DNA of 44,366 nt, taken from NCBI GenBank assembly GCA_017449415.1, contig JAFSJO010000058.1:1-44366 (forward strand), in the 5' to 3' direction. The DNA comes from Synergistaceae bacterium. Lineage in GTDB: Bacteria > Synergistota > Synergistia > Synergistales > Aminobacteriaceae. The translations under genes were made by a program, and so were the position numbers. Below are positions 1 to 44,366 of the stretch, one piece after another (the first letter of the stretch is position 1; every line of letters begins with the position of its first letter). The notes beneath the pieces were generated by a model. It saw only the letters and a program-made list of their open reading frames with translations. It was not told the DNA's origin and searched no databases.

Positions 1-1245
1 ATGATGATCTCGCAGAAGGCTCCGTTTGCGTCGCAGGTTCGTGCTTTCACAAAGAAACTTCCGGGAATGGCGGGCGTAGTTTCAGAGATTGAAAAAGGCA
101 ACGCGGCGTTTGCTCTTCGTGTCGGAACTTTCGTAGCTGGCGGCCTGATGATCGCGGGGACTTTCGTGTTGAGCTTGCTATTCTTCTTCTCGAACTCAAT
201 TAGCGTGTTCCTGTCCGTTACGTCAGGTGTCTTGGCGGGTATCCTGATCGGGATCGTTACGGAGATCTACACGTCCGGCGATTATAAATTCGTGAAAGCT
301 GTCGCGGCCTCATCGAACACCGGCGCGGCTACCGTTATTCTTTCGGGCTTGTCGCTTGGCATGATGTCAACGGGGATTCCTGTCCTTTTAATCTGCCTCT
401 CGACCCTCATAAGCTATTATCTGGCTGGAATGTTCGGCGTAGCTGTCGCGGCTGTCGGTATGCTCTCAATCACGGGCATCTCGTTGAGCGTCGACGCTTA
501 CGGGCCTATCGCTGACAACGCTGGCGGCATTGCTGAGATGAGCGAGCTTCCCGAGGGCGTACGCAAGATCACAGACCACCTCGACGCTATCGGAAACACG
601 ACTGCGGCTATGGGCAAGGGCTTGGCTATCGGATCGGCGGCTTTGACGGCGTTGGCGTTGTTCGTGGCATATTCGCAGGCGGCCAAGATCGACAAGATCG
701 ACATCATGAACCCTTATGTAATCGTCGGCTTGCTTATCGGAGGCATGTTGCCTTTCATATTCTGCTCGCTGTCGATTGATGCAGTGAGCAAGGCTGCTGG
801 CGCAATGATCGAGGAAGTTCGCAGACAGTTCCGCACGATTACGGGCATCATGGAAGGCGAGGCCAAGCCGGATTATGAGCGTTGCGTTGCGATTTCGACC
901 CATGCGGCTTTAACTCAGATGATCGTCCCGGGTGTCATGGCTATAGTTGTTCCGGTGTTGGTCGGCTTCCTGCTCGGCAAAGAGGCTTTGGGCGGACTGC
1001 TCGGCGGCTCGATCGTTACGGGCGTTATGATGGCTCTGTTCATGGCGAACTCGGGGGGCGCGTGGGACAACGCAAAGAAGCACATTGAAGAAGGCAACTT
1101 TGGCGGCAAAGGCTCGGCCAATCATGCGGCGGCTGTCGTCGGCGACACGGTCGGAGATCCTTTCAAGGACACGGCTGGCCCGGCTCTCAACATTCTCATC
1201 AAATTAATGACCGTCGTGGCTTTGGTGCTTGCACCGCTGTTCTAG
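1..1245 (+). CDS. hppA: Membrane-bound cation-pumping pyrophosphatase, C-terminal part
   Basis: Hydrolyses pyrophosphate in the cytoplasmic membrane and pumps Na+ and/or H+ outward. The window opens inside the gene: about 414 residues remain, whereas the family runs to roughly 650-750, so the ATG at base 1 is almost certainly an internal methionine. Family signatures are clear: [12 protein letters not shown] (fragment residues 165-176), [10 protein letters not shown] (198-207), [10 protein letters not shown] (351-360) and [14 protein letters not shown] (381-394), with many hydrophobic helices between them. The alanine after GNTT, where K+-independent enzymes carry lysine, points to the K+-dependent subfamily, which includes the Na+ pumps. 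Pump ion specificity cannot be read safely without the missing N-terminal half. The stop codon TAG at 1243-1245 shares its G with the first unit of a heptamer array. Confidence 0.96.
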
Positions 1246-1272
1246 TGAGGAGTTAGAGGTGAGGAGTTAGGA
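1245..1272 (+). repeat. Heptamer array 1 (GTKAGGR x4) at the hppA stop codon
   Basis: Four in-phase 7-base units: GTGAGGA, GTTAGAG, GTGAGGA, GTTAGGA. The first G is the last base of the hppA stop codon. The 8-base word at 1259-1266 is perfectly complementary to 1283-1290, which holds the stop codon of the convergent minus-strand gene, so the junction can fold into a hairpin with a 16-base loop. There is no T-run, so intrinsic termination is uncertain. Confidence 0.85.
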
Positions 1273-1286
1273 ATGACTTATGCTCC

Positions 1287-2449
1287 TCACATCATCTCTT
1301 CGCACAGCGCGACGGCCTTGTCGACTACAATATCAGAGTTATAGTGCATGTGTTCGCCCCACCGACCAAGACCGTACACGTCGTGTCTTTCGCACTCACG
1401 AAGTAATTTGCTCATGATCTCGGGCTTGCCTGTCGTGTTCACGGGGTAGGCGTACTCGTTGAAGAAATTTTTATTTGATGTGTTTGTGTTGAACCTGTCG
1501 GCGTTTGTCTCCGTCCAGTAACCTTTGCTGTTCTCGCAGAAGTTTTCTCGCGCCAAAATTCTGTGAAATGATATCTCGTATTGCGGATAATAGACCCACT
1601 GCGCTTCGTTCTCATAACGCTCGGGAACATACTCAACGTAGATTGACGTGTGTTTAAGTTCTTGAATTGAACGCAAGACATCATCAGAGAGGCCGAGTAT
1701 TTCGTCGTAACTCTTCCATGGAACTGTCGTAACTATGATATCTCCCTCATATGTATCTCCGTTTGTTGTCCTGATCTTATGATTGTTCAAATCGAGGGCA
1801 TTTACTTTCTTGCTGAGGACGAGTTTATCGCCCAAAGCCTCTCCCGTTCTCTTCCATAGCTCGCCATAGCCAAATTTCTTGGGGTAATAAAAATTTGCAT
1901 GTCCGGGCTGCTTTGCGTGAGGCACGCGCTCGAGACATGAGCGAATAGTGTCAGAAAAGCTGACATCAGGGAGTTTATCGAGCCAATATGTCCCCAGCGT
2001 GTACAAATATTTGCTAAACATCTTTTCATTATAAGGGATCATATAGTCGTCGGCTATGCGATCACCCAACTTCCAGCGACACCACTCAGCGAACTTCTCA
2101 GGGCTTGGCGTTCCAATGTTACAGCCGGCCTTGGCGATTGACATATGTTAGCTTCTATCGGGTGATGGACATAACGATCATGAAGATATATTCTGCTGTC
2201 TCTCTCGAACAAATTCCACTCGCGCTCCGGCATGAAGCCGAAAAGAAAATCCAGAACGCGCTTGTTCCTCACGTCGAGAAAATGTCCGCCGCCCGTATCC
2301 AATGGGCTCCCATCAACGTTTTCACTTTTACAGAGCCCCCCAACTTCATCACACGCCTCCACTAGGAGGAAGACTTTTTCGCCAAATTGAAGCAGTCTGT
2401 TGGCAAACGTAAGGCCAGATGGGCCGCCGCCGATAATGATGTATTTCAT
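1287..2449 (-). pseudogene. FAD/NAD(P)-binding oxidoreductase, UDP-galactopyranose-mutase-like, frame-broken
   Basis: The N-terminal piece (2449 down to about 2150) starts with a Rossmann dinucleotide motif IIIGGGPSGL, then an E-x-x-D-E-V-G-G-L-C segment and PLDTGGGHFLDV, typical of FAD-dependent protoporphyrinogen-oxidase/UDP-galactopyranose-mutase-like proteins. The C-terminal piece (2144 down to 1287) lies in another frame and carries YMIPYNEKMF, a GDIIVTTVPW segment and a late VYGLGRWGEHMH that resembles the end of this fold. Neither piece alone is a whole enzyme. In the second frame a TAA lies just upstream of its ATG, and one missing base near 2145 would join them; a few residues may also be lost. 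It overlaps the upstream glycosyltransferase-like gene by four bases (ATGA), so it belonged to a translationally coupled glycan operon. A sequencing or assembly error is the main alternative to a real pseudogene. Confidence 0.75.
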
Positions 2450-3387
2450 GATGCCTCAATATCCCATGTCCATTGCGACAACTTCACCGGGTGATAATAG
2501 AACGTGTCTTTCGGAAATTCCGCGAGCAGTTCACTCACGCTGGAATGATATTGCGCCTTTATCTTGTCGATGTCCTCAACAGTCCATACTTCACAGCCTT
2601 TCAAATGAATGTCTTTTTCCTGTTGTATTTTTGTCGAGGAAAAGAGCAACGCTGTAGGAATAGCAATTTCAACGAAAACATTCATTGCGGCAAACACCCC
2701 ACAATAATACGTGAACTCCTCCATTGCCTCGCGCGGAACGCCGACCGCATCAGAATATCCCCTGAATAGCGGATAGGGATAACGTCTGAACCTCGTGAGA
2801 GCAAACACAAGAGCCGTAAATGGCAACATTTTGAGCGACCTGAAGAATTTGTTTCTTTTCCTGTATTTTCTTGTCATTCGAAGAATAGAGCTATCAAAGC
2901 CATGCTCGGACAGGATCGCTAAAGCCTCATCAACAGATGGAAGTTCTCTTTTCCATTCCACACCGCTTGCGAAATAAAAAGGTCTTATCGTGTCGTACAA
3001 ACGGAGAGGCCTAACACCGCCAGCCTCATCTATAGGCACAAAGTATTTTATGAAGCAGTGTTCTGAGCTTATGCCACTGTATTCAAAAAAATTCTTTTCG
3101 TTTATGTTGGGGTTCAGGATAAGGTCGTCGCCAACAAACAGAAAATAGTCGTATCCTTTGTCTTTTAACCTGTCGTAAGCTGTCGCAATGTATCCTTGAA
3201 AATAGAACGACGATTCATAAACTCGTATGACGTTGCTTAGGAGATAATCTGGCACTTCGTCAGTCTTGAAAGGAACGACGTAATAAATATCTGAAAATTT
3301 TGTCCCGTAAATCTTTTGTAGCTTCTCGACATTCTGATTGTACCTATGATTGAATATCACGACTAGACATATTTTCTTCTTATTCAT
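2446..3387 (-). CDS. Putative glycosyltransferase-like protein
   Basis: A 313-residue protein of no family I can name with certainty. The N-terminus has alternating beta-type hydrophobic stretches (KICLVVIFNHRY) and a YDYFLFVGDDLIL segment near residues 80-92. There a hydrophobic strand is followed by an acidic pair, as in the metal-binding site of GT-A glycosyltransferases. A basic stretch near the middle (RKYRKRNKFFRSLK) and a hydrophobic segment (LPFTALVFAL) suggest membrane association. The start ATG at 3387 is preceded by GAGGGAAAG. It overlaps the next gene by ATGA, so both are probably made from one mRNA. Both genes look AT-richer than their neighbours, a common sign of laterally acquired surface-glycan genes. 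Function is inferred from the acidic motif and neighbour only. Confidence 0.6.
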   Translation of the reverse strand: MNKKKICLVVIFNHRYNQNVEKLQKIYGTKFSDIYYVVPFKTDEVPDYLLSNVIRVYESSFYFQGYIATAYDRLKDKGYDYFLFVGDDLILNPNINEKNFFEYSGISSEHCFIKYFVPIDEAGGVRPLRLYDTIRPFYFASGVEWKRELPSVDEALAILSEHGFDSSILRMTRKYRKRNKFFRSLKMLPFTALVFALTRFRRYPYPLFRGYSDAVGVPREAMEEFTYYCGVFAAMNVFVEIAIPTALLFSSTKIQQEKDIHLKGCEVWTVEDIDKIKAQYHSSVSELLAEFPKDTFYYHPVKLSQWTWDIEAS

Positions 3388-3410
3388 GTTCTTTCCCTCA
3401 TTTTCGCCTG

Positions 3411-3437
3411 ATTATACCATGATGTCCCGTGTATAAT
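3411..3437. promoter_or_regulatory. Divergent promoter region with back-to-back -10 boxes
   Basis: Between the two divergent starts lies TATAAT on the plus strand at 3432-3437 and TATAAT on the minus strand at 3416-3411. The plus-strand box is directly preceded by TG. No strong -35 element is visible for either, so both may need an activator. The two -10 boxes are only about 15 bases apart, so polymerases could interfere with each other. Confidence 0.5.
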
Positions 3438-3462
3438 GCCGAGGTGGGAGGGGTGAACAGAA

Positions 3463-4581
3463 ATGAGCAAAATATACTTGATGTCGCGAGACGATTACGG
3501 AGCTGACGGAATGAGGTCGGCGGTGTCCGAAGCGTTTTCGAGGTTCGGTGTCGATATAACAAGCGGCGAAAGAGTATTGTTGAAAGTCAACCTTGTGAGC
3601 GGTCATGATGTCGCGAGGCGGGTTACGACAGATCCGGCGTTGGTGCGTGCGGTTGCGTCGTATGTGTTGAGCCGTGGCGGCGTTCCGATGATATGCGACA
3701 GCCCCGGCATAGATAATTTTCGAGCTGCGGCCACGAAGGCGGGCTTTATGTCAGTGGCGAGTGAGCTAGGCATAGAGTGCAGTGAGCTTGTCGACCCCGT
3801 AGACACGACCAGAGGAACGGACTTTCACAAGATCGCGTTGAGCCGCAAAGTGTTGGAAGCGGATAAGGTCATCAACCTGCCCAAGCTGAAGACCCACGGC
3901 CAGATGTACATGACGGGGGGCGTAAAAAATCTCTTTGGCTGCGTGCCCGGTCGCCTGAAAGCCGGCTGGCATTACAACGTAGGGCTGAACCGTGAGAAAT
4001 TCGCGGGTCTGTTGCTGGATATCTACGCGACAGTCAAGCCCGCGCTTACGATAATTGACGGTGTAATCGGCCAAGACGGTAACGGCCCGACGAGCGGCGA
4101 GCCTTACAACTTCGGACTGATCGGAGCAAGTCCCGACGCGCTGACGCTGGATTTCTGGCTGTGTCGCATGATGGGCGGCTCACTTGATGATTATCCGCTG
4201 TATCGAGCGGCCGTGTCGCGTGGATATTCCGAGTGTAAGCTAGATCCTGCTGACGTTGAAGGAGATTTTGACTCCGAGCACAGATTTGAGGGAGTGAAGT
4301 TCCCGAAGACTCGTTCGATGAGGCTGTTGCCGCCGTTGCCGTTCCTAGAGAGGCTGATGACCTCGCGGCCAGTGCATATTCCGGATCGCTGTATCGGCTG
4401 CGGACGTTGCGAGGCTGTGTGTGCGGCTCACGCGCTGAAACATGAAAACAGAAAGCTACATTTCGATTATTCCAAGTGCATACGCTGTTATTGCTGTCAT
4501 GAGATGTGCCCGGTCAAGGCGATAGAGTTCAAGGAGAGCGCGTTGCTGTCGCTGATGAACAGGTTAGGAGTGAGGAGTTAA
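3463..4581 (+). CDS. DUF362 domain protein with C-terminal 2x[4Fe-4S] ferredoxin domain
   Basis: 372 residues. Residues about 35-290 form a DUF362 domain: KVNLVSG near the start, CDSPG, the lysine-rich KLKTHGQMYMTGGVKNLFG (about 140-158) and a late GASPDALTLD. The last 70 residues hold two ferredoxin-type cluster motifs, CIGCGRCEAVCAAHAL and CIRCYCCHEMCPVKAI, enough for two [4Fe-4S] clusters. No signal peptide, so cytoplasmic. DUF362 proteins are common in anaerobes but have no established reaction; a redox or electron-transfer role follows only from the ferredoxin domain. The start ATG at 3463 has a strong GGGAGGGG ribosome site 8 bases upstream. The C-terminal residues (LGVRS) and stop are encoded by heptamer array 2. 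Confidence 0.88.
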   Translation: MSKIYLMSRDDYGADGMRSAVSEAFSRFGVDITSGERVLLKVNLVSGHDVARRVTTDPALVRAVASYVLSRGGVPMICDSPGIDNFRAAATKAGFMSVASELGIECSELVDPVDTTRGTDFHKIALSRKVLEADKVINLPKLKTHGQMYMTGGVKNLFGCVPGRLKAGWHYNVGLNREKFAGLLLDIYATVKPALTIIDGVIGQDGNGPTSGEPYNFGLIGASPDALTLDFWLCRMMGGSLDDYPLYRAAVSRGYSECKLDPADVEGDFDSEHRFEGVKFPKTRSMRLLPPLPFLERLMTSRPVHIPDRCIGCGRCEAVCAAHALKHENRKLHFDYSKCIRCYCCHEMCPVKAIEFKESALLSLMNRLGVRS

Positions 4582-4650
4582 AAGACGGTGAGGAGTTAGG
4601 AGTGAGGGGTTAGGGGTCATAAATGATAAGTGAGGAGGTAGGAGGTAGTA
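4563..4650 (+). repeat. Heptamer array 2, 88 bases, spanning a gene end and the next ribosome site
   Basis: Units in order: GTTAGGA, GTGAGGA, GTTAAAA, a 4-base interruption (4584-4587), GTGAGGA, GTTAGGA, GTGAGGG, GTTAGGG, GTCATAA, ATGATAA, GTGAGGA, GGTAGGA, GGTAGTA, then ATG at 4651. The 7-base phase holds through the degenerate units. The first units are codons of the DUF362-ferredoxin gene and the last ones (GAGGAGGTAGGAGG) are the ribosome-binding site of the next gene. Confidence 0.9.
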
Positions 4651-4965
4651 ATGTGGTTCGCTAAGAAAGTTACGATATATAAGAAGAAAGATAAACAGAC
4701 GTGGCAGAAAATCAAAGACGTGCTCAGAGAGACAGGCTTGAAAGGTGTCCGGGCAAGTCATTATCCGATTGATAGCCTGAACGCCTGCGGCTGCGGAGCA
4801 AAGGTAGACCCGCGTAACTTCGGCTCGGGCGGGCATATCGACAGGCACGTCTATTTCGTCGACGTGAGGCTCGAAGACGAGAGCCGCGCCAAACATATTC
4901 TGTCCGAACGCGGAATTGAAACTTTCGTTGACCCCGACCCCATGGGCAAGACAGGGAGGATTTAA
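4651..4965 (+). CDS. Small conserved-looking protein, DUF2007-like
   Basis: 104 residues, unknown function. It starts MWFAKKVTIYKKKD, has a central NACGCGAKVDPR cysteine cluster (CGCG) around residues 45-55, then HVYFVDVRLEDESRAKHIL and a VDPDPMG end. The beta-alpha-beta pattern, with a late 'residues drift to E..AK.IL' helix, resembles small DUF2007-type putative signal-transducing proteins that often follow redox genes; this match is by eye. The two cysteines could bind metal or form a disulfide. The ribosome site is the end of heptamer array 2, and the CGGC gene follows 2 bases after the stop, so it is very likely co-translated with its neighbours. Confidence 0.75.
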   Translation: MWFAKKVTIYKKKDKQTWQKIKDVLRETGLKGVRASHYPIDSLNACGCGAKVDPRNFGSGGHIDRHVYFVDVRLEDESRAKHILSERGIETFVDPDPMGKTGRI

Positions 4966-4967
4966 TC

Positions 4968-5384
4968 ATGATTGACGATTCGCCGGAGCTTGTTGTTATC
5001 ATTCAGTGCGAAGATGTCGTGAAGAGATGCTCGGGCTTTCTGTGCATGAGCGACTTCTACGAGAAGCTCGGAAAGTTCACGGGCTACGCGGACGAGACGC
5101 GCTACATGGCCATAACCTGCGGCAGCTGTTGCGGAAATCTGCTGACCCCCAAGCTCGAAAATCTCGGAATGAGGCTTCGCAAAGCCGGTATCAGCAAGGA
5201 CGATGTAACTGTTCATTTCGCGTCATGCGTGTGTTCAGACAACGCTCACCGTCAGCCCTGCCCGTTCATGAACAGAATGAGAGCGTTGCTAAATCGCAAG
5301 GGCTTCAATAACATCGAGCTAGGCTCGCATATCTCGCAGAAAGCTGAGGCCAAGCGGCAAGCGGGGATCTATAAACAATGGTGA
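4968..5384 (+). CDS. CGGC domain protein, putative metal-binding redox protein
   Basis: 138 residues with the layout of the CGGC domain family. The N-terminal part has IIQCEDVVKRCSGFLCM (three cysteines, with C-x7-C-x4-C-like spacing), then ITCGSCCGN near residue 50, where the family has its CGGC signature, and ASCVCSDNAHRQPCPF in the last third. The nine or so cysteines suggest a metal or cluster site; the family has no proven activity. Cytoplasmic. It sits 2 bases after the small DUF2007-like gene and before nhaC, in what looks like a redox/ion operon. The stop codon TGA (5382-5384) is inside the first unit of heptamer array 3. Confidence 0.85.
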   Translation: MIDDSPELVVIIQCEDVVKRCSGFLCMSDFYEKLGKFTGYADETRYMAITCGSCCGNLLTPKLENLGMRLRKAGISKDDVTVHFASCVCSDNAHRQPCPFMNRMRALLNRKGFNNIELGSHISQKAEAKRQAGIYKQW

Positions 5385-5408
5385 GGAGTGAGGGACTGGG
5401 AGTGAGAT
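5381..5408 (+). repeat. Heptamer array 3 (4 units, partly degenerate)
   Basis: Units GTGAGGA, GTGAGGG, ACTGGGA, GTGAGAT. The first contains the TGA stop of the CGGC gene. Orientation is that of the upstream gene. Confidence 0.75.
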
Positions 5409-5435
5409 TGATTTTTTCAGAAAATGCTTTAGAAT
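5408..5435 (+). promoter_or_regulatory. Probable promoter of nhaC
   Basis: TTGATT at 5408-5413, a 16-base spacer and TAGAAT at 5430-5435. The predicted start lies about 35 bases before the nhaC start codon. The T-rich spacer is typical of a sigma-70-type promoter. The -35 box begins at the end of heptamer array 3. Confidence 0.5.
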
Positions 5436-5478
5436 TTGCGCGATTTTTCTAAACCAAACTGAGAGGAAGAATGTTTCA

Positions 5479-6999
5479 TTGTGCAAGAGACCCGGTCTTT
5501 CACTTTCGATTTTTGTGCTTTGTATTAGCGCGTTAATAGTAACGTTCGGTGTTGTCGATGTTGAGCTGTCGAGCGGCTCGCATTTTGGCCTAGGATTGCC
5601 GGCGCAGGTTCCTTTGTTGTTCGCGACGATCTTCGCGGCACTCGTGGGAGTGTTCTGGCTCCATCAGAGCTGGGGAGACCTCGAAAAAGGCATGGCGGGC
5701 GCGATCCAAGTCTCGATACAGGCCATAATAATTCTGGTGTTGGTGGGCTGTCTGGTCGGCTCGTGGATACAGAGCGGCGTTGTCGCAACGATGATATATT
5801 ACGGCCTCGAGGTCATGACCGCGCGATATTTCTACCTAGCTTCGTTGATCATAAGCGTCGTTGTTGCGCTTGCCACCGGCTGTTGCTGGACAACTAGCTC
5901 AACCGTCGGGGTCGCATTGATCGGCATCAGCGCAGGTCTTGGCCTCCCGTTGCCTGTAACAGCTGGCTTCGTGATCTCCGGCGCATACTTCGGCGACAAG
6001 GTTTCTCCCCTTTCCGACACGACAAACTTAGCTCCGGCAGTCTCCGGCAGTGAGTTATTCGAGCATGTCAGGGCAATGATGTACACGACGCTCCCGACGC
6101 TCTTGATCACAGCCGTGATAGCTTTCTTCATGGGTAGCTCCGCGCATGGCTCTGACGGTGGCCGCATAGCCTTGATACAGAACATGATGGAAGCTGAATT
6201 TAACATTTCGCTGTGGGCTTTCATTCCGCCTCTGATAATTTTGGTTATGGCCTCGATGAAAATCCCTGCGATCCCCGGCATCGTCGCGGGCATCATGGGT
6301 AGCCTTGTCTTATCGCTCGTTCGCGGCTCAACACCTCACGCAACACTCGAAGTCTTATTCTCCGGCTACGTGCCCGAGTATCTCGGAAAGTTCGCCGAAG
6401 TCGCAACCCCCGAGGCAATGAGCGGCTTTATGCAGACATTCTCGCAGTCCGTTGACGTAACCCCGGAGGTCTTCTCGCAGGTCGGCGGCCTGTTGACTCA
6501 GCTTTTCACTCGCGGCGGCATGACTTCAATGTTAGAGACTATATGCCTGATCGTGGTTGCGCTGTCGCTTGGCGGCATCATGGAGGTTTGCGGCTTCCTC
6601 GATGTGATATTGGAGGCTCTCATGCGGCACGTCAAGTCCGTAACTGGTATAATAGCTTCCGTGTTGGCATCGGCCTTTATGGCTAACGTGTTCCTGAGTG
6701 AGCAGTATCTCTCTATCATCGTACCGGGTCGAATGTTCAAGCGAGCTTTCGATGATACAGTGTGGCCCAATGGCAAGAAGCTCGCTCCCGTTATGCTCTC
6801 GCGATCACTCGAAGACAGCGGCACAATGACTTCCGTTTTAGTCCCATGGAACACATGCGGCGTATATGTCAGCTCTGTTCTTGGTGTCGCTACGCTCGAT
6901 TATCTGCCTTATTGCTTCACGAACTGGCTCAATCCATTCGTAGCTCTTGCATTAACCGCGTTGGGCATTGGTATAATATGGAAAGACGACAGTGATTAG
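5479..6999 (+). CDS. nhaC: NhaC-family Na+/H+ antiporter
   Basis: 506 residues, polytopic membrane protein of the NhaC family, exchanging internal Na+ for external H+ (some members exchange carboxylates). Family marks seen: TGCCWTTSSTVGVALIGI (about 133-150), the conserved ISGAYFGDKVSPLSDTTNLA (about 166-185) and the C-terminal LEDSGTMTSVLVPWNTCG near residue 450. The start chosen is TTG at 5479, with GAGAGGAAG about ten bases upstream; the ATG at 5471 is in another frame. Together with the pyrophosphatase and PutP-type symporter nearby, it suggests a Na+ cycle across the membrane. The stop TAG at 6997-6999 runs into heptamer array 4. Confidence 0.9.
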   Translation: MCKRPGLSLSIFVLCISALIVTFGVVDVELSSGSHFGLGLPAQVPLLFATIFAALVGVFWLHQSWGDLEKGMAGAIQVSIQAIIILVLVGCLVGSWIQSGVVATMIYYGLEVMTARYFYLASLIISVVVALATGCCWTTSSTVGVALIGISAGLGLPLPVTAGFVISGAYFGDKVSPLSDTTNLAPAVSGSELFEHVRAMMYTTLPTLLITAVIAFFMGSSAHGSDGGRIALIQNMMEAEFNISLWAFIPPLIILVMASMKIPAIPGIVAGIMGSLVLSLVRGSTPHATLEVLFSGYVPEYLGKFAEVATPEAMSGFMQTFSQSVDVTPEVFSQVGGLLTQLFTRGGMTSMLETICLIVVALSLGGIMEVCGFLDVILEALMRHVKSVTGIIASVLASAFMANVFLSEQYLSIIVPGRMFKRAFDDTVWPNGKKLAPVMLSRSLEDSGTMTSVLVPWNTCGVYVSSVLGVATLDYLPYCFTNWLNPFVALALTALGIGIIWKDDSD

Positions 7000-7023
7000 T
7001 GAGGAGTTAAAAATCCCTAACTC
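6999..7023 (+). repeat. Heptamer array 4 with a small hairpin
   Basis: GTGAGGA and GTTAAAA follow the nhaC stop, sharing its G. GAGTTA (7004-7009) can pair with TAACTC (7018-7023) around an 8-base loop. No T-run follows. Confidence 0.65.
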
Positions 7024-7052
7024 ATAATCATTACAAGAAAGGAAGAATTTTC

Positions 7053-7982
7053 ATGAAACGAATTTGTTTAGCAGCTTTATTGGTCATGGCTCTCGCGGGG
7101 ACGTGTCTCGCCGAGGAACCAACAGTGTTCTTCACCAAGGACATCAGCCCGGCTGGTCTCATGGCGATCTATAACAGCCTCGGACGTGAGGCAACTGGCA
7201 ACGTCGGAGTGAAGCTCAGCACTGGCGAAGCCGGAAACACTCATTACCTTTCGCCGGATCTCATTAAAGATCTCGTTCAGAAGGTCAACGGTACGATCAT
7301 CGAGTGCAACACAGCTTACGGCGGCTCACGAGCTTCAACGGCGATGCACAAGCAAGTAGCTGAAGATCACGGCTTCACCAAGATAGCCAAGGTCGATATC
7401 ATGGACGAGGAGGGCGAAATCTCGTTGCCTGCAACCGGCGGCATACACCTCAAAGAGGACGTAGTCGGCTCTCACTTCAAAAATTATGATTTCGTCTTGG
7501 TATTGTCGCACTTCAAAGGCCACGCCATGGGAGGTTTCGGCGGAGCTTTGAAGAACATCTCGATCGGCATCGCGTCATCTCGCGGCAAGGTCATCATTCA
7601 CACGGCCGGAACCAAAGACAGTGGCTCTATCTGGTACGACAATCAGGATGCATTCCTAGAGTCGATGGCCGAGGCTGCGAAAGCAGTTTCTGACAGTCTC
7701 GACGGCGGCAAGAAGATCATGTACATCAGCGTCATGAATCATCTGAGCGTCGACTGCGACTGCGACGGCAACCCCGCCAAGCCTGACATGCACGACATCG
7801 GAATATTAGGCTCGCTTGACCCCGTAGCCTTGGATCAGGCCTGCGTTGACCTTGTCTACAAAGCTCCCGACAGCAAGTCCCTCATCAACAGGATAGAGTC
7901 GCGCCACGGTATCCATACGGTCGAACATGCGGCGGCGATCGGGCTTGGTAGCAGAGTTTATAACTTCGTCAGCATTGATTAA
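7053..7982 (+). CDS. Exported DUF362 domain protein
   Basis: 309 residues. A clear signal peptide (MKRICLAALLVMALAGTCLAEE) directs export, probably with cleavage after CLA; the cysteine is near the cleavage point but the motif is not a convincing lipobox. The rest is a single DUF362 domain with FKGHAMGGFGGALKNISIG (about 150-168) and GILGSLDPVALDQACVDLV (about 250-270). It lacks the ferredoxin clusters of its cytoplasmic relative at 3463-4581. There is a CDCDG cluster near residue 228. AAAGGAAG precedes the ATG at 7053. It overlaps or abuts the permease that follows. Function of exported DUF362 proteins is unknown. Confidence 0.87.
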   Translation: MKRICLAALLVMALAGTCLAEEPTVFFTKDISPAGLMAIYNSLGREATGNVGVKLSTGEAGNTHYLSPDLIKDLVQKVNGTIIECNTAYGGSRASTAMHKQVAEDHGFTKIAKVDIMDEEGEISLPATGGIHLKEDVVGSHFKNYDFVLVLSHFKGHAMGGFGGALKNISIGIASSRGKVIIHTAGTKDSGSIWYDNQDAFLESMAEAAKAVSDSLDGGKKIMYISVMNHLSVDCDCDGNPAKPDMHDIGILGSLDPVALDQACVDLVYKAPDSKSLINRIESRHGIHTVEHAAAIGLGSRVYNFVSID

Positions 7983-8883
7983 AATTCTTCATCGCGAGTT
8001 CATATATATCTGGTATTACTTCACCGTACAGCTAGGCCAGATATATATCTACTGGCTGTTGGGAATGGCGATAGGCTCGTTAGTTTCTGTCTTTGGCAAG
8101 AGGCGGATCAACGAGCTTTTTGTCGCCCTCAACGAAAAGAAATTGAGCCTCTTCGGCATAGTCCCCGCCTGCGTCCTTGGGATAGCTTCGCCGCTGTGCA
8201 TGTACGGCACGATACCGATAGCCGCGTCATTCTCAGAGAAAGGCATGAGGGAGGATTGGCTCGCGTCCTTCATGATGGCCTCGATATTGCTCAACCCGCA
8301 GTTGATGATCTACAGTGCCGCTCTTGGCCGTGAGGCGTTAATCGTTCGCGTAGCCTCGTGTTTCGTCTGCGGGGTCGCGGCGGGGCTTGCTGTGTTCGTT
8401 TACAACTCGCTGACCGGCAGGAAATTTTTCAGCTTCGCGGGCTTCTACGAGACCTCCAACAGAGACACCGACCCTAACATCTTCGTTCGATATATCAAGA
8501 ATTTTGGCCGCAATGTCAGAGCTACAGGCGGATATTTCCTTTTGGGGATACTGCTCTCGGCTCTGTTTGCGCGTTACGTCCCGGCGGAGTCTTTTGCTAG
8601 GCTGTTTGGTCGCCGGAACGGCTTCGGGGTCTTGATGGCGGCTACGGTTGGAGTTCCTTTGTACGCTTGCGGAGGTGGCACGATACCTTTGCTCCAGCAG
8701 TGGCTCGCGGACGGTATGAGCATGGCCAGCGCGTCAGCTTTCATGATCACCGGCCCAGCTACGAAGATCACGAACTTGGGCGCGTTGAAAATCGTCTTGG
8801 GAGCTTGGAAATTTGCGGCTTATCTCGCGTTTGTTATAATCTATTCGCTCGCTAACGGGCTTTTCATCGATATTTTTTTCTAG
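7927..8883 (+). CDS. YraQ/DUF318-type permease
   Basis: Up to 318 residues, about eight hydrophobic helices. It has the two half-site motifs of the DUF318/YraQ (ArsP-like) permease family in altered form: PLCMYGTIPIAAS near residue 95 and PLYACGGGTIPLLQQ near 240, each followed by a helix, plus a late TGPATKITNLGAL. Relatives move arsenicals or unknown thiol- or metal-linked substrates; the substrate here is unknown. The 5' end is uncertain: the ATG at 7927 would overlap the exported DUF362 gene by 56 bases, a TTG at 7975 by 8 bases, and neither has a clear ribosome site. Either way translation should be coupled to the DUF362 gene, a physical hint that the two work together. Confidence 0.8.
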   Translation: MRRRSGLVAEFITSSALIKILHREFIYIWYYFTVQLGQIYIYWLLGMAIGSLVSVFGKRRINELFVALNEKKLSLFGIVPACVLGIASPLCMYGTIPIAASFSEKGMREDWLASFMMASILLNPQLMIYSAALGREALIVRVASCFVCGVAAGLAVFVYNSLTGRKFFSFAGFYETSNRDTDPNIFVRYIKNFGRNVRATGGYFLLGILLSALFARYVPAESFARLFGRRNGFGVLMAATVGVPLYACGGGTIPLLQQWLADGMSMASASAFMITGPATKITNLGALKIVLGAWKFAAYLAFVIIYSLANGLFIDIFF

Positions 8884-8895
8884 GAGGTTTTGAAT

Positions 8896-9516
8896 ATGAA
8901 ACGTAAACTCATTGCGGCTCTGGTGATCTTAGCTGTCGCGGTGTCGCTTGGCGCGGCCAAGAAGAATGACGAGATCAAGCGAATGGGCATCTTCATCAGC
9001 AACTTCACGGAGCTTGGCATGTACGAGTTCGATCTCGAGGAAGACGGCTACGATGAGATACTTCACCTCGGCGATCCTTACTCAATGCCTGAGCTTATCA
9101 GGTTCGGCATCGGCCACAACATCATCAATAACAAGAAATTAATCGGCAAATGCACTCGTAAAAATTGCGAGTTCGGAAGCTCCACGATCGCGAAAGAGTC
9201 AGTGGCGGCATCAGTCCGTAAATATTTCGATCTTCCCGTCAAGCATCAAAAGATTATGGGCGACGCTCCCGAGGTCGATTACGACGGCAAGCTCTATCAC
9301 TTCGACAAACGCGACTGGGACAACGACACGATCTATTACGCTGATGTCCAGTATGTTGACCGTGGCAAGAACTTCATCACGATGGAGGGCGAACTTTACG
9401 AGCTTGACAACCCCAAACATAGACCCGCGACCTTCGTAGCCAAGGCCAAGCCCTACAGGTGGAACAACAAAGACACGTGGTCGATATTGGCGTTGAGCGT
9501 TGAATGGCAAGAATAA
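8896..9516 (+). CDS. Exported protein of unknown function
   Basis: 206 residues from the ATG at 8896, which has AGGAGG 8 bases upstream. An N-terminal signal peptide (MKRKLIAALVILAVAVSLGAA) is followed by a soluble, strongly charged domain. Recognisable stretches are GIFISNFTELGMYEFD, LIRFGIGHNIINNKK and a CTRKNCEFG pair of cysteines. I do not recognise the family. It begins 12 bases after the permease stop and so is probably the last gene of the DUF362-permease operon, before a fresh promoter inside its own 3' end. Confidence 0.75.
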   Translation: MKRKLIAALVILAVAVSLGAAKKNDEIKRMGIFISNFTELGMYEFDLEEDGYDEILHLGDPYSMPELIRFGIGHNIINNKKLIGKCTRKNCEFGSSTIAKESVAASVRKYFDLPVKHQKIMGDAPEVDYDGKLYHFDKRDWDNDTIYYADVQYVDRGKNFITMEGELYELDNPKHRPATFVAKAKPYRWNNKDTWSILALSVEWQE

Positions 9517-9528
9517 TTTTGCTACAAT
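9500..9528 (+). promoter_or_regulatory. Promoter of the putP-like gene
   Basis: TTGAAT (9500-9505), a 17-base spacer, and TACAAT (9523-9528) preceded by TGC (extended -10). The -35 box lies inside the 3' end of the preceding gene. The expected transcript starts about 33 bases before the TTG start codon. Confidence 0.7.
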
Positions 9529-9567
9529 GCAACGAATTTTTAATTTCAGGATAGGAGTTTTTGAGTT

Positions 9568-11025
9568 TTGGATATACAGGAAGTAAGCGTATTTATAATT
9601 TATCTGGTCTTTATGCTCGGCATAGGGGTGTGGTTTTTCTTCCGCGACAAGACCCAAACCGAGCGGGGATATTTTCTTGGCGATCGCAAGATGGGGGCGT
9701 GGGTAGCTGCACTCTCCGCCGGAGCTTCGGACATGAGCGCGTGGGTTCTCATGGGCTTGCCGACCTCGATATATGCGCTCGGGCTTGGTCAGATTTGGAT
9801 CGCTGTCGGGCTTGCGTTAGGTTACTCGCTTAGCTGGATTTACGAGGCTTCAAGGCTTCGTTCGTTCTCGATAGTCGCAGACGACTCAATCACGATACCT
9901 CAGTATCTCACGAACCGTTTCAAGTCTGACTCCAAGACGCTCCAGCTCATCTCGGCGGCTGTGTTCCTGGTTGCGTACACGATCTACGCGGCTTCGAGCA
10001 TCAAGGCCTGCGGGACGCTGTTCAACACCGTAACGGGCATCGACACCACGATAGCGATGTATCTGGCGGCTGTGATCGTCATAAGCTACACGTTTTTGGG
10101 CGGATTTTCAGCCGTCTCATGGACGGATTTCTTTCAGGGAATGTTAGTCTTGGCGGCGATGCTGATAGTTCCGATAGCGGCGGCAACGATGCTTGAACCG
10201 GGCGCGAGCGCGTCAATCGACACTCCCAACTATTGGAACCCCGTTGCTAACTGGAAGGACATAGTTTCGGGCTTCGGCTGGGGTCTTGGATATTTCGGAA
10301 TGCCTCACATAATCATTCGCTTCATGTCGATAAACTCGCAAAAGGAGCTGAAAAAGTCCGCCAAGATCGGCATATCGTGGACGCTCATTATATTAACGTT
10401 CGCTGTGTTTGTCGGAGTTGTCGGGCGTATGTTCATCGGCTTCGACGAGACCGTCAATAACAACTCGCTTGTGTTTGTCGTGATGACGCGCAGAATTTTC
10501 CCGGCCTTGATTTCGGGCGTGTTGCTCTCGGCTGTCCTTGCGGCGGCGATGAGTACGGCTGACAGTCAGCTTCTCGCGGCGGCCTCAGCTTTTGCGTCGG
10601 ACGTTTACCGCCCTGTGATCCGCAGGAATAACGTCGGCAACAGCGAAATGATGTGGGCGAGCCGTGCAGTCGTTCTGGTTATCTCTTGCGTGGCTCTGTA
10701 TATAGCTTCGCGGCCTGACGCTGGCTCTATAATGTCGCTCGTCTCAAACGCGTGGGGAGTTTTCGGCGCGGCTTTCGGGCCTGCGATACTGCTCAGTCTC
10801 TTCTGGAAGCGTTTCACGTTCTCGGGCGCAGCGATGGGGATCTTCGCGGGTGCGGCTGTCGACATGGCGTGGCTCTCGTGTATGGCCGACTCCGGAATTT
10901 ACGAGATAATCCCGGGCTTCGTAGCCGGTCTCGTGGTTGCGGTGGTGGTGTCGTTGCTCTCGCCGAAGCCGTCGAAGGAAGTTGAGGAGTTGTTTGACAA
11001 GGCTGTAGCCATGGCCAACGAGTAG
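9568..11025 (+). CDS. putP: Sodium:solute symporter, PutP (proline) type
   Basis: 485 residues of the sodium:solute symporter family, closest by eye to the Na+/proline symporter PutP. Seen: FFRDKTQTERGYFLGDRKMG, AALSAGASDMSAWVLMGLP (about 45-63, Na+-site helix), SSIKACGTLF, YTFLGGFSAVSWTDFFQG and AAAMSTADSQLLAAASAF (about 325-342). About 13 hydrophobic helices and a short charged tail. Start is TTG at 9568 with AGGAG ten bases upstream, behind a good extended -10 promoter. It imports proline or a related solute using the Na+ gradient that the pyrophosphatase and NhaC would maintain. Substrate is an inference from family resemblance. Confidence 0.88.
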   Translation: MDIQEVSVFIIYLVFMLGIGVWFFFRDKTQTERGYFLGDRKMGAWVAALSAGASDMSAWVLMGLPTSIYALGLGQIWIAVGLALGYSLSWIYEASRLRSFSIVADDSITIPQYLTNRFKSDSKTLQLISAAVFLVAYTIYAASSIKACGTLFNTVTGIDTTIAMYLAAVIVISYTFLGGFSAVSWTDFFQGMLVLAAMLIVPIAAATMLEPGASASIDTPNYWNPVANWKDIVSGFGWGLGYFGMPHIIIRFMSINSQKELKKSAKIGISWTLIILTFAVFVGVVGRMFIGFDETVNNNSLVFVVMTRRIFPALISGVLLSAVLAAAMSTADSQLLAAASAFASDVYRPVIRRNNVGNSEMMWASRAVVLVISCVALYIASRPDAGSIMSLVSNAWGVFGAAFGPAILLSLFWKRFTFSGAAMGIFAGAAVDMAWLSCMADSGIYEIIPGFVAGLVVAVVVSLLSPKPSKEVEELFDKAVAMANE

Positions 11026-11035
11026 CGCGTCAATA

Positions 11036-11070
11036 GTGAGGGGTGAGGAGTTAGGAGTGAGGAGTGAAAG
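11036..11070 (+). repeat. Heptamer array 5 (5 units)
   Basis: GTGAGGG, GTGAGGA, GTTAGGA, GTGAGGA, GTGAAAG, beginning 11 bases after the putP stop codon and in the same orientation. It is followed by two inverted units (CCCTAAC CCCTAAC, 11078-11091). Confidence 0.88.
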
Positions 11071-11098
11071 AATTAACCCCTAACCCCTAACTTTTTTT
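11050..11098 (+). terminator. Intrinsic terminator of putP built from heptamers
   Basis: The direct units at 11050-11065 pair imperfectly (three mismatches; the outer six pairs GTTAGG/CCTAAC are perfect) with the inverted units at 11076-11091. Seven T residues follow at 11092-11098. Confidence 0.65.
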
Positions 11099-11149
11099 CT
11101 TTATGGTTATCACATCACAACACATTCACACTTTCAGAAGATTCTTTGC

Positions 11150-11178
11150 TTGTTAAACGCCCGTTAAGATTGTAGAAT
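11150..11178 (+). promoter_or_regulatory. Probable promoter of the rny operon
   Basis: TTGTTA (11150-11155), a 17-base spacer, TAGAAT (11173-11178) with TG just before it. The gap 11026-11281 holds, in order, heptamer array 5 and its terminator, this promoter, and a roughly 95-base leader with no other clear motif. Confidence 0.55.
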
Positions 11179-11281
11179 TTTGCGGTGTGCCAAAATTCGG
11201 GATAAGCGATATAAAATTTCAGCCCCCCTTTGTTTTGGGAAATATAGATTTCAAGATAATTCAGAAAGGATAATATTCATT

Positions 11282-12811
11282 ATGCAGTTTGTGTTGGCAT
11301 TGGTATTTTTCATGGCCGGCTCGGGAGTCAGCTACGCGGCCTTGAAAATATGGGATAACTCACGCGTCAACAACGCGGACAGACAGATAGCGAACCGGCT
11401 CACCGCCGCCGAGGAACGCGAGGAGCATATCAAGCAGTCAAAGATTTCAGAAGCTCGTGAGGAAGTCAGCCGCCTCCGTCAGGAAGCTCAGAAAGACATC
11501 AAAGAGCGACGAAACGAAATCCAGCGCACGGAGCGAAAGCTCGAACAGAAAGAAGAAAATCTCGACAAAAAGATCGACCGCGTCTCACGCAAAGAAGACG
11601 AGCTACGCAACAAGCACGAAGAACTCGAAAAACGTCGTGCCACCCTCGAAGATACCATTCAGAAACAAGAAGAAAAACTTCAGGAAATCGCCGCAATGAC
11701 CAAAGAGCAGGCCGTCGAAGTCCTTTTGCTGAGGACTGAGCAGGACGCTAAACACATGCTCGGCATGAAATTAAAGGAACTCGAAGAACGATCCGCACGC
11801 GAAGCCGAGAAGAAAGCCCGCGACATCATCATCGGAGCCATGCAGCGTTGTGCCGTCGAGAGTGCAGGTGAGAGCAGCATCAGCGTCGTTCCGCTCCCGT
11901 CCGAGGAGATGAAAGGCCGCATCATAGGGCGCGAGGGTCGCAACATTCGCACATTCGAGAGCCTTACTGGCGTAGATTTAATCATTGATGACACCCCCGA
12001 AGCCGTAACTCTGAGCTGCTTTGATCCCATAAGGCGCGAGATAGCCCGCCGAGCTATGGAGCGTCTCGTGGTCGATGGTCGTATTCACCCAGCTCGCATT
12101 GAGGATCTAATCGAGAAAGCTGCTCGGGACATCGACGAAGAGATGATCACGGAGGGCGAGAATGCAGTACTCGAAATGGGCATCAAGAACATGAATAACG
12201 AACTCATGAGGACGCTCGGGCAATTGAAATTCCGCTTCAGCTACGGCCAGAATGTTTTGGCGCATAGCATGGAGGTGGCTCAGATAGCCGGGATCATTGC
12301 TGCGGAGCTTGGCCTCGATGAAGAGACTGCACGACGCGGAGGACTTCTCCACGACATTGGCAAGGCCATAGACAGACAGATCGAAGGCCCCCACGCTGAG
12401 ATAGGCGCGGATCTTGCCAAGAGGCTCGGTGAGCGTCCCGAGATAGTGAGCTGTATCGCAAGCCATCACAATAATCTCGAAGTCAATTCGATCTATGAAG
12501 TTATCGTGTCGGTAGCTGACGCTATCAGCGCGGCAAGACCCGGGGCACGTCGTGAGAGCCTTGACGCTTACATAAAGAGGCTCGAAAAGCTCGAAGAGAT
12601 CGCTCAGAGCTTCGAGGGCGTTACGAGAGCTTATGCCATTCAAGCCGGGCGCGAGGTTCGAGTGATCCTCAATGCCGCCAAGACTGACGAAGACTCCGTT
12701 CACAAGCTCGCTTTCGATATCGCCAAGCGCGTTGAAGCTGAGCTTAAATATCCCGGACAGATAAAGATCAACGTAACTCGCGAAACCAAAGCAACAGAAT
12801 TTGCGAAGTAG
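11282..12811 (+). CDS. rny: Ribonuclease Y
   Basis: Membrane-anchored endoribonuclease that initiates mRNA decay. From the ATG at 11282 it is 509 residues, normal for the family. Order: an N-terminal membrane helix (residues 1-22), a long charged coiled coil (about 35-180), a KH RNA-binding domain with KGRIIGREGRNIRTFE (211-226), and an HD phosphohydrolase domain with histidine 328 in AHSME and the LLHDIGKA metal motif (355-362). Open frame extends upstream to 11180, but the extra residues are not family-like and would place the start almost on the promoter. Six bases later comes ymdB, its usual partner. Confidence 0.97.
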   Translation: MQFVLALVFFMAGSGVSYAALKIWDNSRVNNADRQIANRLTAAEEREEHIKQSKISEAREEVSRLRQEAQKDIKERRNEIQRTERKLEQKEENLDKKIDRVSRKEDELRNKHEELEKRRATLEDTIQKQEEKLQEIAAMTKEQAVEVLLLRTEQDAKHMLGMKLKELEERSAREAEKKARDIIIGAMQRCAVESAGESSISVVPLPSEEMKGRIIGREGRNIRTFESLTGVDLIIDDTPEAVTLSCFDPIRREIARRAMERLVVDGRIHPARIEDLIEKAARDIDEEMITEGENAVLEMGIKNMNNELMRTLGQLKFRFSYGQNVLAHSMEVAQIAGIIAAELGLDEETARRGGLLHDIGKAIDRQIEGPHAEIGADLAKRLGERPEIVSCIASHHNNLEVNSIYEVIVSVADAISAARPGARRESLDAYIKRLEKLEEIAQSFEGVTRAYAIQAGREVRVILNAAKTDEDSVHKLAFDIAKRVEAELKYPGQIKINVTRETKATEFAK

Positions 12812-12817
12812 CAGGAC

Positions 12818-13612
12818 ATGAAAATATTATTTTCCGGCGACATAGCATGGAACACGGGCAGGGCTGCTCTTGCGGCGGCTCTCCCAGAACTTAGAAAACT
12901 CTACGGCGCTTTCGACTTCACGATAATCAATTGCGAGAACGCGGCTCACGGCAAGGGCATGACCGAACGGATTTTTAATGAATTTATCGCGCTTGGCGTT
13001 GACGCTATGACCTCTGGCAATCACATATGGGACAAGCCGGATTTCTTTTACACTCTCGACGCTGAGACGCGTGTCTTCAGGCCGGCGAACTACGCTCCGT
13101 CATGTCCCGGCCGCGGTCACGGAATAATCGAGCGCAAGGGCAAGAAGCTCGGCATAATAAATCTCGAAGGTCAGGTGTACATGCCGCCGATCGACTCGCC
13201 GTTCTCGTGTGCTGATGATCTTGTTGATGAGCTGAGAGCCACCGCGGGCGAAAATCTTCCTATAATCGTGGACTTTCACGCCGAAGCAACCTCCGAGAAA
13301 CAGGCCATGGGCTACTATCTCGACGGCAAGGTCAGCGCGGTGCTTGGAACACATACGCACGTTCAGACAGCTGACGCGAAAATCCTGAGACATGGCACGG
13401 CCTACATATCTGACGTTGGAATGACGGGAGGCCACTACGGGATTTTGGGGGTCAAATACGAGTCCGTCATGCAGAGATTTCTGACGGGGCTTCCAACAAA
13501 ATTCGAGGCCAGCGAGGAAGATGCGGCGTTTAACGGCGTTGTCATTGATGTCGATGAGGTTACGGGGCTTGCGATCTCGATAATACCAGTTCAGTTAGGT
13601 ATCGAGAGTTAG
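12818..13612 (+). CDS. ymdB: YmdB-type metallophosphoesterase (TIGR00282 family)
   Basis: 264 residues, typical length. It belongs to the family of Bacillus YmdB, a dimetal phosphodiesterase active on 2',3'-cyclic AMP and encoded next to rny. Metal-site motifs: FSGDIAWNTGR (5-16), INCENAAHGKG (about 38-48), TSGNHIWDKPD (about 66-76), IIVDFHAEATSEKQA (about 150-165) and GTHTHVQTADAK (about 178-190). INCENAA differs from the common NGENAA by one residue. Cytoplasmic. It follows rny by 6 bases and precedes the glycosyltransferase by 2, so the three form one operon. Physiological target is unknown in this organism. Confidence 0.92.
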   Translation: MKILFSGDIAWNTGRAALAAALPELRKLYGAFDFTIINCENAAHGKGMTERIFNEFIALGVDAMTSGNHIWDKPDFFYTLDAETRVFRPANYAPSCPGRGHGIIERKGKKLGIINLEGQVYMPPIDSPFSCADDLVDELRATAGENLPIIVDFHAEATSEKQAMGYYLDGKVSAVLGTHTHVQTADAKILRHGTAYISDVGMTGGHYGILGVKYESVMQRFLTGLPTKFEASEEDAAFNGVVIDVDEVTGLAISIIPVQLGIES

Positions 13613-13614
13613 AG

Positions 13615-14703
13615 ATGAAAATTCTTCATTACGTCGACGAGAATAATCTCTCGTGGGCACGGCCTTACCTTCAAATTTTGAGGGAGCTTGAGAGCTTGGG
13701 CTGTGATGATGTCGTCGTGTGCCGACCCGGCGGGACGCTCGCGAACCTGCTGAGAAGTTCCGGCCTCAAAGTCGTTGAATATAAGCCCGTGATTTCGTCA
13801 TTGCCGTGGCTTGACGTTGGATTTCGTGATGTTCTGTGCGCGTTGAAGCCCGATATCATTCACACGCGGCTCTCGTCGGCGGCGAACATTGCGGGATATT
13901 GGGGACGGAAGCTCAAAATTCCTGTCCTTGCCACGATAGATAAATTCCCCAAAAGAAAATATTACGAGAACGTCTCGCAGCTGTTGCCATGTTCCACGCC
14001 GGTAGCTGACTTCATGGCCGCTCAGGGCATCTCGAAATCTAAAATGACGGTCATTCCCAACGCTGTCGATGTTGGATTTTACGCGAGGGATTTCAAAATC
14101 CGCAACGAACTTCGAGGGCGCGAGGGTTTCGCTGACGGTGATATATGCTTCATTGGCGCGGGACGCTTCGTAGATTGGAAAGGCTTTGATGATTTAGTTG
14201 CGGCGTTCTCTGAGTTTCTGAAAGGTCAGACAGTCCCGGAAAAGTTCTCCTTGTGGCTTGCAGGAGACGGCCCGGAGCGTGAAAAGCTCGAAGCTCTCGT
14301 TCAAAAATTAAATCTCAATGAGCGAGTGAAGTTCTGGGGCTTCGTCGAGGACGTGAGGCCGCTGCTGTGGGCTTCGGACATATATATTCACCCATCGTGG
14401 GGCGATGAGGCTTTCGGGCTTAGTCTTCTCGAAGCTATGGCCTCGGGGCTTGCTGTCGTTGCCTCAGAGAGCGGCGGCATGATGGAGATATTGAACGACG
14501 CGCAAGGACTTTTGTTCCCACGTCGCGACGTAACGGCACTCTCCGAGCGCATGAACACGGCCATAAAAAGAGCTGACGCACTAACCAACGCCAGCATATT
14601 ACGAGCAAAAGATTTCGACGCAAAGATCATCGCGCAAAAGACTTTCGAGACTTACGCAACATTCGCGAGGAGCAGTCTTCAACTCCTAACCCCTCACCCC
14701 TAA
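13615..14703 (+). CDS. GT4-family glycosyltransferase
   Basis: 362 residues with GT-B fold. N-terminal domain has an IIHTRLSSAANIAG segment; the C-terminal nucleotide-sugar domain (from about residue 180) carries FIGAGRFVDWKGFDDLV, LAGDGPEREKLE, VKFWGFVEDV, IHPSWGDEAFGLSLLEAMA (the E-x7-E site) and VASESGGMMEIL. Typical of retaining glycosyltransferases that build LPS core or O-antigen. The KDO genes lie just downstream on the other strand, consistent with LPS work. The final residues (LLTPHP) and stop codon are encoded by heptamer array 6, so the natural C-terminus has probably been replaced or extended by the repeat. Confidence 0.9.
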   Translation: MKILHYVDENNLSWARPYLQILRELESLGCDDVVVCRPGGTLANLLRSSGLKVVEYKPVISSLPWLDVGFRDVLCALKPDIIHTRLSSAANIAGYWGRKLKIPVLATIDKFPKRKYYENVSQLLPCSTPVADFMAAQGISKSKMTVIPNAVDVGFYARDFKIRNELRGREGFADGDICFIGAGRFVDWKGFDDLVAAFSEFLKGQTVPEKFSLWLAGDGPEREKLEALVQKLNLNERVKFWGFVEDVRPLLWASDIYIHPSWGDEAFGLSLLEAMASGLAVVASESGGMMEILNDAQGLLFPRRDVTALSERMNTAIKRADALTNASILRAKDFDAKIIAQKTFETYATFARSSLQLLTPHP

Positions 14704-14711
14704 CTCCTAAC
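14684..14711 (-). repeat. Heptamer array 6 (4 units) holding the stops of two convergent genes
   Basis: On the plus strand TCCTAAC, CCCTCAC, CCCTAAC, TCCTAAC; on the minus strand GTTAGGA, GTTAGGG, GTGAGGG, GTTAGGA. The TAA of the plus-strand glycosyltransferase (14701-14703) and the TAG of the minus-strand ELM1-like gene (14709-14707) are both made of repeat bases. Confidence 0.9.
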
Positions 14712-15768
14712 TGTTCAAAATCCATTCGGCGGCTCGCTTGGCTTCGTTGAAGTCCTTGTGATGCTTCTGTTCGTCCGCGCCTAGAAAGTCGCTGAAGTTC
14801 GACGTGCGTCCCAAGTCCGCGACTAAGTCCCTAGCTTTCATCTCCTCGAACATTTCATCAAATTTCTTGGTTCCGTAGCCGAGAGATTTTTTCAACGCGC
14901 TCGTAACTCTCGGAACTCTCAGCAGTCCAACCCTGAAGCCAGCCGTAGCAGCCTCCGAGACCATCGAGACACTGTCTTCAGTAACAAGAACATGCGTAGC
15001 GATCCCGAGCATTGCCGTAACCGCGTTGACCTTGGGATTTCTCGACAGTATCAAGATATAACCCAGCGACGAGTATGACGAGAAGAGGTCTTCAACCTCC
15101 CGTTCCAAGTCTTCTTCGGTGCGCCGCGAGGTCGTGAGCAGCAACGTAGAGTCCTTGAATTGCTTCAGACCTCCCAAAACTTCAGAAGCCCACCGAGCGT
15201 CAGGCTTGTAATTCGAGTCGCTGCCTCCGATCAGCACAGCAACGATTTTCTTTTTGAAGTTTCTGTGTCCAAAGAAAGTCTCCGCGGCCTTTTCAGCTCC
15301 TTCGACGTGAATGTGATTGGGTGCGCCAAGCGTCGTGAGAATTTTAGGATCGTTAGGATCGTGGGGATCGTGGGCAGGGATTATTGCGTAATCAAAAGGT
15401 TTAATTCCCAAAATACTTGGGGTCATGATGACGGCGGATTTGTTGCCGGTCGCTTTCGCGAGTGCCAGACAGAACGGCGCGGCGGAGCTTCCAGCGGATA
15501 TAAACAGCGTGTCGGCTCGAAATTTCTTCGACTGTATCCCGAACGAATGGAGCCATGTTCGAGAGTAATCCGGGCCTTTATCCGGGATTTTGCGGCCTGC
15601 GAGCTTTAATTTCAAAATTTTTTTGAGGCTCGAAATCTCCGGCAGCTTGACGGGATCTGCCACCTCGACATTCCCAAGCCGCCCGAGCCACTCCGCAATG
15701 CCCAGCGACTGGTGATAATGTCCGCGTATGTTATCGCTGACTATGACAACATGCTTAAACTTCGGCAT
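14707..15768 (-). CDS. ELM1/GtrOC1-family protein, putative LPS glycosyltransferase
   Basis: 353 residues resembling the mitochondrial-fission ELM1 family, whose bacterial members sit in LPS loci and are thought to be GT-B-like. Seen: an N-terminal GHYHQSLGIAEWLG, LFISAGSSAAPFCLALAK (about 88-105), IIPAHDPHDP, VAVLIGGSDSNYKP (about 175-188), LLLTTSRRTEEDLE and VTEDSVSMVSEAATAGFRVG (about 265-284). The last motif fits the nucleotide-sugar site of GT-B folds. It overlaps kdsB by 14 bases, so it is translated from the KDO operon, supporting a role in lipid A-KDO or core assembly. Activity is inferred. Confidence 0.82.
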   Translation of the reverse strand: MPKFKHVVIVSDNIRGHYHQSLGIAEWLGRLGNVEVADPVKLPEISSLKKILKLKLAGRKIPDKGPDYSRTWLHSFGIQSKKFRADTLFISAGSSAAPFCLALAKATGNKSAVIMTPSILGIKPFDYAIIPAHDPHDPNDPKILTTLGAPNHIHVEGAEKAAETFFGHRNFKKKIVAVLIGGSDSNYKPDARWASEVLGGLKQFKDSTLLLTTSRRTEEDLEREVEDLFSSYSSLGYILILSRNPKVNAVTAMLGIATHVLVTEDSVSMVSEAATAGFRVGLLRVPRVTSALKKSLGYGTKKFDEMFEEMKARDLVADLGRTSNFSDFLGADEQKHHKDFNEAKRAAEWILNS

Positions 15769-16483
15769 CTCTGACTATGTCCCTCACTTTCTCTAAATCA
15801 TCGGGAGTATCGACCCCCAGACTTTTATTTCTGCTGCTCGTTGGTTTTATTTTGATCTTGTAACCGTGTTCGAGTATCTTCAACTGCTCCAAGCTCTCGG
15901 CCTCGCTCAGTGGGGTCGGCGGGAGCTTCACATACCTCTTTAGAAATTCAAAACTGTATCCATATATGCCGATGTGCTGATAAATTTTCAAGTCCGTCTG
16001 ATTGCGTTTGTAAGGGATCAACGACCGCGAGAAATACAGCGCGTAGCCGTCGCATGACATCACAACCTTAACGATATTGGGATTGTCGAAATCTTCTTCA
16101 AGCTCGCTGCACAGCGTCGAACACTCGCAACCGTTCAGCAGCTCCGCGACCTCGTCAATCATGAGCGGATCTAATAGAGGCTCGTCGCCTTGAATATTAA
16201 TTACAGCGTCGATATCTTTATTGTAGAGCCTCGCGGCCTGTTCACATCTCGCAGTACCGTTCGGCAGGTTCGAGTCCGTCATCACGGCTTGGCCTCCGAA
16301 GCTCTCAGCGGCGTTGAAAATTCTCTGGTCGTCAGTCGCTATGAGAACTCCGCAAAGACTCTTCGACCTCAAAGCCCTCTCGTAGACGTGCTGTATCATG
16401 GGCTTGCCGCAGATATCCGCCAGAGGCTTGCCGGGGAACCTCGTAGATGCGTAACGCGCCGGAATAATCCCGAGTATCTTCAT
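15755..16483 (-). CDS. kdsB: 3-deoxy-manno-octulosonate cytidylyltransferase (CMP-KDO synthetase)
   Basis: Activates KDO with CTP to CMP-KDO for lipid A glycosylation. 242 residues from the ATG at 16483. Motifs: IIPARYASTRFPGKPLADI (5-23), the ATDD sequence near 51, NIQGDEPLLDP (about 95-105) and SRSLIPYKR. A GTG at 16492 would add three residues, but the repeat unit AGGAG at 16496-16492 lies exactly 8 bases before the ATG and is the better ribosome site. Thus the heptamer array supplies the translation signal. Operon with kdsD and kdsA upstream. Confidence 0.95.
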   Translation of the reverse strand: MKILGIIPARYASTRFPGKPLADICGKPMIQHVYERALRSKSLCGVLIATDDQRIFNAAESFGGQAVMTDSNLPNGTARCEQAARLYNKDIDAVINIQGDEPLLDPLMIDEVAELLNGCECSTLCSELEEDFDNPNIVKVVMSCDGYALYFSRSLIPYKRNQTDLKIYQHIGIYGYSFEFLKRYVKLPPTPLSEAESLEQLKILEHGYKIKIKPTSSRNKSLGVDTPDDLEKVRDIVRDAEV

Positions 16484-16492
16484 GTTCTTCAC

Positions 16493-16527
16493 TCCTACCT
16501 CCTACCTCCTACCTCCTAATTCCTAAC
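16493..16527 (-). repeat. Heptamer array 7 (5 units), variant GGTAGGA
   Basis: On the minus strand GTTAGGA, ATTAGGA, then three copies of GGTAGGA, between the kdsD stop and the kdsB start. It begins 5 bases after the kdsD TGA, and its last unit is the kdsB Shine-Dalgarno. The G-for-T change creates AGGAGG, a perfect anti-16S match, in every unit boundary. Confidence 0.9.
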
Positions 16528-16532
16528 TGAAA

Positions 16533-17510
16533 TCACGCTATGCCGGCTCTCAACAGCTCATGAATATGAACGATGCCGACGGGCTTACCGTCCTCGACAG
16601 CTACAAGGACGCTGATTTCTTTCTCTTCCATGACCCTGACGGCCTCCGCCGCGAGAGCTTTTGGGCTGATGGTCTTCGGGGTTTTGGTCATTGCGTCTTC
16701 GATCTTGGTGCTGAAAGCGTCGTTGCCGGATTTCTCCATTAAGCGTCTCAAATCGCCATCCGTGAAAATTCCGACCAAAGCGCCATCATCATCAACAACG
16801 CAGGCCGCGCCGTAGCCCTTGCCCGTGATCACGAACAGAGCATCTTTCACGGTTACGCCGGTCTTTATGACTGGAAGCCGCTCGCCCGTGCCCATGACAT
16901 CAGCGACCTGAGTCAACAACCTGCGGCCAAGCGACCCGCCGGGGTGATACATTGCAAAATCTTCGCGCCTCAATCCCCGCAACGTAGCGACCAGTGTCGC
17001 GATAGCGTCCCCGATTGCAAGCTCCAGCGTCGTGCTGCTCATAGGCGCAAGCTGTAAAGGATCTCCCTCAGTGTCAACGTGAGCGTTGATGATTATGTCC
17101 GAGTGCTGAGCCAGCGGTGAAGTCATCGAGCCTGTGATAGCGATCATCTTCGCGCCCGTCCGTCTGAAGTGCGGCAACAAAGCCACGATCTCGGAAGAAG
17201 CTCCGCTGTTGCTGATGAACAGTCCGACATCTTCGCGCCTGACCATGCCTAAATCTCCGTGAAAGGCTTCGGCGGCATGAAGAAAGAATGACGGCGTTCC
17301 AAGAGACGCGAGAGTTGCGGAGATCTTGCGCCCGACGTGCCCGGACTTTCCAAGCCCCACAACGACGACGCGGCCATCACACGCGAAAATCTCACGGGCG
17401 GCGTTGACTACCTCAAGTCCGATATGATCAGCCGAGTGCAGAATCTCGTTGGCTTCCGTCCGCATTAACTCTTTGGCGGCGTTTAATAATTCGTTGTCTG
17501 AGTAATTCAC
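16533..17510 (-). CDS. kdsD: Arabinose-5-phosphate isomerase (SIS + 2 CBS domains)
   Basis: Converts ribulose 5-phosphate to arabinose 5-phosphate, the first step to KDO. 325 residues, standard length. SIS domain: GLGKSGHVGRKISATLAS (about 52-69), LHAAEAFHGDLGM and FISNSGASSEIVALLP (about 105-120), then MYHPGGSLGRRLL (about 188-200). Two CBS domains follow (about 205-265 and 272-325), the second ending VGIVHIHELLRAG. The start is a GTG at 17510, three bases after the kdsA stop, so coupling to kdsA is likely. Confidence 0.94.
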   Translation of the reverse strand: MNYSDNELLNAAKELMRTEANEILHSADHIGLEVVNAAREIFACDGRVVVVGLGKSGHVGRKISATLASLGTPSFFLHAAEAFHGDLGMVRREDVGLFISNSGASSEIVALLPHFRRTGAKMIAITGSMTSPLAQHSDIIINAHVDTEGDPLQLAPMSSTTLELAIGDAIATLVATLRGLRREDFAMYHPGGSLGRRLLTQVADVMGTGERLPVIKTGVTVKDALFVITGKGYGAACVVDDDGALVGIFTDGDLRRLMEKSGNDAFSTKIEDAMTKTPKTISPKALAAEAVRVMEEKEISVLVAVEDGKPVGIVHIHELLRAGIA

Positions 17511-17513
17511 TTT

Positions 17514-18350
17514 CTATTCTTCTTTCGTGAAATTTTTTCGGGCGTTGTGGATAGCTAAGACCTCATCTAAAAACATTCCCATCTTGTCCAGCGGTATCAT
17601 GTTCGGCCCGTCGCTGAGGGCTTCTTTTGGGGTCGGGTGGGTCTCGGCGAACACGCCATCAATCCCGACAGCAGCCGCGGCTCTAGCCAACGGGAACGCC
17701 ATTCTGTAATCTCCTCCGCTTGCGCCTCCAAGTCCGCCCGGTCTCTGTGCGCTGTGTGTAGCGTCAAAGATAACGGGATAGCCAAACCCGCGCATGACGC
17801 TCAACCCCGGCATGTCGACGACGAGCCTGTGATAGCCGAAAGAGGTTCCGCGCTCGCAAAACATCACGTTATCGTTGCCAGCTTCACGACACTTGGCGGC
17901 GACATATTCCATATCTTCAGCGGCGAGAAACTGAGCTTTCTTGATGTTGATTATTCTCCCTGTCTTGGCGGCGGCCACCAACAGATCCGTTTGACGGCAC
18001 AGAAACGCCGGGATCTGAATGATATCGACGACTTCGCCGACACTCGCGGCCTGAGAGCTTTCGTGAATATCAGTGAGTATTGGAACGTTAGCCAGCGTCT
18101 TTATCTCAGCAAGCTGCTGAAGCCCCTTCTCGAGTCCCGGCCCTCTCCATGCGTGAACTGAAGTGCGGTTAGCTTTGTCAAACGACGCTTTGAAGATGTA
18201 GAGGAGATTTCTCTCTTCGCGAAGATGCTTCATGACCTTCGCGACCCTGAGGCCAAGTTCGGGGCTTTCAAGCGAGCAAGGCCCGGCAATGACGGTTAGG
18301 CTTCCGTCCCCGATGAATTTTCCGTCAAGATAATACTTCTTCACTATCAT
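17514..18350 (-). CDS. kdsA: KDO-8-phosphate synthase
   Basis: Condenses phosphoenolpyruvate with arabinose 5-phosphate. 278 residues. Motifs: VIAGPCSLESPE (20-31), FKASFDKANRTS (about 53-64), TDIHE (about 95), QIPAFLCRQTDLLVAAA (about 112-128), NIKKAQFLA and VIFDATHSAQRPGG (about 195-208). First gene of the kdsA-kdsD-kdsB-ELM1 operon. No KDO-8-phosphate phosphatase (KdsC) is present in the operon. The ribosome site before the ATG is weak (AATGAAGAA). Confidence 0.96.
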   Translation of the reverse strand: MIVKKYYLDGKFIGDGSLTVIAGPCSLESPELGLRVAKVMKHLREERNLLYIFKASFDKANRTSVHAWRGPGLEKGLQQLAEIKTLANVPILTDIHESSQAASVGEVVDIIQIPAFLCRQTDLLVAAAKTGRIINIKKAQFLAAEDMEYVAAKCREAGNDNVMFCERGTSFGYHRLVVDMPGLSVMRGFGYPVIFDATHSAQRPGGLGGASGGDYRMAFPLARAAAAVGIDGVFAETHPTPKEALSDGPNMIPLDKMGMFLDEVLAIHNARKNFTKEE

Positions 18351-18387
18351 TTCTTCATTATTAAGAATGAGGAATCAGGTTTTCAAC

Positions 18388-18415
18388 TCCTAACTCCTCA
18401 CTCCTAACTCCTCAC
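18388..18415 (-). repeat. Heptamer array 8 (4 units) after the aldolase stop
   Basis: On the minus strand GTGAGGA, GTTAGGA, GTGAGGA, GTTAGGA, starting 4 bases after the fba stop and reading in the fba direction. Confidence 0.88.
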
Positions 18416-18419
18416 TGAC

Positions 18420-19283
18420 CTACGCTTTTCCGTCAGAGCCGAAGAGCCTGATCTTCTCACGGACGGTCTCTTTGATTGCCTCAACGCCCGGAGCCAATAA
18501 TTTCCTCGGGTCGTAGCCTTTGCCCTCGTTATCCTTGCCGGCCTCGATGTATTTTCTGGTGGCTGCCGCGAATGAAAGCTGGCACTCCGTGTTGACGTTG
18601 ATTTTGCACACGCCCAGCGTGATGGCTTTCTTGATCATCTCGTCGGGGATACCTGAGCCGCCATGAAGCACCAAAGGCATCTCGCCGGTCTTGGCCTGAA
18701 CAGCCGCGAGGGTCTCGAACGAAAGTCCTTTCCAGTTGGCCGGGTACTTGCCGTGAATGTTGCCGATGCCTGCCGCGAGCATATCAACGCCCAAGTCAGC
18801 GATGACTTTGCACTCGTCGGGGTCTGCACACTCGCCCATTCCGATAACGCCGTCTTCCTCGCCACCGATTGCGCCAACTTCGGCCTCGATCGACATTCCA
18901 AGGTTATGAGCCACGTGAGTCAGCTCGCGGGTCTTTTCAAGGTTCTCAGCGATCGGATAATGCGAGCCATCGAACATGATTGACGTGAAGCCAGCCTTGA
19001 CGCACTTGTAAGCTCCCTCGTACGTTCCATGATCAAGGTGCGTGCAGACCGGGACAGTGATCCCAAGCTCTTTGTCCATCGCCGTAACCATTGCCTGAAC
19101 GGTCGAGAAGCCGCCCATGTACTTGCCTGCGCCCTCGGAGACTCCGAGAATTACGGGAGCTTTAAGCTCCTCAGCGACCTGCAAGACAGCCTTTGTCCAT
19201 TCAAGGTTGTTGATGTTGAACTGACCGACAGCATAATGACCGGCCTTGGCCTTCGTGAGCATTTCTTTTGCGTTTACTAACAT
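18420..19283 (-). CDS. fba: Fructose-bisphosphate aldolase, class II
   Basis: Zinc-dependent cleavage of fructose 1,6-bisphosphate to triose phosphates. 287 residues from the ATG at 19283, which has CAGGAGGG upstream; an in-frame extension to 19325 has no support. Motifs: GQFNINNLEW, VCTHLDHG (zinc site, about 78-85), FTSIMFDGSHYP, a SIEAEVGAIGGEEDG segment (about 129-143), NIHGKYP, LVLHGGSGIPDE (about 206-217) and KINVNTE. Upstream is a minus-strand TATAAT (19330-19325), so it is likely transcribed alone or as first gene before the KDO operon. Part of a glycolysis cluster with tpiA and pgk. Confidence 0.96.
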   Translation of the reverse strand: MLVNAKEMLTKAKAGHYAVGQFNINNLEWTKAVLQVAEELKAPVILGVSEGAGKYMGGFSTVQAMVTAMDKELGITVPVCTHLDHGTYEGAYKCVKAGFTSIMFDGSHYPIAENLEKTRELTHVAHNLGMSIEAEVGAIGGEEDGVIGMGECADPDECKVIADLGVDMLAAGIGNIHGKYPANWKGLSFETLAAVQAKTGEMPLVLHGGSGIPDEMIKKAITLGVCKINVNTECQLSFAAATRKYIEAGKDNEGKGYDPRKLLAPGVEAIKETVREKIRLFGSDGKA

Positions 19284-19324
19284 CTGAAAATACCCTCCTG
19301 AAAATAAAGATTTTTGACCAATCA

Positions 19325-19330
19325 ATTATA
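19325..19330 (-). promoter_or_regulatory. Candidate -10 box of fba
   Basis: TATAAT on the minus strand, 42 bases before the fba ATG. No good -35 hexamer at the usual spacing, so this is tentative. Confidence 0.35.
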
Positions 19331-19368
19331 ACGCAATGGATTAGAAATAAGGGACAGGATAAAGGCCG

Positions 19369-19401
19369 AAAAAAAAAGACCTCAACGTTTGAGTTGAAGT
19401 C
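19369..19401 (-). terminator. Intrinsic terminator of nrdJ
   Basis: On the minus strand GACTTCAAC (19401-19393), a 6-base loop, GTTGAGGTC (19386-19378) and nine T residues (19377-19369). Nine pairs including one G-U. Confidence 0.9.
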
Positions 19402-19424
19402 TCGTTAGCTTGATGTCTATCTTG

Positions 19425-21929
19425 TTACTTGCATGGCGAGTAGCCACAGCTGAAGCAGTATTCGCAGCCCGAAATCATTTCAAGAGGCGAGCCACAGTCC
19501 GGACATATCAGCGACTTGTCTTTGAGCCTCGCTACGGTCGTCTTTCTGTCGATCAGCTTTTCGAGCAACAGAGCTATCGCGTCAGGGATCGAGCGTGCCA
19601 CGTGATCATCGTCGCAGTTGAGCATCCAATACTCCTTGCCCGAAAGTCCTTTCAGAGTGTCGATGAAGTCTTCGAGGCTGCAGCCCGAACGAAGCCCGAT
19701 CGAAATCACGCGAGACAGTGCCTCCGTCATTGCTTTAAGCTCCGAGCCGCTCTTGCCGACGTTGATGAAAATCTCAAAAGGCTCCTTGCCGTCGAAGTTC
19801 AACGTTACGTAGATGCTTCCCCACGGGGTCGTGTCCTTGATCGTCTTGCCGAACACAACGAGGCCGGGACGCTCTTTGACTTTCTTGTATTTGCTCTCCG
19901 CAGTCTCTTCCGGCTCCTTTGAGTCTTCTTTTTTGACCTCGATAGGCTGATACGAGCGCGAGCCGTCGCGATAAATCGTGATGCCCTTGCAGCCCATTCG
20001 ATAGCAGTCCTGATAGACGCGCCGGACATCTTCGACAGTCGCGGAGTTCGGCAAATTCACCGTCTTGCTGATGCCGCTGTCGATTATGTGAGCGAATATC
20101 CCAGTAACGTTCACATGCTGCTGAGTTGAGATGTCGTAGGCCGTAACATAAGCCGGATTAGAGAGGTGTCCGCCCGAAGCGCGATACTCCGACCTCTGCT
20201 CAGGGGTCAGGAGCTTGTGCCAGAAGTCGCGATCCTCAAAGCCCGAGCCGTCAGTCTTCATTATTCTTCTGTTCCATGACCACGCGAAGTTTGGTTCAAT
20301 GCCGGAGCTTGTGTCGAGCAACATTGATATCGACCCTGTAGGAGCGATCGAGAGCCGCCGACTGTTGCGCATGTTGCCCTCGAACAAATTTTCGAGGATA
20401 AAGACAGCGTCATCAAATTCAAATTCTTCGAGAGTGTTGACCAGCGTCGCCGGGATCGTCCCCTCGCCTCTCATGCGCGAGAGCATCTCATAAAACTCGC
20501 TGTCGCTCTCGGGGAGCTTCGTGCCCTCGAATAATTTCTTGACGAGGCCATGCTCCGGGAATGGAGCTTTATTCGCGTCAGTTACGATCTTGATACTTGA
20601 CATAAGCGCAGAACGTGCAAGAACACCGCCGAGCTTTTTGCAGAACGCGTTGAATTCGTCAGATCCGTACACGATATTCTGCATTATCGAAGCGTCCGCA
20701 AGCCCCATGATGCCAAGCCCGACCGGACGTATAGCCTTCGTCCTCTCGCCGATCCTTTCGAGCGGATAAGAGCAAGCGTCAATCACCAAATCCAAATAAT
20801 AAATCGACCTGAACGCCTGAGCCGCGAACGCCTCCCAATCGAATCGGCCACTCGCATCGACGAACATTTCGATGTTAATCGAGCCTAAGTTGCAGCTCGT
20901 GAAGTTTGGCAGTGGCTGCTCGCCGCATGGGTTAGTAGCCTCGATGTCCCACTCCTCGCCTCCGGCTTTCAATATGTTATCCTGACGCGCCCGATCGATG
21001 AAGAATACGCCGGGATCTCCGCGCTTCCATGCTGACTCGCAAATGTGGTTCATGAGGTCTTTGGCCTTGACGGTCCTGACGATGCTTCCATCAACTCGCG
21101 AATGAAGCTCGAACTCGCCATCATGCTGAGCCGCGTCCATCAGCTTATCCGAGATCGCTACGGAGATGTTGAAGTAGGATAATTTGCCGTCCTCAGTCTT
21201 GCAGTCTATGAAGTCGTAGATGTCCGGGTGATCGTCGAACAACATTCCCATCAACGCCGCCCGACGCTTGCCGCCCTGCACGACGACCGCGCCCATGGTG
21301 TTCCAAGTCTCCATGAATGACACGGGGCCAGAAGCCTTTCCGCCAGTTCCGCCGGCTATCACGGAGCTATGCTCACGGAGGTGTCCGAAGTTTCCGCCGA
21401 CTCCGCCGCCGAATTTGCTGATGATGCTGGCATTCTTGACGCTCTCGAAAATTCCTTCGATGCTGTCGGGGACAGTTATGACGAAGCACGCGAACAGCTG
21501 TTGATTCTTTGTCTTTGAGTCATAGATTTTCTTGTAATCCTCAAAGCTCATGGCCTCAACATCTTTGTAAATTATCTCGCTGAACTCGGGTATGACAGTC
21601 AGCCCCGCGCCCGCGCTGAACAGACACGGCGAATTGAATAAAAATCTTCTGTTCAGAATGTCATCGGCGATGTTTCTTTCGAGGGTTCTGATCCAATCTA
21701 CGGAGTCGCTGTACTTGACCTCGGCACTTGCTACTGTCCTTGCGACCCGCCGGGCGAACTCCGCGAAATTATTTTCTTTTCTCACGGACTTGATCTCAGC
21801 GTCGTAGCGGCTGACGTAGTAACGTTGTTCGAGGAGCCACAGCGCGTTTTCAGAGAGTTTCGCGGCGCGTGTCCCGTGATTAAAATCTGAATTAAAATAA
21901 TTTTTTATACTTTTCTCTTTCACTGTCAT
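19425..21929 (-). CDS. nrdJ: Adenosylcobalamin-dependent ribonucleotide reductase, class II
   Basis: Makes deoxyribonucleotides using adenosylcobalamin, independent of oxygen. 834 residues from the ATG at 21929 (earlier in-frame starts give a non-family N-terminus). Features in order: FNSPCLFSAG near residue 95, GGGVGGNFGHLRE near 170, the catalytic N-x-C-x-E motif in NPCGEQPLPNFTSCNLGS (about 330-347), AIRPVGLGIMGLAD, LSIAPTGSISMLLDTSSGIEP, and a C-terminal cysteine-rich tail with CPDCG and CEYCFSCGYSPC, for reductant interaction or zinc. No obvious cobalamin riboswitch in the short leader. It is bounded by a strong terminator downstream and by one upstream, so it is probably monocistronic. 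Confidence 0.95.
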   Translation of the reverse strand: MTVKEKSIKNYFNSDFNHGTRAAKLSENALWLLEQRYYVSRYDAEIKSVRKENNFAEFARRVARTVASAEVKYSDSVDWIRTLERNIADDILNRRFLFNSPCLFSAGAGLTVIPEFSEIIYKDVEAMSFEDYKKIYDSKTKNQQLFACFVITVPDSIEGIFESVKNASIISKFGGGVGGNFGHLREHSSVIAGGTGGKASGPVSFMETWNTMGAVVVQGGKRRAALMGMLFDDHPDIYDFIDCKTEDGKLSYFNISVAISDKLMDAAQHDGEFELHSRVDGSIVRTVKAKDLMNHICESAWKRGDPGVFFIDRARQDNILKAGGEEWDIEATNPCGEQPLPNFTSCNLGSINIEMFVDASGRFDWEAFAAQAFRSIYYLDLVIDACSYPLERIGERTKAIRPVGLGIMGLADASIMQNIVYGSDEFNAFCKKLGGVLARSALMSSIKIVTDANKAPFPEHGLVKKLFEGTKLPESDSEFYEMLSRMRGEGTIPATLVNTLEEFEFDDAVFILENLFEGNMRNSRRLSIAPTGSISMLLDTSSGIEPNFAWSWNRRIMKTDGSGFEDRDFWHKLLTPEQRSEYRASGGHLSNPAYVTAYDISTQQHVNVTGIFAHIIDSGISKTVNLPNSATVEDVRRVYQDCYRMGCKGITIYRDGSRSYQPIEVKKEDSKEPEETAESKYKKVKERPGLVVFGKTIKDTTPWGSIYVTLNFDGKEPFEIFINVGKSGSELKAMTEALSRVISIGLRSGCSLEDFIDTLKGLSGKEYWMLNCDDDHVARSIPDAIALLLEKLIDRKTTVARLKDKSLICPDCGSPLEMISGCEYCFSCGYSPCK

Positions 21930-21966
21930 ATTCTGAATTTTCACTTTCCAAAATAAAAAAGAGTAC

Positions 21967-22007
21967 AAAAAACACCCCGAGACCTCCGACAATGAAGCCT
22001 CGAGGTG
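21967..22007 (-). terminator. Intrinsic terminator of the exported 563-residue protein gene
   Basis: Minus strand: CACCTCGAG (22007-21999), a loop of about 17 bases that can pair further, CTCGGGGTG (21981-21973), then six T residues (21972-21967). Confidence 0.8.
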
Positions 22008-22055
22008 GCGGTTGGTTACTCAGTTTATAAAGTTTTTACGCAAAAAGCGGCTCGA

Positions 22056-23747
22056 TTACTTGCTTTCCTCCGGCTTGCTCTCGACCTTATCAAAGCTCAT
22101 GAACTTTCTGCCGAGTTTTACAAGCTTCGTGAGCAGACCGTCTTCGGCTTTTACGTCCTCGTCGATCGCGAACTCGGTGTGAATAATTTCCACGGACTCC
22201 GAATACATCGACATAGACGGGACTGAAAGTTTCGAGTTGAGAACTTCTTTCACAGCGTCAAAGATCTCGCCGTAGCCTGAGAATCTCGCGAGAGGTTCAG
22301 CCATGATAAGCACGCCATTTTCGGGAGCGAGTATCCACGACTGAATCCCGGCAAAATCTATCCACATTGCCGAGGTCGCCGGAGTGTCGAGCAGTTTCTG
22401 CAATCCGGGCGCGACAGCGGGCTTGGCGGACATATTCGCGGGTTCGGCTATGTTGATCAGGAGCGTATCGCCGTCTCTCTTGATGAGGAACGGAGCCGGG
22501 CTGAGCGACGAGTCGACCTGCAAAATTCCGTCCTGGACTTTCGAGAGATGAGGCGAGCTTTCCAACGTCGTGAAAACTTTTTCGGCCGCGCCGGGCTGTC
22601 CTGTCTGCGAAACATAAACTGCGGGGACTTTAATTCCCTCGACGCTCACGTTGTCATTAAGCGCAAACGACACGAAGCCCGTGAACATGTTCGTAATGTC
22701 TTCCTCTGAAAGTTTCAAATAGCTCTTGGCATTCTTGACGATCGCGTCCCAAATCTCTTTGCCCTCTGGGGTCTGCTTCAGACCCTCGATATAAACTTCA
22801 CTGCCAAACACAAGCAACGGAGACTTGACACCGCCGGAGGTCTCGAGGTTCATATGACCGCCTTTAACGGCTGGCTTCTCGGCGCGGGTCTTGAAAACTC
22901 TTTCGAAGTACTCAGCTGTCAGAGCCTCTTTGAGGTTGAAAGCCATCGAGATGAGGAATTTACCCGGAACCCTCTTGAAAGCGTATTCAGCGTCCATGGG
23001 CTTCTTCAAATATTTCGCGACCTTTTCGAGGTCTATCGCGTTGTCCTCGTCAAGGGGCTTGAGCGCGTTGATGTCAAGGTGAAGCCAAGCGAAATCGTCA
23101 GCACTCAAACGCCTAGGCTTGTTCTCACCGAAGAGCCTGAGATCAGAATGTTCGAGGGCGTTCAGAGACGCTTTCACGTCATCGACCGAAAGTCCTGCGA
23201 CGATGATATTGTCCTGAGCTTTCAAGAATAGTTCGTTGTCAACCTTCAGAATGTTGTCCTCGGCTTTCTCAACCTTGATCATCGTCTCGGCGAATGAGGC
23301 CAGCGGGTTATCCTTGCCGAGTACGAGCTTGGCTATGTCGATAGCCTCCGCGCTTCCGTCAGCAACTCTCTTGAAGATCGACTCGAGCCCGGGCTTCACA
23401 GTGAAAGCCGCCCTAAAGAAAGGTACAGGCGCATCAGTGCCAGCGACACCCGCGAGCAAAGCCAACGACTCCAACGGAGTATTCTCGGCGAACGCGCTTA
23501 TCATCTCGATAGCTCCGATGATGTCGTTGGAGTCCTCCGACGCGAGGATCAGCGGCATGAACGCGTCAATATTCTCTTTCGAGAACAGCCACTTCAACAA
23601 AGCCTGCGTGTCATTGAGCTTCACGACCATGTAGGCGGACTGCTCGGGGCAAGGTGTCAGCGCATTCTCGACCTCAGCAGAGAACGCCGCGCCAGCGAAC
23701 ACCACAACAGCCAACAGAGCCGCCAGCAAAAATTTCTTAATCTTCAT
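22056..23747 (-). CDS. Large exported protein of unknown function
   Basis: 563 residues. Signal peptide MKIKKFLLAALLAVVVFAGAAFSAE, then a soluble acidic protein with no cysteine pattern beyond one early CPEQSAY and no membrane anchor. Repeated motifs of the type 'hydrophobic strand, LEHSDL / DDFAWLHLDINAL / TSAMWIDFAGIQSWIL' suggest two related alpha-beta halves, about residues 30-280 and 300-520. I do not recognise a named family; distant likeness to DUF3352-type proteins is possible. The ribosome site AGTTAGGAG is a single heptamer placed between the tpiA stop and its ATG... on the same strand, it lies upstream of nrdJ but behind its own terminator. It follows tpiA by 19 bases and is probably co-transcribed with the pgk-tpiA genes. 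Confidence 0.75.
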   Translation of the reverse strand: MKIKKFLLAALLAVVVFAGAAFSAEVENALTPCPEQSAYMVVKLNDTQALLKWLFSKENIDAFMPLILASEDSNDIIGAIEMISAFAENTPLESLALLAGVAGTDAPVPFFRAAFTVKPGLESIFKRVADGSAEAIDIAKLVLGKDNPLASFAETMIKVEKAEDNILKVDNELFLKAQDNIIVAGLSVDDVKASLNALEHSDLRLFGENKPRRLSADDFAWLHLDINALKPLDEDNAIDLEKVAKYLKKPMDAEYAFKRVPGKFLISMAFNLKEALTAEYFERVFKTRAEKPAVKGGHMNLETSGGVKSPLLVFGSEVYIEGLKQTPEGKEIWDAIVKNAKSYLKLSEEDITNMFTGFVSFALNDNVSVEGIKVPAVYVSQTGQPGAAEKVFTTLESSPHLSKVQDGILQVDSSLSPAPFLIKRDGDTLLINIAEPANMSAKPAVAPGLQKLLDTPATSAMWIDFAGIQSWILAPENGVLIMAEPLARFSGYGEIFDAVKEVLNSKLSVPSMSMYSESVEIIHTEFAIDEDVKAEDGLLTKLVKLGRKFMSFDKVESKPEESK

Positions 23748-23766
23748 ACTGAAAACTCCTAACTTT

Positions 23767-24507
23767 CTAGCCTTTGTAGGCAGTGTAGATTTCGAGGAAT
23801 GAACCGGGCTTCAATGAAGCACCGCCGACTAATGCGCCGTCGATGTCTTTCATGGAAAGCAACTCTTTTGCGTTGGAGCCTTTGACGCTGCCACCGTACA
23901 GGATCACGACCTTGGGGTCAGCGATCAGCTTCCTGCTCCACTCACAGACCTCCTGAGCCTGCTCGCTGGTTGCGGACTTGCCGGTGCCGATTGCCCAGAC
24001 AGGTTCGTAAGCGTAGATGATCTTTGCGACCTCTTCGGAGCTGAGACCGTTGAGCGCACTCTTCAGCTGACGCTCCATAACCGTGAACGTGTTGCCGGAC
24101 TCTCTCTCTTCGAGCGTCTCGCCGTAGCAAAGCACCGGGATCATGCCAGCGTCAAGTACAGCTTTGGTCTTCTTCGCGATCATCTCATCGGACTCGCCGA
24201 GGATATGTCTGCGCTCGCTGTGGCCGAGAATGACGTGAGTAACGCCGATCTCCGCAAGCATTGGGACAGATACTTCACCCGTGAAAGCTCCCTTTGGCTC
24301 AAAGTAAACATTCTGTGCGCCAAAGACAACGCCACTCTTCTTCGCGCCCTCGGCCAACGCCCAAAGCGACGTGAACGGCGAGAACAGTCCGACCTCGAGA
24401 TCATCGGCGGGCTTGTAAACTCCTGCGAACTCGTCAAAAAACTTTTTCGTCTCGGCAGCTGTCATGTTCATCTTCCAGTTGCCGTAAAGATAAATCTTCT
24501 TGCTCAT
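23767..24507 (-). CDS. tpiA: Triosephosphate isomerase
   Basis: Interconverts dihydroxyacetone phosphate and glyceraldehyde 3-phosphate. 246 residues, normal. Active-site marks: YGNWKMNMT (N and K near 11-13), VILGHSERR (catalytic His about 95), IYAYEPVWAIGTGKS (catalytic Glu about 165) and ILYGGSVKGSNAKEL, ending LVGGASLK. A strong GGAGAAAGGA ribosome site precedes the ATG. It lies 25 bases after pgk in one operon. Confidence 0.97.
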   Translation of the reverse strand: MSKKIYLYGNWKMNMTAAETKKFFDEFAGVYKPADDLEVGLFSPFTSLWALAEGAKKSGVVFGAQNVYFEPKGAFTGEVSVPMLAEIGVTHVILGHSERRHILGESDEMIAKKTKAVLDAGMIPVLCYGETLEERESGNTFTVMERQLKSALNGLSSEEVAKIIYAYEPVWAIGTGKSATSEQAQEVCEWSRKLIADPKVVILYGGSVKGSNAKELLSMKDIDGALVGGASLKPGSFLEIYTAYKG

Positions 24508-24532
24508 GTTCCTTTCTCCTTTTAATTCCTAC

Positions 24533-25723
24533 CTAAACTCTAAAGGGTTCCATGCCGGGGAGCTTCTTGCCCTCGCAGTATTCAAGGCTTGCGCCGCCGC
24601 CGGTCGAGACATGTGAGACCTTATCCGCGACCTTGAACTGACGCACCGCGCTGGCTGTGTCGCCGCCTCCGATGACGGTTACGGTGCCATGCTCCTGAGT
24701 CATCTTCGCGACTGCCTCGGCAAGAGCCTTTGTTCCCTCCGCGAACTTCGGATCCTCGAAGACACCCATCGGGCCATTCCACAAAATCGACTTCGCGCCT
24801 TCGAGAGCCGCCGAGAAAACTTTCACGGTCTCCGGGCCAATGTCGAGCCCCATCTTGTCAGCCGGTATAGCGTCGCTGGAGACTATTGCCGTGTCGGTTG
24901 CGTCGATTGCCGAAGCTACAACGCTGTCGACAGGAAGCAAAATCTTCACGCCTTTCTCAGCCGCCTTTGCGAGCGTGTCTTTCGCGAAGTCGAGCCTCTC
25001 AGCATCGCACAGAGATTTCCCGATCTCCTTGCCCTGAGCTTTCAGGAACGTATAAGCCATTCCGCCGCCGATCAAAATCGTGTTGGCCTTGTCGAGAAGA
25101 TTTCCAACAATCGCGATCTTGTCGGAGACTTTCGCGCCGCCGAGGATCAGCACGTAGGGTTTGGCCGGGTTCTCGCTGACCGCGCCGAGCATTTCGCCCT
25201 CACGTTCAAGCAGATCACCAGCAAAGGCTTCCTTGACGAACGGAATGACCCCGCAAGTCGAGCAGTCCGCACGATGAGACGCGCTGAAAGCGTCCATTAC
25301 GAACACGTCGAACGGAGCAGCCATAGCTTTCGCGAAATCCGGGTCGTTCTTCTGCTCCTCGGGGTGATAGCGCGAGTTCTCCAGCACGACGATCTCGCCG
25401 GGGTTCAGAGCATCAACCGCAGCCGCGACTTTCTCGCCAACGCAGTCATCAACAAAAACAACTTTGAGGCCGTAAGCTTTCTCAATGTCGGGAACAATCT
25501 GAGAGATAGAGTACGCGGGATCCACTTTGCCTTTCGGTCTTCCGAAGTGCGACACGAGAGCGACTTTCGCCTTTGCGTCAATCAGCTTTTTGAGTGTGCT
25601 CCAGTGAGCGCGGATACGAGCGTCATCGGTTACTTTGCCATTCTTGAAAGGGACGTTGAAGTCGACCCTCATCAAAACTTTCTTGCCTGTTACTTCCGCA
25701 GGAGTGAATGTTTTCAATTTCAT
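24533..25723 (-). CDS. pgk: Phosphoglycerate kinase
   Basis: ATP-forming step of lower glycolysis. 396 residues, normal. Motifs: KKVLMRVDFNVP (about 14-25), LVSHFGRPKG (substrate site, about 57-66), VVLENSRYHPEE (about 114-125; the usual R is preceded by S), VMDAFSASHR (the usual A-F-G-x-A-H-R has S for G), LGGAKVSDK, LIGGGMAYTFLKA, WNGPMGVFE and VIGGGDTASAV. GGAGG lies 7 bases before the ATG. First of the pgk-tpiA operon. Confidence 0.97.
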   Translation of the reverse strand: MKLKTFTPAEVTGKKVLMRVDFNVPFKNGKVTDDARIRAHWSTLKKLIDAKAKVALVSHFGRPKGKVDPAYSISQIVPDIEKAYGLKVVFVDDCVGEKVAAAVDALNPGEIVVLENSRYHPEEQKNDPDFAKAMAAPFDVFVMDAFSASHRADCSTCGVIPFVKEAFAGDLLEREGEMLGAVSENPAKPYVLILGGAKVSDKIAIVGNLLDKANTILIGGGMAYTFLKAQGKEIGKSLCDAERLDFAKDTLAKAAEKGVKILLPVDSVVASAIDATDTAIVSSDAIPADKMGLDIGPETVKVFSAALEGAKSILWNGPMGVFEDPKFAEGTKALAEAVAKMTQEHGTVTVIGGGDTASAVRQFKVADKVSHVSTGGGASLEYCEGKKLPGMEPFRV

Positions 25724-25771
25724 TTTTTTACTTCCTCCTTGTGAATTTTGTATTGATATTTTACTACAGCC

Positions 25772-27025
25772 CTATTTCACCAAGGCGATCGCAACGTCAT
25801 TAACGTTAGTCCCTGTCGGCCCCGTCATGAGAAGAGCGTCAGCTGCTTTGAGAGCGTTATATGCGTCGTTCTCTTTCAGAACGTCGGAGACGCTTATCCC
25901 CTTGGCCTTCAAGGTCGCTTCGGTCGAACCGTCAACGATGCCTCCAGCTGCGTCAGTCGGCCCGTCAGTTCCATCAGAGCCAAGCGAAGCTATCACAACT
26001 CCGTCAAGCCCGGAAATTCCAACCGCAGCCGCGAGAGCAAACTCCTGATTTCGTCCTCCCCTCCCGTGCCCGGTGAGATGTACGACAGTCTCGCCGCCAG
26101 CAATGATAGCGCACGGAGCTTTCACGGGTCTGCCCGAGGTCAACACCTCACGAGCCACAGAAGCCATGAACGCCCCGGCCTCGCGAGCTTCGCATGTCAT
26201 TGTCGTGGTCAGCACGAGAGGCTCATAACCTTTCGACTTCGCGATCTCGCAAGCCGCCGAACACAACGCCGTAACGCTCCCGGTTATCACTGCCGTAACG
26301 TTGTCGAGCTTCTTCGGGGTCTCGGTGGCGAGGATCTTCATAAGCTCGGGCTTGACTTTGAGGTCATATTTCTTCACGATCTCGAGGGCTTCCTCACTCG
26401 TCGAGTCGTCAGGCCACGCCGGCCCGGAAGCTATGCTGTCGAGCCTGTCGCCCAACACATCAGACAACACCACCATGAACACATGAGCCGGAGCGCAGAG
26501 CTTCGCGAAACGTCCGCCCTTAACGCCCGAGAGATGTTTGCGGATCGTGTTGATCTCGACGATGTCAGCTCCGCACGCAAGCAGCTGGCTCGTGATGTCT
26601 TTCATGTCATCGAGGGTAACGCCCTCGGCCGGGAGTTCAAAGAGAGCAGAGCCGCCGCCCGAAACGAGGAACAGCACAGTGTCGTCGGCAGTGAGACCCT
26701 TGACGTGTTCCAAGAGAGCTTTCGTGCCTTTCAGAGTGTTCTCGTCGAGTACGGGGTGGCCAGCCTCGAAAATTTCAAGCCCCTTGATGTCGCCCATCGA
26801 GTGTTCGTACTTCGTTACGACCGCGCCCGAGATGTCCGAGCCGAGAATATCACTCGCGGCCTTAGCCATTCGCCACGCGGCTTTGCCTATCGACGCAACC
26901 ACAAGGCGACCTTTGCCCCGGCGTTCTTGAAAGTCCGAGCGGTTGAGAGCTTCCTTAACGGCACTCTCGGGCAAGACAGCTTCAATGGCTCTGTCGATTA
27001 TGTCGCGCATGTCCTGTTTCAGCAT
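25772..27025 (-). CDS. Glycerate 2-kinase, DUF4147/MOFRL family
   Basis: Phosphorylates glycerate to 2-phosphoglycerate (the family also bears the older name hydroxypyruvate reductase, TtuD). 417 residues. N-terminal DUF4147-type domain has VVASIGKAAWRMAKAA (about 42-57), an AGHPVLDENTLKG segment (about 88-100), LVSGGGSALFELP (about 120-132) and NTIRKHLSGVKGGR (about 157-170). The MOFRL domain includes HLTGHGRGGRNQEFALAAA (about 313-331), ASLGSDGTDGPTDAAGG and ends MTGPTGTNVNDVAIALV. GGAGG precedes the ATG. Lies 48 bases upstream of pgk, so glycerate would feed lower glycolysis. A divergent region separates it from fchA. Confidence 0.9.
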   Translation of the reverse strand: MLKQDMRDIIDRAIEAVLPESAVKEALNRSDFQERRGKGRLVVASIGKAAWRMAKAASDILGSDISGAVVTKYEHSMGDIKGLEIFEAGHPVLDENTLKGTKALLEHVKGLTADDTVLFLVSGGGSALFELPAEGVTLDDMKDITSQLLACGADIVEINTIRKHLSGVKGGRFAKLCAPAHVFMVVLSDVLGDRLDSIASGPAWPDDSTSEEALEIVKKYDLKVKPELMKILATETPKKLDNVTAVITGSVTALCSAACEIAKSKGYEPLVLTTTMTCEAREAGAFMASVAREVLTSGRPVKAPCAIIAGGETVVHLTGHGRGGRNQEFALAAAVGISGLDGVVIASLGSDGTDGPTDAAGGIVDGSTEATLKAKGISVSDVLKENDAYNALKAADALLMTGPTGTNVNDVAIALVK

Positions 27026-27062
27026 TTCATTACCTCCAACGTTTGGGATAGTGTCGCTATTA

Positions 27063-27068
27063 TATAAT
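27063..27068 (+). promoter_or_regulatory. -10 box for the fchA-folD operon
   Basis: TATAAT in an AT-rich 67-base divergent gap. No strong -35 hexamer at 17 bases. Confidence 0.4.
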
Positions 27069-27091
27069 GAAATTCATAAGGAGGCGGTCTA

Positions 27092-27715
27092 ATGTTGGTA
27101 AAAGAAAGCTGTGAAAGATTTTCCGAGCTGCTCGCGGAGAAACTCCCAACCCCCGGAGGCGGAGGAGCGGCGGCTTACGTCGGAGCTTTGAGCGCGGCTC
27201 TGTGTTCGATGGTCGGAAATTTCACGTTGGGCAAAAAGAAATACGCTGAGTTTGAAGAAGACGTTAAAGAGATTTTATTGAAAGCTGAGAGGCTCCGTCT
27301 GAGGCTTCTGAGTCTGGTTGACGAAGACGCGCAGGCATTCAGCCCCCTCGCCGAGGCTTACGCTCTCCCCAAAGACGCTCCCGGACGCGACGAGATTTTA
27401 GAGAAAGCTTTGTTGAACGCTTGCGAAGCTCCGTTGGAGATGATGAGACGCTGCGCCGAGGTCGTCGACCTCCTCGAAGAGATGCTGACGAAAGGGAGCA
27501 GGCTCTTAATCTCTGACGTTGGGTGCGGGGCTTTGATGGCTCGTGCGGCGATTGAGAGCGCGGCTGTGAATGTCTTCGTGAATACGCGTCTGTTGAAAGA
27601 CACCGACACGGCGAACGCTATCGAGGCCAAGGCAGATGAGATCCTCGGCTCGTATTGCCCGAAAGCCTCCGAGGTTGCCGCCTCCGTCAGCAAGATCATA
27701 AGGAGGGAATATTAA
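27092..27715 (+). CDS. fchA: Methenyltetrahydrofolate cyclohydrolase, cyclodeaminase family
   Basis: 207 residues, all-helical FTCD_C (formiminotransferase-cyclodeaminase) domain. Seen: ELLAEKLPTPGGGGAAAYVGALSAALCSMV (position 12-41, the signature glycine-rich opening), a DEDAQAFSPLAEAYALPK segment and ISDVGCGALMARAAIESA. In clostridia and related anaerobes this stand-alone protein is methenyl-H4F cyclohydrolase. Immediately precedes folD with one base between the stop and the next ATG, on a shared mRNA; AAGGAGG precedes the ATG. Its presence probably complements a FolD that has lost cyclohydrolase capacity. Confidence 0.9.
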   Translation: MLVKESCERFSELLAEKLPTPGGGGAAAYVGALSAALCSMVGNFTLGKKKYAEFEEDVKEILLKAERLRLRLLSLVDEDAQAFSPLAEAYALPKDAPGRDEILEKALLNACEAPLEMMRRCAEVVDLLEEMLTKGSRLLISDVGCGALMARAAIESAAVNVFVNTRLLKDTDTANAIEAKADEILGSYCPKASEVAASVSKIIRREY

Positions 27716-27716
27716 C

Positions 27717-28538
27717 ATGGCTGAGATATTGAAAGGTGCGCCAGTCGCGTCAGCTCTCACGGAGAGATTAACGTCTCAGGCCGCGGAGCTGAAAGTCGTG
27801 CCGACGCTCGCAATAGTTCGAGTTGGCGATAACCCCGGCGATATTTCATACGAGACAGGAGCTACGAAACGCTGCGAGAAGATCGGGATCGAGGTCAGAA
27901 AGTTCAACCCTGACCCGTCGAGTGTCCTGAGCGTCATCAAAGAGATCAACGAGGACACGAACATTCACGGCTGTCTCGTGCTGCGTCCGCTGCCTGACAA
28001 GAACATCGAGCGCGAAGCGTGTGAACTCCTTGCGCCTGAGAAAGACGTTGACTGCATGACCTCGAAGTCTCTGGCCGGGGTCTTCATTGGGGAGGGGAGC
28101 TTCGCTCCGTGTACCGCGCAGGCGTGCATTGAACTCCTTGACTTCTACGGGATCGAGCTTGAGGGTCGCAACGTCGCTGTAGTTGGCCGCAGCCTCGTCA
28201 TAGGTAAGCCGGTCTCGATGCTCCTGCAGAGACGCAACGCCACTGTAACGATGTGCCACTCCAAAACGAAAAATCTTTCGGAGATTTGCCGAGCCTCCGA
28301 CATCATCATCGCCGCGATTGGCAAAGCGAACTTCATCGGGTCGGAGTTCGTTGCGCCGGGTCAGGTTGTCATTGACGTGGGCATCAACATGGGATCCGAC
28401 GGCAAGCTGTGCGGAGATGTGAACTTCAACGAGGCCGAGCCGATCGTCAAGGCTATAACTCCCGTGCCTGCCGGAGTCGGAGCTGTAACCACAGCCGTGC
28501 TTGCCAAGCATGTCATCGAGGCGGCTATGCTACAATAA
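27717..28538 (+). CDS. folD: Methylene-tetrahydrofolate dehydrogenase (FolD), active-site lysine missing
   Basis: 273 residues, FolD fold. Family marks: AIVRVGDNPGD, GCLVLRPLPDK, PEKDVDCMT, FAPCTAQACIELL, VVGRSLVIGKPVSMLL (NADP site) and TPVPAGVGAVTTAVLAKH. Normal FolD has a Y-x-x-x-K motif whose Lys (Lys56 in E. coli and human) is required for cyclohydrolase activity. Here Tyr45 is followed by E-T-G-Ala49, and lysine appears only at +6. So the enzyme is expected to be mainly or only a dehydrogenase, with FchA next door doing the hydrolase step. The ribosome site AAGGAGGG lies inside the end of fchA. Confidence 0.9.
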   Translation: MAEILKGAPVASALTERLTSQAAELKVVPTLAIVRVGDNPGDISYETGATKRCEKIGIEVRKFNPDPSSVLSVIKEINEDTNIHGCLVLRPLPDKNIEREACELLAPEKDVDCMTSKSLAGVFIGEGSFAPCTAQACIELLDFYGIELEGRNVAVVGRSLVIGKPVSMLLQRRNATVTMCHSKTKNLSEICRASDIIIAAIGKANFIGSEFVAPGQVVIDVGINMGSDGKLCGDVNFNEAEPIVKAITPVPAGVGAVTTAVLAKHVIEAAMLQ

Positions 28539-28582
28539 GCGGCAACCGAAAAAGCCATACACAAAAAAAGAGATGAAGCTCA

Positions 28583-29899
28583 ATGAACAGTGTTATTGTA
28601 TCCAAGTTCGGCGGGACGGCTCTGGCTGACGCTGAAAGAATAAAAGAAGTTGCTGAAGTCATAAAATCAAACCCGGATCGACGCTACGTCGTCGTTACTG
28701 CGCCCGGCAAGCTCACGCCCGACGACATCAAGATCACGGATCTTCTATACATATGCTACTCGCGCTACGAGAACCGCGAAAACTTCATGGAGATCCTGTC
28801 CACCGTTCAGAGCCGCTTTGAGGCTATCGTCGGAGGACTTGGGATAACGTTCGACCTCGCCTCGGAGTTCTCGAACATCAAGAAAGATTTATTCTTTGGC
28901 AAGGGTAAGGACGCAACCGCGAGCCGGGGCGTGTATCTCATGGCGAAGATATTGGCGGCGTATCTAGGCTGGGAGTTCGTTGACTCGTCGAAGGTGATCC
29001 TCCTCAACGCTGACGGCTCACTCAACGAAGATCAAACCTCGCTGGCAATCTCCAACGTGCTTCAGAAAGTTCAGCACGCTATCATTCCGGGAGGCTTCGG
29101 GATCGTCCCCAACACTCAGAAGCTTCTTATGTCGAAAGGCGGCGGAGACGCTACGGGGGCTGTCATAGCCAAGGCGATCAAGGCCGACGTATTCGAGAAG
29201 TGGACGGAGCATAGACACATCTACATAGCTGACCCCTCGATAGTCCAAAATCCCGCGAAAATTCGCAACCTCACATACTCGGAGCTGATCGAGCTTACCT
29301 ACATGGGCATCAACGTCGTTCATGAAGATGTCCTGCTCATGTTGAAGAATATCGGCGTGCTGACGAACATTCGGAGCATTCACTACCCCAACGACGAGGG
29401 GACTTACATCTCCGCAACGCTGCCTGAGGGGACGGATCGAAAGGTCGCGGCTTGCGTGTCAGGTCGAAGGAATTTCAAGATGCTCAGGATCGAGAAGATG
29501 GGTTTGAACAAACTCCACGGGATCGGCGAGAAAGTCTTCGGAGCGTTCGCGCGGCGCGGGATATCGTGCGAGCATTACGTCTCGGGGATCTATCACTTCG
29601 CGGTCGTGCTCAAAAATCCAATGTTCGACATCAGGCGTCAGGAGATCCTCAACGACATCAGCAACGCCATCAAGCCCGACTCGATTACGATCGAGAAAAA
29701 TCTTTCGCTGGTTGCCGTCATAGGTGAGGGCATGGGCACGACGAAAGGTATCTTTGCGAAGATCTTCGACGCGATCGCCGCCGCTGATGTCAAAGTCCGG
29801 CTGACGGATCAGGGAGCCGACGACCTCAACATCATCATCGGAGTGTATGACGAGGATTTCGAGAAGACCGTCAACGCCGTCTATCAAGCCGTAATTTAG
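28583..29899 (+). CDS. lysC: Aspartate kinase
   Basis: Phosphorylates aspartate to open lysine, threonine and methionine synthesis. 438 residues, monofunctional. N-terminal kinase has VSKFGGTALADAERI (5-19; KFGG motif), IIPGGFGIVPN (about 168-178), MSKGGGDATGAVIA (about 186-199) and YTDPS-like YIADPSIVQNPAKI (about 218-231). The C-terminal portion, from about 300, holds two ACT domains for feedback control (RIEKMGLNKLHGIGEKVF and VAVIGEGMGTTKGIFAKIFDA). The length and type resemble clostridial aspartate kinases rather than E. coli LysC. Weak ribosome site (AGAGATGAAG). Probably the third gene of the folate operon but the gap of 44 bases leaves room for its own promoter. Confidence 0.93.
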   Translation: MNSVIVSKFGGTALADAERIKEVAEVIKSNPDRRYVVVTAPGKLTPDDIKITDLLYICYSRYENRENFMEILSTVQSRFEAIVGGLGITFDLASEFSNIKKDLFFGKGKDATASRGVYLMAKILAAYLGWEFVDSSKVILLNADGSLNEDQTSLAISNVLQKVQHAIIPGGFGIVPNTQKLLMSKGGGDATGAVIAKAIKADVFEKWTEHRHIYIADPSIVQNPAKIRNLTYSELIELTYMGINVVHEDVLLMLKNIGVLTNIRSIHYPNDEGTYISATLPEGTDRKVAACVSGRRNFKMLRIEKMGLNKLHGIGEKVFGAFARRGISCEHYVSGIYHFAVVLKNPMFDIRRQEILNDISNAIKPDSITIEKNLSLVAVIGEGMGTTKGIFAKIFDAIAAADVKVRLTDQGADDLNIIIGVYDEDFEKTVNAVYQAVI

Positions 29900-29924
29900 A
29901 TTAGGGATTAGACGATTTTTTCAT

Positions 29925-29973
29925 TCCTCACTCCTCACTCCTCACTCCTCACTCATTCCTGACTCCTCCTTCC
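29925..29973. repeat. Heptamer array 9 (4 perfect units plus degenerate tail), opposite orientation
   Basis: Plus strand shows four TCCTCAC units then TCATTCC, TGACTCC, TCCTTCC. Unlike most arrays it reads against both flanking genes. It lies 25 bases after the aspartate kinase stop. The rest of 29900-30009 holds an AAAGGAG ribosome site for galT and nothing else clear. Confidence 0.85.
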
Positions 29974-30009
29974 TGATTTCCAATCCCAAATCCGAAAGGA
30001 GCTTTCGTT

Positions 30010-31515
30010 ATGGTTAATCATGAGCTTAACAATCTGATCTCGTTCGCACTTCATCACGGACTGATCGAACCCGACGACACGATCTGGGCCGCCAACTCTC
30101 TAATCGGTATCCTCGGCCTGAACTCTTTCGAGTTTGAAGCCGCTCCCGACACCTCGACCCCGATCCCGCACTCTCCAGACAGCATACTCGCAAAGATCCT
30201 TGACTGGGCAGCCGCTAACAATCTAATCGAAGACACTGAGACCGAACGCGACTTGCTCGACACGAAGCTGATGGGCGTGTTCACTCCCCGGCCCTCGGAC
30301 GTTATAGAGAAGTTCGCGGAGCTTGAAAAGATTTCGCCCAAGGAGGCCACGGATTATTTTTACAAGCTCGGAGTCTCCTCGAACTACATTCGCTCCGAAC
30401 GCACGGCCAAGAATATCTGCTGGAAGTCTCCGACGGAGTTCGGCGAGCTTGACATCACGATCAACATGTCGAAGCCTGAGAAAGACCCCCGCGACATAGC
30501 CAAGGCTCGCGCAATAAAATCCTCGGGCTATCCGAAGTGTCTGCTCTGCAAAGAGAACGAGGGCTTCTACGGGCATCACGGACACCCTGCGCGTCAGAAT
30601 ATCCGCCTCATTCCGTTGAAGCTCTGCGGGCGCGATTGGTATTTCCAATACTCGCCATACAGCTACTACAACGAACACTGCATCGTGCTTGACGGCGAGC
30701 ATGTCCCGATGTTGATCTCTCGCGAGACGTTTGAAAATCTCTTCGCCTTTATAGCGAGGTTCCCGCATTACTTCGCAGGCTCTAACGCTGACTTGCCGAT
30801 CGTCGGAGGCTCGATCCTGTCGCACGATCATTATCAGGGCGGGCGTTACGTGTTCGCAATGGACGGCGCACCGTTCGAGCGTCGATACGACACCAAGGAC
30901 AGCGACATCACAGCAGGGCGCATCAAGTGGCCAATGTCGGCGATAAGGCTCTCATCGAACGACCCCGAGAAGCTCACGAACTTGGCCGAGAAAATTCTTT
31001 CAGCGTGGCGCGAATGGACTGACGAGAGCGTCGGGATACTCGCGTACTCGGACGGCGAACCTCACAACACAATCACGCCGATCGCAAGACGCAAGGGCGA
31101 AGCTTTCGAGCTTGATCTCGTCCTCCGCAACAACAGAACTAGCGACGAACACCCGCTGGGGATATTCCACCCGCACGCCGAAGTCCATCACATCAAGAAA
31201 GAGAATATCGGCCTCATTGAGGTCATGGGGCTTGCTGTCCTACCTGCGAGGCTAAAATCGTCGCTCGAAAAAATTCAGGCGGCTTGGCTCGACGGTAAGG
31301 AGACTTTGCCCTCCGAGCTTGAAATTCACGAGGTCTGGTACAGGTCGCTCCGCGAGAGACACGCCAACTTGACGGGAGCTGACGAGGTCAAAGCAATGCT
31401 TCGTGATGAGGTCGGGCATGTCTTCGCGCAGGTGCTGAGGGACAGCGGAGTTTACAAGCGAGACTCGAAAGGTCTTGCGGCGTTCGATAAGTTCGCGGAG
31501 GCTGTCATATGTTAA
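30010..31515 (+). CDS. galT: UDP-glucose:hexose-1-phosphate uridylyltransferase, class II
   Basis: Transfers UMP from UDP-glucose to galactose 1-phosphate in the Leloir pathway. 501 residues, the length of class II GalT (class I is about 350). Seen: FYKLG near residue 118, YPKCLLCKENEGFYGHHGHPARQNIRLIPL (split here into its two halves; 174-203), GRDWYFQYSPYSYYNEH, and SILSHDHYQGGRYVFAM (about 271-287). AAAGGAG lies upstream. It overlaps the DUF4432 gene by 7 bases, so the pair is co-translated. No galK or galE is in view. Confidence 0.92.
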   Translation: MVNHELNNLISFALHHGLIEPDDTIWAANSLIGILGLNSFEFEAAPDTSTPIPHSPDSILAKILDWAAANNLIEDTETERDLLDTKLMGVFTPRPSDVIEKFAELEKISPKEATDYFYKLGVSSNYIRSERTAKNICWKSPTEFGELDITINMSKPEKDPRDIAKARAIKSSGYPKCLLCKENEGFYGHHGHPARQNIRLIPLKLCGRDWYFQYSPYSYYNEHCIVLDGEHVPMLISRETFENLFAFIARFPHYFAGSNADLPIVGGSILSHDHYQGGRYVFAMDGAPFERRYDTKDSDITAGRIKWPMSAIRLSSNDPEKLTNLAEKILSAWREWTDESVGILAYSDGEPHNTITPIARRKGEAFELDLVLRNNRTSDEHPLGIFHPHAEVHHIKKENIGLIEVMGLAVLPARLKSSLEKIQAAWLDGKETLPSELEIHEVWYRSLRERHANLTGADEVKAMLRDEVGHVFAQVLRDSGVYKRDSKGLAAFDKFAEAVIC

Positions 31516-32507
31516 GGCGCGAGGAGCTTTATCGCTACGTTGGCAACGAGGAGCAACTCTACAGCGTCAGGCGTGTCGTGATTGATGAGGGGACGGCTCG
31601 GGGCTGCGCTCTCTATCAGGTAACGACGGCGGGGGGCTTGGAGTTCGATATCCTGCCGGACTCGGGGCTTGACATTGGCCGCTTGAAGTTCCGAGGCGTG
31701 AACATCAACTACATGACCAAGAACGGCTATGACAGTCCCAACAGATTTTTGCCGATACGCGACAACTTCGATCACACGTTCCCCGGCGGTATGCTCTACA
31801 CGTGCGGGCTGTTGTCGGTCGGGCCTCAGTGCGAGGACACCAAAGGCGACGGCGAGTTTCACCCTCTGCACGGACGCTATCACGGTCAATCAGCGAGAAA
31901 TCTCTTCGCTTACGTTGACGGCGACAGCTTCATCATCGGCGGCGAAGTCCGTGAGTCCGAACAGTGGCGGCATTGCCTGTCATTGAAGCGTCGCTATACG
32001 ATCCCTGTGTGGGGCAGCGAGATCCTCATTGAGGACGAGTTGACGAACCTCACGCCTGTGCCGACCGAATACGCAATCTTGTATCACGTGAACTTCGGCT
32101 GGCCGTTCCTCAGCGAGAAGACAGAGCTGAAGCTCCCGACGGATCGAAAGACGACACCGCGAACAGCTCACGCAGCTGAGAATATTCAAACTCAATGCGA
32201 GTTCTCAGCTCCGATTGACGGCGAAGACGAGTGCGTCTACTTCAACGAGATTTTCTCGGAGCCGACGGCTCGCCTCATTAATCAGGAGCTTGGGATCGAA
32301 GCGTCGCTGTCGTGGTCGCTGGAGACGTTGCCGAGGCTCTCACAATGGAAGAGCATGAGGAGCGGCGAGTATGTCCTCGGGCTTGAGCCTTCGACGTGCT
32401 ACACGATGGGACGGGCTGAAGAGCGCGTGAACGGTGAGCTTAGAGTGTTGCGGCCTTTCGAGACGGTGAAGAATTTTGTGAGGCTCGCATATGCTAAAAT
32501 TAGCTAA
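31509..32507 (+). CDS. DUF4432/aldose-1-epimerase-like protein
   Basis: 332 residues with a galactose-mutarotase-like beta-sandwich fold, family DUF4432. Seen: DILPDSGLDIGRLKFRG (about 46-62), FPGGMLYTCGLLSVGPQ, FHPLHGRYHGQSARN (about 118-132; histidines expected at the sugar site), ILYHVNFGWPFLSE (about 194-207) and YVLGLEPSTCYTMGR. It starts inside the galT 3' end. Likely acts on sugar anomers with GalT; the exact substrate is not known. Confidence 0.85.
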   Translation: MLRREELYRYVGNEEQLYSVRRVVIDEGTARGCALYQVTTAGGLEFDILPDSGLDIGRLKFRGVNINYMTKNGYDSPNRFLPIRDNFDHTFPGGMLYTCGLLSVGPQCEDTKGDGEFHPLHGRYHGQSARNLFAYVDGDSFIIGGEVRESEQWRHCLSLKRRYTIPVWGSEILIEDELTNLTPVPTEYAILYHVNFGWPFLSEKTELKLPTDRKTTPRTAHAAENIQTQCEFSAPIDGEDECVYFNEIFSEPTARLINQELGIEASLSWSLETLPRLSQWKSMRSGEYVLGLEPSTCYTMGRAEERVNGELRVLRPFETVKNFVRLAYAKIS

Positions 32508-32550
32508 ATTAACTTTCATTTTCATAATTTTTATTTCGGAGGCGTATTCA

Positions 32551-33099
32551 ATGAGCAGTATCTATGATTACTCTGTGTTCAACTCGAAGGGTGAGGAAAT
32601 CTCTTTGAGCGCGTTCAAGGGCAAAGTGATCCTGATCGTCAACACCGCCACGGGCTGCGGCTTCACGCCCCAGTACGAACCCATCGAAGAGATGTACAGG
32701 AAGTATCACGACAAGGGGCTTGAGATCCTTGACATTCCGTGCAATCAGTTCGGAGGTCAGGCGCCCGGCTCTGATGAAGAGATCCATGAGTTCTGCACGC
32801 TCCACTACAACACGACGTTCGAGCAGTGCAAGAAGTCCGACGTTAATGGCCCGGGTGAGCTGAAGCTCTACACGTTCTTGAAGAGTCAGAAAGGCTTTGA
32901 GGGCTTTGACGCGGATCACAAGCTCGCTTCGCTTCTCAATGACATGCTGGCCAAGGCTGACCCGGATTTCGCCAAGAAGCCTGACATCAAATGGAACTTC
33001 ACGAAGTTCGTGGTGGATCGCAATGGCAACGTCGTGAAACGCTTCGAGCCTACCGCTGACATGGCCAAGGTCGAAGAGTTCGTAGCGTCGCTGTTGTAA
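32551..33099 (+). CDS. Glutathione peroxidase family protein (cysteine type)
   Basis: 182 residues from the ATG at 32551, which has GGAGG 8 bases upstream. Thioredoxin-fold peroxidase: ILIVNTATGCGFTPQYEPI with the peroxidatic Cys in place of selenocysteine, IPCNQFGGQAPGSDEEI (about 70-86), and IKWNFTKFVVDRNG (about 143-156) with the conserved Trp/Asn. Most likely reduces hydroperoxides with thioredoxin, which is encoded 12 bases downstream. A longer open frame from 32491 encodes a signal-peptide-like hydrophobic stretch, but it overlaps the previous gene and has no ribosome site. If used, the protein would be exported. Confidence 0.9.
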   Translation: MSSIYDYSVFNSKGEEISLSAFKGKVILIVNTATGCGFTPQYEPIEEMYRKYHDKGLEILDIPCNQFGGQAPGSDEEIHEFCTLHYNTTFEQCKKSDVNGPGELKLYTFLKSQKGFEGFDADHKLASLLNDMLAKADPDFAKKPDIKWNFTKFVVDRNGNVVKRFEPTADMAKVEEFVASLL

Positions 33100-33111
33100 G
33101 GAGGAACGGTC

Positions 33112-33426
33112 ATGGCAGTGAAAGAGATCACCAACAACGACACAACAGAACTTGAAGCGGCGAAGGTCGCATTGCTTGACGTGTGGGCGACGTGGTGCGG
33201 GCCTTGCAAGGCTATCGCGCCGATCGTCGAGGAGATATCGGAGGAGCTGGCCGGTAAGGTCGAGTTTTTCAAGGCTGACGCGGACGAGAACTCCGAGCTT
33301 GCGAAGAAATTCCGCGTCATGAGTATCCCGAACCTCATGATCTTCAAGGACGGCAAGGTTGCTTCGCGACACGTGGGCTTCCAGGACGCTGAAGAGCTTC
33401 GCTCGTGGATTGCGAGCAACATATGA
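33112..33426 (+). CDS. trxA: Thioredoxin
   Basis: 104 residues, complete classical thioredoxin: LDVWATWCGPCKAIAPI (about 21-37, CGPC active site), ADADENSELAKKFRVMSIPNLMIFKDG (cis-Pro near 75) and GFQDAEELRSWI. It follows the peroxidase in one operon with AAGGAGG upstream, and likely serves as its reductant. Confidence 0.96.
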   Translation: MAVKEITNNDTTELEAAKVALLDVWATWCGPCKAIAPIVEEISEELAGKVEFFKADADENSELAKKFRVMSIPNLMIFKDGKVASRHVGFQDAEELRSWIASNI

Positions 33427-33437
33427 TGAGACAAAAC

Positions 33438-33451
33438 TCCTAACTCCTCAC
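33438..33451. repeat. Heptamer array 10 (2 units), opposite orientation
   Basis: TCCTAAC and TCCTCAC on the plus strand between trxA and the TRAP binding protein gene. Its orientation opposes both genes. Confidence 0.75.
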
Positions 33452-33474
33452 TAATCTTTCAAGGAGGCTTCACA

Positions 33475-34452
33475 ATGAAAAAATTTTTTGCGGCTTTGTT
33501 ACTGACGGTTTTGTTTGTTGCGCCTGCGGCGGCTGATGTCGTCCTTCAGCTCGGCTTCGAGAACTCGATGAGCGAACCTATCGGGCAGGCTCTGGCGAAG
33601 TGGCAGGAGCTTCTCGCGGCTCGCAACACGGGGCTGACGATGGAAATTTTCCCGGACTCACAGCTCGGCAACAAGACCGACCTCATCGATCAGATGCTTC
33701 TCGGCGAACCCGTCATGACACTCGCGGACGGCGCATTCTTCGCTGATTACGGCGTGCCGGACATGGGCATCGTCTTTGGGCCTTTCCTCTTCGCGAACTG
33801 GGACGAGTGCTGGAAGCTCATTCAGTCCGACTGGTGGAAAGAGCAGTGCGACAAACTCAACGCCATGGGCTTGAAGCTCGTTGCGGCGAACTGGGCTTAC
33901 GGCGAACGCCACATCCTCACGACCAAGCCCGTCAAGACCGTCGACGACCTCAAAGGACTTCAGATTAGAGTCCCGACCAACCAGATACAGACGAAAGGCT
34001 TTGAAGTTCTCGGAGCTACTCCCGTTGGAATGAGCCTCGGCGATGTCTACACGGCTCTCCAGCAGGGGACGATCGACGGCGGCGAGAACCCTCTCAGCAC
34101 GCTCTACGGACGCAAACATCACGAGGTCGCGAAGTATCTTATCCTCGATGGCCACGTCCTCAACTTCACGAACTGGATCTGCTCGTCAATGTGGTTCGAC
34201 AGCCTCACGCCCGAGCAGCAGAAAGCTCTTGTCGAGACGGGCTACGAGGCCGGAGTCTACAACAACGAGCTTCAGGCCAAGGCCAACGATTACTATCGCG
34301 GCTTGATGGAGAAAGAGGGCGTTACGGTCGTCGTACCTGACGAGGAAGTCTTGAACGGCTTCAGAGCGAAAGCTCAGGAGTTCTACAAGTTCGGCGATCT
34401 ATTTAAGTGGTCGGACGGTCTCTATGAGAGAGTCAAGGACGCGATGAAATAG
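33475..34452 (+). CDS. TRAP transporter solute-binding protein (DctP family), orphan
   Basis: 325 residues. Signal peptide MKKFFAALLLTVLFVAPAAAD. Periplasmic DctP fold: KWQELLAARNTGLTMEIFPDSQLGNK, LAGDGAFFADYG-like region (about 75-85), KTVDDLKGLQIRVPTNQIQTKG (about 158-179; the conserved Arg that binds the substrate carboxylate is R165-ish), GATPVGMSLGDVYTALQQGTIDGGENP. It binds a carboxylate or similar acid. No DctQ or DctM membrane partner lies nearby; a terminator follows. AAGGAGG precedes the ATG. Substrate unknown. Confidence 0.9.
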   Translation: MKKFFAALLLTVLFVAPAAADVVLQLGFENSMSEPIGQALAKWQELLAARNTGLTMEIFPDSQLGNKTDLIDQMLLGEPVMTLADGAFFADYGVPDMGIVFGPFLFANWDECWKLIQSDWWKEQCDKLNAMGLKLVAANWAYGERHILTTKPVKTVDDLKGLQIRVPTNQIQTKGFEVLGATPVGMSLGDVYTALQQGTIDGGENPLSTLYGRKHHEVAKYLILDGHVLNFTNWICSSMWFDSLTPEQQKALVETGYEAGVYNNELQAKANDYYRGLMEKEGVTVVVPDEEVLNGFRAKAQEFYKFGDLFKWSDGLYERVKDAMK

Positions 34453-34528
34453 TGAGGAGTTAGGAGTGAGGAGTTAGGAGTTAGGGGTGAGGAGTTAGGA
34501 GTGAAAAGACAATTCCTCATTCCTAATT
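34452..34528 (+). repeat. Heptamer array 11 (8 units) with inverted copies
   Basis: Units: GTGAGGA, GTTAGGA, GTGAGGA, GTTAGGA, GTTAGGG, GTGAGGA, GTTAGGA, GTGAAAA (34452-34507). The first G is the last base of the dctP stop codon. An inverted, degenerate copy (TTCCTCATTCCTAATT) follows at 34513-34528 and may form a weak hairpin with the array. The longest perfect array in the window. Confidence 0.93.
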
Positions 34529-34533
34529 GACTT

Positions 34534-34567
34534 AGGGGTCGAGAGTTATATCTCGGCTCCTTTTTTT
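34534..34567 (+). terminator. Intrinsic terminator after the TRAP binding protein gene
   Basis: GGGGTCGAGA (34535-34544), loop GTTATA, TCTCGGCTCC (34551-34560), then seven T. Ten pairs with two G-U; A34534 may add one more. Confidence 0.92.
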
Positions 34568-34610
34568 GTGGTATATTTTAGGGAACATCAAAGCACAAAG
34601 GAAAATGAAA

Positions 34611-35978
34611 ATGGCACAGACAGCACTCGAAGCGCGTTTCGATTACATGACCAAGACCCCCGTACGCCGACTAATCTGTATCCTGTCCGTCCCGACGATC
34701 ATCAGCATGATGGTTACGAACCTCTACAACATGGCTGACACTTTCTTCGTCGGTCGCATATCGACACAAGCCACTGCGGCGGTCGGGGTCGTCCTTTCAC
34801 TAATGAACATCATACAGGCGATAGGATTTTTCTGCGGGCACGGCTCGGCCAACTACGTATCACGAAAGCTCGGAGCGGGTGAACTCAAAGAGGCTGAGGA
34901 GATGACTTCGACGGGCTTCGCTCTGGCGTTCCTGCTCGGGTGCGCGATCATGACGGCGGGGCTTGTGGAGCTTACGCGGCTCTCAATCGCGCTGGGCGCA
35001 ACCGACACGATCATAACGGACACTCAGGACTACATGCGAATAATCTTAATCGGAACTCCGTTCATGACCTCGCAGCTCGTGATTAACAATCAGCTTCGCT
35101 TTCAAGGCAGCGCGTTCTACGCTATGGTCGGCCTCGTCAGCGGAGCGGTGCTGAATATCTTCCTCGATCCGCTGTTCATCTTCACATTCGGGCTTGGAGT
35201 GAGCGGCGCGGCGTTGGCCACGATACTGAGCCAGATCGTGAGCTTCTTCGTCTTGTTCTATGGCAGCACCAAGGGCGCGAATATCCGAATACGTTGGCGG
35301 AATATCAGGCTCAATGCTCATTATCTGTTGCAAATCGTCAACGGAGGCTCGCCATCTCTTGCACGTAACGCGCTGATAAGTTTCTCCAGCATCTTGCTGA
35401 ACAGAACCGCCGGAGCTATCGCAGGGGACGCAGCTATAGCCGGTATGTCGGTTGTCAACCGCGTGATGATGTTCGCGAACTCGGCATTGATAGGCTTCGG
35501 CCAAGGTTACCAGCCCGTGTGCAGCTACAACTACGGCGCGAAGCTTCACGGACGTGTCAAGGAGGGTTACAAATTCTGCGTAGCTTACGGGACATTATTT
35601 TTGATTGGTCTCGCAATTATGAGCGCGTTCCTGTCGGAGGAGATCGTGAGATTTTTCCGTGATGACCCGGCTGTTATTGCGATTGGAAGTGTTGCGCTGC
35701 GCTGGCAGATGTTCTCGATGCCACTGAATGCCACAATAGTGCTGTCAAATATGATGCTTCAGTCGATAGGCAAGGGCGTGCGTGCTACGATAACGGCCTC
35801 GGCTCGTTCGGGAATATTTTTTATCCCGGCGATCCTGATCCTGTCGCGTATGTACGGGCTGTTGGGCGTTGAGATTGCTCAGCCTGTCGCGGACGTGCTG
35901 GCGTTCGTTCTCGTCATTCCGTTGACGTTGTCGGTGTGGCGCGAGATGAACGACGAGAGTCATTTTTTTAATTCTTAA
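34611..35978 (+). CDS. MATE family efflux transporter
   Basis: 455 residues, about 12 hydrophobic helices. MATE fold marks: SVPTIISMMVTNLYNMADTFFVG (MepA-like first helix), FCGHGSANYVSRKLGAGE, YMRIILIGTPFMTSQLVINNQLRFQGS (about 142-168), and the second-half VNRVMMFANSALIGFGQGYQPVCSYNYGA. A multidrug or toxin exporter using Na+ or H+. The start at 34611 has AAAGGA 8 bases upstream; an ATG at 34605 is too near it. The gene follows a strong terminator, so a separate promoter is expected, though none is clear. Confidence 0.9.
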   Translation: MAQTALEARFDYMTKTPVRRLICILSVPTIISMMVTNLYNMADTFFVGRISTQATAAVGVVLSLMNIIQAIGFFCGHGSANYVSRKLGAGELKEAEEMTSTGFALAFLLGCAIMTAGLVELTRLSIALGATDTIITDTQDYMRIILIGTPFMTSQLVINNQLRFQGSAFYAMVGLVSGAVLNIFLDPLFIFTFGLGVSGAALATILSQIVSFFVLFYGSTKGANIRIRWRNIRLNAHYLLQIVNGGSPSLARNALISFSSILLNRTAGAIAGDAAIAGMSVVNRVMMFANSALIGFGQGYQPVCSYNYGAKLHGRVKEGYKFCVAYGTLFLIGLAIMSAFLSEEIVRFFRDDPAVIAIGSVALRWQMFSMPLNATIVLSNMMLQSIGKGVRATITASARSGIFFIPAILILSRMYGLLGVEIAQPVADVLAFVLVIPLTLSVWREMNDESHFFNS

Positions 35979-36057
35979 AATTTTTTCGCGAGGTCTTGTG
36001 AACGTTAAGGAAGTTTGAAGTTTCTGTAGCTGAAAATGTAGTTGAAAAGTTTCTTGG

Positions 36058-36087
36058 GGGGCTTGGGCTTTGAAGCTCCGCTATTAT
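36058..36087 (+). promoter_or_regulatory. Hairpin and -10 box before the thioesterase gene
   Basis: In the 139-base gap after the first MATE gene, GGGGCTT (36058-36064) pairs with AAGCTCC (36073-36079), no T-run. TATTAT (36082-36087) directly follows and could be a -10 box, with GGAGAG before the ATG. Tentative; the rest of the gap shows nothing clear. Confidence 0.3.
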
Positions 36088-36117
36088 ACCAAAAATTTTG
36101 GAGAGTGTAAATCATAA

Positions 36118-36525
36118 ATGAAACAAATTACGAAAACTCGCGTGCGCTATGGCGAGACTGACAAGATGGGCGTGGCATATTACGGGCGATACATGGACTG
36201 GTTCGAGATGGGACGCTCGGACTTGTGCAGGGCGAACGGCAAAAGCTTCTCGCTGTGGGAGGCCGAGGGGATATTGCTGCCGGTGGTCGAGGCTCATTGT
36301 CGTTACAAGTCGTCGCTGTTCTATGACGAGGAGATTGAGATCGAGACCTCCGTAACGAAGCTCTCGAAAGTCAGCGTCGTGTTCACGTGCAGGATCTTTC
36401 ACGCACACACAGATAAGCTCGCCGCCGAGGGATACACGAAACACGCCTTCACATCGACGGACGGGAAATTATTGCGCGACGGCAACCCGCTCGAAGAGTG
36501 GCTGAAAGAATGTATGGAAGGATAG
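36118..36525 (+). CDS. Acyl-CoA thioesterase, YbgC/4HBT hotdog family
   Basis: 135 residues, single hotdog domain. Seen: RVRYGETDKMGVAYYGRYMDWFEMGR (the YGETD-x-MG-x-x-YYG signature with the catalytic Asp, about 8-33), LPVVEAHCRYKSSLFYDEEI and RIFHAHTDKLAAEGYTKHAF. Hydrolyses an acyl-CoA thioester; substrate unknown. It is followed 4 bases later by the DUF349 gene, with which it shares an operon but no obvious job. Confidence 0.9.
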   Translation: MKQITKTRVRYGETDKMGVAYYGRYMDWFEMGRSDLCRANGKSFSLWEAEGILLPVVEAHCRYKSSLFYDEEIEIETSVTKLSKVSVVFTCRIFHAHTDKLAAEGYTKHAFTSTDGKLLRDGNPLEEWLKECMEG

Positions 36526-36529
36526 GATC

Positions 36530-37972
36530 ATGGTTCCAAGGTGGAAGACGATAACGAACTTCGGGGACACTATGGCGAGAGTTAGTGAACGTATTCACAG
36601 CTCAGGCGCACGAATAGTTGAAGTGCTTTACGGCGCGGAAGATTCATCTCACAACCCGATTGAACCTTGGGCCAGAGATGTCGACGGTCATGGACACTGT
36701 ATAGCGATAGAAATTGACGGCCTGTATAGTGTTCTATATTGGCGGCGTTCGCGTTCACTCAGAATTGAAAAAGATAAATCCAAGCTCGGAGTCCAAGAAT
36801 ATGGAACGTCCGAATATGATGCCCTTCGCGACGTTGAAGATGATATCCGCCAAAAGGAAATGATATGCGCCGAAGCTGCGAGGCTTGTTAATGACATCTC
36901 TACGGCATCAAAAGTTCGTGAAGTCAATGAAAAGTTACATGAGCTTCTTGAAAGATGGAAGACGATCCAAAACTGGAACACTCCGAAAGAGAAAGAGTTG
37001 TGGGGCAAATTCCACGAAAGTCAGGAAAGAGTCAAGAAAGCAAGGAAAGAATTACAGGAACGCGCCGAAAGATCGAAACGAGAGATAATATCTGAAGCTC
37101 GGAAATTATCCGCCTCAGAAGACTGGAAGCAAACAGGCGAGAAATTCAAAGAACTCCTCGACAAGTGGAAAGCGTCAGGGAGTGCCGGCAAAGATAAAGA
37201 TGAAAATTTGTGGCAGGAATTTGAGTCCGCTCGAAAAATTTTCTTTGACCGTCGCACACAATATTTCGCCGATCGAGATGAAAAACGAGAGAGGAGCAAA
37301 AATCTGAAATTCCAGCTCCTTGAGGAAGCGATCTCCGTCGTGAAAAAATTCGGCTACGTCGAAACAACTCCTCAAACGGTGAAAGACACGAGAGAGCGTC
37401 TCAATGACATCATGAGCCGTTGGAAAGCCGCCGGCAGTGCTGGCAAGAAAGATGATGACAATTTTTGGGAACAGTTTAACAAGCAACGTCAGGATTTTAA
37501 CGCCAAAGCTCAAATATTTTTCCAACAGCGAGACGAACAGCGAAAGAATAACGCGGCCATCAAGAGCAGAATATGTGGCGAAGCTGCCTCGCTTGCGTCA
37601 TCGAAAGACTATTCCTCAAACGCTGAACGAATGAGGGAGCTGGATCGTCAATGGCGTTCAGTTGGTTCGGCTGGCGAAGAAGATTCGAGATTGTGGGATT
37701 TGTTTTCCGAGGCCAAGAAAAAATTCTGGGACGGGAAAAGATACGAGGCCGAGCGCAAGCACGAGGAATGGCGCGAAAGGACAAACGAACGAATTTATCG
37801 CAAAAAAGAGCAGGTCTCCAATCTGTACAAGGTTGTTGAACGTCTTCGCGAGCGTTTGAACAGAACGAAAGATTATTTGCGTGAGCGCGAGTTGATAAAC
37901 AGGATCGGAGAGTTGGAAAACAAGATCGACCAACTGAAAAGAGAAATCAGCGAAATGGAAAGTCGGTTGTGA
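36530..37972 (+). CDS. DUF349 repeat protein, long coiled-coil
   Basis: 480 residues, highly charged. Residues 1-95 form a separate N-terminal domain (AIEIDGLYSVLYWRRSRSL near 58-76). Four DUF349 repeats follow, about residues 105-175, 183-250, 258-338 and 343-410, each with a W-K/R core, GSAGK-like turn and LW-x-x-F (for example DKWKASGSAGKDKDENLWQEF at 211-231, split across repeat 2). Residues 410-480 are a long coiled coil ending in REISEMESRL. No signal peptide or membrane helix: cytoplasmic. DUF349 function is unestablished. Base composition is AT-richer than the neighbouring metabolic genes. Followed by the ankyrin gene, 24 bases on. The ATG at 36572 is an alternative start. Confidence 0.85.
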   Translation: MVPRWKTITNFGDTMARVSERIHSSGARIVEVLYGAEDSSHNPIEPWARDVDGHGHCIAIEIDGLYSVLYWRRSRSLRIEKDKSKLGVQEYGTSEYDALRDVEDDIRQKEMICAEAARLVNDISTASKVREVNEKLHELLERWKTIQNWNTPKEKELWGKFHESQERVKKARKELQERAERSKREIISEARKLSASEDWKQTGEKFKELLDKWKASGSAGKDKDENLWQEFESARKIFFDRRTQYFADRDEKRERSKNLKFQLLEEAISVVKKFGYVETTPQTVKDTRERLNDIMSRWKAAGSAGKKDDDNFWEQFNKQRQDFNAKAQIFFQQRDEQRKNNAAIKSRICGEAASLASSKDYSSNAERMRELDRQWRSVGSAGEEDSRLWDLFSEAKKKFWDGKRYEAERKHEEWRERTNERIYRKKEQVSNLYKVVERLRERLNRTKDYLRERELINRIGELENKIDQLKREISEMESRL

Positions 37973-37996
37973 AAAATTTTTCGGAGGTTGTAAGCC

Positions 37997-38758
37997 ATGG
38001 GATTTTTTGATTTTTTTAAGTCGCCGCCGCCTAAACGCGATGAGTCTTTGTTTTTAGAGTTGTGCGCCAGCGGTACGGCTGAACAGGTCGAGGAAGCAAT
38101 CAGGAACGGCGCGTCAGTGTATGCTCGATACCCGATGTGGGATTATAAGCTCGGCTATCCATCTACAGAACAATTCGGAAAACAGTTATTCACGCCTCTG
38201 CTAATGGCGGCAAAATATAATCGCAATGACGGCGTGCTTGAAGTCTTAATCAGACACGGAGCCGAGGTCGACGCGAAAGATTATCACGAATGGACACCAT
38301 TATTGTGGGCATCATGGTGGACTGTGTGCTTTGGAGTACACCCCTCACAAGTTCGTGCGCTTGCCCCCGAAGATAATCCTCTGCCGCAAATTCGCAAGAG
38401 AGTAAAAATATTGTTGGACGCTGGCGCGAATGTCAACGCGAGAGATAACGTCGGACAAACTGCCCTCATGTATGCGGCTAAGGCTTTCAATGGCGGCGAT
38501 GCTGAACTCGTTTCGATCTTGATTGATGCCGGGGCTGATGTCAACGCGAAGAATAATCTCGGCTACACTGCGCTGATGTATGCAGCAGCCTACACTGTTG
38601 AGAACGGTATATTTGAGCCGGTCGCGGAGCCACTGATACGAGCCGGGGCTGATGTCAACGCAAGAGACAATGAAGGACAGACAGCTTTAACGAAAGCGTT
38701 GGAGCTTGGCTGCAACAGAGAGCTAATTGCGACACTGAAAAAATTTGGAGCTGAATAA
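37997..38758 (+). CDS. Ankyrin-repeat protein
   Basis: 253 residues. After a short N-terminus ([14 protein letters not shown]) come ankyrin-type repeats with the consensus G-x-T-A-L-x-x-A and A-G-A-D-V-N-A: clear at about 125-165 ([21 protein letters not shown]), 165-205 and 215-253; weaker repeats at 20-60 and 75-110, the latter [19 protein letters not shown]. No signal peptide. TCGGAGG precedes the ATG at 37997. Ankyrin proteins bind other proteins; the likely partner is the DUF349 protein encoded just upstream, but this is inference from location only. Confidence 0.9.
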
Positions 38759-38759
38759 A

Positions 38760-39782
38760 ATGAAGAAATCTTTAATCACAGGCGTAACAGGTCAGGACGG
38801 GAGCTATCTGGCTGAGTTGTTGCTCACAAAGGGCTACGACGTTCACGGGGTCGTCCGACGGTCAAGCACCGAACGCCGCGAGCGCATCGAACATATTGAG
38901 GGTCGGGAAAATTTTCATCTTCATTACGGCGATATGACGGACTCAATGTCGCTGGTGAAGATCGTCGCGGAGGTTCGTCCCGATGAGATTTATAACCTCG
39001 CGGCTCAGAGCCATGTTCAAGTGAGCTTTGATGTCCCGGAGTTCACGGCTGACGCTGACGCGCTGGGTGTGTTGAGGCTGCTCGAAGCTGTGAGGGTTTG
39101 CGGCCTAACCGACACATGCAAGATATATCATGCCTCGACCTCGGAGCTATACGGGCGCGTTGAAGAAGTCCCACAGTCGGAGTCGACCCCCTTTCACCCT
39201 TACTCGCCTTACGCGGTGGCGAAGCAATACGGCTTCTGGATCGTCAAGGAGTATCGCGAGGCTTACGGAATGTTCTGCTGCTCTGGTATCCTGTTCAATC
39301 ACGAGAGCGAACGGCGCGGCGAGACATTCGTAACCCGAAAGATAACTCTGGCGGCGGCTCGGATATCGAAAGGTCAGCAAGAGAAGCTCTATCTCGGTAA
39401 CCTCGACAGCAAACGAGACTGGGGCTACGCGAGGGACTACGTCGAGTGCATGTGGCTGATGTTACAGCGGGACGAGCCGGACGACTTCGTGATCGCGACG
39501 GGAGTTCAGCACACTGTGAGGGAGTTTGCTCAGTTGGCTTTTCACTACGCGGGCATCGAACTTGAATGGCAGGGCGAGGGTGTCAACGAGAGGGGCATTG
39601 ACAGCGCAACGGGTCGCGTGATCGTTGAGGTGTCGCCGAAGTTCTATCGTCCTACTGATGTCGTGAACTTGCTCGGCTCGCCGTCAAAGGCAAAACGTGA
39701 ATTAGGCTGGAAAGGCGCGAAGACTTCTTTCGATGAGCTTGTCCGCCTCATGGTCGCGCACGATCTCGAGGCGTTGCGATGA
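38760..39782 (+). CDS. gmd: GDP-mannose 4,6-dehydratase
   Basis: Short-chain dehydrogenase that makes GDP-4-keto-6-deoxymannose for deoxyhexose surface sugars. 340 residues from the ATG at 38760 (GGAG 9 bases upstream). Motifs: [17 protein letters not shown] (5-21, GxxGxxG), [16 protein letters not shown], the catalytic [17 protein letters not shown] (S/T about 126, E 128), [15 protein letters not shown] (YxxxK) and [15 protein letters not shown]. Overlaps manC by four bases (ATGA). No GDP-fucose synthase or other reductase is nearby. Confidence 0.95.
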
Positions 39783-41080
39783 ACATAATTCTATTATCCG
39801 GCGGGAGCGGCAAACGTCTGTGGCCACTCAGCAATGACATTCGCTCGAAACAGTTCATAAAAATTTTTCGGCGCGGCGACGGTTACGAGTCGATGGTTCA
39901 GAGAGTTTATCGCCAGATCATGACGGTGGCTCCTGACTCGTCCGTGACTGTTGCGACTTCAAGGTCTCAGGTCTCCGCGTTACATAATCAGCTCGGGACT
40001 GATATCGGCGTTTCGGTCGAACCATGCAGGCGCGACACTTTCCCAGCGATAGCCTTGGCGGCGGCCTACCTCCACGACATCAAAGGCATGAGCGAGAACG
40101 AAGCTGTCATCGTCTGCCCGGTCGATCCTTATGTTGAAGATGAATATTTTCGTTGCCTGCAAAAAATTTTTGACGCGGCTAGACGCGACGAAGCTAACTT
40201 GATATTGATGGGGATCGCGCCGACCTACCCGAGCGACAAATACGGCTACATCATACCGACCGCCAGCGGCTTCAGCTTCACCGAGAAGCCAACTGCCAAG
40301 AGAGCAGCCGAGCTTGTCGCGCAGGGAGCTTTGTGGAATGGCGGGGTCTTCGCTTGCAAACTGAAATACATACTCGACAAGAGCAAAAAATTTTTGGGCT
40401 TCGACACTCACGCCGAGATGGTCGCGAATTACGAAACTCTCAAAAAAATTTCTTTCGATTACGCCGTCGTTGAACATGAAAGCAGCCTCGCAGTCGTTCG
40501 ATACTCCGGGACATGGAAGGATCTCGGGACATGGAACACACTCGCCGAAGCTATGGAAGAGCACGCCGTCGGCAACGTGATATTAAGCGACAACTGCGAG
40601 AATGTTCACGTGATCAACGAGCTTGACATTCCGATACTCGCGACGGGATTGAGGGACGCGATAATCTCGGCCTCGCCGGAGGGCATCATAGTCTCCGACA
40701 AGAGACAAAGCTCGTACATCAAACCGCTGGTCGAGAATATTCATCAGCAAGTCATGTTCGCGGAGAAGAGCTGGGGCTCGTATCGCGTCATTGATGTCGA
40801 AGATGAGAGCCTCACCGTCAAAGTTACGCTCAACCCCGGCCACCGCATGAACTATCACAGCCACGAACGTCGCAACGAGATCTGGAACGTCATATCAGGC
40901 TCAGGGGTCGCGATTATCGACGGAGCGAAAAAATCTCTAAAGCCCGGTGATGTCATTACGATGCCCGCAGGGGTCAAGCACACCGCCATAGCCGGGGTCT
41001 CAGGGTTGCAGATGGTCGAAGTACAGCTTGGCCGGGACATCAGCGTCGAGGACAAGAAGAAATTCACTGCTCCGATCTGA
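39779..41080 (+). CDS. manC: Mannose-1-phosphate guanylyltransferase
   Basis: Makes GDP-mannose, the substrate of the Gmd encoded just upstream. 433 residues. Nucleotidyltransferase domain with [15 protein letters not shown] (6-20), [10 protein letters not shown] (about 118-127) and [10 protein letters not shown]; then a C-terminal cupin-type domain (about 330-430) with [22 protein letters not shown] and [13 protein letters not shown], as in fused phosphomannose-isomerase-type ManC proteins. The start overlaps the gmd stop by ATGA. With gmd it is a clean two-gene surface-sugar unit. Confidence 0.95.
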
Positions 41081-41090
41081 GTGCTATAAT
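41063..41090 (+). promoter_or_regulatory. Extended -10 promoter at the end of manC
   Basis: TTCACT (41063-41068), a 16-base spacer, TGC followed by a perfect TATAAT (41085-41090). It overlaps the manC stop codon region and would start a transcript about 41096-41097, directly into the hairpin leader and second MATE gene. Confidence 0.7.
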
Positions 41091-41110
41091 GAGCTTGCTG
41101 TGCAGCCAAG

Positions 41111-41149
41111 TGCGTAAGTCCGGGCGAAAAGGACGAGCGCATTTTTTTT
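41111..41149 (+). terminator. Hairpin with UAA/GAG internal loop and T-run, upstream of the second MATE gene
   Basis: TGCG (41111-41114), TAA, GTCC (41118-41121), a 9-base loop, GGAC (41131-41134), GAG, CGCA (41138-41141), then eight T. The unpaired TAA opposite GAG fits the described UAA/GAN internal-loop motif. A first weak stem (CTTG / CAAG, 41094-41110) sits ahead and shares bases. It may be the manC terminator, or an attenuator/leader for the MATE gene because a promoter lies just upstream of it. Confidence 0.72.
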
Positions 41150-41176
41150 ATGCCAAATTCAAATTCAGAAAGGAAC

Positions 41177-42595
41177 ATGATATTTTTGGAAGCAAATATT
41201 TTTCTCGAGCGTGAACCTGTGGGCAAGCTGATGGCGCGTTACGCTGTGCCTCTGATAGTGTCGCTGCTGGTGGCGGCTCTGTACAACATCGTCGACCAGA
41301 TATTCATCGCCAACGCGGATTATCTCGGCTCGAATGGCAACGCCGCTAATAACGTCGTCTTCCCGATGACGGTCATAGCTCTGGCGTTCACGCTGATGAT
41401 CGGCGACGGAGTTTGCGCTTTCGTGAGCATGTCGCTGGGAGCGCGAGAGGCCAAGCAAGCCGGGGACAGCGTAGGGAGCGCGGCTCTTCTCTCCTCGACG
41501 TGTGGGGTGATAATCGCGGCGATATATTACCTCTTTCGCGACGAGCTTGTTACGTTTTTCGGAGGTCGTGTCAACGATGAGACGTTTCGGCTCGCGGTCG
41601 AGTACTTCACTTTCATCATTCCCGGGATCCCGTTCTATGTCTTTGGTCAGGCTATGAACCCCGTGATCTCAGCCGACGGCAGTCCAAATTACGTCATGCT
41701 CTCGACCTTAACCGGCGCGATGATAAATATAATTCTCGATCCGATTTTTATCTTCGTGTTCCATTGGGGAATGATGGGCGCGGCTGTCGCTACGATCATG
41801 GGACAGATATTCACGGCGTTCATGTCGCTGCTTTACATCACTCGCAAGATGAAGGCTGTGAAGTTCTCGCGAGCCAACCTCCATTACAACTTGCCACTGA
41901 TGAAAAGATATTTGCCGCTTGGAATGTGCAGTTTCCTTTCGCAGGTCTCGTTGGTCATCAGCGTAGCTTCCGTGAACATCATGATACACAAATATGGCGC
42001 GTTAGATCCCGTCTTCGGTCAGCCGGAGTTCTCGCAAATTCCGATGGCCGTCATTGGGATCGTGATGAAATTTTTCCAGATAGTGATCTCGATCGTTGTC
42101 GGCCTCTCGGCGAGCTGTACCCCGATAGTCGGCTTCAATGTCGGAGCGCAGCGTCCTGACCGCGTCAAGAGCCTCTTCAGCCTGCTACTGGTCTGCGAGA
42201 CTGTGATCGGCTTCGTTGCGTTCGTAATCGTTGAATTTTTCCCGGCGAGCATAGCGTCGCTGTTCGGAGCCTCCGGCGAGAGCGTTTATTACGCCGCTTT
42301 CACTGTGAAATGTTTCAGAGTTTATCTCTGCCTGATAATCTTCGCGTGCGTGAACAAAGCCGCTTTCATTTTCATTCAGGCGATGGGTCGGCCTTACATC
42401 TCGGCGGGGCTGTCGATGGTTCGAGAAATAATTTTCGGCGCAGGTCTCACGATCATCATGCCGATATTCATGGGACTTGACGGCGTGTTGTGGTCGATGC
42501 CGGCGAGCGACGGCCTCACGTTCATAATCTCGCTGATCGTCATCGCTATGATCTATCGCGAGCTGAACTCCGGGCTGTTGAGGTCTCACGCTTGA
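41177..42595 (+). CDS. MATE family efflux transporter (second copy)
   Basis: 472 residues from the ATG at 41177, 27 bases after the hairpin T-run. An AAAGGA lies very close before it, so the exact start is unsure; an ATG at 41150 inside the T-run is rejected. MATE marks: VPLIVSLLVAALYNIVDQIFIAN (first helix), IGDGVCAFVSMSLGAREAKQAG, IIPGIPFYVFGQAMNPVISADGSPNY (about 145-170), and GLSASCTPIVGFNVGAQRPDRVK in the second half. MepA/VmrA-like. It and the other MATE gene (34611-35978) differ clearly in sequence. Converges with rarA, overlapping it by ten bases at the 3' ends. Confidence 0.9.
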   Translation: MIFLEANIFLEREPVGKLMARYAVPLIVSLLVAALYNIVDQIFIANADYLGSNGNAANNVVFPMTVIALAFTLMIGDGVCAFVSMSLGAREAKQAGDSVGSAALLSSTCGVIIAAIYYLFRDELVTFFGGRVNDETFRLAVEYFTFIIPGIPFYVFGQAMNPVISADGSPNYVMLSTLTGAMINIILDPIFIFVFHWGMMGAAVATIMGQIFTAFMSLLYITRKMKAVKFSRANLHYNLPLMKRYLPLGMCSFLSQVSLVISVASVNIMIHKYGALDPVFGQPEFSQIPMAVIGIVMKFFQIVISIVVGLSASCTPIVGFNVGAQRPDRVKSLFSLLLVCETVIGFVAFVIVEFFPASIASLFGASGESVYYAAFTVKCFRVYLCLIIFACVNKAAFIFIQAMGRPYISAGLSMVREIIFGAGLTIIMPIFMGLDGVLWSMPASDGLTFIISLIVIAMIYRELNSGLLRSHA

Positions 42596-43893
42596 AAGTT
42601 CGCTTTCCAGTTCTTAATCTGTTCGAGCCGTTTCTTGTAATGAGCTTCGCTGCCTTGGTCAGTCGGCTGATAATACTCGCGTCCGAGCAGTGCGTCAGGA
42701 AGACACTTCATATCCGTAACTTTATTCTCGAAGTCGTGCGCGAACTTGTAACCCTTGCCGTATTCAAGCTCCCGCATTAATCTTGTCGGAGCGTTGCGGA
42801 TATGGAGCGGGACAGGTTCAGCGAGGCTGTTCAGAGCGTCTTTCTTGGCGGCATTGTAAGCGACATCGAGCGCGTTCGACTTTGGAGCTATCGACATATG
42901 CACGACAGCCTGAGTTAGATGAACGTTACATTCCGGCATACCGAGGAAGTGGCAAGCCTGATACGCAGCCACGGCCATCGACAGCGCACCCGGTTCAGCA
43001 AGCCCGATATCCTCACTAGCGAACCTCACGAGCCTGCGGGCAACATACAAAGGATCTTCGCCGGCCTCCAACATTCGAGCGAGCCAATAGACCGCCGCGT
43101 CAGGGTCGGAGTTCCTCATGGACTTGTGAAGAGCCGATATGAGGTTGTAATGTTCCTCGCCGTCCTTGTCATAGAGAAGCGACTTTCGCGAGGTGCATTG
43201 CTCCAAAATTTCCTGAGTAATGATGATCTTGCCGTCGGAATTTTCTTCGCTGTTCATCGCCGTCATTTCCAACAGTGAGAGAGCGGCGCGTGCGTCTCCG
43301 TTCGAGAATACAGCGATCGCCCTGAGGATATCATCGTCGGCAAAAAAATTTTCCCCCAAGACTTTCAAGGCTCGCTGCAGAAGCTTCACAACGTCATCAG
43401 GATCGAGGGACTTCAACACGAAGACTTTGCACCGCGAGAGCAACGCTCCGTTAATCTCGAACGATGGATTTTCGGTCGTTGCGCCGATCAAGATGATGCT
43501 GCCTTTCTCGACGAACGGTAGGAAAGCGTCCTGTTGAGCCTTGTTGAAGCGGTGTATCTCATCAACAAAGACGATAGTACGCTCGCCGAAATTTTTGTTG
43601 GCCTCGGCTTGCTTCATGATGTCGCGGATCTCTTTGATGCCGCTGGTAACGGCCGAGAAATTTATGAAAGTCGCCTGCGTCCTCCGTGCAATGATGCTTG
43701 CGAGTGTGGTCTTGCCCACGCCCGGCGGCCCCCAAAAGATCATCGAAGGTATCTTGTCGCTCTCGATGATGCGGCGAAGGATTTTGCCCGGCGCGATAAG
43801 ATGCTCTTGGCCTGCAAACTCTTCGAGGGTCTGAGGTCTCATTCGGGCGGCTAAAGGCTCGTCGGAGGGGGTTGAGAATAGTGTCTTGTTCAT
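42586..43893 (-). CDS. rarA: Replication-associated recombination protein A
   Basis: AAA+ ATPase (MgsA/RarA/Mgs1) acting at stalled forks. 435 residues, normal. N-terminus LAARMRPQTLEEFAGQEHLI (15-34), Walker A FWGPPGVGKTTLASIIA (about 53-69), Walker B IVFVDEIHRFNKAQQDAFLPF (about 108-128; split), sensor-1 LIGATTENPSFE, and the C-terminal tetramerisation part AGEDPLYVARRLVRFASEDIGLA and a final PLHIRNAPTRLMRELEYGKGYKFAHDF region. The start ATG at 43893 has no clear Shine-Dalgarno; translation may be coupled to the upstream toxin remnant, whose stop lies 5 bases before. Confidence 0.95.
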   Translation of the reverse strand: MNKTLFSTPSDEPLAARMRPQTLEEFAGQEHLIAPGKILRRIIESDKIPSMIFWGPPGVGKTTLASIIARRTQATFINFSAVTSGIKEIRDIMKQAEANKNFGERTIVFVDEIHRFNKAQQDAFLPFVEKGSIILIGATTENPSFEINGALLSRCKVFVLKSLDPDDVVKLLQRALKVLGENFFADDDILRAIAVFSNGDARAALSLLEMTAMNSEENSDGKIIITQEILEQCTSRKSLLYDKDGEEHYNLISALHKSMRNSDPDAAVYWLARMLEAGEDPLYVARRLVRFASEDIGLAEPGALSMAVAAYQACHFLGMPECNVHLTQAVVHMSIAPKSNALDVAYNAAKKDALNSLAEPVPLHIRNAPTRLMRELEYGKGYKFAHDFENKVTDMKCLPDALLGREYYQPTDQGSEAHYKKRLEQIKNWKANFQA

Positions 43894-43897
43894 AATG

Positions 43898-44025
43898 TTA
43901 TCTAAATCTAAAGTCTATTCCGGCCTGTTTCATGATGGCGTTCGCGGTAAAACGCGATTTGATTTTGCCGTCAACTTCAGCCAACCATCTGCACCCTGTC
44001 GCGCCTTTCCGATACGAAATTCAGA
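43898..44025 (-). pseudogene. C-terminal remnant of a HicA-type toxin
   Basis: A short open stretch overlapping the end of the DUF1902 gene in another frame, about 42 codons. It reads KIKSRFTANAIMKQAGID near its end, like the C-terminal part of the HicA toxins that have KSRHTANAIL-AGI. The usual HicA N-terminal part with the catalytic G-S-H is absent: the corresponding position reads GCRWL. No ATG heads it, and a stop lies just upstream. Therefore an eroded toxin behind an intact antitoxin. It was missed by longest-ORF methods because it is short. Confidence 0.6.
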
Positions 44026-44201
44026 TCGCAGTAATCGACTTTGATGTTTTCGATTTCAAGAAGCTCCGGCACGATGTATTTCACTCGTTCCACAAGCGCG
44101 TCAAAGGAGCCTGACTCCAGCGCAAGCCCCGGCAAGTCCTCACTAGTCGCTGACCAGACAGCCGCGTCGCTGTCCCAAAACAATTTTATTTTACATTCCA
44201 T
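43977..44201 (-). CDS. DUF1902 / HicB-like antitoxin
   Basis: 74 residues: KLFWDSDAAVWSATSEDLPGLALES (5-29) and FDALVERVKYIVPELLEI are the DUF1902 hallmark (a half-HicB fold that neutralises HicA toxins in several bacteria). The C-terminal FVSERRDR is usual for the family. It lies 6 bases after the UvrC-like gene and next to a HicA remnant. Could still act as a DNA-binding regulator or be a stranded antitoxin. Confidence 0.82.
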   Translation of the reverse strand: MECKIKLFWDSDAAVWSATSEDLPGLALESGSFDALVERVKYIVPELLEIENIKVDYCDLNFVSERRDRVQMVG

Positions 44202-44207
44202 GATTTT

Positions 44208-44366
44208 TTATTCCTCACTTTCATTAAGCTCTTCGAGAATTTTCTTCGCGAACTTCGGCCCGATGCCCGGCACTGTCTGAAGCTCCTCAGGGGTCAGCTT
44301 GGCGATCTTGCTCGTTGAACCGAACTTCACGAGAAGCTCCGTGGCTTTCTTGCGTCCGATCCCGGC
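44208..44366 (-). CDS. UvrC-like helix-hairpin-helix protein, C-terminal end
   Basis: Only the last 52 codons are in the window. They hold two helix-hairpin-helix motifs, AGIGRKKATELLVKFGS and VPGIGPKFAKKILEEL, in the arrangement found at the C-terminus of the excinuclease subunit UvrC. The identification fits the neighbour rarA (DNA repair) but other (HhH)2 proteins end similarly. The stop TAA is at 44210-44208, and the GTGAGGA heptamer word sits just before it. Confidence 0.6.
   Translation of the reverse strand, partial: AGIGRKKATELLVKFGSTSKIAKLTPEELQTVPGIGPKFAKKILEELNESEE

Follow-up and report, generated by a model that had tools for sequence, protein, structure and literature searches.

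A stop-codon-associated AGG heptanucleotide repeat in a Synergistaceae bacterium and a few related genomes

In a few related bacteria, including the Synergistaceae bacterium studied here (GCA_017449415.1), about one in nine protein-coding genes terminates at a short array of AGG-containing heptanucleotides, and the array is usually in the sense of the gene that ends there. The build of the array, its placement at stop codons, its arrival at gene junctions, and the retention of AGG and of the 7-nt spacing while the RRKK positions between drift almost only within class are shown by the genomic comparisons reported here. The reading put forward to explain them, held tentatively and at somewhat below an even chance, is based on sequence: a dispersed repeat of about 40 nt at the sense stop would be kept for an action in the mRNA where ribosomes terminate.

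Sequences and samples

The window is the whole 44,366-nt stretch of DNA analysed (contig JAFSJO010000058.1). Its own genome (G000; 1.90 Mb, 1,904,719 bases) was compared with the relatives G025, G019 and G007. The sample of G000 (471,421 of 1,904,719 bases) was picked by contig number regardless of arrays, plus the window, and the stretches of G009 and G020 were low-numbered contigs together with orthologues of the window. Because the selection of stretches of G025, G019 and G007 was guided in part by listed array matches, they yield valid placements but no estimate of density. Gene coordinates were produced by our own gene caller. Run counts leave out runs inside called genes (2, 4 and 11), and both arms of a pair were counted as separate runs.

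Arrays in the window

All eleven array places given in a preliminary description of the window are found in the sequence, and nine are indeed in the sense of the gene just ended, the exceptions being 29925 and 33438. It also holds that the array opens on the last G of the stop at 1245 (hppA), 6999 (nhaC-type) and 34452 (TRAP DctP), where the stop is TAG in every case. The unit GTKAGGR, described as exact, is not exact everywhere: the array at 16493 is mostly AGGAGGT and that at 6999 has less than two full units. The elements are as follows.

1245..1272, plus strand: array at which hppA (H_PPase) ends in a TAG stop, with a damaged unit ahead of the portion 1258-1272; a short arm, CTCCTCAC, lies at 1283-1290; predicted RNA structure of 1243-1290, z -3.77
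4563..4617, plus strand: two arrays around the stop (4579-4581) of a DUF362/ferredoxin gene, with AGGAGGT repeats 3' of them ahead of a start at 4651; no stable fold, z 0.11
5381..5394, plus strand: two-unit array containing the TGA stop (5382-5384) of a CGGC-domain gene
6999..7012, plus strand: short array at the TAG stop of an nhaC-type antiporter gene
11036..11098, plus strand: four-unit array 10 nt past the stop of a sodium:solute symporter gene, with a complementary arm at 11074-11092 and T7 at 11092-11098; fold z -1.78
14684..14712, minus strand: four-unit array in which two convergent genes end, 14707-15768 on the minus strand, whose stop it contains, and 13615-14703 on the plus strand; fold z -1.51
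16493..16528, minus strand: AGGAGGT-rich array filling the gap from the SIS/CBS-domain gene (16533-17510) to the next minus-strand gene
18360..18416, minus strand: four-unit array (18388) 3 nt past the fba stop, between fba and kdsA, with a complementary arm at 18360-18379 and a 20-bp predicted RNA helix; fold z -6.03
29897..29953, no single strand: locus of an amino-acid kinase gene with two opposed arms, a weak sense arm (29897-29911, plus) that begins with the TAG stop of that gene, facing a perfect four-unit antisense array (29925-29953, minus); fold z +1.07, not stable
33438..33452, minus strand: antisense array of two units, standing alone between genes of the plus strand; fold z 0.04
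34452..34528, plus strand: seven-unit array at the TAG stop of a TRAP DctP gene, with a complementary arm at 34511-34528 and an 18-bp predicted RNA helix; fold z -5.27

Build of the element

Two tandem GTKAGGR units match 597 times in the 1.90-Mb genome (344 + 253, overlapping matches counted) and three units 329 times (188 + 141), against 71 and 10 matches for a control in which the pattern was read backwards. Among perfect tandem doublets with periods of 5 to 10, the array motifs reach the top six only at period 7. The unit is better written AGGRRKK, with AGG at 7-nt steps, C nearly absent and exactly four AGG the commonest form: 126 of 199 runs with at least three AGG have four, 56 have three and 17 have more, in a tally that leaves out G020. 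The consensus element, about 40 nt long and nearly free of C, runs from a weak (T)TCA through RRKK and mostly four AGGRRKK units to an A-rich tail. Its AGG core is near-invariant, being intact in 218 of 239 cases in a leave-one-out test, and the AGT misses, 8 of the 21, are read as register artefacts. The words that fill the remaining positions differ species by species, also between sister species.

Simple replication slippage of a Shine-Dalgarno-like heptamer would account for tandem units, and in most genomes heptamers outnumber the other classes of such repeats (Mrazek 2007, as cited in PMC4679880), but copy number peaks at four and adjacent units are identical about as often as expected (observed against expected, 0.19 and 0.205 in G000, 0.103 and 0.147 in G025, 0.269 and 0.233 in G019). 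The order of words is also fixed in G019, where 0 of 2000 permutations reach the observed value; the corresponding signal is weak in G025 (49/2000) and absent in G000 (387/2000). Slippage as the main process is already contradicted by these figures and is given next to no probability. G019 and G007 differ by 7 nt at one locus (L321), so units can be lost or gained.

Placement at stop codons

In the 471-kb sample of G000, 46 of 66 intergenic runs begin within 25 nt of the stop of a gene read in the same sense, where 9% would be expected by chance; the same test gave 34/47 and 53/69 in two related species, with chance values of 7-9% over the three. Stop-hugging persists in gaps of at least 120 nt (10/12, 8/9 and 6/7 arrays, with 2.5, 2.3 and 1.6 expected). 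The 3' ends of 32 tRNA genes carry no real array, the single flag raised there being the sequence of a neighbouring tRNA, compared with 253 of 1398 gene ends flagged when that loose rule was applied to a span of similar length. Convergent gene pairs were set aside as a test of stop-hugging, one list having been conditioned on nearness to a stop; in 10 such cases the sense stop lies within 26 nt in all 10, and the stop of the other gene does so as well in 6. In loci of other phyla the stops before an array number 17 sense and 3 antisense in a by-eye tally, the safer figure, plain ORF calls being liable to end falsely in arrays; 17 of 89 arrays were excluded for lying at the edge of a locus. The tie to the stop and to the sense strand, first seen in the window, extends through the genome, to related species and to loci of other phyla, and arrays are neither random relative to stops and strand nor confined to the window.

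The array itself supplies the stop codon of 30/45 genes in G000, 16/34 in G025, 22/49 in G019 and 18/44 in G007. The preliminary description had proposed a fail-safe terminator of translation in three frames, and most units do contain TAG or TGA, GG is depleted at positions 6-7 (Fisher p 0.06, 0.013 and 0.004), and stops occur in all three frames in 43/49 arrays of G019 and 38/44 of G007. The proposal is not supported by the other two genomes, with all-frame stops in only 23/45 (G000) and 11/34 (G025), or by the stops that precede the array, which are mostly TAA (9/15 in G000, 13/18 in G025, 23/27 in G019 and 22/26 in G007) and not TGA, the leakier stop codon. Furthermore, A at positions 6-7, which would give stops too, is almost absent, and stop-free words with GC at these positions occur (13 in G019, 4 in G025). 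A fail-safe role is considered hardly credible. Re-initiation at the next gene, another earlier suggestion, fits a minority only: 5/44, 1/34 and 12/53 sense arrays (18/131 in total) have the next start no more than 22 nt from their last AGG.

Insertion, drift and distribution among relatives

Arrays arrive at existing gene junctions. Thirty loci were read at each of two junctions, as returned from 41 genomes searched, with one chance array flag discounted per locus (G013, G033). Between fba and kdsA the genes practically abut in 24 of 30 species, an array lies between them in 5 and other sequence in 1. The gap orthologous to the 16493 locus is -4 in G019 and G020 and 3 in G009, and several orthologue pairs have a gap of -4, -1 or 3 without the array against 39-81 nt with it. 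An array near 16061 of locus L315 is present in G019 and absent in G007 and G020. After the symporter gene an intrinsic terminator (G+C-rich stem plus T-run), called by rule, is present in 26 of 28 other species and missing in the two array species, G000 and G025; none was called at 10900-11300 of the window, and G000 has the arm and T7 there. A search for the source of one insertion, in which 40 of 279 candidates in G019 and 40 of 253 in G007 were scored, returned 42 and 44 matches respectively, mostly of about 40 nt. At two further places in G019 the match covers almost all of the insert, with 78% identity, and no near-identical donor was present among the scored candidates of G019 and G007.

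Once in place, the arrays change in a restricted manner. At 11 of 18 loci compared between G019 and G007, starting from G019 arrays only, RRKK positions show 13 changes within class and 0 out of class (172 sites), and AGG shows 3 changes (129 sites). A C occurs within the array at L315 5529, a locus left out of this count. Exchange between copies by recombination is another process that could hold the words within class.

Several genomes of the group hold about a hundred or more copies, and no four-unit match is present in 33 of the 43 genomes of the genus. Six genomes count as array-rich (G000, G019, G007, G025, G065 and G008), and an array of this type is also present in the record 'uncultured Fretibacterium' (L163). 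Such sporadic occurrence (10/43), the clean presence and absence at two junctions between 94%-identical species, the species-specific words and the stops supplied by the array, which make insertion harmless, would all suit a purely selfish dispersed repeat without host function, copied by some host or mobile enzyme and found at stops through insertion preference or because these are the sole sites tolerated. Tolerance alone fails to account for stop-hugging in long gaps, although insertion preference would do so; copies are nearly all distinct (38/42, 28/29 and 44/52 in three genomes) and yet keep AGG; and neither a RAYT (Y1_Tnp) nor a reverse transcriptase (RVT_1) was found in the array-rich G000, G019 and G007. 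Y1_Tnp occurs in 15 of 41 genomes, with one partial match in G025 and one match in G008, G065 being outside that search, and RVT_1 occurs in 21 of 43, with one match each in G025, G008 and G065. A purely selfish repeat is judged unlikely, though far from negligible.

Predicted structure and candidate partners

An mRNA hairpin was also raised in the preliminary description. In the version proposed for cyanobacterial STRRs, an inverted second copy would form a stem by which the transcript is terminated or protected. Pairing with downstream sequence was stronger than in all 20 shuffles for 15/54, 18/45 and 22/62 arrays, long helices are predicted at 18388 and 34452, and the element occupies the place of the terminator after the symporter gene. 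At position 5 the 5' arm carries G, whereas the 3' arm, taken as an array in its own right, carries A (p 2e-8), and therefore G.U forms in the sense RNA. However, an inverted arm accompanies only 45 of 177 sense arrays, locus-specific covariation is absent, arms pairing no better within a locus (0.761) than when swapped between loci (0.787, sd 0.019), and z falls below -3 in only 3 of the 8 window elements folded (of 11). Moreover, several arrays lie between genes that abut in relatives, where a transcript end would be harmful. The hairpin was thus rejected as the defining feature, and as a full explanation it is improbable. Duplex energies of sense against antisense were discounted, since strands rich in G and T form pairs more readily regardless of structure. 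No Rfam RNA family matched the window above its gathering score.

Four GG tracts are the minimum for a two-tier G-quadruplex, as has been argued for GGGAATC repeats, and exactly four tracts are commonest while C is almost absent. A quadruplex is predicted in the best structure of 22/36 four-AGG arrays in G019, but in 1/30 in G000, 0/17 in G025 and 10/35 in G007; the three-tier (G3+) motif occurs in 0 of 177 arrays, and three-AGG arrays gain no fourth tract from their flanks. Very little probability is attached to this structure.

The retention of AGG, with variation confined to purine and keto classes, could suit a platform for an RNA-binding protein reading GGA or AGG every 7 nt, and CsrA, whose core is GGA, is a candidate present in 41 of 43 genomes. 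It is equally common in array-free genomes and so does not discriminate, and G at position 4 (49 of 194 in G000) breaks GGA. Hfq and TRAP were each found in 0 of 43 genomes, and on these family searches they were rejected as array partners together with RAYT and reverse transcriptase. A protein platform is regarded as highly improbable.

Proposed role at the termination codon

Under the reading favoured here, each array is a copy of the repeat of about 40 nt, inserted at a stop codon in the sense of the preceding gene, and would be retained through its action in mRNA at the point of ribosome termination. There the array often supplies the stop codon, and at cistron junctions its unstructured purine/keto stretch with Shine-Dalgarno-like cores may keep ribosomes in place after termination or re-seat them. 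Where an inverted second copy lies behind it, the two may close a hairpin able to substitute for a transcript end. Weighing against an mRNA role are the few sense arrays close to a next start (18/131), the 33 of 43 genomes of the genus that manage without a four-unit array, the equal pairing of same-locus and swapped arms, and the C at L315 5529. Similar arrays in Bacteroidota and Cyanobacteria, which make little use of Shine-Dalgarno pairing, are a further point against it; Nostoc and Calothrix even contain the GTKAGGR unit.

A wider proposition, which we consider doubtful, is that arrays of many phyla form a single wide class of heptad elements, poor in C and rich in G, directed to, and acting at, translation termination, where they would be read in mRNA past the stop by the terminating ribosome or a bound factor, with the fixed four-AGG form and a species-specific dialect in this genus. 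Some arrays arrived recently enough for their empty sites to be readable, and the copying agent, the reason for the stop codon and the reading in mRNA of AGG at 7-nt spacing can now be tested. An action at termination would make the arrays a new type of cis element for the junctions between bacterial cistrons.

Comparison with known repeat systems

Earlier accounts of heptanucleotide arrays concern cyanobacteria, Xanthomonas, Geobacter and Beggiatoaceae (PMC2670836, PMC4692102, PMC2700814, PMC4679880), with function and spread left open in the parts of these papers used here. The preliminary description knew of no heptamer tied to stop codons in this way; in Xanthomonas, stop-proximal arrays on the coding strand are already on record (PMC4692102). 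Those GGGAATC / GGGGA(T/C)T repeats of Xanthomonas and Nostoc are likewise G-rich, mostly intergenic heptamer arrays, with about 90 to 190 per genome, but they consist of another heptamer with G3-4 tracts and are also found near start codons on the non-coding strand; a fixed four-unit build or insertion within operons is not described in the sections of that paper covered. Cyanobacterial STRRs are also 7-bp repeats that form hairpins and occur in operons, for example between hupS and hupL, and roles in transcript stability or translational coupling were proposed for them in the portions of PMC2670836 covered. The arrays here share with STRRs the tandem 7-nt units, intergenic location and many copies, but cyanobacterial loci vary in unit number, with up to 10 exact units among the loci examined, while the present arrays peak at four and their neighbouring units are not clonal, unlike an open-ended, slippage-prone repeat.

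The TAACTGA repeats of Beggiatoaceae (PMC4679880) are likewise short, mostly intergenic heptamer sets scattered across distant phyla, and in both systems in-frame stops limit overlap with gene ends. As presented in the passages covered, they lie mostly just 5' of start codons and have a single word without AGG; the arrays here show no such word placed ahead of start codons. Gmet_H4 of Geobacter metallireducens (PMC2700814) is also a dispersed tandem element of four heptanucleotides, at 49 locations; its unit is GGGACCG, it also lies inside genes, and the passages covered state no link to stop codons. REP/REPIN sequences, as treated in the portions of PMC3116915 covered, are likewise short dispersed extragenic elements in single and inverted-pair forms, but RAYT was not found in G000, G019 and G007, an inverted arm accompanies only a part of the arrays (45/177 sense arrays), and the arrays are bound to strand and stop. 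Stop-proximal heptamer arrays were thus already known, and what is new is the fixed four-AGG build, the species-specific words and the insertion inside operons.

Array structure and abundance

When the window sequence was rechecked, all eleven GTKAGGR arrays were present where the preliminary description had placed them, and nine of the eleven read in the direction of the gene that had just ended, also as described. The arrays were not confined to the window. Across its genome of origin (G000), two and three consecutive units gave 597 and 329 matches, overlapping matches counted, against 71 and 10 for the same pattern reversed, and the arrays are therefore no local oddity of the window. Among perfect tandem doublets of periods 5 to 10 in the sample, period 7 alone had these motifs in its top six.

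The unit was rewritten as AGGRRKK, and a run was defined as AGG at 7-nt steps occurring at least three times (table below). Purine, purine, keto, keto between the AGGs emerged unasked from the runs of G000 and the related genomes G025 and G019, and C was scarce. The RRKK words were species-specific. Runs were flanked by a weak (T)TCA on the upstream side and an A-rich stretch on the downstream side. One inserted copy, compared by BLAST with its own genome, gave dozens of matches, most of them about 40 nt long, starting at TTCAG and reaching the A tail, and two that spanned nearly all of its 89 nt at 78 %. No runs were found in 156 kb of the related genome G009.

Table. AGG runs in the genome samples
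Feature	G000	G025	G019
Sample (kb)	471	396	387
Runs, at least three AGG	68	51	80
Three AGG	18	19	19
Exactly four AGG	44/68	29/51	53/80
More than four AGG	6	3	8
Intergenic runs at most 25 nt from the sense-gene stop	46/66	34/47	53/69
Same, in gaps of at least 120 nt (expected)	10/12 (2.5)	8/9 (2.3)	6/7 (1.6)
Leading RRKK words	AGTT, AGTG, GGTT, GGTG	AGTG, AGTT, AATT, GGTT (also AAGT)	AGTT, AGGT, AATT

A separate feature of the window lies at 36001-38000, where G+C falls to 0.47 and the plus strand has a strong purine skew (AT 0.21, GC 0.17). It includes:
36530-37972, DUF349 gene, within the low-G+C, purine-skewed stretch
37889-37928, 21-nt repeat, inside the DUF349 gene
The product of this gene is, at a guess, a charged coiled-coil protein.

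Distribution

Four-unit AGGRRKK matches were found in 10 of the 43 genomes of the genus, with 259 in G000, 147 in G019, 128 in G007, 110 in G025, 88 in G065 and 27 in G008 (overlapping matches counted), and 1 to 7 in each of four more. In a midpoint-rooted tree of one gene, fba, from 30 species, in which G065 and G008 are not represented, the array-rich G000, G007, G019 and G025 fell in one part, with array-free species nested nearby. About 0.9 kb of a record labeled uncultured Fretibacterium (L163) has 75-79 % DNA identity to stretches of G019 and G007, much like G000 compared with G019 across the window, and the genus is possibly Fretibacterium (Synergistota), judging from such sequence identity.

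Four-unit GTKAGGR arrays also occurred at no fewer than 80 loci elsewhere, in Cyanobacteria, Bacteroidota, Planctomycetota, Clostridia, Proteobacteria and others. Among the matches listed, 72 had genes on both sides, of which 30 started at a sense stop and 5 ended at an antisense stop. Stops preceding the array, tallied by eye among the same matches (17 sense against 3 antisense), are the safer count, because sense reading frames necessarily end in such arrays. GTGATKA and GTGAGGA units make up a related heptad array next to what is apparently the same gene in two species (G037 and G046; loci L036 and L037) of another family of the order. Inverted pairs of GTKAGGR arrays enclose a common stretch containing a GCCGAAGGC hairpin at two loci of a Thermoguttaceae MAG from goat reticulum (L144, L169); the whole resembles one larger palindrome that ends in heptads on either side. 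In cyanobacteria and one Bacteroidota MAG (L117, L123, L147, L154, L157, L173), arrays of different heptamers neighbor each other, GTTAGGA or GTGAGGG being accompanied by TAACTGA, GTGATGG, GTCAGGA, GGGCATT or TAATGAC.

Placement at stop codons

The proximity of runs to sense stops exceeds the 7 to 9 % expected when an intergenic base and a strand are drawn at random, and since it also exceeded expectation in gaps of at least 120 nt, placement does not simply follow available room. Of 388 complete genes in the G000 sample, which apart from the window was drawn irrespective of arrays, 45 had a run at the stop; the corresponding counts were 34/343 in G025, 49/340 in G019 and 44/327 in G007, from stretches partly chosen for their arrays. 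The array supplied the stop codon itself in 30/45, 16/34, 22/49 and 18/44 of these genes, respectively. A looser rule flagged 253 of 1398 coding genes, and among 32 tRNA genes one 3' side and two 5' sides, with no real cases: we attribute the two flags in L360 to the sequence of neighboring tRNAs, and the one in L043 likewise resembles tRNA sequence. At 14684-14712 of the window, convergent genes on both strands terminate within a single array, whose antisense words TCCTAAC provide the plus-strand gene with its TAA stop.

Gain at gene junctions

At the fba-kdsA junction, an array was present in 5 of the 30 species read (G000, G007, G019, G025 and G020, the last with just two AGG), its words differing from species to species, and the two genes were practically abutting in 24. 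The G013 gap holds other sequence with a chance match to the array. After the symporter gene, 28 species have no real array, and in 26 of them a rule recognized an intrinsic terminator, which in one (G033) contains a chance array flag; the same rule found none in the other two (G061, G014) or in the array species G000 and G025. What follows the gene in G000 is an array with a complementary arm and T7.

Most arrays were unshared between species among reciprocal-best orthologues. G000 and G019 (71 pairs) had an array in G000 only in 11, in G019 only in 6 and in both in 3; the counts for G000 and G025 (35 pairs) were 2, 5 and 6, and for G000 and G009 (29 pairs) 9, 0 and 0. In several pairs the array-free gap was -4, -1 or 3 nt against 39 to 81 nt with the array; in others it was equally long. 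Between G019 and G007, which share about 94 % identity, the full element stood opposite a short plain gap in G007 at 2 of 18 aligned G019 array loci. One of these gaps is also short in G020, which indicates that the element was gained. At two further loci it was shortened or replaced in G007, and at the others it was present in both, with words altered in some.

Other hairpins, of CCTGCC..GGCAGG and CACGCGC types, are frequently next to arrays or enclosed by them (L083, L085, L096, L099, L100 and L101 in G025; L313 near 6657 in G019), as if different dispersed repeats shared insertion places. Copying by a RAYT or a reverse transcriptase is probably not the case. Their markers, Y1_Tnp and RVT_1, were searched for in G000, G007 (75 % complete) and G019 (100 % complete) and neither was found; G025 and G008 had one match of each and G065 one RVT_1.

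Sequence constraint

In leave-one-out comparisons the inner unit was still AGG in 42/46, 42/43, 23/25, 23/23, 44/57 and 44/45 cases; 8 of the misses in the 44/57 set read AGT, which we attribute to AGGAGGT arrays being taken out of register. In the 11 of 18 G019/G007 loci compared, AGG differed at 3 of 129 sites and RRKK at 13 of 172, all in-class (A/G at position 5, G/T at position 6), against a background of 6 %; at least one locus left out for a gap, L315 5529, contains C. In the aligned loci, exchange of G to T without exchange of T to C is not what mutation acting alone would produce. Recombination among copies could alternatively cause words to stay in class. Nearly all copies were distinct (38/42, 28/29 and 44/52) and adjacent units were non-clonal, which argues against slippage as well as a recent expansion of a single master.

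Downstream arms

Arrays paired with downstream sequence better than with shuffles. RNA folding predicted helices of 20 and 18 bp for two window elements (z -6.0 and -5.3), and z was below -3 in 3 of the 8 folded of the window's 11. Position 5 was G in the 5' arm and A in the 3' arm (p 2e-8), so that G.U pairs form in the sense RNA. An arm with at least two CCT accompanied only 45 of 177 sense arrays, and arms exchanged among loci paired at least as well as same-locus arms. We interpret the arm as a second copy, inverted and optional.

Possible function and comparison with known repeats

The best-supported description is of a dispersed element that mostly has four AGG and is inserted in sense orientation at the stops of protein genes with its core kept. 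Its restriction to protein genes, its strand, its scarcity of C and the retention of both AGG and spacing suggest that it may act in the mRNA where translation terminates; the odds of a pure parasite preferring stop codons are only slightly lower. For 18 of 131 sense arrays the following gene starts at most 22 nt from the last AGG, and there the array can, as far as sequence goes, be a direct ribosome-binding site. Hfq and TRAP, whose motifs are similar to the arrays, were each found in 0 of 43 genomes searched, and CsrA, present in nearly all, did not discriminate by array presence.

Neither the AGGRRKK element nor any heptamer array from Synergistota was found described among the open-licence papers searched; heptamer repeats as such are already known, and the AGGRRKK form is new. 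Cyanobacterial STRRs form hairpins within operons, with coupling or stability proposed as their role (PMC2670836). An element of Geobacter metallireducens consists of four heptamers (PMC2700814), as the AGGRRKK element mostly does. TAACTGA repeats lie mostly ahead of start codons (PMC4679880), whereas most AGGRRKK arrays lie at stop codons.
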